Assembly (NCBI GenBank): GCA_016000195.1
Contig: JAECRO010000033.1
Span: forward strand, 1-32,487
Origin: Burkholderiales bacterium
Lineage (GTDB): Bacteria; Pseudomonadota; Gammaproteobacteria; Burkholderiales; Burkholderiaceae_C
Direction: 5' to 3'
DNA: 32,487 nt
In this document: positions 1-32,487 of the stretch, piece by piece
Layout: every line of letters starts with the position of its first letter
How positions within the stretch are numbered: the first letter of the stretch is position 1
Notes under the pieces: generated by a model
Told to the model about the DNA's origin: nothing
The model's input: only the letters and a program-made list of their open reading frames with translations
Databases searched by the model: none
Position numbers and translations under genes: made by a program

Positions 1-49
1 GACAGAGTCTTGAATTTCAATATGGGTACTGGGCGGACGGTTACACGTG
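1..49 (+). other. Apparent 2-base frameshift in the type ISP gene
   Basis: The third frame reads QSLEFQYGYWADGYT and stops with TGA at 48-50, while the downstream frame begins VKFMRLAQ at 47. The family normally has a continuous D-[DG]-Y-V-K-F-[IM]-R segment. Removing one AC from the ACAC at 43-46 restores DGYVKFMR exactly. The lesion is therefore a 2-bp duplication, either a real mutation or a sequencing error. Confidence 0.7.
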
Positions 50-2344
50 AAGTTCATGCGCTTGGCACAGTCAAGGCTGGCGGCGCTGGGTACGGGCGTG
101 CTGGGCTACATCACCAGCAATTCGTATCTAGAAAGCCCCACGTTTCGCGGCGTGCGCCAGAGCTTGCTGCACAGCTATCCGCAGCTGCGCATAGTGGACT
201 TGCACGGCAACGCCAACAAAGGCGAAATTTCGGGAGGTGACGAAAACGTGTTTGAAATTAAGGAGGGCGTCGCCATTGCCATTGGCAGCGTGAATCCTGG
301 CATGGCTATTCGCATCGAGCACGCCGACTTGTCAGGGCCACGGCACATTAAGTGCGATCGGTTGCTCTCCGAAGGTCTGGGAATACTGAGCCCTTTCGCG
401 CCTATGGGTGAAAAGCTCCAATTGGCACGCAGCGATGCCTTCGGAATTGGGGAATACGAATTGGGATGGCCGCTACCCACCATCTCGCCACTGAATTCGG
501 CAGGGATTATTACGGCGCGGGATGCACTCACAATCCAGTTCAGTGAAAAGCAGGTCTGGGACACCGTGCGCGACTTTGCGAAACGTGAGGTTGAGGATGT
601 GCGCGAAGCCTACTCACTTGGTGACGATTCAAGGGATTGGCAAGTTGAGTTAGCTCAAAAGGATGTGAATGGAACGGGGCCTAATAAGCGTCATCTTCAA
701 CCTCTTTTGTACCGCCCGTTTGACATCCGCCAAACTTATTACACGGGTCAGACTCGCGGTTTTTTGTGCATGCCTCGACCAGAGGTAATGCGACACATGC
801 TGGAGGGCAGAAATCTTGGACTCATCAGCTGTCGCCAAATGTCGCAAGCTAATGAGGAGTGGGCTTTGGTTGGTGTGAGTCGATTGCCCATTGAGGGTTG
901 TGCTATTTCCAACAAAACTAAGGAAATCAATTACCTTTTTCCGCTTTGGCGGCATCAAGAGGTTGGACAGGCCGAAAACCTCTCCACCAGTTTCCTCGCC
1001 GCCATGCAATCCGCCCTTAGGCTAACCCCCGCCGACTACCGCCCCGAAGACCCCACGGCCCCGCTGCACGCCGAGAAGATATTCCATTACGTCTACGCCG
1101 TGCTGCACAGTCCGGCCTACCGCCAGCGCTACGCCGCCTTTTTGCGCACCGACTTCCCGCGCATTCCGATCCCCGGCTCGCGCGCCGTGTTCGATGCACT
1201 GGCCCAACTGGGCGGCCAACTCGTGCAATGGCATTTGCTGGAGCATCCGGATGCTATAAAAATAGTAGCTGGTAGCGAATATCCAGAAAGCGCTACAGCC
1301 TTTTTTGGCACTGATTTAAGCTTGCAGAAGGTGGCCGAGACGGGCAAAACCCTGGCGGAGCTGTCGGGCGATGTCGGCAAGGTGTTCATCAACGCCACCA
1401 GCGGCTTTGCCAACGTGCGTCTGGCGACGTGGCAGCACACCATTGGCGGCTACCAGGTGCTGCACAAGTGGCTGGACGACCGGCGCAAGGCCGGCCGCAG
1501 CCTGAGCCAGGACGACATCACCCATTGGCTGCGTGTTTATGCGGCGCTCGAAGCCACGCAAGCGCTGATGCAGCAGGTGGACGAGGCGATTGACGCCCAC
1601 GGCGGCTGGCCCGGCGCCTTCAGCCAGAACCATCCGCCGCCCGATGCCGCCACGCTGGCCGTTGAGCAGGCGGCGCAAAAAGAGCAACTCAAGGCGCACA
1701 AGAAAGCCGCTATTAAAAAAGTAGCTAGAGACGCAGGTACAGGCTGGACTGAGGGCCTGTTTGATTCAGATTCCGACCTGGACGAGATGGCCACAGCAGC
1801 AGGAGCGCCCCCGCGCCCAAAATCTGAGGCCGCCCCTGCCAAGGCAGCGGGCGGCAAAACTTCTTCAGCTACGCCTCGGGCAGAAGACCTCACCGACGAT
1901 CAACTGATGTGTGCGTTGCGCGCCGTGCTGGCGGAGTCTGGCGCGCTGGCACCAAACGACCTGATCCGCCAGACGGCCCGCAGGCTGGGTTTTGCCCGCA
2001 CCGCTGCGCCGCTTCGGGCGGTGCTGGAAAAGGCTATTGGGCGGGCGGTGCGACGCGGCATTGCGGCGCAAGCCGACGGCCTGCTGAGCCTGGAAGTCAA
2101 GTCCATCGAAGGCTATGACCGGGATTTTCTCAAGCAGCATTTGCTGGGCGTGGTGGGCCGGGCATGGCGCGGCACGGCAGAGGTGCCGGTCCGCTTTGCA
2201 CGGGCGCTGGGTTTTGCGCGCACCGGGCCAAAAATTGAGGAAACGGTCTGGAAGCTCATGCGCGCGCTGGTGCGTGCCGGACAGGTGGAGATTCAGGGGC
2301 GGGCTGCCAGTGCTCGCTACCGCAAAGCCAGGACGGTGCGATGA
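47..2344 (+). CDS. Type ISP restriction-modification enzyme, C-terminal part
   Basis: This is the C-terminal part of a single-chain type ISP restriction-modification protein, in which helicase/nuclease, N6-adenine methyltransferase and target-recognition parts are fused. The start of this frame reads VKFMRLAQ, then GVLGYITSNSYLESPTFRG and VDLHGN, the end of the methyltransferase core in this family. PLLYRPFDIRQTYY, KIFHYVYAVLHSPAYR and GGYQVLHKWLDDR are typical of the C-terminal specificity domain. After about residue 560 comes a low-complexity linker and then two similar winged-helix-like units, both containing GFART, resembling the C-terminal DUF3320-like region of some defence helicases. 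The GTG at 47 is only the first codon after an apparent frameshift; the N-terminal domains should lie left of the window. Two dispersed repeat copies (cores 1253 and 1709) are translated within it. The stop overlaps the next gene as ATGA. Confidence 0.8.
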   Translation: MKFMRLAQSRLAALGTGVLGYITSNSYLESPTFRGVRQSLLHSYPQLRIVDLHGNANKGEISGGDENVFEIKEGVAIAIGSVNPGMAIRIEHADLSGPRHIKCDRLLSEGLGILSPFAPMGEKLQLARSDAFGIGEYELGWPLPTISPLNSAGIITARDALTIQFSEKQVWDTVRDFAKREVEDVREAYSLGDDSRDWQVELAQKDVNGTGPNKRHLQPLLYRPFDIRQTYYTGQTRGFLCMPRPEVMRHMLEGRNLGLISCRQMSQANEEWALVGVSRLPIEGCAISNKTKEINYLFPLWRHQEVGQAENLSTSFLAAMQSALRLTPADYRPEDPTAPLHAEKIFHYVYAVLHSPAYRQRYAAFLRTDFPRIPIPGSRAVFDALAQLGGQLVQWHLLEHPDAIKIVAGSEYPESATAFFGTDLSLQKVAETGKTLAELSGDVGKVFINATSGFANVRLATWQHTIGGYQVLHKWLDDRRKAGRSLSQDDITHWLRVYAALEATQALMQQVDEAIDAHGGWPGAFSQNHPPPDAATLAVEQAAQKEQLKAHKKAAIKKVARDAGTGWTEGLFDSDSDLDEMATAAGAPPRPKSEAAPAKAAGGKTSSATPRAEDLTDDQLMCALRAVLAESGALAPNDLIRQTARRLGFARTAAPLRAVLEKAIGRAVRRGIAAQADGLLSLEVKSIEGYDRDFLKQHLLGVVGRAWRGTAEVPVRFARALGFARTGPKIEETVWKLMRALVRAGQVEIQGRAASARYRKARTVR
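1253..1321. repeat. Dispersed repeat copy R1 (in coding sequence)
   Basis: The core GCTA-N9-TAGC is at 1253-1269, followed by an AGCGCTACAGCC-like 3' part. It is translated in the type ISP protein as AIKIVAGSEYPESATAFFG, between two segments that resemble the family. Confidence 0.75.
1709..1770. repeat. Dispersed repeat copy R2 (in coding sequence)
   Basis: The core GCTA-N9-TAGC is at 1709-1725, again in the type ISP gene. It is translated as AIKKVARDAGTGWTEG in the linker before the C-terminal winged-helix repeats. The downstream GAGGGCCTGTTTGATT matches the 3' part of the family loosely. Confidence 0.65.
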
Positions 2345-2689
2345 GTTCTGTCAATTATTTCGTTGACGAAGCGGGCGACACCACTTTGTTTGGCCGCCAT
2401 GGCAAAGTCATGGTGGGCACCGAGATGGTGTCGCGCTTTTTCATGGTGGCGCGGCTGGAGGTGCCGGACGTTGAAGCACTGGCGGCCGATATTGCCGCGT
2501 TGCGGGCGGAATTGCTGAGTGATCCGCTGCTGAACTCGGTGCCTTTCATGCAGGTGGCCGCTGGCAAGACCGCGCTGTTTTTTTCATGCCAAGGATGACG
2601 TGCCCAAGACCAAAGGCAAACCAGCGCATGCCGGGGTGGAATTCAATGAAAAACACCCGCTGAGCCTGAAGAGCCGAGCGGGTGTTTGA
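2341..2689 (+). pseudogene. DUF3800 protein, frameshifted and truncated
   Basis: The N-terminus reads YFVDEAGDTTLFGRHGK, the DExGD motif of DUF3800 (RNase H-like fold) proteins, which often accompany helicase or restriction genes. The ATG overlaps the stop of the type ISP gene (ATGA), so the pair was translationally coupled. The frame stops at 2596-2598 after ALFFSCQG. Dropping one T from the T7 run at 2578-2584 gives ALFFHAKDDVP, the expected family sequence, so there is a homopolymer frameshift. The restored frame then loses similarity within a few residues and ends at 2687-2689 inside a terminator hairpin. Family members are usually well over 200 residues, so the 3' part is deleted too. 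Function is probably lost. Confidence 0.7.
2651..2687 (-). terminator. Rho-independent terminator, minus strand
   Basis: An 11-bp perfect stem pairs AAACACCCGCT (2651-2661) with AGCGGGTGTTT (2677-2687) around a 15-nt loop. Read on the minus strand the stem is followed by a run of five T (A5 at 2649-2653 on plus), as expected for termination after the D-threonine-aldolase-like gene. On the plus strand the T tract is weak. Confidence 0.7.
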
Positions 2690-2809
2690 GATAAGCATCG
2701 AGAAATATAGGGTGAACCCAATCACCACACGACTTGAAGCCGACTTTTGTCTCTCGAAGCCCTTGATTGTACCCAATGGGGAAGTTTTTGGCGCTGCGCA
2801 AATGTTTTT
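2690..2809. other. Intergenic, no gene recognised
   Basis: This 120-bp stretch lies between the terminator and the stop codon of the aldolase-like gene. It is less GC-rich than its surroundings. I see no tRNA, att-like repeat or recognisable protein fragment. It probably includes the junction left when the DUF3800 gene lost its 3' end. Confidence 0.4.
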
Positions 2810-4015
2810 TCAAGTCATCGCGCCGCGCGCATCGACGCGGATGAGGCGCTCGACCACGCCGCCCCGCAGGCCGCCGCTCACGCCGATCATCACGTCGTGC
2901 AGGTTCACTGTCGGGTCGCAGTGGCCGGGAATCAGCCACAGGAGCTGGCCGAGTCCGGGCAGGCGGGTGCTGTCGGCCGCTGGCCGCAGGATGCCGTGCT
3001 CGTCGCCGCCGTTGAAGTAGTCCAGTCCGCTTTTGCTGTCAAAGGCATGCACCTTGGGCAGGCCCGAATCGATGGCGTGGCTTTTGTGGCCGGCGTCGCA
3101 CACCGAATGGCTGTCGTGGGTGCTGATGACCTGTGTCTTGACGAACAGGGCATGCTCGAATTGCGGCTGCGCCGGGTCGCGCTCGTTCTGGGCATAGTCC
3201 ACGTCCATGAACATGAAGGAGCCGGCCTGCAGCTCGCCGTAAATGCCGCTGGCGGCTTCCAGCGCGAAGCTGCCCGTTCCCGCGCCCGTCACCAGCTTGG
3301 CCGCGATGCCTTGCGCCTTGAGCAGCTGGCAGGTCATTTCCACGGCCTTCATGGCGCTGGCGGAGGCCATGCGCCGCTCGACGGCGCTGCGCAAGTGCTG
3401 GGCCTTGCCGTGGTAGGCCTGCAGCCCGGCAAAGCGCAGCGCCGGATGCTTGCGGATTTCCAGCGCCAGCGTGACGGCGGCCTCGCCGGGCGCCACGCCG
3501 CAGCGCCCCTGGCCGACATCGATCTCGACAAACACGTCAATCACCGTTGCCGTGCTGGCGGCGCTGGCCGTGCCGCTGCGGGCGCTGGTGCGGGCCTCGG
3601 TCATGGCCAGCGCCAGCCGCTTCACGCCTTCCAGGCTGTCCACCGCAAGGGCGATCTGGCCGCCGTGGGACGCCACCGCCTGGGTCAGGGCCGCCACGCG
3701 CGCCAGCTTGGCCGGGGCAATCACCTGGTTGCTGATGTACACGTTGTAAACGCCGCCGGCCACCATGATTTCGGCCTCGGCGGTTTTTTGCACGCACACC
3801 CCGACGGCGCCGGCCTTGATCTGCATTTTGGCGAGCACGACACTTTTGTGCAGCTTGGCATGCGGGCGCCAGCGGATCTGATGCTTTTTGGTGAATTCAG
3901 CCATTCGGACCAGGTTGCGTTTCATGGCATCGAGGTCAATCACCAGGGCCGGGGTGTCGATGTCGTGGACAGGTTTGCCGATCAGTTCGGACAGGCGCGC
4001 GGGCAAATTATTCAT
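2810..4015 (-). CDS. D-threonine aldolase-like PLP enzyme (DSD1 family)
   Basis: This is a 401-residue fold-type III, metal-activated PLP enzyme of the alanine-racemase-like N-terminal group, which cleaves D-beta-hydroxy amino acids such as D-threonine or D-3-hydroxyaspartate. DIDTPALVIDLDAMKRN opens the barrel; RPHAKLHK contains the probable PLP lysine K54. The C-terminal domain has THDSHSVCDAG, GDEHG and PGHCDPTVNLHD. The H365-x-D367 pattern is that of D-threonine aldolases, whereas D-serine dehydratases of the same family use HxC. Aldolase activity is therefore more likely, but the substrate is inferred. Length is normal. It is the last gene of the minus-strand run, 26 bp after the histidine phosphatase, and is followed by the terminator at 2651-2687. 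Confidence 0.85.
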   Translation of the reverse strand: MNNLPARLSELIGKPVHDIDTPALVIDLDAMKRNLVRMAEFTKKHQIRWRPHAKLHKSVVLAKMQIKAGAVGVCVQKTAEAEIMVAGGVYNVYISNQVIAPAKLARVAALTQAVASHGGQIALAVDSLEGVKRLALAMTEARTSARSGTASAASTATVIDVFVEIDVGQGRCGVAPGEAAVTLALEIRKHPALRFAGLQAYHGKAQHLRSAVERRMASASAMKAVEMTCQLLKAQGIAAKLVTGAGTGSFALEAASGIYGELQAGSFMFMDVDYAQNERDPAQPQFEHALFVKTQVISTHDSHSVCDAGHKSHAIDSGLPKVHAFDSKSGLDYFNGGDEHGILRPAADSTRLPGLGQLLWLIPGHCDPTVNLHDVMIGVSGGLRGGVVERLIRVDARGAMT

Positions 4016-4041
4016 CAGGAATTTTGGAACAGGTGAAAGGG

Positions 4042-4716
4042 TCAGGGATTGGCGGCAGCAGGATTCGGTCCGGCGGGAAACAGGCCGTCGTCGAGTGATT
4101 CGTCGTCCAGGTGCTGGGTGTCGGCCCAGCCGACCAGCGTAAAGCCCTGGGGCGTCCAGAGCAGCCGGTTGATGGCCGTGTTGCCCAGCGCCCAGGTGCG
4201 CGGCGCCTGGATGTTCAGGCGCGTGGCGGCGCGGTACAGCACGTCCATCACGCCGCCGTGGCCGACCAGCGCGATCAGCTCGCCCGGGTGCCTGGCGGCG
4301 ATCCGCTCGGCGGCCTCGACGACGCGCTGGTTCAGCGCCAGCAGGGACTCGCCGCCGGCGGGCGCGAAGGCCGGATCGCGCTTGCGCCAGCGCATTGACT
4401 GGTCGGGCAGCAGGGCTTCGATTTCGGCGAAGGTCTTGCCTTCGAAGTCGCCAAAGCAGCGTTCGCGCAGGCCGGTTTCAGGGTGGACCGGCAGGCCGCG
4501 CGCGCGCCCCAGGTATTGCGCGGTTTCCCAGGCGCGCACCAGGTCGCTGGCATACACCGCCGTGATGGGTTCTTCCTTCAGCGCCAGCGCCATGCGCGCG
4601 GCCTGCAGGCGGCCGGTGGCGTTCAGCGGAATGTCCAGTTGGCCCTGGATGCGGGTGTCCACGTTCCAGGTGGTTTCGCCATGGCGAATGGCAATGATGC
4701 GGGTCGGTTCAATCAT
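4042..4716 (-). CDS. Histidine phosphatase family protein (GpmB/CobC-like)
   Basis: This 224-residue cytoplasmic protein begins with the RHGETTWN phosphatase signature; H12 is the expected phospho-accepting histidine and R11 its partner. IQGQLDIPLNATGRLQA and the acid segment LRERCFGDFEGK follow. The second catalytic histidine lies in LVGHGGVMDVLYR. This architecture covers broad-specificity phosphatases often annotated as phosphoglycerate mutase (GpmB type) and alpha-ribazole phosphatase. No cobalamin genes are nearby, so CobC function is not supported. It lies between the DUF4136 lipoprotein and the aldolase-like gene on the same strand with short gaps. Confidence 0.85.
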   Translation of the reverse strand: MIEPTRIIAIRHGETTWNVDTRIQGQLDIPLNATGRLQAARMALALKEEPITAVYASDLVRAWETAQYLGRARGLPVHPETGLRERCFGDFEGKTFAEIEALLPDQSMRWRKRDPAFAPAGGESLLALNQRVVEAAERIAARHPGELIALVGHGGVMDVLYRAATRLNIQAPRTWALGNTAINRLLWTPQGFTLVGWADTQHLDDESLDDGLFPAGPNPAAANP

Positions 4717-4766
4717 GAAAAGGCAGCGCGAAGGGCGGTGAAGGTTGACAGGGAGGCCTGGCCGGG

Positions 4767-5384
4767 TTAATGGGGAATCTGGACGGTGATCCGGCGCGGT
4801 CCCGGAGGCGGCTGCGGGAAGCCCTGCAAGGCCGCGTCCAGCATGGCGGACAACACGGCGAGCGTCTCTTTTTGAACGCCGTCGTTCAGGGCTCGGGTTT
4901 CAAAGACGACCTGGCTGGTCGTCAGGTCACGTACCAGCAGTGTCAATTCACGCTGGTAATAGGGGTCTGAAAACCGCATTGGAAACGACAGTCCGAACGC
5001 CGCGCCCTGGTTGCTGCCAGCCATAAAAACGCCGGGCGTGGCAAAGCCGAAACCATCGTAGCCGGGGCCGTCATAAGGCGGGCGTTCAATCACCAGGGTG
5101 GTCACGCGCACCTGCACGCTGTAGCGCGGCGCGGCCGGGTTCAGTTCCATGCCGATCTTGGCCAGCGCGGTGCGCGCCAGCCCTTCAAGCGTGTCCTGCC
5201 GGGCGCCGACGATCTGCTGCGAGGGCAGGCGCTCGAAGCGGTAAGCCGTGCCTGGCGCCGGAGGCGCTGCGCTCCAGTTGTAAAACGCGGTGACATCGCT
5301 TTCAACCACGCGCAGACCGGCGCAGCCGGCCATGAAAAATCCCATGACTGCTACTGAAACAACAGCTGCAAGCACACGTTTCAT
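4767..5384 (-). CDS. DUF4136 domain lipoprotein
   Basis: This is a predicted envelope lipoprotein of 205 residues and unknown function. The N-terminus MKRVLAAVVSVAVMGFFMAG-C is a type II signal peptide with the lipobox cysteine at C21. The rest resembles DUF4136: VESDVTAFYNWS, TYRFERLPS-like text, then LEGLARTALAKIGMEL and a conserved C-terminal half ending in basic and proline-rich sequence. An in-frame upstream ATG at 5492 would add 36 residues encoded by the 91-bp palindromic element, so I chose 5384, which starts the signal peptide and has a GGAG 11 nt upstream. The leader therefore carries a large multi-hairpin structure that could affect its expression. Confidence 0.8.
   Translation of the reverse strand: MKRVLAAVVSVAVMGFFMAGCAGLRVVESDVTAFYNWSAAPPAPGTAYRFERLPSQQIVGARQDTLEGLARTALAKIGMELNPAAPRYSVQVRVTTLVIERPPYDGPGYDGFGFATPGVFMAGSNQGAAFGLSFPMRFSDPYYQRELTLLVRDLTTSQVVFETRALNDGVQKETLAVLSAMLDAALQGFPQPPPGPRRITVQIPH
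5350..5376. repeat. Possible degenerate repeat copy R12
   Basis: GCTA-N9-CAGC at 5350-5366 is one base off the 17-bp core shared by the dispersed repeat. It lies in the signal-peptide codons of the DUF4136 lipoprotein. Only the core matches, so chance similarity is possible. Confidence 0.35.
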
Positions 5385-5399
5385 CAAAAACAAACTCCG

Positions 5400-5490
5400 G
5401 TTTGAAACCTCCCCTTTCAGGGGGATAGAACTCATTTGGAAGAGGGGGAACCTCTTCCAAATTCGCCCCGAAAGGGGCGTGGATTGAAAC
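5400..5490. repeat. 91-bp palindromic three-hairpin element
   Basis: Two related 28-nt arms (5400-5427 and 5463-5490) lie in inverted orientation. Each has a C4-TTTC-G4-type hairpin and each has GTTTGAAAC or GATTGAAAC at its outer end. Between them is a 12-bp perfect stem ATTTGGAAGAGG/CCTCTTCCAAAT (5434-5445, 5451-5462) with a 5-nt loop. The right arm, ending GGGGCGTGGATTGAAAC, looks like a CRISPR repeat of the GTGGATTGAAAC class, but there is no array. The element occupies the leader of the DUF4136 lipoprotein gene. Confidence 0.75.
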
Positions 5491-5528
5491 ATAAGGCCTC
5501 CTGAGTTGTTTGATGCGGACGCAACGAT

Positions 5529-6473
5529 TCAGCCGGATGTCAGCGGGCTGATGCCGATGACCGTGCGGCCCGGCAGCGCGGCCGCCGTGAATTCATCGGC
5601 ATCAAACGCCTTGTCGCCTTCCGGGTCGGCGACGCCGGTGGTCTTGATGCCCTTGAAGTCGTGGCGCTTGCTGTCCATCAGGTGCGAGGGCACGATGTTT
5701 TGCAGCGCGGCGAACATGTTTTCAATCCGGCCCGGATACTGTTTCTGCCATTCGCGCAGCATGTTGCCAACCTGCTTGCGCTGCAGGTTTTCCTGGCTGC
5801 CGCACAGCGTGCACGGAATGATGGGGAAGTCCTGCACCTGGGCCCAGCGCGTCAGGTCTTTCTCGGTCACGTAGGCCATGGGCCGGATGACGATGTTCTT
5901 GCCGTCGTCGCTGACCAGCTTGGGCGGCATGCCCTTGAGCTTGGCGGCAAAGAACATGTTTAAAAAGAAAGTCTGCAGCATGTCGTCGCGGTGGTGGCCC
6001 AGCGCGATCTTGGTGCAGCCGAGTTCGCCCGCCACGCGGTACAAAATGCCGCGCCGCAGCCGCGAGCACAGCGAGCACAGCGTCTTGCCCTCGGGAATCA
6101 CGCGCGTGACGATGCTGTAGGTGTCCTGGTTCTCGATGTGGTAGGGCACGCCGAGCCTGGCCAGGTACTCGGGCAGCACATGCTCGGGAAAGCCGGGCTG
6201 CTTCTGGTCGAGGTTGACGGCGATCAGCTCGAAATTGATGGGGGCGCGCTTTTGCAGCTTGAGCAAAATGTCCAGCATGGCGTAGCTGTCCTTGCCGCCC
6301 GAGACGCAGACCATCACCTTGTCGCCTTCCTCGATCATGTTGAAATCGACGATGGCGCGGCCAACCTCGCGGCACAGGCGTTTTTCGAGCTTGTGGTCCT
6401 CGCGCTCGATCTTCATCGAGTTCTGCACCCGGGCTGAAGATTCGGTTTGTTCGTCTATCCAGATTGCGCTCAT
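5529..6473 (-). CDS. ttcA: tRNA 2-thiocytidine(32) synthetase TtcA
   Basis: TtcA is an ATP-dependent, iron-sulfur tRNA thiolase that converts cytidine 32 to 2-thiocytidine. The PP-loop motif SGGKDS is at residues 58-63. The cysteine pairs C133/C136 (CSLC) and C221/C224 (CTLC) match the cluster and catalytic cysteines of the family, and GHHRDD follows the first pair as expected. The length of 314 residues is normal. The start at 6473 has an AGGAT ribosome site that lies in the end of the preceding TOPRIM-like gene, whose stop is only 4 bp away, so the two are probably cotranslated. The preceding ATPase/TOPRIM pair separates ttcA from folB. Confidence 0.95.
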
Positions 6474-6477
6474 ATTT

Positions 6478-7092
6478 TTAATCCTGATGTTGTTGTAGCC
6501 TGCGAATCAACTCGCCGATTCGAAGCCTGGCGCGTTGCAGGCTGCTGGAGCGAAGTGCGGCGCGCTCAGGACTCCATGCGGTTCTGACCCATTCGCCAAG
6601 ATGTGCGTTGTAGCCGATTCCCTGGCTGGCAATCGCCCCTTTTTCGGCGACCAATTCTTCCTGGATCGTGCGGCGCGCCTGCCTGGCAATCAGCCGAAGC
6701 AGATATTGCTTGGGATCAGGCAGCAAGTCGGGATTCGGTGGCAAGGTGCCGCGATTTCCCACCAGAGTTCTAAGCGCTTCATGATCGGCCAGAACCCAAG
6801 CCTCTATCTCGCGCACAACAATACGCAGAACCAGATTCTCAGGCATTTTTCGGGTGCCCATCCAGTCTTTGCGAAGTTCAAGCGGGCAGGCCACCCTGTC
6901 AAGGTCTGTCAGCAAGATGACGGGTTTTCGCGCTGCCATCTCGCACCAGCTGTCCATTTTGGAGCGCAAATAGCCAAATCCGTTTCTTCGCAGGAAGGGC
7001 GAGGGCTGCAAGTCGTAACCGGCATCCTTCAAGAGCCGCATGCCGATAGCCTCGCTCAACTCATCCTCGATACCCAGCGCCAGCAGGCTCAT
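6478..7092 (-). CDS. TOPRIM/DUF4276-like protein, partner of ATPase
   Basis: This 204-residue protein has the marks of small TOPRIM-like proteins such as DUF4276: an N-terminal acidic motif ([15 protein letters not shown], with E9-D10 and E14), then the hydrophobic strand and DxD motif VILLTDLDR (D63, D65), and later [16 protein letters not shown], the R-E-x-E-A-W-x-L-A-D signature of that group. TOPRIM proteins use the Glu and DxD to bind metal for nucleic-acid cleavage. I chose the ATG at 7092 because it overlaps the ATPase stop as ATGA; a GTG at 7098 is also possible. Such ATPase plus TOPRIM pairs occur in anti-phage systems (PARIS and Gabija are related in concept), but I cannot assign this one to a named system. 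Confidence 0.65.
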
Positions 7093-8234
7093 TGCCACAG
7101 TCCGAGCTGGTTGACCGTCGAGGGGCTGGTCTTGGGCAGGATAACTTCGGCCACGCTCAGCCCGGCCTGAATGTCCAGCGACTCATCTTCGTTGACCGTC
7201 CGTGCCGTTGAGCCTTCCGCGCTGGTTTCAAGGAGGATGACACCGCGCCCATCAATGCCGGGATTGCTCAGCAGGGCTTCGCTGTGGGTGCTCAGAATAA
7301 TCTGGCGCCTGACTTTTTTATGGCGCTGAAGCCGGCTCAACATCAGCGGAATTTGCCTGACGATGGCGTCATTCAGAGAAATCTCGGGCTCTTCCAGCAG
7401 CAGCAGCGAGTTGCCGTCCTGCAGCGTCCAGAGTAAACCTAGCAACCGCAGCGTCCCGTCCGAGAAGTGTTCTTCTGACTGCCAGCCCGCATTCGGGCGA
7501 TGATGCTCGTAGCGCGCATGCAGATGAGGATGACCCAGGGCATCGGTTTTAAAGTCGAGCTGTTTGAACTGTGGCACCGCCATGGCCAGGGCTGTTTCAA
7601 TTTTCCGGAGCCGGGCCTCTCTGGTTTTTTCAGGTGTTTTTGCCAGGCGCTCCAGAAACCCTTGTCCGAATGGGTCGTCTTCCAGCCGTTGGCCGCCTAT
7701 CTTGTCGGCAAATTTCAACAGTTGTGGCACCAGATGAAGGTAGGTTGTGGCACCGAAAAACTCGACCAGTTCACGAAACTTGCCATTCATCTGTATCTGC
7801 TCCAGATGAGTCTGTGTCAGCAGCATGGGATCTGCTTTGTCCTGCGGGGTAGGGCGATCAAGCACCAGTTCATCACCGTTCCACACCTGCTCTTTGGAAA
7901 TCAGGATGCGTTGCGCGCCCTTGCCTTCAAAACCGAGTACATAGCGCCACAAGGGTGGCGCGTCCGCAGTGTCCGCCAGACTCACTTCAATCTGGACACC
8001 TGGATTCTGGCGGGCGTGAAGACAGCGCACTTTGGTGATGCCGCCACGATCTGCAACGGCTTTTTGCAAGCCGCCGCCCTGGGTTTTGCTGACGTCGCGC
8101 AGGAACCGGAACACATCAAGAATGTTGGACTTTCCCGAGGCATTGGGGCCTAACAAAAACGACACCTCGCGCAAGGGCACGTCAAGGCTACGGAAATTGC
8201 GCCAGTTTTTGAGAGCAAGATGGGTAATCAGCAT
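7089..8234 (-). CDS. AAA family ATPase (AAA_21/RecF-SMC-like)
   Basis: This 381-residue ABC/SMC-type ATPase has Walker A GPNASGKS at residues 29-36 following LKNWRNF, a signature-like FSDGTLRLLGLLW, Walker B LLLLEEPE with a Glu pair, and an H-switch STHSEALL near residue 315. The middle is short and has no long coiled coil, unlike Rad50 or SMC proteins. This layout is shared by OLD-like and AriA-like ATPases that sense phage products and control a TOPRIM nuclease partner. The start has AGGA 7 nt upstream; the gap to folB is 25 bp. Its base composition appears less GC-rich than the flanking folB and ttcA, which would fit acquisition by transfer. The function as a defence protein is inferred. 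Confidence 0.8.
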   Translation of the reverse strand: MLITHLALKNWRNFRSLDVPLREVSFLLGPNASGKSNILDVFRFLRDVSKTQGGGLQKAVADRGGITKVRCLHARQNPGVQIEVSLADTADAPPLWRYVLGFEGKGAQRILISKEQVWNGDELVLDRPTPQDKADPMLLTQTHLEQIQMNGKFRELVEFFGATTYLHLVPQLLKFADKIGGQRLEDDPFGQGFLERLAKTPEKTREARLRKIETALAMAVPQFKQLDFKTDALGHPHLHARYEHHRPNAGWQSEEHFSDGTLRLLGLLWTLQDGNSLLLLEEPEISLNDAIVRQIPLMLSRLQRHKKVRRQIILSTHSEALLSNPGIDGRGVILLETSAEGSTARTVNEDESLDIQAGLSVAEVILPKTSPSTVNQLGLWQ

Positions 8235-8259
8235 AATTTTCCTGGTAGCCGGTAAATCC

Positions 8260-8631
8260 TTACCACTGTCCTGTCTCGATGCGAATGGCTACTTCGCAGT
8301 CGTCAAAAATTTCAAGTTTGGCTATTTTTACCCGCACGCCCAGCACGCCGGGCAGCAGCATCAGCCGGTGCGCCAGCTTGCCGATCAGGCTTTCCAGCAA
8401 ATTGGCATGCTCGGCGGTGCATTCGGTGATGATGATCTGGCGCACCTTGCGGTAGTCCAGCACATGGTGGATGTCGTCGTCGTGCGGCAGCAGCGGCTGC
8501 GTGCCCAGGTTCAGTTCGGCATCGACCTGGATCGGCTGCGGCGCGGTTTTTTCGTGCTCCAGGATGCCCAGGTTGGCGTCAAAGCGCAGGCCGGTCAGGT
8601 GGAGGATTCGGGTTCCCCGGATGTTGAGCAT
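8260..8631 (-). CDS. folB: Dihydroneopterin aldolase FolB
   Basis: FolB converts 7,8-dihydroneopterin to 6-hydroxymethyl-dihydropterin and glycolaldehyde in folate synthesis. LHLTGLRFDANLGILEHEK matches the N-terminal strand and substrate loop with the conserved Glu, and DYRKVRQII, LLESLIGKLAHRL and VKIAKLE follow the family order. The chosen start gives 123 residues, the normal length; an open frame extends upstream to 8790 but its translation is unlike FolB. It heads the minus-strand run and faces the divergent methyltransferase gene. Confidence 0.9.
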   Translation of the reverse strand: MLNIRGTRILHLTGLRFDANLGILEHEKTAPQPIQVDAELNLGTQPLLPHDDDIHHVLDYRKVRQIIITECTAEHANLLESLIGKLAHRLMLLPGVLGVRVKIAKLEIFDDCEVAIRIETGQW

Positions 8632-8824
8632 GATGACAGTCTGTAGTAAGTGAAGTAGGGGGTCTGTCAGCCATTGCCGACGCTTGCATGGTTCGGGGTG
8701 GCGCCGGTCACGAAAACAAGGGGTCGGGACGGTGCGCGGGTCATCAGGTCGGGGGCGGTGAAGCGGTGAAGTCGGTGGCCAAAGGGCCAAAGGGAATCGC
8801 AGACAATCATGTTAGGTGATCAAC
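8632..8824. other. Divergent intergenic region folB / methyltransferase
   Basis: This 193-bp region should hold promoters for both directions. I see no confident -35/-10 pair. A direct repeat GGCCAAAGGGCCAAAG lies near 8778-8793. No gene is visible. Confidence 0.4.
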
Positions 8825-9943
8825 ATGACTAATTCCTCCATTTTAACGAGCGCCCTGCAGGCCAAAATAAGCACGGCCATCGAATCAGCCGGCGGCTGGC
8901 TGGGTTTTGATGCCTTCATGGCGCTGGCGCTCTACCAGCCCGGCCTGGGCTACTACGCCAACGCTTCGCCGAAATTCGGCCTGATGCCTGCGGGCGTCAA
9001 TGGCTTCAAGGGGGGCGGCAGCGATTTCGTCACCGCGCCCGAGCTGTCGCCGCATTTTGGCCAGACGCTGGCGCGCCAGGCGGCGCAGGCGCTGCAGGCC
9101 ACCGGCACCACCGAAGTCTGGGAGTTTGGCGCCGGCTCCGGTGCGCTGGCGCAACAGGTGCTGGACACGCTCGGGGAGCAGGTTGCGCGCTACACGATTG
9201 TCGATCTCTCCAGCTCCTTGCGCGAACGCCAGGGCGAACGGCTGGCCGCCCATGCCGCAAAGGTGGCGTGGGCAACCGGGCTGCCGGCGCGGATGCGCGG
9301 CGTGGTGCTGGGCAACGAAGTGCTCGATGCCATGCCGGTCAAGCTGCTGGCGCGGCTGAACGGCGCGTGGCACGAGCGCGGCGTGGTGCTGCACGAAGGG
9401 CGTTTCACCTACGCCGACACGCCGACCGAATTGCGCCCGCCGCTTGAAGTTCCGGGCCATCACGACTACGTCACCGAGATTCATCCACAGGCCGAAGGTT
9501 TTGTGCGCACGCTGGCCGACCGGCTGGAGGCGGGCGCGGTGTTCTTGCTCGATTACGGTTTCCCCGAGCACGAGTATTACCACCCGCAGCGCAGCATGGG
9601 CACGGTGATGTGCCACCGCGCGCACCGGGTCGATGCCGACGCGCTGGCCGATGTGGGCGAAAAAGACATCACGGCGCACGTCAACTTCACCGGCATTGCG
9701 CTGGCCGGGCAGGAGGCGGGGCTGGAGGTGCTGGGCTACACCAGCCAGGGGCGGTTTTTGCTGAACTGCGGGCTGCTCGACGGGCTGGAAAACGCCAGCC
9801 TGTCCGAGCGCAGCAGGGTGCAAAAGCTGGTACAGGAGCACGAGATGGGCGAGCTGTTCAAGGTGATGGCGTTTGGGGCAAAAAACAGTCCCGAGTGGCG
9901 CCCTTTGGGCTTTTCGGCAGGCGACCGCACGCATACGCTGTAA
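8825..9943 (+). CDS. Class I SAM-dependent methyltransferase (NDUFAF7/MidA family)
   Basis: This 372-residue protein resembles the PF02636 family, whose mitochondrial member NDUFAF7 methylates an arginine of complex I. FMALALYQPGLGYYAN, FVTAPELSPHFGQTLA and VWEFGAGSGALA (residues 98-109, the SAM-binding loop) are typical, as are GNEVLDAMPV and LLDYGFPEHEYYHPQR. The bacterial substrate is unknown. I chose ATG 8825, with AGGTG 6 nt upstream; an in-frame GTG at 8816 is the alternative. It is followed closely by the DUF2905 and ROK genes on the same strand. Confidence 0.85.
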   Translation: MTNSSILTSALQAKISTAIESAGGWLGFDAFMALALYQPGLGYYANASPKFGLMPAGVNGFKGGGSDFVTAPELSPHFGQTLARQAAQALQATGTTEVWEFGAGSGALAQQVLDTLGEQVARYTIVDLSSSLRERQGERLAAHAAKVAWATGLPARMRGVVLGNEVLDAMPVKLLARLNGAWHERGVVLHEGRFTYADTPTELRPPLEVPGHHDYVTEIHPQAEGFVRTLADRLEAGAVFLLDYGFPEHEYYHPQRSMGTVMCHRAHRVDADALADVGEKDITAHVNFTGIALAGQEAGLEVLGYTSQGRFLLNCGLLDGLENASLSERSRVQKLVQEHEMGELFKVMAFGAKNSPEWRPLGFSAGDRTHTL

Positions 9944-9953
9944 CCTGCACGCC

Positions 9954-10148
9954 ATGATCCGCTGGTTCATCGTCATTTTTCTTGTGCTGGTGTGCATCGG
10001 CTGGGTGTCGCCGCTGCTGCAAAAACTCGGCTTTGGCAAACTGCCGGGCGACTTGCGCTTTCGCCTTTTTGGGCGTGAGTGGTTTATTCCCGTGACCACC
10101 ACGATCTTGCTGAGTTTTGTCGCCAGCCTGGTCAGCCAGCTGATCTGA
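9954..10148 (+). CDS. DUF2905 small membrane protein
   Basis: This is a 64-residue predicted inner-membrane protein with two hydrophobic segments, WFIVIFLVLVCIGWVSPLL and TTTILLSFVASLVSQLI, joined by a loop LGFGKLPGDLRFRLFGREWF. The GKLPGD and FYFP/WFIP-like positions are the conserved core of DUF2905. The function is unknown. It begins 10 bp after the methyltransferase gene and is followed by the ROK kinase with a GAAGGA ribosome site, so the three probably form one operon. Confidence 0.85.
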   Translation: MIRWFIVIFLVLVCIGWVSPLLQKLGFGKLPGDLRFRLFGREWFIPVTTTILLSFVASLVSQLI

Positions 10149-10162
10149 AGGAACACCGTTTC

Positions 10163-11143
10163 ATGAATGCCCAAGCCACGCCGCCCGAACTTCGCCTGCC
10201 GGACGGGGCGGCGCCCGTGGCCTGCGTCGATATTGGCGGGACCAAGGTGGCCGTCAACCTGGTGGATGCGCGCGGCAGCCATGGCCGGCGGGTCGAGCCG
10301 ACGGCGAAGCAGGGCGCGCCGGATGCGCTGGCGCGGCAGGTGCTGCGCATGATTGGCGCCAGCGCCCAGGCCGCGCGGATCGACGTGCGCGACATCGCGG
10401 CGGTCGGGGTGGCGTCCTGCGGCCCGTTTGTGCTGAATGCGGGGCTGGTCGAGCTGGCATCGCCCAATATTTGCGGCGGCCTGGCCGGCAGCGGGCGCGG
10501 CCTGCCCAACGACTGGACCTCGGCCTTGCTGGAAGCGCCGCTGCGCCAGGCTTTTGCCCGGGTGCGGGTGGAAAACGACGGCATTGCCGCGCTGCAGGCC
10601 GAACGCCGCTGGGGCGCGCTGCAAGGCATGGAGCACTGCGCCTACGTGACGTGGAGCACCGGCGTCGGCGTCGGCCTGTGCGTCGATGGCCGGGTGCTCA
10701 GGGGCAAGAACGGCAACGCCGGCCATGCCGGCCACATGTTCGTCAGCGACAACTTCGATGCGCTGTGCGGCTGCGGCAACATCGGCGATGTCGAGGCGCT
10801 GGTGGCGGGCAATGCGCTGCCGCGACGGTTTTCGGCCTGGCCTGATGCTGCTAGTATTTTGATAGCTGCCCGTGCAGGCGACATAAGCGCGGAAGCCATT
10901 ATTGATGAGATATGCCGGGTCATGGGCCGGGCGCTGTACAACCTGGTCGTGACGCTCGACCTGCAGCGCATCAGCCTGGGCGGCAGCGTCTTCTGGCACC
11001 ACCGCGACTACCTGCTGCCGCGCCTGCAGGCCCACATCACCGGCAAGCTGCCCGCGCTGACCGGCGGCTGCGCGCTGGTGCCCGCCGGCCTGGGCGATGG
11101 CGTCGGCGACTATGCGGCGCTGGCGCTGGCGCTGGTGGCCTGA
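10163..11143 (+). CDS. ROK family sugar kinase
   Basis: This 326-residue protein belongs to the ROK family of glucokinases, fructokinases and amino-sugar kinases. VDIGGTKVAVN (from D23) is the phosphate-binding motif and VENDG with D139 carries the catalytic base. GNAGHAGHM provides H189/H192. The ROK zinc motif normally ends C-x-C-G-x-x-G-C; here it is C203-G-C205-G-N-I-G-D210, so the third cysteine is Asp and zinc binding may be altered. The sugar is unknown. A dispersed repeat copy (core 10850-10866) is translated as ASILIAARAGDISAEAIID. The downstream neighbour is the convergent otsA. Confidence 0.85.
   Translation: MNAQATPPELRLPDGAAPVACVDIGGTKVAVNLVDARGSHGRRVEPTAKQGAPDALARQVLRMIGASAQAARIDVRDIAAVGVASCGPFVLNAGLVELASPNICGGLAGSGRGLPNDWTSALLEAPLRQAFARVRVENDGIAALQAERRWGALQGMEHCAYVTWSTGVGVGLCVDGRVLRGKNGNAGHAGHMFVSDNFDALCGCGNIGDVEALVAGNALPRRFSAWPDAASILIAARAGDISAEAIIDEICRVMGRALYNLVVTLDLQRISLGGSVFWHHRDYLLPRLQAHITGKLPALTGGCALVPAGLGDGVGDYAALALALVA
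10850..10915. repeat. Dispersed repeat copy R3 (in coding sequence)
   Basis: The core GCTA-N9-TAGC is at 10850-10866, followed by GTGCAGGC and AAGCGC as in other copies. It lies in frame in the ROK kinase gene. Confidence 0.75.
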
Positions 11144-11144
11144 C

Positions 11145-11172
11145 GCCGCCCGGCACGGGCACCGCTGGCGGC
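11145..11172. terminator. Weak hairpin between convergent ROK and otsA genes
   Basis: GCCGCC (11145-11150) pairs with GGCGGC (11167-11172) around a 16-nt GC-rich loop, followed by TTTG on plus. It could stop transcription from the ROK gene but the stem is short. Confidence 0.3.
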
Positions 11173-11180
11173 TTTGTGCG

Positions 11181-12566
11181 TCATTCCGGCTCGCAGGCCG
11201 ACAGCGCGTCCAGGTAGGTCCGGCGCCACCAGTGCACATCCTGGCTGCGCACGCGTTCGAGCAGCTGCTGGTGCCGGCGCTGACGCTCGATCAGCGGCAT
11301 CTGCAGCGCCAGCTGGATGCTCTGGGCCGTGCCGTGAACGTCATACGGGTTGACCAGGATGGCTTCCTTGAGCTGCTCGGCCGCGCCGGCAAAACGCGAC
11401 AGCACCAGCACGCCCGGGTCGGCCGGATCCTGCGCGGCGATGAACTCCTTGGCGACCAGGTTCATGCCGTCGCGCAGCGGCGTCACCAGCGCCACATCGG
11501 CCACCCGGTACAGCCCCGGCAGGCGCTTGCGCGATACGTTGCGGTGGATGTAGCGCACCGGCATCCAGTCCAGCTCGCCATAGTCGCCGTTGATCGCGCC
11601 GCACAGGCTCTCCAGCTCCTGGCGCAGGCCGGCGTAGGTGTCGAGCGCCTCGCGGCTCGGTGAGGCGATCTGGATCAGGGTGGCGCTGCGGATGTTTTCC
11701 GGGTAGTTCTTCAGCAGCTCCCGGAAGGCCTTGAGGCGTTGCGGCAGGCCCTTGGAATAGTCCAGCCGCTCCACCCCCAGCAGCAGGCGGCGGCGCGAGT
11801 ATTCGTTTTTCATGCGCTCGAACATGTCGCGCCCTTCCTTGGCATGCGTCAGGGCGGCGAATTCGTCCACGTCGATGCCGATGGGAAAGGCCTGCGCCTG
11901 CACCTTGCGCCCGAAGGCGCGGAACTGGTGCTTGTCGAGCGCCTCGGCGCCGACCTCGTGGCCGACGTAGCCGGAAAAATGCTCCACGTCTGCCTGGCTC
12001 TGAAAACCCACCAGGTCGTAGGCAAACAGCGAGCGGATCAGCCATTCGTGCTGCGGCACGGCGGCCAGAATCAGGGGCGGCGGCAGCGGAATGTGCAAGA
12101 AGAAGCCGATGCGGTTCTTGCAGCCCATGGCGCGCAGCTCGGCCGCCATCGGGATCAGGTGGTAGTCGTGGACCCAGATGAGGTCGTCAGGCTTGAGCAG
12201 CGGCAGCAGCTTGCGCGCCATCAGATGGTTGACGCGCCGGTAGCCGCCGATATAGCCGGCATCGAAGTCGGCCAGGTCGAGCCGGTAATGGAACACCGGC
12301 CAGAGCACGCCGTTGCTGTAGCCGAGGTAGTAGCTGTCGTGGTCCTCGCGGCACAGGTCCACGGTGGTCAGGGTCACGTTGCCGGCATGCTGGGTGTGCA
12401 GCTCGCCCTCGCCCGGCGTGCCGCCTTCGACAATCGTGCCGCTCCAGCCAAACCACAGGCCGCCGTTGGCCGACAGCGCATCGCCCAGTGCCACCGCCAG
12501 GCCGCCGGCCCCGGCCGATTTGCGCGGGTCGGCCACGCGGTTGGAAACGACGACTAGTCTGGCCAT
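11181..12566 (-). CDS. otsA: Trehalose-6-phosphate synthase OtsA (GT20)
   Basis: OtsA joins UDP-glucose and glucose 6-phosphate to make trehalose 6-phosphate. The 461-residue protein has [19 protein letters not shown] at the N-terminus, WFGWSG at 38-43, [11 protein letters not shown] from residue 131, [15 protein letters not shown] with the Arg-Lys pair that binds the nucleotide-sugar phosphates, and [10 protein letters not shown] near the C-terminus. It is the last gene of an otsB > GH15 > otsA run. The 261-bp gap before it and a pentanucleotide repeat in the leader suggest separate control. The 24 nt before ATG lack a clear Shine-Dalgarno sequence. Confidence 0.95.
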
Positions 12567-12590
12567 AGGTGTTCTGCTGGTGGTGGAGAT

Positions 12591-12613
12591 GAAAGGAAAG
12601 GAAAGGAAAGGAA
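12591..12613. repeat. GAAAG pentanucleotide tandem repeat in otsA leader
   Basis: Four complete GAAAG units plus GAA lie 24 nt upstream of the otsA start; on the otsA strand this is a CTTTC tract. Simple repeats in leaders can change length by slippage, so expression could vary, but that is inference. Confidence 0.7.
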
Positions 12614-12827
12614 CGAGGCGCGCCGCAACGCCAGGGCAAGCCAGTGCCAGTTCCGGCCGCGGAACCGGCTTCGCCGGGCCGCAGGCGGGGCGGCCCCCCG
12701 GGGCTGAAAGCTGCGGCTACGAGCCCGCCTGCGCGGGCTTGGACAGCTTGAAGATGCGCCGCCTGTGGCAGTGTGGCGCCCTGCAAGGGCAGCGAACCAC
12801 ACACAGTGGGGAGCGTGGGGGCCACAT
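12614..12827. other. Intergenic between GH15 gene and otsA
   Basis: This GC-rich stretch holds a perfect hairpin AGCCCGC-CTGC-GCGGGCT at 12722-12739 without a strong T tract. Together with the pentanucleotide repeat it makes up the otsA upstream region. No gene or confident promoter is visible. Confidence 0.4.
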
Positions 12828-14648
12828 TCATACTTGACTATCCCAGGGGGCTGACAGGCGCACGGCGGCGTTGATGATGCCGACCATCGAATAGGTTTGC
12901 GGAAAGTTTCCCCACATCTCGCCCGTGACCGGATGGGTGTCCTCGGACAGCAGGCCGACGTGGTTGCGGGCGGCCAGCATGGTCTCGAAAATCGCCCGCG
13001 CCTCGTCCTTGCGGCCGATGCGCGCCAGCGCGTCGATGCGCCAGAAGGTGCAGATGTTGAAGGCCGTCTCGGGCTTGCCGAAGTCGTCGGGCGCCTCGTA
13101 GCGGCGCATGTAGGGGCCGTCGCACAAATACTTTTCCAGCGCGTCCACCGTGGCCACGAAGCGCGGGTCTTTCGGGGCTATGAAGCCGACTTCGATCATC
13201 AGGAGCACGCTGGCGTCCAGGTCGCGCCCGCCAAAGCTCTCGGCAAAGGCGCGCCGCTCCTCGCTCCAGGATTCGCGCAGGATGCGCTCGCGCATGACCT
13301 GCGCATGGTTGCCCCAGTAGCTGGCGCGATCCGGCTGCTTCAGCACGGCCGCGATCTTGCCCAGCCGGTCGCAGGCGGCCCAGCACATCAGCGCCGACGA
13401 GGTATGCACCCGGGCGCGCGTGCGCAGCTCCCACATGCCGGCATCGGGCTTGTCGTAGCTGCGCACCGCCTGCTCGCCCACCGCTTCGAGGCGCAGGAAC
13501 TCGGCGCTGCCTGCCCGGTGCAGCAGCCGGTGGTCGTGAAAGGCCTGTGCCGCGCCCAGCACCACGTTGCCATAGACATCGTGCTGGAAATGCTCCTGCG
13601 CCTGGTTGCCGACGCGCACCGGCCCCATGCCCCGGTAGCCGCCCAGGTGCCCATGCACCGCCTCGGGCAGCTCAAGCTCCAGGCCAATGCCGAACAGCGG
13701 CTGGATATGCCCGCCGTCGGCCTGCACCACGACATTGCCCAGCCAGCGCAGGTAGTCCTCCATGGTGCCGACCTCGGACAGGCTGTTGAGCGCCCGAACC
13801 ACAAAAAACGCATCGCGCAGCCAGCAAAAGCGGTAGTCCCAGGTGCGTCCGCTGTTGGGCGCCTCGGGAATGCTGGTGGTCATGGCCGCGACAATCGCGC
13901 CGGTGTCCTCGAACAGCGACAGCTTGAGCGTGATGGCCGCGCGGATCACGGCTTCCTGCCATTCGAGCGGAATGTGCAGGCGCTGGCTCCACTTGCGCCA
14001 GTAGGTCAGCGTTTCCTGCTCAAAGAGGCGCGCGGTGTCGGCAATGCCATCGGCCAGCGACTCGTCGGAGCCGAACAGGAAGTTGTATTCGCGCGTCAGC
14101 ACGAAAGGCCGCCTGGCCAGCAGGTGCGACAGCGGCGCGTCGGTGTTCAGGCGCAGCGTCAGCGCATCGCCGACATAGCGCAGGTGGTTGCTGCCCTGGG
14201 TGATCACCGGCTCGCAGCGGCCCCAGTCGAAGCGCACGTCGAGCTGCACCCGAATGCGCGGCGCGCCCTTGATGGGGCGCACCCGGCGCACCAGCGTCAT
14301 CGGCTTGAAAAACCGCGAGCGGTTGTAAAAACGCGGCGCGAAGTCGGTGATTTCAATCGCCTGGTCGCTTTTGTCGAACAGCTGGGTGCGCAGCACGGCG
14401 GTGTTCGGGTCGTACCATTGTCTGGAATGCGAAAAGTTCTCGATCTCGATGGCAAAGGCGCTGCCCTTGTCGCTGTTGTCGAGCAAGGCATCGAACACCG
14501 GGTCGCCATCGAAGCGCGGCAGGCAGCACCAGACGATGCGTCCGCGCGCATCGACCAGCGCGCTGAAGGCGCAGTTGCCAATCACGCCCAGCGACAGCGA
14601 CGGCGGCGCGGGCGGCGCAAAGTTGGGCGCCAGGGCGGCGGCGCTCAT
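12828..14648 (-). CDS. Glycoside hydrolase family 15 protein (glucoamylase/trehalase-like)
   Basis: This 606-residue protein has a GH15 N-terminal beta domain (LGVIGNCAFSALVDARGRIVW) and an (alpha/alpha)6 catalytic domain. RTWDYRFCWLRDAFF lies at 268-282. E407 in DAGMWELRTR is the probable general acid and E569 in GLLSEDTHPVTGEMWGNFPQ the general base. GH15 enzymes release glucose from alpha-glucans, and some actinobacterial members are trehalases. Next to otsA and otsB this one may tune the trehalose or glucan pool, which is inference. The ATG at 14648 overlaps the otsB stop as ATGA; a longer open frame to 14717 is less likely. Confidence 0.9.
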   Translation of the reverse strand: MSAAALAPNFAPPAPPSLSLGVIGNCAFSALVDARGRIVWCCLPRFDGDPVFDALLDNSDKGSAFAIEIENFSHSRQWYDPNTAVLRTQLFDKSDQAIEITDFAPRFYNRSRFFKPMTLVRRVRPIKGAPRIRVQLDVRFDWGRCEPVITQGSNHLRYVGDALTLRLNTDAPLSHLLARRPFVLTREYNFLFGSDESLADGIADTARLFEQETLTYWRKWSQRLHIPLEWQEAVIRAAITLKLSLFEDTGAIVAAMTTSIPEAPNSGRTWDYRFCWLRDAFFVVRALNSLSEVGTMEDYLRWLGNVVVQADGGHIQPLFGIGLELELPEAVHGHLGGYRGMGPVRVGNQAQEHFQHDVYGNVVLGAAQAFHDHRLLHRAGSAEFLRLEAVGEQAVRSYDKPDAGMWELRTRARVHTSSALMCWAACDRLGKIAAVLKQPDRASYWGNHAQVMRERILRESWSEERRAFAESFGGRDLDASVLLMIEVGFIAPKDPRFVATVDALEKYLCDGPYMRRYEAPDDFGKPETAFNICTFWRIDALARIGRKDEARAIFETMLAARNHVGLLSEDTHPVTGEMWGNFPQTYSMVGIINAAVRLSAPWDSQV

Positions 14649-15424
14649 GCCGGATGCCCCGGGCGGCTGGAGAGGCCGCCGGCATCGGGGGAAACCCCGC
14701 TGGCCGATTGCAGCCACGCGGCCAGCTGGTCCACGCTGGCGCAGCGGTACTCGGCCACTGTCGGCCCCGGGCCGACCTTGATGGTCTGGCCGCCCATGCG
14801 CAGCACCTGCTCAAAGCCGGCTTCGTCGGTCACGTCGTCGCCGGCAAACAGCGGGATGCGGCCGGAAAACGGGGCTTCGGTCATGAAGGACGCAATCGCC
14901 GTGCCTTTGCTGAAGCCCGCCGGTTTCAGGTCAATCACGCATTTGCCCTGCATCAGCTCGATGTCGTCGCTGCCTTGCAGCGCTTCGCGCATGACTTCCA
15001 GGCACAGGCCTTCAAGCGCGGGCGCGTGCCGGTAATGCAGGCTCAGCGCCAGGTTTTTTCGTTCCAGCCGCAGGCCGGGATGGCGTGCCACCAGGCCCTC
15101 GGCCGCCTGCAGTGCCTGCCGCATGTCCACCAGCGGCGCGCTGATGAGCAGGCCGTCGGCGGTGCGGCGCTGCGCGCCGTGCTCGCCGGCCGCCGGCAGC
15201 AGCAGGGGCGCCAGGAATTCATCCAGGTCCAGCAGCCGGCGCCCCGACACCAGCGCCAGCGCGCCATTGAGCTGCCGGTGCAGTGCCGCCAGCGTGCTGG
15301 TCAGGCCCAGAGGGACTTCGACCAGTTCGGGCTGCGTGGCCAGTGCGACCAGTGTTCCGTCAAAGTCAAGAAACAGCGCCGTGTCCGGCGTGAGGCCGGG
15401 AAGGTTTTCAGATTGCATGGACAT
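14645..15424 (-). CDS. otsB: Trehalose-6-phosphate phosphatase OtsB
   Basis: OtsB removes phosphate from trehalose 6-phosphate, the second step after OtsA. It is a HAD-family hydrolase of 259 residues: LFLDFDGTLV carries the nucleophile D20 and D22, VSGRRLLDL follows, and LFAGDDVTDEAGFE is the C-terminal metal motif. The start at 15424 (or 15418) is chosen by homology; upstream codons to 15517 do not resemble OtsB. It overlaps the GH15 gene by 4 bp, so both enzymes should be made from one transcript, with otsA downstream. Confidence 0.93.
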   Translation of the reverse strand: MSMQSENLPGLTPDTALFLDFDGTLVALATQPELVEVPLGLTSTLAALHRQLNGALALVSGRRLLDLDEFLAPLLLPAAGEHGAQRRTADGLLISAPLVDMRQALQAAEGLVARHPGLRLERKNLALSLHYRHAPALEGLCLEVMREALQGSDDIELMQGKCVIDLKPAGFSKGTAIASFMTEAPFSGRIPLFAGDDVTDEAGFEQVLRMGGQTIKVGPGPTVAEYRCASVDQLAAWLQSASGVSPDAGGLSSRPGHPA

Positions 15425-15519
15425 CCGAAAACCATAGCAGAACCCCTGCCGTTTGCCTGTAGGCGAATGCCCGGTTTTGCGACTGATTGCAGCGGCAGGA
15501 ATGAATTCGCGTGACATGC

Positions 15520-15546
15520 CGCCAGCCAGCCAGCCAGTCAGCCAGT
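15520..15546. repeat. CAGC/CAGT tetranucleotide repeat
   Basis: About six imperfect CAGC or CAGT units lie just downstream of the lytic transglycosylase stop, in the gap before otsB. No function is evident. Confidence 0.6.
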
Positions 15547-15549
15547 CAT

Positions 15550-17607
15550 TCAGGGCAGGTCTTTGTTCGGCTCGGGCACGGCCGCATCGCGCGGGCCGAC
15601 CGTGCCGAGCCGGCTTTTGAGCGACTGCGGCTGCCCCGTCAGGATGGCGGCGTAGCTGGTGGTGTTGGACAGCACTTTCTTCACGTAGTCGCGGGTTTCG
15701 GCGAAGGGCACGTTTTCGGCCCAGATGGCGGCGTCGAGCACCGGGCTGCCGATCTGGCCGCGCCAGGTGCGCGGGCGGCCCGGCCCGGCGTTGTAGGCGG
15801 CGGCGGCCATGGGCATGGAGCCGCCCAGGTCGTCAAGGGCGAGCTTGAGGTAGGCCGTGCCAATCGTGATGTTGGTGTCCCGGTCGTTGAGCTGGTCGGG
15901 CGTGAAGCTGTTCAGGCCGATTTTCTTGGCGGTCCAGCGTGCCGTGGCGGGCATGACCTGCATCAGGCCGGAGGCGCCCACGCCGGAGCGGGCGTCCATG
16001 ATGAAGCGGCTTTCCTGGCGGATCAGGCCATAGACATAGGCCGGGTCGAGGCTGATGGCCTGGCTGTGCCTGACCACGGCGCCCTGAAACGGCATCGGAA
16101 AGCGCTGCTCGAAGTCGGCCACGGTGATGGTGCGCTCGCTGGTGTTGATGCAGCGGTCCCAGATCTGGCGGTCGCAGGCGAACTGGGCGGCGGCCAGCAG
16201 TTCGCGCTCGCCCATGCCGCTTTTCTGGTGCAGGTTGGTGGCGTAGTTCCACTCGCGCACGCCTTCGGAGCGCAGGCCGATCATGATGGCGTAGGCGGCG
16301 CGGTTCAGTGCGGGGTTGAGCCGCGCGGCCTCTTTTTCTTCGGCCGTGAGTGCTGCCGGCCGGGGCGGCACGGAGATCTTCAGGCCCAGCTCTTCAAGCG
16401 CCAGCTGCTCGTAAAAGCCGCGCACCGAGGCCATCGACTGCAGCAGCGTCAGCGCCTCGGCGCGTTGCGGTGGCATGGCGGCGCTGGCCACGTCGGGCGG
16501 CGCCGTGGCCAGCAGCGCGCGCGCCTTCCAGTAAGTCCAGGCCGGATCCTTGCGGCCATCGTCGCTCATGGCGTTGATGGCCTTGAGGACCAGCTGCCAG
16601 TTCGGCTGGTTGCCGGCGCGCAGGGCGGCGCGCGCCTTCCAGGCCAGCATGTCGTCGGTCAGGTCGGTGTCCTTGGTGACGCGGGCGTAATACTGCAGCG
16701 CGTCGCCGGCCGGCTGTGTGCCCATGCGGCTGGCGGTCTGCTTGCCGATCAGGCCCCAGAGCCAGTTGCGTTCCTCGGCGGTAAGCTGCAGCGCCCATTT
16801 GCCGTCGAGCTGGAAGGCCGCGCCCTCGGAGTCGCTGACCGCCAGCTTGACCAGCGCCAGCGTGATGATTTCCTTGCGCAGCGTGCGCAGCGCCAGGTAT
16901 TTGCCGGACAAAAACCTGATCGGGCTGCTGTTCAGCTCGGCCACCATGCCCAGCGCCTCGGGCGCAACAATGGCCACGGCGTTGCTGGCACTGTTCGGCC
17001 GGTTGGCTTCGAGCGCCAGCCGCGCTTTTTGCCAGACATCGAGCGGCGTGAGGTTTTTGCTGCCCACCAGCCGCTCGGCGGCGGCGGTGCAGCCGTCGTC
17101 GGTGCCCGACTGGGCGTACCAGTTCTTGCGCACCTCGTCGGACAGGCGTGCGTCAATCGTCGGGTTTTTCAGGTGCTCGACCAGCAGCGCGTAGCAGCGC
17201 ACCTCGCGGTCGTCGTTCATGCGGTAGTTCGGGTGCTCGGCGGCAAAGCTGGTCCAGTCCCGGCGCTGGCCCAGCAGCAGCAGCCAGTCGTTGCGCAGGC
17301 GGTCTTCCTGGTAGCTGCCGGCATAGCGCGCCAGGAAATCCTGCACTTCCTGCGGGCTGGCCTCGCCTAATCTAGCCTTGAGTTCCCAGTACGCCGCCCA
17401 CGGCTCCAGCGCATGGCCCCGGGCCTGCGGCAGCAGCTGCGTCAGCCGGCTTTTGTCGCCGCGCTTGAAGGCTTTGTTCATCTCCACGATCACGCTGTCG
17501 CCGGCGGCGTTGGCGCCCGGCAGCAGGGCGGCGGAAGGGCTTTGCGCCAGGGCTGGCGCAACCAGCGCGGCTAAAACTGCCGCGCTGCAAAGAAATTTGT
17601 ATAGCAT
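15550..17607 (-). CDS. Soluble lytic murein transglycosylase (Slt70-like)
   Basis: This 685-residue periplasmic enzyme cleaves peptidoglycan glycan strands to 1,6-anhydromuropeptides. A Sec signal peptide (MLYKFLCSAAVLAALVAPALA-Q) is followed by a long helical superhelix (U/L domains) and a C-terminal goose-lysozyme-like catalytic domain: RQESRF with catalytic E532, GASGLMQVMPATA, AYNAGPGR and YVKKVLSN. The length fits Slt70. Its start codon is only 9 bp from that of the divergent cyclo-ligase gene, and no Shine-Dalgarno sequence is visible, so its promoter must lie in the neighbour's coding sequence or the mRNA is nearly leaderless. Confidence 0.92.
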   Translation of the reverse strand: MLYKFLCSAAVLAALVAPALAQSPSAALLPGANAAGDSVIVEMNKAFKRGDKSRLTQLLPQARGHALEPWAAYWELKARLGEASPQEVQDFLARYAGSYQEDRLRNDWLLLLGQRRDWTSFAAEHPNYRMNDDREVRCYALLVEHLKNPTIDARLSDEVRKNWYAQSGTDDGCTAAAERLVGSKNLTPLDVWQKARLALEANRPNSASNAVAIVAPEALGMVAELNSSPIRFLSGKYLALRTLRKEIITLALVKLAVSDSEGAAFQLDGKWALQLTAEERNWLWGLIGKQTASRMGTQPAGDALQYYARVTKDTDLTDDMLAWKARAALRAGNQPNWQLVLKAINAMSDDGRKDPAWTYWKARALLATAPPDVASAAMPPQRAEALTLLQSMASVRGFYEQLALEELGLKISVPPRPAALTAEEKEAARLNPALNRAAYAIMIGLRSEGVREWNYATNLHQKSGMGERELLAAAQFACDRQIWDRCINTSERTITVADFEQRFPMPFQGAVVRHSQAISLDPAYVYGLIRQESRFIMDARSGVGASGLMQVMPATARWTAKKIGLNSFTPDQLNDRDTNITIGTAYLKLALDDLGGSMPMAAAAYNAGPGRPRTWRGQIGSPVLDAAIWAENVPFAETRDYVKKVLSNTTSYAAILTGQPQSLKSRLGTVGPRDAAVPEPNKDLP

Positions 17608-17616
17608 TGACGCATT

Positions 17617-18255
17617 ATGGACAAATTAAGCACACGAAAAGCCCTGGTGCAATCGCGCCTCGACATGCCCGACCGACTTGCCCGGGCCGATCTGCTGCAG
17701 CGGGTCATGCGCATCTGGCTGGTCGGCTCGCCCCATGAGGTGATTGGCGCGTACTGGCCGATCAAGGGCGAATTCGATCCGCTGCCGGCGCTCTACCGCT
17801 GGCAGGAGGACGCCGTGCTGAGCCCGGAATTTCAGGAAAATACGCCTCTTGCGCAGGCAGTGCAAGCACAGTTAGCTACAGAAAGCATAGCAGGCCGGTC
17901 GCCGCGCAAGATTGGCCTGCCGGTGGTCAACAAGCTGCACAAGACGCTGACGTTTCATGCCTGGTATCCGGGCTGCCCGATGGAAGACGACGCCTACGGC
18001 ATTCCCAAGCCGAAAGACACCGAGATCATCGTGCCCACGCTGCTGTTCGTGCCCTGCGTCGGCTACGGGCCGGGTGGCTACCGGCTGGGTTACGGCGGCG
18101 GTTTTTACGACCGCACGCTGGCCACGCTGTCGCCGCGTCCGTTCACCGTCGGCCTGGGCTTCAGCCACGGCTGGCTGCCCGACATGGAGCCCGAGCCGCA
18201 CGACGTTCCGCTTGATGTGCTGCTCAATGACAAGGGCGTGGCCTGGCCGGTGTGA
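17617..18255 (+). CDS. 5-formyltetrahydrofolate cyclo-ligase
   Basis: This enzyme converts 5-formyl-THF to 5,10-methenyl-THF with ATP, recycling an inhibitory folate form. The N-terminus MDKLSTRKALVQSRL is the usual basic helix, YWPIKGEFD binds substrate, and GPGGYRLGYGGGFYDRTLA (residues 151-169) is the family signature. The 212 residues exceed the usual length of about 190, and the excess lies around residues 76-97, which are encoded by a dispersed repeat copy. The start is 9 bp from the divergent transglycosylase start and lacks a clear ribosome site. Folate links it to folB in this window, but they are not in one operon. Confidence 0.92.
   Translation: MDKLSTRKALVQSRLDMPDRLARADLLQRVMRIWLVGSPHEVIGAYWPIKGEFDPLPALYRWQEDAVLSPEFQENTPLAQAVQAQLATESIAGRSPRKIGLPVVNKLHKTLTFHAWYPGCPMEDDAYGIPKPKDTEIIVPTLLFVPCVGYGPGGYRLGYGGGFYDRTLATLSPRPFTVGLGFSHGWLPDMEPEPHDVPLDVLLNDKGVAWPV
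17846..17893. repeat. Dispersed repeat copy R4 (in coding sequence)
   Basis: The core GCTA-N9-TAGC is at 17875-17891, with TGCGCAGG and GTGCAAGC to its left, as in a copy read on the minus strand. It is translated in the cyclo-ligase as LAQAVQAQLATESIAG, extending a loop. Confidence 0.6.
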
Positions 18256-18328
18256 GCGGGGTTCGCTCTCTCGCTTTTTAAATTTATAAACACTGCCAAA
18301 TCTTTGAAAAATATCAGACAACTCTGCT

Positions 18329-18739
18329 TCAAGGATTTTGCCAGCCCCGGCCCGTGGCCCTGAACGCGGCCAGCACATCGGGAGCCAGCCGAATCGTGAT
18401 GCGTTCCTTCACCTGGGCGGCCGCCCCCGCCGCCTGCCCCTGCAACTGCTGCAGCCGCTCCAGCCGTTCGATGTCTTCCACGGACGTGTAGCCCAGGCTG
18501 AAACGCCTGAAGCGGCGCGGGTCTGCGCGGATTCGCGCCATCAGGGCCGCCACTTCCTGCGCGCAGCCCTCCAGTTGCTGGCAAAAATGCATGCCGTCGA
18601 AGACCCGCAAGCCCGTAATGTCCCGCTGCTGGTTGTTGCTGCGCGCCTTCACGGCAATGTCCGCGACTACGCGAATGGGTGCGTCAGCGGCGAGGGTGCT
18701 GACATAAATGATTTCCTGGAGGCCGGTGGTGGTGTGCAT
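18329..18739 (-). CDS. BLUF photoreceptor with truncated BrnA/DUF4415-like tail
   Basis: Residues 8 to about 95 form a BLUF (blue light using FAD) domain. Y12 in IIYVS, N36 in the ARSNN segment and Q54 in FCQQLEG lie at the spacings of the photoactive Tyr, Asn and Gln. The beta5 Trp/Met pair of classic BLUF proteins is not evident. The last 25 residues read VKERITIRLAPDVLAAFRAT and then GRGWQNP, which matches the start of the ribbon-helix-helix domain of BrnA antitoxins and DUF4415 proteins (RLDPDVL-x-x-FRATGKGWQ), but the protein stops where the second helix should begin. The reading frame is continuous. It could be a light-responsive regulator or a chimera formed by deletion. No Shine-Dalgarno is clear. 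Confidence 0.75.
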   Translation of the reverse strand: MHTTTGLQEIIYVSTLAADAPIRVVADIAVKARSNNQQRDITGLRVFDGMHFCQQLEGCAQEVAALMARIRADPRRFRRFSLGYTSVEDIERLERLQQLQGQAAGAAAQVKERITIRLAPDVLAAFRATGRGWQNP

Positions 18740-18823
18740 GGGTAGGCGAGAATGTAGCGGGCAGTGCTGGCCCGGGCAATGTCAAAAGACACAGTTTTCC
18801 GTTATTTTCATCAGGGGGTAGGG

Positions 18824-19194
18824 ATGCAGCTTCTTCAGCCTGTCACGGCTTCCGGTCCACCAAAATGTGAGGACTGCCGGCTGCGGAAAACCGGTGCTTT
18901 CACGGCGGCGCACCGCCGCCGCGCGCGTCGCCATGCTGCTGATGCACCTGTACCGCCGGCTGGAGCGGCTCGGGCTGATGCAGGATGGCTCGGTGGCGTT
19001 TCCCCTCAACCAGCAGCACATTGCCGACACGCTGGGGGCTGTCGCTGGTCCACACCAACAAGACCATGCGGCGCCTGCAGCTGTTGGGGCTGCATGAAAT
19101 CCGCAGCGGGCGGCTGTGGCGGCTCAACCCCAGGGCGCTGCAGCGGCTGGCCGATTGCTACGACGCGCCGCTGCGCAAGGCGCCGCTTTTATAG
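18824..19194 (+). pseudogene. Crp/Fnr regulator, internal deletion plus frameshift
   Basis: The start at 18824 has a purine-rich site (AGGGGGTAGGG) and reads MQLLQPVTASGPPKCEDCRLR, a typical N-terminus of FNR-type regulators with a C-x-x-C-x-L-R segment. Near 18900 similarity jumps, in another frame, to RRRTAAARVAMLLMHLYRRL and PLNQQHIADTLG, the linker helix and helix-turn-helix, so the cyclic-nucleotide-like domain of about 120 residues is missing. A second shift at the G5 run near 19034-19038 is needed to continue as LSLVHTNKTMRRLQLLGLHE to the stop at 19192-19194. With two lesions this is a nonfunctional remnant. Confidence 0.75.
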
Positions 19195-19197
19195 CCT

Positions 19198-19212
19198 GCA
19201 GGGTACCCCTGC
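19198..19212. terminator. Short hairpin after Crp/Fnr remnant
   Basis: GCAGGG and CCCTGC pair around TAC. There is no T tract, so termination is uncertain. Confidence 0.25.
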
Positions 19213-19310
19213 CAGCGCCTGATAATCCCAGCGCATCCCGATCCGCGGCAGGCGCCGCGCGGGCCGCACTCCACCGTCTATTTAACACTCAACCTTTCAC
19301 AGGAAATTTC

Positions 19311-20732
19311 ATGGCAATGCATCCCCTCGACGTCGTCATCATGGCCGCCGGCAAAGGCACGCGGATGAAAAGCAGCCTGCCCAAGGTCTTGCACCGGCTG
19401 GGCGGCCGGGCCTTGCTGGTGCATGTGATGGACTGCGCTGGTCAGTTGTCGGCCCGCCAGGCGGTGGTGATTAGCGGCCATGGTGCTACAGAAGTAGAAG
19501 CAGCCTGCGCAGGCAGGACGGGCGCTGCAGCCGATTTAAGCCTGAAATTCGTGCGCCAGGAGCCGCAGCTGGGAACCGGCCATGCGGTGCAGCAGGCGCT
19601 GCCCGCGCTGCCTGACGACGGCATCACGCTGGTGCTGTCGGGCGACGTGCCGCTGACGCAGGCCGCCACGCTGCAGGCGCTGCTGGCCGAGTGCGACGGC
19701 CAGCGGCTGGCGCTGCTGACCCTCCGCATGGACGACCCGACCGGCTACGGCCGCATCGTTCGCGCTGGTGCGCAGGCCAGCGCCCAGGTGCGCGCCATCG
19801 TCGAGCACAAGGACGCCAGCGAGGCCGAGCGCGCCATTCATGAAATCTACAGCGGCATCATGGCCGTGCCGACGCGGCTGCTGCGCGGCTGGCTGGCCCG
19901 GCTGGACAATAAAAACGCGCAAAACGAGTATTACCTGACCGACATCGTGAAGTTCGCGGTGCAAGATGGCGTGGCCGTGGTGGCGCACCAGATCAGCGAC
20001 GCCGCGCAGGTGGCCGGCGTCAACAGCCCGGTGCAGCTGGCCGAGCTGGAGCGCGTCTACCAGCAGCGCCTGGCCACTGCGCTGATGGAGCAGGGCGTGC
20101 GCCTGGCCGACCCGGCGCGGCTGGACGTGCGCGGCCTGCTGACCTGCGGGCAGGATGTCGAGATTGACGTGAACTGCGTGTTTGAAGGGCGTGTGAGCCT
20201 GGGGCAGGGCGTGTGCGTGGGCGCCAACTGCGTGATTGCCAATGCCGTGATTGCGGCGGGCGCGGTGATTCATCCGTTCACCCACATCGACGGCGAAAAG
20301 CTCGGCGTGCAGGTCGGCGAGGGCGCGCTGGTCGGCCCGTTCGCCCGCCTGCGGCCCGGCGCCCATCTGGGCGCCGAGGTGCATATCGGCAACTTTGTCG
20401 AGGTCAAGAATTCCACCCTGGCCAAAGGCGCCAAGGCCAATCACCTGGCCTACCTGGGCGACGCCACGGTGGGCGAGCGCGTCAACTACGGCGCCGGCAG
20501 CATCACCGCCAACTACGACGGCGCCAGCAAGCACCGCACGGTGATCGAGGCCGATGTGCATGTCGGCAGCAACTGCGTGCTGGTCGCGCCGGTGACGATT
20601 GGCACGGGCGCCACGGTGGGCGGCGGCTCGACCATCACCGCAGACGTTCCGGCCGGAGCCTTGAGCGTGGCGCGGGGCCGGCAGGTGAACATTGCCAACT
20701 GGGCGCGGCCGGTTAAGCCAACCGGGGTTTGA
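19311..20732 (+). CDS. glmU: Bifunctional GlmU (GlcNAc-1-P uridyltransferase / GlcN-1-P acetyltransferase)
   Basis: GlmU makes UDP-GlcNAc for peptidoglycan and LPS: it acetylates glucosamine 1-phosphate and then couples it to UTP. The N-terminal half has MAAGKGTRMKSSLPKVLH (residues 11-28), QLGTGHAVQQAL and LSGDVPL; the C-terminal left-handed beta helix shows hexapeptide repeats and RPGAHLG, GNFVEVKNS, HLAYLGDA, NYGAG. AGGAAA precedes the ATG at 19311. The 473 residues slightly exceed the usual 450-460; residues 59-78 (including ATEVEAACAGRTGAAADL) are encoded by a dispersed repeat copy and replace a variable loop. Confidence 0.96.
   Translation: MAMHPLDVVIMAAGKGTRMKSSLPKVLHRLGGRALLVHVMDCAGQLSARQAVVISGHGATEVEAACAGRTGAAADLSLKFVRQEPQLGTGHAVQQALPALPDDGITLVLSGDVPLTQAATLQALLAECDGQRLALLTLRMDDPTGYGRIVRAGAQASAQVRAIVEHKDASEAERAIHEIYSGIMAVPTRLLRGWLARLDNKNAQNEYYLTDIVKFAVQDGVAVVAHQISDAAQVAGVNSPVQLAELERVYQQRLATALMEQGVRLADPARLDVRGLLTCGQDVEIDVNCVFEGRVSLGQGVCVGANCVIANAVIAAGAVIHPFTHIDGEKLGVQVGEGALVGPFARLRPGAHLGAEVHIGNFVEVKNSTLAKGAKANHLAYLGDATVGERVNYGAGSITANYDGASKHRTVIEADVHVGSNCVLVAPVTIGTGATVGGGSTITADVPAGALSVARGRQVNIANWARPVKPTGV
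19485..19551. repeat. Dispersed repeat copy R5 (in coding sequence)
   Basis: The core GCTA-N9-AAGC (one mismatch) at 19485-19501 is followed by AGCCTGCGCAGGCAGG and GGCGCTGCAGCC, a good match to the longer family pattern. It lies in frame in glmU. Confidence 0.7.
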
Positions 20733-20735
20733 GCC

Positions 20736-21011
20736 TTAAAAAGGCTTCTGGCGCAGAGAAGGTATGCGGTTGCAGCTATTTAATTGATAGCTGATGGGTT
20801 TTGCTGGCTGGCTGGCTTGCCGCGCTGCCTGCGGTTCGGATCGACCCTTTCCTCGCTGGTGACTCTGCTTTGGCGCTGGAGCGTTCGCATTTTGCGAAGG
20901 CTGGACCAGGAAATCGATCAGCGCTGCGATGCCGGCATCACGCTGGCCCAAAGGAGTGGCCACCGCCAGGCGGATGGACACCAGGTCAAACCGGGCAAGG
21001 TTGTCGCTCAC
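20736..21011 (-). pseudogene. Probable LysR-family stub with internal deletion
   Basis: A GTG-started frame begins SDNLARFDLVSIRLAVAT, resembling the extreme N-terminus of LysR regulators (the first helix before the helix-turn-helix), but then passes directly to PLGQRDAGIAALIDFLVQ, which resembles the C-terminal end of such proteins. The whole DNA-binding and effector region would be missing. The remaining 50 residues are low-complexity and include codons from repeat copy R6. It lies 19 bp downstream of the PHA-system gene on the same strand, without a ribosome site. Recognition rests on short segments and is tentative. Confidence 0.4.
20773..20810. repeat. Dispersed repeat copy R6 (in or beyond the LysR stub)
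   Basis: CAGCTAT-N7-ATAGCTG (20773-20793) is a perfect 7-bp dyad containing the GCTA-N9-TAGC core at 20775-20791. It lies between glmU and the LysR-like stub. Confidence 0.65.
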
Positions 21012-21030
21012 GGCGCCAGGCCCGAGGGGG

Positions 21031-21378
21031 TCAGGCGGTTTTCTTGTGCTGGGTGGTTTTTTGGGCCGGCGCCTTGGGGTGGGCGGGCTTTTCTCCGATC
21101 AGCGCATCGAGGTTTTTGACAAGCTCGGCCTCAATCCTGTCCTTGAAGGCGCCCACCAGGAAACCGAGCTTGGCGTTGACCTCAAAACTGTTTTTCGTCA
21201 CGGCCAGGGTGCCATGAACGCCGCTGCGGCTAAAGCGCACGAGGTCGCTGGCATGGCCTTCCTCGTAGGTGCATTCCATGCCGAATTCCGCTTCGGCCTG
21301 TTCGGCCCATTTGAAGGCGATTTTGCGTGCCTGCGGCAGGCCCAGGTCATGTTCGCGTTCAAGGTGGATGTCAGCCAT
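21031..21378 (-). CDS. Polyhydroxyalkanoic acid system family protein
   Basis: This 115-residue protein matches the small PHA granule-region family (PF09650): MADIHLEREHDLGLPQARKIA, WAEQAEAEFGMECTYEEG, LVRFSRSGVHGTLAVTKNSFEVNAKLGFL and FKDRIEAELVKNLDALIG. Members are found beside PHA synthesis genes but their exact role is not established. The C-terminal 20 residues are a Lys/Pro/Thr-rich tail. The start at 21378 gives the normal family N-terminus. No PHA synthase is in this window. Confidence 0.85.
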   Translation of the reverse strand: MADIHLEREHDLGLPQARKIAFKWAEQAEAEFGMECTYEEGHASDLVRFSRSGVHGTLAVTKNSFEVNAKLGFLVGAFKDRIEAELVKNLDALIGEKPAHPKAPAQKTTQHKKTA

Positions 21379-21710
21379 GGGGAGTTTCCAGTTTGTGGGG
21401 GTTCAGGGGGGCGGGCGAGCCGTCGGACTGCATCATAAAACCCTTGATGCGCCTGCGGCTGCCCGGGGCCGCCCGGGGCCGCCGGGCATGGGCGGAGCGC
21501 GGAAAAAACAGTTTGCCTAAAGTTAAAAATCGGTAAATCTGTAAAAACTTATAATTTTGGTAACGTTTTTAACCAATTTCCGGGTTTAGATGGCTCCACA
21601 CCCCCGCGCATGTCGTCAACGCACCGCCAGCCTTCAGGCCGTGAGGCTGATGCGCGCACCCGCCTCGACAACTGGCCATGACGCCTGACGACAAGCCCAT
21701 GGAGACCTCC
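21379..21710. other. Upstream region of PHA protein and histidine kinase
   Basis: This divergent region contains an AT-rich stretch at 21508-21580 with a consensus -10 box and an imperfect dyad TTGGT-N10-ACCAA (21557-21576). It likely holds the kinase promoter. No gene is visible. Confidence 0.45.
21550..21555 (+). promoter_or_regulatory. Candidate -10 box for the histidine kinase
   Basis: A perfect TATAAT lies in an AT-rich island in otherwise GC-rich DNA, followed by the dyad at 21557-21576 near the expected start of transcription. No good -35 hexamer is found at 16-18 bp, so recognition may depend on an activator. Confidence 0.45.
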
Positions 21711-24506
21711 ATGTCCGCCTTGCTTCTGGCCAGCGTGCTGGAGTCGGTGATGGATGCGGTCATCACCGTCAACCAGCAGCAAAAAATCGTCCTGTTCAAC
21801 CGTGCGGCTGAAAAGATGTTCGGCTGGCCCCGGCAGGAGGTCATGCAGCAGCCGCTTGAAAAGCTGATCCCCGCGCGCTTTCGCCCCGGCCATGGACGGC
21901 GGCTTGAACAGTTCGGCGTCACGGGCGCCACGGCACGCGGCATGGCGAAGTCCGGCGTCATGATTTACGGGCTGCGCGCCAACGGGCAGGAGTTTCCGAT
22001 TGACGTCTCGATCTCGCAGGTGGACACGCCCGAGGGCAAGCTGTTTACCGCCATGGTGTGGGACATCACCGGGCAGCAGGCGGCGCGGGCGCAATTAAAA
22101 CTGCTTGAAACCGGCGTTTCCCACCTGAACGACATGGTGCTCATCACCGAAGCCGAGCCGCGCAGCGAGCCGGGGCCGAGAATCGTGTTTGTCAACGCCG
22201 CGTTTGAGCGCCACACCGGCTACAGCTGCCAGGAAGTGATGGGCCGGTCCCCGCGCTTTTTGCAAGGCCCGCTGACGCAGCGGCTGGAACTCGACCGGAT
22301 CGGGGCCGCCCTCAGCGCGTGGCAGCCGGTTCGGGCCGAGCTGGTCAACTACACCAAGGCCGGGCAGGCGTTCTGGGCCGAAATCGACATCGTGCCGATT
22401 GCCGATGCCAGGGGCTGGTTTACCCACTGGATGTCGGTGCAGCGCGACATTAGCGAGCGCAAGCTCGCCGAGCAGGCGCTGGTTGACAGCGAGCAGCGCT
22501 ATGCGGCGCTGTTTGCATCGGCGCCGGTGCCGATGTGGGTGTTCGACTGGGCAAGCCGGAAATTCCTGACCGTGAACCAGGTGGCCATCGAGGACTACGG
22601 TTATTCGGCGGCGGAGTTCCTGTCGATGGGCATGCCCGAGATTCACGCCGACGCAGGACACGGCTTCTGGCCGCCTGACCTGGCCGGTGACGTGCAGCAG
22701 CGGCAGGGGTCGTGCCAGCACCGGCGCAAGGACGGCTCGCTTTTTTTCGCCGATGTCGTGGCCCGGCCGATTCAATACGCCGGACGGCCAGCGTGTTTCG
22801 TGGTGGCGCTGGACATGACGGCCCAGGCCAGGGCCGAAAAGGAGGTGCAGGATTACCTGTTCACCCTGCAGCGCGCCGCCGATGCAACCCAGGCCATCAC
22901 GCAGCACCTGACGCTCGAAGGCATGACGCAGGAGCTGGCCGAACAGGCGCGCGGCGTGATTGGCGCGCATCAGGCGGCCGTCACGCTGACCGCGCACGGC
23001 GACCCGGCGCACGGCGTTCATCCGCTGTCGCTGTCGCTGTCCGGCGAGTATGAGCCGTACCGCGCCCTGACGCCCCTGGCCCACGGCCCGGCCATTTATG
23101 CAAACAGCGGCCACGGCACCCGCCCGGCGCGCATGACGCAGGCCGGGTTGCAGGCGCATCCGGCCTGGCAGGCTGTTGGCAGCCCTGCCGGGAGGGACCG
23201 CATGCTGCGCGGCTGGCTGGCGGTACCGCTGACGGGACGGGATGGCCAGCAGATCGGGCTGCTGCAGCTGTCCGACAAATACGAGGGCGAGTTCACCCAG
23301 CAGGACGAGTATGTCGCGACAGAACTGGCGCAGCTGGCGTTCATCGCGATAGAAAACGTCAGCCTGCTGCAGGAGGTCAGCCAGCTCAATGTCGGGCTGG
23401 AGAAAAAAGTGGCCGAGCGCACGCTGGCGCTGGTGCGCCAGGAAGACCTGTTCCGCGCGCTGGCCGATCAGGCGCCGCAAGTCATCTGGACGCTGGACCA
23501 GAACGGAGACGTGAACTATTTCAACCGGGCCTGGTTTGACCTGGTGGGCGGCAGTCTGCGGGACTGGACCGGCAAGCAATGGTTTGCCGCCGTTCATCCT
23601 GAAGACTTGCCCGGCATCAAGGCGAACTGGCTGCTTGCCCAGGCAAGCCAGCAGCCTTTCTCGGGCCTCAGGCGCCTCCTGTGCAAGGATGGCAGCGTCC
23701 ACACCATGGCCTACCGGGCTTCGCCCGTGCGCGACGAGCAGGGCGTGGCGACCTTCTGGGTCGGCATTGATGCCGATGTGACCGAGATCAAGCGCATCGA
23801 GGCCGCCTTGCGCCTGTCCAACCAGGAGCTCGAAGCCTTCTCGTATTCGGTGTCCCACGACCTGCGCGCGCCGCTCAACACCATCAACGGCTTTGGCAGC
23901 CTGCTGGCCAGGCAGCTGGGCGGCGATGGCAACGAAAAGGTCAGGCACTACCTGGCCCGCATCCAGCAAGGCGTGGCGCAAATGGGCCAGATGATTGAAG
24001 ACCTGCTGTCACTGGCGCAGGTGGCGCGCGCGCAGTTGCGCAGCGTGCCGGTCGATTTGTCGGGCATGGCGCGCAGCATCCTGGACGAGTGGCAGGCCCG
24101 CCAGCCGCAGCGCGAGGTGCGTGTGCAGATTGAGCATGGGCTGCAAGTCCATGGCGACGAGCGGCTGCTCCGGGTGGCGATGGAAAACCTGCTGGGCAAC
24201 GCCTGGAAGTTCAGCGCGCAGCAGGCGCAGGCCTGCATCAGCGTCGGCCATCAATTCGATGTCGCCGGGTTGCCGGTATTTTTTGTGCGTGACAACGGGG
24301 CCGGCTTTGACATGGTGTATGCCGAAAAGCTGTTCCTTCCGTTTGAGCGGCTGCATGCGGTGTCGGAGTTTGCCGGAACCGGGGTCGGGCTGGCCACCGT
24401 CAGCCGCGTGATCGGGCGGCACGGCGGCAAGGTCTGGGCCGAGGCTGCGCCCGGGCGCGGGGCGACTTTTTTCTTCACGCTTCCCCGGCAGACGCTTGTC
24501 GCCTGA
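21711..24506 (+). CDS. Multi-PAS/GAF sensor histidine kinase
   Basis: This protein of about 931 residues has no transmembrane segment and should be a soluble sensor kinase. In order: PAS1 (about 5-120), PAS2 (about 135-255, with GRSPRFLQGP), PAS3 (about 265-385), a GAF-like domain (about 395-560), PAS4 (about 580-695), HisKA with phospho-acceptor H716 in FSYSVSHDLRAPLNTI, and HATPase_c with the N box MENLLGNAWKFS, DNGAGFDM, FERLH and GTGVGLATV. This tail is like phytochrome-type kinases, but the GAF domain lacks an obvious chromophore cysteine motif. ATG 21711 has GGAG at the right spacing; ATG 21678 is also in frame. No response regulator is adjacent, so its partner is unknown. Confidence 0.88.
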   Translation: MSALLLASVLESVMDAVITVNQQQKIVLFNRAAEKMFGWPRQEVMQQPLEKLIPARFRPGHGRRLEQFGVTGATARGMAKSGVMIYGLRANGQEFPIDVSISQVDTPEGKLFTAMVWDITGQQAARAQLKLLETGVSHLNDMVLITEAEPRSEPGPRIVFVNAAFERHTGYSCQEVMGRSPRFLQGPLTQRLELDRIGAALSAWQPVRAELVNYTKAGQAFWAEIDIVPIADARGWFTHWMSVQRDISERKLAEQALVDSEQRYAALFASAPVPMWVFDWASRKFLTVNQVAIEDYGYSAAEFLSMGMPEIHADAGHGFWPPDLAGDVQQRQGSCQHRRKDGSLFFADVVARPIQYAGRPACFVVALDMTAQARAEKEVQDYLFTLQRAADATQAITQHLTLEGMTQELAEQARGVIGAHQAAVTLTAHGDPAHGVHPLSLSLSGEYEPYRALTPLAHGPAIYANSGHGTRPARMTQAGLQAHPAWQAVGSPAGRDRMLRGWLAVPLTGRDGQQIGLLQLSDKYEGEFTQQDEYVATELAQLAFIAIENVSLLQEVSQLNVGLEKKVAERTLALVRQEDLFRALADQAPQVIWTLDQNGDVNYFNRAWFDLVGGSLRDWTGKQWFAAVHPEDLPGIKANWLLAQASQQPFSGLRRLLCKDGSVHTMAYRASPVRDEQGVATFWVGIDADVTEIKRIEAALRLSNQELEAFSYSVSHDLRAPLNTINGFGSLLARQLGGDGNEKVRHYLARIQQGVAQMGQMIEDLLSLAQVARAQLRSVPVDLSGMARSILDEWQARQPQREVRVQIEHGLQVHGDERLLRVAMENLLGNAWKFSAQQAQACISVGHQFDVAGLPVFFVRDNGAGFDMVYAEKLFLPFERLHAVSEFAGTGVGLATVSRVIGRHGGKVWAEAAPGRGATFFFTLPRQTLVA

Positions 24507-25631
24507 TCAAGGCCGGCTGTCTTCTGCCGCCAGCCCGGCATTTGTGGGCAGAAGGCTGCGGTTCAGCAGCGCATGCCGCTCGTCCCGGGGCAGGCCGGCC
24601 AGCCGTTTGACGGCAGCGTAGAACTGCGGCCAGTCGCGCCCCTGGCGCTCAAACAGGGCTTCAAAGCCGGGCGCCAGCTCGTCATAGGCCGCCTGCGCGC
24701 CAAAGGATGCATTGTTGGCGTGCGCCACCCACGGGTCGTAGCCCGCATAGCCGTCCCACGAAGCCTTGAGCTGGGCATAGCGCGCCCTGAAATTCTGCAT
24801 TGCTATGTTTTTGAGAGCTGCTTGTGCAGGTGGGGCGTGCGCTGGAGCCTTGTTTGGTTCATAAATGGCATTCAGTTCCTGGCGCGTGGCCAGCGTCAGC
24901 GCCCGGAACTGCTGGCGCCGGCCGTCAAAGCGCAGATAGGCTTCGAGCGCTTCATCGCGGCCCTGGCGGGGCTGCGCCGCCAGCCAGCGCTGCACGCCCA
25001 GCCGCTCGACGGCCGTTGCGAATGATTCGTTGAACACCGTGTCGCCGGGCGCATAAACCACCTGGTGCGCAAGTTCGTGAAACACCAGCCGCGCCAGTTC
25101 GCCTTCCGGGTAGCGGATGAAGGTGCTCAGCAGCGGGTCGCCGCCGGCCCAGTTCATCCAGCCCAGTGTGGAGTAGGCCGGCACGCCATGGACGCTGGTC
25201 TCCAGCCCCTGGGCGGCGAGCCGCGCGGCCTCGGCCCGGGCTTCGGGTTCGCTGAAGTAGCCCCGGTAGCCGACGCAGCCGGCCAGCGGAAAACACCAGG
25301 TCTTCAGCGTCAGCGAGAACTCGGGCGCGGCCACCACGTTCCAGACCACGGCGCTGCGCTGCAGGTCGGCATAGCGGTGGTAGCTCGGGTTGTCGGGCAG
25401 GCTGAGTTCGGTGACGGCAAAGCGGCGGATGCGCTGCGCCAGCACCAGCCGGCTTTTCAGCGGCGCCGGGGTCTGGCTGTCGCCCAGCCACTCATCCACC
25501 GGACGCGCCGCATTGAGCACCGTCAGGTGGCCGCTGACCGACTGCCAGTAGTAGCCCATGTCGGCGCAGCCGGCCAGGCTGGCGGCGGCCACGCCAGCGG
25601 CCATTGCGCGCCTGAATCGTGTCAAGGCCAT
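24507..25631 (-). CDS. Predicted aminopeptidase lipoprotein (PF10023)
   Basis: This 374-residue predicted zinc peptidase has a lipoprotein signal MALTRFRRAMAAGVAAASLA-G with lipobox cysteine C22, so it should be membrane-anchored on the periplasmic side. HELAH at residues 185-189 is the HExxH zinc motif and E202 in NESFAT the likely third ligand. YRGYFSE and AYSTLGWMNWAGGDPLLSTF are typical of PF10023. The substrate is unknown. AGGAG lies 8 nt before the ATG. Residues about 259-280 (PNKAPAHAPPAQAALKNIAM) are encoded by a repeat copy and extend the family sequence. Its stop abuts that of the convergent kinase as TGATCA. Confidence 0.88.
   Translation of the reverse strand: MALTRFRRAMAAGVAAASLAGCADMGYYWQSVSGHLTVLNAARPVDEWLGDSQTPAPLKSRLVLAQRIRRFAVTELSLPDNPSYHRYADLQRSAVVWNVVAAPEFSLTLKTWCFPLAGCVGYRGYFSEPEARAEAARLAAQGLETSVHGVPAYSTLGWMNWAGGDPLLSTFIRYPEGELARLVFHELAHQVVYAPGDTVFNESFATAVERLGVQRWLAAQPRQGRDEALEAYLRFDGRRQQFRALTLATRQELNAIYEPNKAPAHAPPAQAALKNIAMQNFRARYAQLKASWDGYAGYDPWVAHANNASFGAQAAYDELAPGFEALFERQGRDWPQFYAAVKRLAGLPRDERHALLNRSLLPTNAGLAAEDSRP
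24802..24862. repeat. Dispersed repeat copy R7 (in coding sequence)
   Basis: The core GCTA-N9-GAGC (one mismatch) at 24802-24818 is followed by TGCTTGTGCAGG and GCGCTGGAGCC, matching the longer pattern. It lies in frame in the aminopeptidase gene. Confidence 0.75.
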
Positions 25632-25645
25632 TGCGCGTGCTCCTG

Positions 25646-25825
25646 TCAGGCCGCCTGCGCCTTGACCCGGTAGTCGCCGCGCAGGTTGAATACCCTGACG
25701 ATGCTGCCGCAGGCGATGCCGCGCGCGGCGGCATCCTGCGCATGCATCTCCAGCACCTGCAGGGAAATCATGGCCGCTGGCCCGGCGGCGGTGGCGGCGG
25801 GACGTGTTTTCAGTGAGGTGTTCAT
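25646..25825 (-). pseudogene. Molybdopterin oxidoreductase stub (ends retained)
   Basis: A 59-codon frame reads MNTSLKTRPAATAAGPAAMI, then QVLEMHAQDAAARGIACG and SIVRVFNLRGDYRV. The second half is the molybdopterin-dinucleotide-binding domain of DMSO-reductase-family enzymes (x-H-x-x-D-A-A-x-R-G-I ... V-R-V-F-N-x-R-G), whose full proteins exceed 600 residues. The first 15 residues look like a native N-terminus, so nearly the whole catalytic protein has been deleted. It lies 14 bp before the aminopeptidase start, whose ribosome site follows its stop, so it was probably the upstream gene of that operon. Whether the short peptide is made is unknown. Confidence 0.6.
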
Positions 25826-25981
25826 GGGTGAACTCTATAGCGAATGGCATTGGCAGCGGGCGGCCTGCGAGGCGTCCGGGGGCCGGCAGTCCTGGCCCGC
25901 AAACACTGGTGTCATGGAAAACCCGCAAGTTCTTTTTTGTTACAGTGGCCGATATTGAAATACAACTTGCGAAACGAAGCC
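25826..25981. other. Divergent intergenic region
   Basis: This 156-bp region separates the molybdopterin stub from the ABC substrate-binding pseudogene. The right half near 25935-25975 is AT-richer and may hold the latter's promoter; no confident hexamers are seen. Confidence 0.35.
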
Positions 25982-26625
25982 ATGACTCTTACCCGCAGAA
26001 CATTTTCAATCAGTTCCGGCGCTGCCCTGCTGGCGGGCTTCACGACCGCCCGCGCCCAGTCTGACGGCAAGATCATCCTGGGGCAGTCGGCTGCCTTCAC
26101 CGGGCCGGCCGCGCAGCTGGGCATCCAGTTCTACCAGGGCGCCAAGCTGTACTTTGACCGTGCCAATGCCCAGGGCGGCATGGGCCGGCAGCAAATTGAA
26201 ATCCTCAGGCTCGACGATGGCTATGAGCCTGCCCGCTGTGCTGAAAACACCCAAAAACTGATGGCGAACGATGTGTTCGCGCTGTTTGGCTACATCGGCA
26301 CCCCGACCAGCGCTGTGGCGCTGCCGATGGCCACCCGGGAGAAGATTCCCTTCATTGCGCCGTTTACCGGGGCCATGGCATTGCGCGAACCGTTCAACCG
26401 TTACGCCTTTCATATTCGTGCCTCGTACAACGATGAAACCGCGCTCATCGTGAAGCAGCTGACCAACATGGGCTGAAAAAAATCGCCGTGTTCCACCAGA
26501 ACGATGCCTACGGCAAGGCCGGCCTGGATGGCGTCACCCTGGCGCTGGGCGGCGCGAGCCTGAAGCCGGTGGCCCAGGCCACGGTGGAGCGTTTCACCCA
26601 TTTGGTACTGCTCCGCAGATACTGA
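25982..26625 (+). pseudogene. Branched-chain amino acid-type ABC substrate-binding protein, broken
   Basis: The start MTLTRRTFSISSGAALLAGF is a signal peptide with a twin-arginine-like TRRTF. IILGQSAAFTGPAAQLG, FGYIGTPTSAVALP and IPFIAPFTGAMALREPF are typical of the LivJ-like periplasmic binding family (Peripla_BP_6). The frame stops at 26474-26476 after QLTNMG, but the other frame continues at 26473 as LKKIAVFHQNDAYGKAGLDG, the expected next segment, so one base has been lost. That frame ends at 26623-26625 shortly after ATVER, when about 180 further residues would be expected. With a frameshift and a missing 3' half it cannot be functional. Confidence 0.8.
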
Positions 26626-26696
26626 AAAACCGGTGTAACCCGCATGGATATTGGGTTTCAAGCATTTCGGTGCTCAGTCAACTGCTTTTTCTGGGT

Positions 26697-27533
26697 TCAG
26701 TGCGCCTTGTCGTGCTTTTCGAACGGCTCCGACTCGGGCGGCGCTGCATCGACCGCCGTCACCTCGACGCGCATGTCGTCCATTTGCAGCGGCTGCAGGC
26801 CGTAGTCTGAAATAAAGGCCACATCCGCCGCATCATGGCCGTAGGCCAGCACGATGCGGCCGCCGCGCGGCTCGTCCTGCGTGGCGTCAAAGGCATACCA
26901 GCGCCCGCCCACGAAGGCTTCAAACCAGGCATGCAGGTCCATCGGCTTGAGCCCGTGCAGGTAGCCCACCACCATGCGCGCCGGAATCTGCAGGCTGCGG
27001 CACAGCGCAATGCCCACATGCGCAAAGTCGCGGCATACGCCCGCACCGTGGTCCAGCGTGTCCAGCGCATCGGTGGTGGCCGAGCTGACGCCGTAGCGGT
27101 ATTGAAGGTTCTGGTGAATCCAGGCCCGTATCGTTTCCACCTGGGCATAGCCCGGCGGCGTGGTGCCCACCACCGCCAGCGCTTTTTGCAGCATCTTGTC
27201 CGACGGGCAGTAGCGGCTTTGCAGCAGGTAATGCAGCACCTCGGCCGGCAGATCGGTGATGGGGGTGTGCGGCGCGTCGTGCGCGACCGCGATATGGTCT
27301 TCGACCTCCATCGTCACCTCGACCCTGATGTGCATCTGGCCCTGCGGCACGATCAGGCGCTGGCAGAGGTTGCCGTAGTTGTCCACGTATTCGTCCACCG
27401 GCACCCACGGTTGCAGGTCGTAGCGCTCGCTGACCACCCACTGCGTCAGGCCGCTGCGCGGACGCAGCATGGCGATCATGGGGCAATCCGACACGGCGGT
27501 AATGCTGATGGAGCAGGCAGCTTTGAGCTTCAT
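26697..27533 (-). CDS. Transglutaminase-like family protein
   Basis: This 278-residue protein combines a bacterial transglutaminase N-terminal domain (MLRPRSGLTQWVVSERYDL, VDEYVDNYGN) with a papain-like transglutaminase core. The triad is C167 in GAGVCRDFAHVGIALCR, H201 in MDLHAWFEAFV and D216 in YAFDATQ. These proteins are usually predicted cysteine proteases or amidases and occur beside alpha-E and circularly permuted ATP-grasp proteins, which are absent here. No signal peptide is evident. The start is fixed by the conserved N-terminus although no Shine-Dalgarno sequence is visible. Confidence 0.88.
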   Translation of the reverse strand: MKLKAACSISITAVSDCPMIAMLRPRSGLTQWVVSERYDLQPWVPVDEYVDNYGNLCQRLIVPQGQMHIRVEVTMEVEDHIAVAHDAPHTPITDLPAEVLHYLLQSRYCPSDKMLQKALAVVGTTPPGYAQVETIRAWIHQNLQYRYGVSSATTDALDTLDHGAGVCRDFAHVGIALCRSLQIPARMVVGYLHGLKPMDLHAWFEAFVGGRWYAFDATQDEPRGGRIVLAYGHDAADVAFISDYGLQPLQMDDMRVEVTAVDAAPPESEPFEKHDKAH

Positions 27534-27879
27534 GGGGAAAAGGAAAATAAAAGTGACAGTGAAAAATCGCTTTAGCTTAGCCGTTTCGCGGCGCCAGGCT
27601 TGTACGGCTGAACGCCGCCCCTGCGCTGGCGCGCTCCGGCGCCGTACAGCTTAACAAGCTTGCATGGCAATTGAAAATTTTATTAAAAGTGCTGCTTGCG
27701 CAGGATTGGCAAGCGCTGATAGCTATTAAAAAAATAGCATCGAAAGGCGGGCGCCGGGCCGAACGGCAGCTGCCCTTGCCAAGCCGCCCGTGGGGCAGAT
27801 GACGCCCGGAAAAATGCCCGCCCGCCATCGCAAGGGCCGGCAAACGCAGGAAAATGCCGGCAAACGCCGTGAGTGCGGC
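27534..27879. other. Intergenic with inverted repeats and repeat copy R8
   Basis: This 346-bp stretch has no convincing gene. It contains an inverted repeat TGTACGGC (27601-27608)/GCCGTACA (27641-27648), the small palindrome AGCTTAACAAGCT (27648-27660), and repeat copy R8. The left part may hold the transglutaminase promoter. Confidence 0.5.
27675..27750. repeat. Dispersed repeat copy R8 (intergenic)
   Basis: TGCTTGCGCAGG and AAGCGCT precede a perfect core GCTA-N9-TAGC at 27722-27738. This intergenic copy shows both halves of the family pattern. Confidence 0.75.
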
Positions 27880-28131
27880 CTATCGGCCCACCACCGACCA
27901 GCCCGCTTGCTGGTTGGCCTTGTTGTTCTCGTATTCCCACGCCGTGCCGCAGCGGTCGCAGCGGTAGCTGGTGATGGTGACTGGCGCGGAACCGCGCTTT
28001 TCCTGGCGGTTGGCGCCCTGCACCAGTTCGGGATGCCCGGGCGCCTTGCGCCAGTTGCGCTGGATGCCGGCGCACGAATCGCACAGCTCCATCTTTTTCA
28101 GTTCGTTCTTTCGGTTCAGGTCTTCGGTCAT
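27880..28131 (-). CDS. Small zinc-ribbon protein of unknown function
   Basis: This 83-residue protein has two CxxC pairs, CDSC near residue 17 and CDRC near residue 60, spaced as in a zinc ribbon, with intervening basic sequence (GIQRNWRKAPGHPELVQG) and an aromatic C-terminus (GTAWEYENN). I do not recognise a named family. The start at 28131 has a weak GAAGAG site; an in-frame ATG at 28236 would add 35 low-complexity residues. It stands alone on the minus strand between repeat-bearing spacers. Confidence 0.65.
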   Translation of the reverse strand: MTEDLNRKNELKKMELCDSCAGIQRNWRKAPGHPELVQGANRQEKRGSAPVTITSYRCDRCGTAWEYENNKANQQAGWSVVGR

Positions 28132-28432
28132 GGTGTTGCTCTTCAGATGGGGCGAGGGTGCCTTGGATGTGGGGGTCGATTGTCGCTCTTCGGTCATCCG
28201 GATTGACGCGGACTTCCCGTCAGGCGCCTCCGCCACCAGGCAAGCGCAAGCAGGCGCAGCGTTGTGATCGAATCAAGCACATGGCGCTGTGCGCGCCGGG
28301 CTTCCCCGAGGCAGGAAATCCTGGGGAACGGCAGGCACTTGGCGCTATAAATTTAGTAGCTATTCATGCCCATGGTGAAAGCGGAGCAAGCGGAAATGGC
28401 TTGAAATTGCTATAAATTTCCGACTCAATCCG
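28132..28432. other. Intergenic with repeat copy R9
   Basis: No gene is recognisable. The right part holds repeat copy R9 and the inverted repeat CGGAAAT (28391-28397)/ATTTCCG (28416-28422), which may end transcription of the PLD-family gene. Confidence 0.45.
28344..28415. repeat. Dispersed repeat copy R9 (intergenic)
   Basis: A perfect core GCTA-N9-TAGC is at 28344-28360, followed by GAAAGCGGAGCAAGC. A second GCTATAAATTT lies at 28410, suggesting a partial or inverted end. Confidence 0.65.
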
Positions 28433-30112
28433 CTACAGCATTTCGTCAGGCGCCAAAGGCCCGATCAGCTTGAGCAGCAGCCTTAGCGTCATGCTGACAT
28501 CCGGTTCAGTTGTCGCGTCCTTGAGGCCGGATCCTTGCGGCGCGCGCCATACCAGTTTTCCATTGACCCGTTCCACATGGTAGGCGCCGCTCGTCAGTGC
28601 GGGCTCGATCATTCGGGTGGCTTCCAGCGCCAGAACGCGGTTTCGGATGATGATGGCCACCTCGCTATTTTGCAGTTTAGAACGCAGATCCAGGTTCATC
28701 GAACCGACTACCAGCAGACGGCCATCCACCACCACCACCTTGGCATGAAGGCTGGCGCGCGAGCTGCCTTTTGATCCTCCCGTAGAGCCTGCGCCCCAGC
28801 TAAAGCTTCTGACGGTGCTTTCCTGGTCGGCGCGCATTTCATAAATTTCAATGCCCATCGCCAGCAGCGCTTCACGATAGCGGGTATAGCCTGCGTGCGC
28901 GGCGGGTGCATCGTTGGAGGCTAGCGAGTTCGTCAGCACCCGAGCCCGCACGCCACGCCGCCGCAGCTCGGCAAACTGCCCCATCATGACTTCGCCCGGA
29001 ACAAAATAAGGCGAAACGATCAGCAAATCGGTTTTTGCCTGGGACATGAGTTGCAGCAGCCCATCCACCGCCGTTTCCTGCGCTTCTGCCACATCGTCGG
29101 CGTCAGCAGCAATCTTGGACGGCTGGTCCACCAGCAAGACAGACGGCGCCCAGGTCCAGGTCAGCAGGCTCAGGTCGGTCGAGTCGGGCAGGGCGGTGGC
29201 GTTATTGGGCGCCGGTGTCGGGTTTTTGGCTGGTATTGGCCTATCTGATCCCGCTGGGGGTGGGGCGCCTGAAGGCGCTTCGGGACTGGCGGCTGCCGGT
29301 TTCGGCTTGAGCAGTTCAATTTCCCTGGCGGTCATCAGCGACTGCACGGGATAGGCGAGTGGATTGTTCCAGTACTGGTCAAAGCTGCGCGACAGGTCGC
29401 GGGCAATGCGTCCGGCTGCCAGCACGTCAATGTCCACAAAGTTTGTGCCTTCGCTCTGGCCGAAATAGGTTTCGCCCAGGTTGCGCCCGCCTGTGATCGC
29501 GACCGCGTTGTCGGCGACAAAAATCTTGTTGTGCATGCGCCGCTGCATGCGCGCCACGTCCTTGAGGTTGCTCAGGATTCGCAACATCATGGAGCCGCGC
29601 CCGCCCGGCAGCGGGTTGAACAGGCGCAGCTCAAAATTCTTTTCAAAGGCCAGCGTCAAGACCTGCGCGTTCTTGCCCGAGGTATTGAAGTCGTCCAGCA
29701 GGATGCGGATACGCACGCCGCGCCCGGCCGCTTCGCGCAGCGCGTCAAACATGCGTTCGGTGGTGTCGTCGGCAAAAATCGCGTAATACTGGATGTCCAG
29801 CGTTTTCTGCGCCGCCTTGATCAGCGTCATGCGGCTGGTAAAGGCCAGCTCGGCATTGCCCACCAGGGCAAAGCCGGAGTCGTTGCGGGTGCCGGCCTTG
29901 TCTGCACGGGCCTGCACCAACTGGCCCAGCCGGGTTTCCATCGGGTTGGCCAGCGCCATTGAAACCGGACGATCCACGGCGCTTGGCAAGGAGGCACATC
30001 CAGTCACCCAGAAGCTCAAAAAAACCAGGCACAGCCACTGCCGGGCACGGTGACGACGATGTGTTGGCGCGGTCAGGGCGGGGCTGGGATGCAGCGCGGC
30101 AGGAGTTTGCAT
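28433..30112 (-). CDS. Phospholipase D / cardiolipin synthase-like lipoprotein
   Basis: This 559-residue protein has two PLD HKD motifs: H194-x-K196-x4-D201 in MHNKIFVADNAVAITGGRN and a second in LHAKVVVVDGRLLVVGSMN near residue 455. The paired motifs form one active site that forms or cleaves phosphodiester bonds, as in cardiolipin synthases of the ClsC type. The N-terminus after M1 has a hydrophobic segment and lipobox FWVTGC with C39, so it should be a periplasm-facing lipoprotein. Between the halves lies a Pro/Ala-rich linker (about residues 280-325). I chose ATG 30112; the open frame extends to 30244 without homology. It follows uup on the same strand. Confidence 0.88.
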   Translation of the reverse strand: MQTPAALHPSPALTAPTHRRHRARQWLCLVFLSFWVTGCASLPSAVDRPVSMALANPMETRLGQLVQARADKAGTRNDSGFALVGNAELAFTSRMTLIKAAQKTLDIQYYAIFADDTTERMFDALREAAGRGVRIRILLDDFNTSGKNAQVLTLAFEKNFELRLFNPLPGGRGSMMLRILSNLKDVARMQRRMHNKIFVADNAVAITGGRNLGETYFGQSEGTNFVDIDVLAAGRIARDLSRSFDQYWNNPLAYPVQSLMTAREIELLKPKPAAASPEAPSGAPPPAGSDRPIPAKNPTPAPNNATALPDSTDLSLLTWTWAPSVLLVDQPSKIAADADDVAEAQETAVDGLLQLMSQAKTDLLIVSPYFVPGEVMMGQFAELRRRGVRARVLTNSLASNDAPAAHAGYTRYREALLAMGIEIYEMRADQESTVRSFSWGAGSTGGSKGSSRASLHAKVVVVDGRLLVVGSMNLDLRSKLQNSEVAIIIRNRVLALEATRMIEPALTSGAYHVERVNGKLVWRAPQGSGLKDATTEPDVSMTLRLLLKLIGPLAPDEML

Positions 30113-30272
30113 GATGCTGGCTACTCTAGCGCAAGCCCTTGGTGCTCGACTCTGCCGGGCGGGCGGTTCTGGCTCTTCTTTGTGTAGGCGGCCCGCGTGA
30201 CGGCGTGCCAGCGCAGAGGTGTTGCCGCCCGCTGAACCTTTCACGGCAACAGCCCGCGGGCTGCCAACGGGC
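30113..30272. other. Intergenic between uup and PLD-family gene
   Basis: This 160-bp region contains the perfect palindrome CAGCCCGCGGGCTG (30250-30263) just after the uup stop, without a T tract. No gene is visible. Confidence 0.4.
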
Positions 30273-32198
30273 TCAGGCGGAGAGCGTTTCCCAGCGCTGC
30301 AGGGCTTCCATGAGTTCTTCCTCCAGCTTGGCGTTGCGCGCCGTCAGTTCTGCCGCCCGTTTGGCATTGCTGGTGTAGAGCGTGCCGTCGTAGAGCTCCT
30401 GCCCAATCGCTTTTTGCTGCGATTCGAGTTGCTGAATCAGCGCCGGCAAGCCATCGAGTTCACGCTGTTCCTTGTAGCTCAGCTTCTTTTTTGATAGCTG
30501 CTCGCGCTCGTCCTTATTGGGTGTCACAGCACTTTTGCTTGTATTTTTCGCACTGGAAGCGGTCGGGGTCTTGTTGCTGCCGGTAATTTGCGCCGCGCGT
30601 TTCGACTGCGTGAGCCAGTCCGTCACGCCGCCTTCGTATTCACGCCAGAAACCGGGATTGTCCGGCGTGCCTTCGTAGGCGATGGTGCTGGTCACCACGT
30701 TGTCCAGGAAGCGCCGGTCATGGCTGACCAGGAACACCGTGCCTTCGTAGTTTTGCAGCAGGTCTTCCAGCAGCTCCAGCGTGTCGATGTCCAGGTCGTT
30801 GGTCGGCTCGTCGAGCACCAGCACATTGGCGGGCCGTGCAAACAGGCGCGCCAGCAGCAGGCGGTTGCGCTCGCCGCCCGACAGCGTGCGCACCGGTGAG
30901 TTGGCGCGCGAGGGCGAGAACAAAAAGTCGGTCAGGTAGCTCTTGACGTGCTTCTTCTGGCCGTTGATCTCGACCCATTCGCTGCCCGGGCTGATGAAGT
31001 CTTCCAGCGTCGCGTCCAGGTCCAGCGCGTCGCGCATCTGGTCAAAATAGGCCACCTGCAGATTCGCTCCCAGGCGGATCTTGCCCGGCGGGCTGGTGAC
31101 GTCGGGCTGCAACTCACCCAGGATGAGCTTGAGCAAGGTGCTTTTGCCGGCGCCGTTGGGTCCCAGCAGGCCAACTTTATCGCCGCGCAGCAAGGTGGCG
31201 CTGAAATGGCTGACGATGATTTTTTCGGCCCCCGGATGGCCGAAGCTCTTGGACACGTCGGTGAGTTCAGCCACGATCTTGCCGCTCTTGTCGCCGCTGG
31301 AAACGTCCAGGTTGACCCGGCCGACCGCGTCGCGGCGGGCGGCGCGGTTGTCTCGCAATGCCTCAAGCCGGCCAATGCGGGCTGTGCTGCGCGTGCGGCG
31401 CGCTTCCACGCCTTTTCGAATCCAGACCTCTTCCTGCGCCAGCAGCTTGTCCGCCTTGGCGAAGATGACGGCTTCCTGCGCCATCTGGTCTTCCTTCTGG
31501 ATCAGGTACTGGGCAAAATTGCCGGGGTAGCTGCGCAGCTTGCCGCGATCCAGCTCGACGATGACATTCGCCACCTGATCCAGAAAGGCCCGGTCATGGG
31601 TAATGGTGATGATGCTGCCATTGAAATTGACCAGTAGTTCCTCCAGCCAGGCGATGGAGTCGAGGTCCAGGTGGTTGGTGGGTTCGTCGAGCAGCAGCAC
31701 GTCAGGCTTGGCGACCAGTGCCTGGGCCAGCGCCACGCGTTTTTTGGTGCCGCCCGACAGCGAGCCAACGATGGCGTCCTTGTCCAGGTGCAGGCGGTGC
31801 AGGGTTTCTTCAACGCGCTGCTCCCATGTCCAGCCGTCCAGCGCTTCGATTTCAGATTGCAGCGCGTCCAGGTCGGTGTGTTCGTCGGCTGCGAGGTAGA
31901 GTTCCACGACATGCTTTGTGCGCGCCAAACCTGTACTTGCAGCTATGAAAACCGTAGCGTGCGGATCAAGGCTGGGCTCCTGTGGCACATAGGCAATCCG
32001 TAGGTTCTGCTGCAACTGTAGCGTGCCATCGTCCGGTTTTTCAAGTCCAGCAAGTATCTTGAGCAAAGACGACTTGCCTGTGCCATTGCGGCCAATCAGG
32101 CCAATGCGCTGGTTGGTTTCCAGGGAAAAATCTGCATGATCCAGCAGTGCGACGTGCCCAAAAGCAAGTTGAGCGTCTAAAAGTGTAATGAGTGCCAT
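30273..32198 (-). CDS. uup: ABC-F family ATPase Uup
   Basis: This 641-residue soluble protein has two ABC domains and no membrane segment, as in ABC-F translation factors. The first has Walker A GRNGTGKS (36-43), LSGGTKKRVALAQAL and LLLDEPTNHLDLD; the second has GPNGAGKST (near 343), LSGGERNRLLLARL and LVLDEPTNDLDIDTLELLE. The last 80 residues form the coiled-coil C-terminal domain characteristic of Uup (ELDGLPALIQQLESQQKAI), which acts on branched DNA or ribosome-associated RNA. Two repeat copies are translated in it, at ATVFIAASTG near residue 82 and in the linker REQLSKKKLS. The 10 nt before ATG lack a Shine-Dalgarno sequence but follow GATAAT, so the mRNA may be nearly leaderless. Confidence 0.95.
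   Translation of the reverse strand: MALITLLDAQLAFGHVALLDHADFSLETNQRIGLIGRNGTGKSSLLKILAGLEKPDDGTLQLQQNLRIAYVPQEPSLDPHATVFIAASTGLARTKHVVELYLAADEHTDLDALQSEIEALDGWTWEQRVEETLHRLHLDKDAIVGSLSGGTKKRVALAQALVAKPDVLLLDEPTNHLDLDSIAWLEELLVNFNGSIITITHDRAFLDQVANVIVELDRGKLRSYPGNFAQYLIQKEDQMAQEAVIFAKADKLLAQEEVWIRKGVEARRTRSTARIGRLEALRDNRAARRDAVGRVNLDVSSGDKSGKIVAELTDVSKSFGHPGAEKIIVSHFSATLLRGDKVGLLGPNGAGKSTLLKLILGELQPDVTSPPGKIRLGANLQVAYFDQMRDALDLDATLEDFISPGSEWVEINGQKKHVKSYLTDFLFSPSRANSPVRTLSGGERNRLLLARLFARPANVLVLDEPTNDLDIDTLELLEDLLQNYEGTVFLVSHDRRFLDNVVTSTIAYEGTPDNPGFWREYEGGVTDWLTQSKRAAQITGSNKTPTASSAKNTSKSAVTPNKDEREQLSKKKLSYKEQRELDGLPALIQQLESQQKAIGQELYDGTLYTSNAKRAAELTARNAKLEEELMEALQRWETLSA
30482..30530. repeat. 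Dispersed repeat copy R10 (in coding sequence)
   Basis: The core GCTT-N9-TAGC (one mismatch) at 30482-30498 is followed by TGCTCGCGC and GTCACAGC. It falls in the linker before the coiled coil of uup. Confidence 0.5.
31912..31958. repeat. Dispersed repeat copy R11 (in coding sequence)
   Basis: The core GCTA-N9-TAGC at 31942-31958 with CCTGTACTTGCA to its left matches the family read on the minus strand. It lies in frame in uup, encoding ATVFIAASTG. Confidence 0.65.
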
Positions 32199-32487
32199 AT
32201 AGAGAGTGATTATCCCGGTGCGGGAGCCAGGCGCAGTTTTTTCTGGAGATCAGAAGATGTGAGCGCGCGTCTGGACACTGGGATCGAATCGCGTGATGTT
32301 GGCGAGCTTGCGAATGGATATCCGACGCATCGGCATGAGCGGTAAGCGAAAAGCATGATTTTTGCAGAATCTTTCCGCAAGACGTAAGCAGGGGTGGTAT
32401 GATTTGCGGCTATGCTGAAGACGAGGAGGCGCTGCTGAAAAGCGGCCTGAAAGTCAGAAAGTAGAAAAAAGTCAAAAAATAGTTTTA
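32199..32487. other. Right-edge region, no gene identified
   Basis: This 289-bp stretch lies upstream of uup and runs off the window. It has no tRNA and no recognisable protein-coding segment. It holds the extended -10 site described separately; the gene it serves would lie to the right. Confidence 0.4.
32395..32403 (+). promoter_or_regulatory. Candidate extended -10 promoter
   Basis: TGG-TATGAT is an extended -10 motif (TGn plus a five-of-six match to TATAAT), pointing right out of the window. A poor TTTCCG at 32372-32377 is the only possible -35, at 20 bp spacing. Confidence 0.4.

Follow-up and report, generated by a model that had tools for sequence, protein, structure and literature searches.

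The window considered here, the whole 32,487-nucleotide stretch of contig JAECRO010000033.1 from a Burkholderiales bacterium that was analysed, carries scattered copies of one repeat both within and between protein-coding genes. A preliminary description recognized the repeat by 12 cores of the form GCTA-N9-TAGC, and all 12 are present (eight of them exact), on the plus strand at 1253, 1709, 5350, 10850, 19485, 24802, 28344 and 30482 and on the minus strand at 17875, 20775, 27722 and 31942. As was claimed, they belong to one dispersed family: a PWM derived from 340 kb of this genome detects 12/12 cores with a score above 9, and a stricter matrix from alignment A1 exceeds 15 for 10 of the 12, the cores at 5350 and 31942 remaining below that value. 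The dispersed repeat is real and larger than first described, the 17-bp core being the left part of an ungapped unit of 67 bp.

Two copies detected by the PWM (1251..1317 and 1707..1773, both plus strand) lie in the same type ISP enzyme gene, the first of them in frame and on the strand of the gene. The start of a DUF4136 gene carries a weak element-like site (5348..5414, plus strand) with a PWM score of 18 and an A1 score not above 15. Copies found with both the PWM and the A1 matrix are located in a ROK kinase gene (10848..10914, plus strand), with none detected at the equivalent place in genome G159, in the 5-formyltetrahydrofolate cyclo-ligase gene (17827..17893, minus strand), across the 3' end of glmU (20727..20793, minus strand) and in an intergenic position (27674..27740, minus strand). 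GlmU contains a further copy (19483..19549, plus strand), as does a putative aminopeptidase encoded on the opposite strand (24800..24866, plus strand). A second intergenic copy (28342..28408, plus strand) has a partner in G159, offset by 23 bp, that is written in another dialect. The Uup-like gene holds one copy toward its C-terminal end (30480..30546, plus strand, with the gene on the opposite strand) and a weak copy near its N-terminal end (31894..31960, minus strand), where both G024 and G159 have a scoring element at the equivalent place. The host families stand as first named (type ISP C-terminal domain, ROK, 5-FTHF cyclo-ligase, GlmU, putative aminopeptidase and Uup-like); the Uup-like host is an ABC-F ATPase that among NCBIfam models matches Uup best, with a score under the cut-off of that model.

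Sixty-two copies, collected with an ungapped matrix, align gap-free over the 67 columns; of 106 nhmmer hits, 105 are free of indels. Mean identity among copies is 49-55%. The element has palindromic halves and two local dyads, the letters RTAG occupy columns 15-18, and paired AA/TT swaps occur at columns 10-11 and 54-56. Its information content amounts to 52-61 bits, about four times the 13.3-13.7 bits needed for finding the sites. The core is commoner than its reversed control: the full 3.09 Mb of the genome, in 84 contigs, contain GCTA-N9-TAGC 370 times and the reversed pattern 91 times; likewise, the A1 matrix finds 66 copies in a 340-kb sample of the same genome and none with the reversed control. 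Six genomes carry 15-19 copies per 100 kb.

Among the sampled genomes, the repeat is frequent solely in part of one family, the Comamonadaceae. The statement that similar strings exist elsewhere in this family is borne out, since the strict pattern occurs in at least 64 of 299 genomes and at least 37 of 141 genera. Named relatives place the window's own genome in the genus Polaromonas, whose genomes contain hundreds of copies. The strict pattern missed G159 entirely, though the matrix gives 64 copies there, so some genomes may have been labelled "pattern-negative" wrongly; this caveat extends to the aminopeptidase, ComEC and Y1_Tnp comparisons, in which pattern-negative genomes may carry other dialects. 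ComEC was found in 24/24 genomes, those labelled pattern-negative included, and is therefore non-discriminating. The model searches of genomes scored 84 places per genome in one case and at least 150 places in the other.

Gene calls were made by a custom codon-usage script, so the contexts and frames given here are approximate. The preferred places are spacers and gene ends: 98 copies fall between convergent, 150 between co-directional and 21 between divergent genes, in 33.7, 114.4 and 72.3 kb of room, respectively, where the counts take in copies overlapping gene ends and the background takes in only spacers of at least 67 bp. Co-directional spacers show no orientation bias toward transcription (80 copies with it and 70 against), and 74 of 124 intragenic copies lie on the strand opposite to the gene. 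These orientations speak against a structured RNA or transcription terminator, a reading that would suit the two local dyads and the frequent position between convergent genes. Pairing gives it no help either. In the 62 copies of A1 there is no excess of covariation for local hairpins or for the long dyad, mutual information is concentrated in neighbouring columns, and Rfam returned no match for three sources (the window, L016 and L017). G159 swaps both partners of a 27-41 pair, and some other genera have longer inner dyads by eye; G026 has G at both columns, which breaks the pair, so the pairing of columns 27 and 41 that G159 by itself would suggest does not hold generally. RNA structure was rejected on these grounds, and the RNA or terminator reading is highly improbable.

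The preliminary description likened the repeat to Rickettsia palindromic elements, short sequences inserted in frame into conserved proteins. One part of that likeness is upheld: the repeat is open in frame within genes, 96 of 124 intragenic copies from six genomes falling in two of six frames, and Rickettsia palindromic elements are described as open in frame inside genes in the accessible part of PMC3733652. Clean insertion of 15-22 residues, as was expected, is found in only one of nine hosts, a set picked by eye as recognizable families and hence non-random. This host is the cyclo-ligase, which has 22 residues more than its short forms. Three hosts (GlmU, the aminopeptidase and MoaC) gain 3-12 residues: GlmU exceeds the closest solved GlmU by 7, and the aminopeptidase segment has 35 residues compared with 31-32 in most genomes labelled pattern-negative, an excess of only 3-4, while two genomes with that label, G078 and G080, have a segment about as long as that of carriers. 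The extra peptide first noted in the cyclo-ligase, GlmU and the aminopeptidase is confirmed. In the remaining five hosts there is no inserted block, and the element segment aligns to solved homologues as ordinary conserved sequence, in keeping with an origin by point mutation; in all, 8/9 hosts lack a full-length added peptide, a difference from the Rickettsia elements. Orthologues without the repeat also keep some of the residues at the site, as the cyclo-ligase ATESIA appears as VTESLA or ATQSLA where the DNA lacks the core, which partly undercuts insertion. The cyclo-ligase's 22 additional codons and the frame bias still favour a Rickettsia-palindrome-like element, which as a general account is largely refuted and has very little probability left.

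Transposition is the usual explanation of insert-like repeats. A mobile element of REP or MITE type that a transposase (REP-associated Y1, for example) dispersed long ago, and that has since been inherited vertically and partly exapted, would fit the palindromic halves, the RTAG letters, the high information content and the preference for spacers and gene ends; like REP/REPIN sequences with RAYT, the repeat is palindromic, spacer-loving, persistent and present in high copy number. Empty sites give a mixed picture. Comparisons across genera yielded five empty places, every one of them the cyclo-ligase site, with a clean 66-bp difference. Among 16 spacer comparisons in which the partner has no element, most of its length is missing from seven partners (-37 to 23 bp), a result compatible with insertion or deletion; none of the seven matches a clean gap to 10 bp or better, and target duplication is not established. 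Against these stand the intragenic comparisons within genera: where the partner lacks the element, 0 of 29 sites (not independent of one another) are empty and 19 of 29 have the same length, though same-length sites may be old copies that have decayed, which leaves an origin in place unproved. The copies are, in addition, only 49-55% identical yet almost indel-free. Unlike REP/REPIN sequences with RAYT, the repeat shows no pairing covariation in A1, and no link was seen to Y1_Tnp genes, which occur in 23 of 26 genomes, labelled pattern-positive and pattern-negative alike; Y1_Tnp/RAYT was accordingly judged an improbable driver, and an ancient mobile origin is unlikely.

Copies are kept in place between species. 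In blocks aligned at 95% identity, 32 of 34 copies are shared, one is absent and one is unresolved (32/33 resolved), and shared copies are fewer at 80% identity; of the 44 G399 copies that could be placed in G159, only 24 have an element there in the same orientation. Substitutions are rarer in conserved than in loose columns (19/538 and 79/899 positions, respectively) and amount to 374/6653 in the flanks, for sites found outside both compared genomes. An earlier test had taken its sites from one of the compared genomes, a possible bias, and with independent sites the effect is smaller but holds. Conserved columns differ weakly from the flanks (p = 0.017 and 0.038 in two tests).

The same loci are spelled differently in different genomes. 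The dialect of the window's own genome, G399 and G024 is GCGC..TGCGCA, that of G159 is GCCC..TGGGCT, that of G026 is CGC..GGGCT and that of G286 is GCGCTT..AAGCGCT. When 30 copies are paired with their orthologues in G159, 27 pairs differ at column 41, 24 at column 27 and 28 at column 44, and columns 5, 17, 18 and 19 show zero differences. Restricting the set to the 17 pairs whose placement agrees to within 2 bp gives 14, 13 and 16, respectively; each of the 14 differences at column 41 replaces C by G, and identity over the remaining 64 columns is 72%. The two halves differ independently: G159 departs in both, and the third genome, G026, in the right half only, its column 41 being changed and its column 27 not. 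Exclusivity extends to 81 genomes, in which those with at least 20 matches to either GCGC or GCCC/GGGC have at most two of the other. The dialects follow phylogeny, as judged from a single-gene tree whose nodes are weak. The best-kept pairs retain letters peculiar to the locus just a few bases away from the switched columns. This speaks against conversion tracts, and gene conversion or re-insertion was for this reason judged unlikely to lie behind the dialects. A switch made in situ is unexpected from copying and counts against the mobile elements discussed above, whether REP-, MITE- or Rickettsia-like. Species-wide differences in spelling at the same loci are difficult to account for unless a factor acting in trans reads them.

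Taken together, we consider it about 80% probable that the repeat is a tag on double-stranded chromosomal DNA that is read in trans and kept in place, rather than an insert that currently transposes. As a candidate function, we favour a DNA uptake signal for self-recognition, a reading a little less likely than not. A trans-acting factor would read the tag on double-stranded DNA, and during natural transformation cells would favour DNA that bears it. Recombination of the fragments taken up would then build and maintain tags in place, through point changes at positions where the protein or spacer tolerates them (molecular drive); if the specificity of the receptor shifted, the tags would follow and dialects would arise.

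Several traits recall the uptake sequences DUS of Neisseriaceae and USS of Pasteurellaceae. In the available portions of the cited reports, such sequences are described as originating by point mutation (PMC1939737), as having species dialects (PMC3630211) and, in Pasteurellaceae, as biased to gene termini (PMC2346458). To the extent of these accounts, the shared features are hundreds of chromosomal copies, many of them intragenic in preferred frames, a preference for gene ends, species dialects, sites without inserted peptide and near-absence from the plasmid stretches tested. Two P. naphthalenivorans plasmids of one strain (250 kb) gave a single hit, of score 16 and with one of four matrices, where about 42-48 copies are expected at the densities of G399, G024 and the window's own genome; that the chromosome of this species carries the motif is taken from PMC5217627. 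A scan of viral contigs returned 81 stretches, which may be prophage with bacterial flanks.

Type ISP restriction genes are of a type often acquired, and the two copies inside such a gene weigh against an uptake signal. So do the clean 66-bp difference in the cyclo-ligase and the seven short spacers, as insertion or deletion would give, and the motif itself, with about four times the bits needed for finding its sites and a length far beyond that of known uptake sequences: the Polaromonas element has 67 bp, 52-61 bits and two dyads, whereas DUS and USS have about 10-30 bp. The literature searched contained no uptake sequence for this family. With a little more reserve than for the function itself, we suggest that recognition of self-DNA by sequence tags might have arisen independently in the Comamonadaceae, for the third time in bacteria, with an unusually long two-dyad tag; if so, genome-wide dialect switching would here be traceable stepwise at the same loci. 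An uptake tag would also mean that a large environmental family has a genetic barrier different from the systems of Neisseria and Haemophilus, and that gene exchange between Polaromonas species is predictable from dialect.

A rather unlikely alternative is a chromosome-organising or replication-linked site, bound by a putative intracellular factor (a nucleoid protein, condensin loader or segregation factor), with selection keeping hundreds of sites and shifting them once the specificity of the factor changes. The shared sites, the dialects and the lack of transcription bias agree with it, as does the near-absence from plasmid stretches; the paired AA/TT swaps resemble DNA-shape reading, and the excess information would suit several proteins on one site. 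Spacing is more even than random in three of six samples, which suits this site and an uptake tag alike, and fails to be so in the other three, which weighs against the uptake tag. No candidate binding protein for such a site has emerged from the analysis, and switching hundreds of sites by selection, many of them intragenic, would be a heavy demand. Strand preference is lacking as well in 400-kb stretches, with strand counts of 32/38 (A), 33/35 (B), 28/37 (C) and 30/34 (E). If it were nevertheless correct, the family would possess a nucleoid factor not yet described that binds at hundreds of places. For the trans-read tag in general, the dialects offer a handle for finding the reader protein, which would be expected to set the G159 group apart from its neighbours.

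The betaproteobacterial repeat element BRE, a dispersed repeat from Comamonadaceae that sometimes lies in coding sequence, is in the available part of PMC3110155 about 90 bp long, with at most 29 copies per genome and tandem arrays, and differs from the present element in these described traits. PMC5217627, as far as its accessible text goes, reports the short motif pairs ATAGCT(N)22CAAAAG in Polaromonas naphthalenivorans CJ2 and GCTTAT(N)5AAGCG in Acidovorax ebreus, the CJ2 pair having 125 copies, of which 101 are intergenic, 18 in genes and 34 between convergent genes; in that text, neither the full element nor dialects, an origin in place or a mechanism accompany them. Fragments of the repeat have been known, unexplained, since 2017. 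ATAGCT corresponds to columns 15-20 and CAAAAG to columns 43-48, at equal spacing, and the Acidovorax ebreus pair fits the inner dyad as written in G286.

The 12 GCTA-N9-TAGC cores that the preliminary description placed in the window were all confirmed at their coordinates, 8 of them without mismatch, and their genome-wide excess is borne out by 370 occurrences against 91 for the reversed pattern. This 17-bp core is real and forms the left part of a 67-bp element. In a matrix started from core copies and refined iteratively over 340 kb of the same genome (the window plus 16 further stretches), information spans approximately columns 1 to 67, with little beyond; the 62 best distinct copies align over 67 columns with zero gaps, and 105 of 106 nhmmer matches are free of indels. 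In this genome the consensus is TTGCTATTNATTTAATAGCTGCTTGCGCANGCNNNGCNTGCGCAANAGGC, with a T-rich and an A-rich tail after it. The position weight matrix made from the 62 copies finds 66 matches in these 340 kb and 69 and 65 in 400 kb each of two other sampled genomes, G399 and G024, with none in the reversed sequences of all three. Genome-specific matrices for six genomes yield 66, 70, 68, 65, 60 and 64 copies; on reversed sequence they give 2 matches for G399 and 0 for the other five. The element carries 52-61 bits of information, compared with the 13.3-13.7 bits required for locating its sites. Copies are spaced more evenly than random in the window's genome, G399 and G286 (0.015, 0.013 and 0 of 400 simulations), an evenness not seen in G024, G159 and G026.

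The window's genome probably belongs to Polaromonas, since the best named relatives of its 5-FCL gene are mostly from that genus. A strict pattern, which misses G159 altogether, occurs in at least 64 of 299 sampled genomes and at least 37 of 141 genera of the family, with no match in the reversed control of that sample. A looser order-wide survey found its pattern in 9 of 260 genomes. Within the family, the window's genome had 256 matches, G148 had 212 and three further genomes had 5, 3 and 1; outside it, four genomes had a single match apiece, a number exceeded by the control. A model search recovered the element in 29 of 61 relatives, all from one genus, and in 0 of 24 genomes from other families. 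G148 seems to hold two spellings together, GCGC..GCGC and, after ATAGCA, CCC..GGGCGC; two dialects may co-exist there. As for earlier accounts, PMC5217627 presents two motif pairs as potential novel motifs and gives a function for neither. The P. naphthalenivorans pair, ATAGCT(N)22CAAAAG, has 125 copies, of which 101 are intergenic, 18 lie in genes and 6 are overlapping; 34 are convergent. The pair from Acidovorax ebreus is GCTTAT(N)5AAGCG. Searches of open-licence papers gave no further description of the element.

According to the authors' own gene caller, which makes contexts and frames approximate, 124 of 393 copies in six genomes are intragenic, and two of the six frames take 61 and 35 of them. 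Spacer copies comprise 98 in convergent, 150 in co-directional and 21 in divergent spacers, which offer 33.7, 114.4 and 72.3 kb of room, respectively. Orientation is unbiased in co-directional spacers, where 80 copies follow transcription and 70 oppose it (p 0.46), and leans against transcription within genes, where 50 follow and 74 oppose it (p 0.04). The 400-kb stretches show no preference for either strand. In 250 kb scanned of the P. naphthalenivorans plasmids pPNAP01 (353 kb) and pPNAP02 (190 kb), the G399 matrix gave a single match of score 16, and the matrices of the window's genome, G159 and G026 gave none. The type ISP enzyme gene (window:47-2344) holds two copies. Genes of this type are often acquired; either this one is long resident, or tags form in acquired genes too.

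The preliminary description also held that the repeat inserts in frame into its host proteins; extra peptide is present in some of the hosts compared. GlmU has 7 residues more than its closest solved homologue and MoaC has 12 additional residues; the long cyclo-ligase forms exceed the short ones by 22 codons at the element. In ProA, methylcrotonyl-CoA carboxylase beta, PurK, CoaBC and YbgI/Nif3, the element residues align with the closest solved homologue with no inserted block, apart from one single-residue gap in YbgI. The aminopeptidase segment has 35 residues in carriers versus 29-32 in 13 of 15 genomes with no or few pattern matches, but 34 and 36 in the remaining two. Among 20 Polaromonas-labelled cyclo-ligase records, 15 have 212 residues, two 216-217 and three 190-194. 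The protein has 188-194 residues in Variovorax, Ramlibacter, Acidovorax and Limnohabitans. Some longer forms, however, lack the DNA core and still retain the peptide. The two Comamonadaceae forms of this 5-formyltetrahydrofolate cyclo-ligase (window:17617-18255 and loci L151-L230), of approximately 190 and 212 residues, also differ outside the extra segment (HRWKEDGEL versus YRWQEDAVL), which suggests two lineages of the gene.

Where another genome of the same genus lacks an intragenic element, the site has the same length in 19 of 29 comparisons and is empty in none. Intragenic comparisons across genera number 9: length is unchanged in 4, and the 5 empty sites are all that of the cyclo-ligase. 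In same-genus spacers, the corresponding site has the same length in 3 of 16 comparisons and lacks most of it in 7. One G026 copy encodes the residues AIVSIAHRP of an ABC transporter, a region encoded without the element and with the same overall length in G399, G024 and G159; such a segment is presumably general in ABC proteins. Same-length sites without the element are compatible with loss and with gain by substitution alike.

Element sites persist among close species and turn over at larger distance, as seen from the shares retained in G024, G159 and G286. G399 and G024 are ~95% identical across 165 kb of aligned blocks, within which 32 of 34 G399 copies are shared, one is absent and one unresolved; 35 further G399 copies fall outside these blocks. 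A same-orientation element accompanies 24 of 44 placed G399 copies in G159 (~80% identity) and 4 of 13 in G286, from another genus. Conversely, 400 kb of G159 contain 64 copies; the flanks of 52 could be matched in other sets, and in 36 of these cases an element sits near the matching place. In 30 orthologous pairs the two elements share their orientation and lie no more than 40 bp apart, and in 17 of those pairs no more than 2 bp. Between G399 and G024, differences amount to 17/544 in the 17 most informative columns, 61/512 in the 16 least informative and 356/6446 in the flanks. Because these sites had been chosen in G399, the count was repeated on sites detected in other genomes, of which 63 could be placed and 36 used. 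It gave 19/538 in conserved columns, 79/899 in loose columns (p 9e-5 against conserved) and 374/6653 in flanks (p 0.04 against conserved).

Each genome tends to use its own spelling, or dialect. Of the G159 copies, 98% have G at column 41, 75% have C at column 27 and 96% have T at column 44; in the window's genome, G399 and G024, column 41 is mostly C and column 27 mostly G. Across the 30 orthologous G159 pairs, columns 27 and 41 change from GC to CG in 19, GC to GG in 5, GG to CG in 3, GC to TG in 2 and GC to GA in 1, and columns 5, 17, 18 and 19 show no difference. In the 17 pairs within 2 bp, column 41 differs in 14 (C to G in all 14), column 27 in 13 and column 44 in 16, the other 64 columns being 72% identical. 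Locus-own letters are retained beside switched columns in single copies of the best-kept pairs; the dialect switch at those pairs is therefore one of point changes. G026 has G at columns 27 and 41. Its 16 pairs with G399 show a change from C to G at column 41 in 14 and a shared G at column 27 in 15; its 19 pairs with G159 all share G at column 41. The G286 form is GCGCTT..AAGCGC.

Among 81 genomes of the genus, 20 or more matches to either the GCGC or the GCCC/GGGC pattern always go with no more than 2 to the other one (GCGC versus GCCC/GGGC: 247/0 in the window's genome, 281/0 in G024, 454/1 in G389; 2/105 in G159, 0/104 in G378, 1/78 in G386); many genomes fit neither pattern, and several show small numbers of both. 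In a tree of the Slt protein, a single gene with several weak nodes and G378 left out, the genomes that exceed 100 GCGC matches cluster together, and G159 and G386 lie in a second group, which also includes G393 with few copies; moderate GCGC counts (20-45) occur outside the first group too (G382, G396, G369, G014). G032 and G383, neighbours of the G159 group, fit neither pattern; they may have lost the system recently or use another dialect.

It may be proposed, by analogy, that the element works like an uptake tag, at slightly below even odds (about 0.45), because several traits match those of DNA uptake sequences and its 67-bp length and 52-61 bits do not. The traits reported for such sequences in PMC1939737, PMC3630211, PMC2346458 and PMC7371117 and found here include shared places, use of both strands, gene-end preference, sites without added peptide, species dialects and near-absence from the plasmid stretches tested. 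The element is likened to DNA uptake sequences and not classed among them, their defining property being enhanced uptake. ComEC was found in all 24 genomes searched and Y1_Tnp in 23 of 26, in each case alike with and without strict-pattern matches. One genome, G075, has 20 Y1_Tnp matches (L231 and other places), some of them equal in score and some split; they may represent an IS200-like family that is active or in decay. In viral contigs, the motif pattern occurs in 81 stretches (L277-L356), which may be either prophage flanks or tagged phage genomes.
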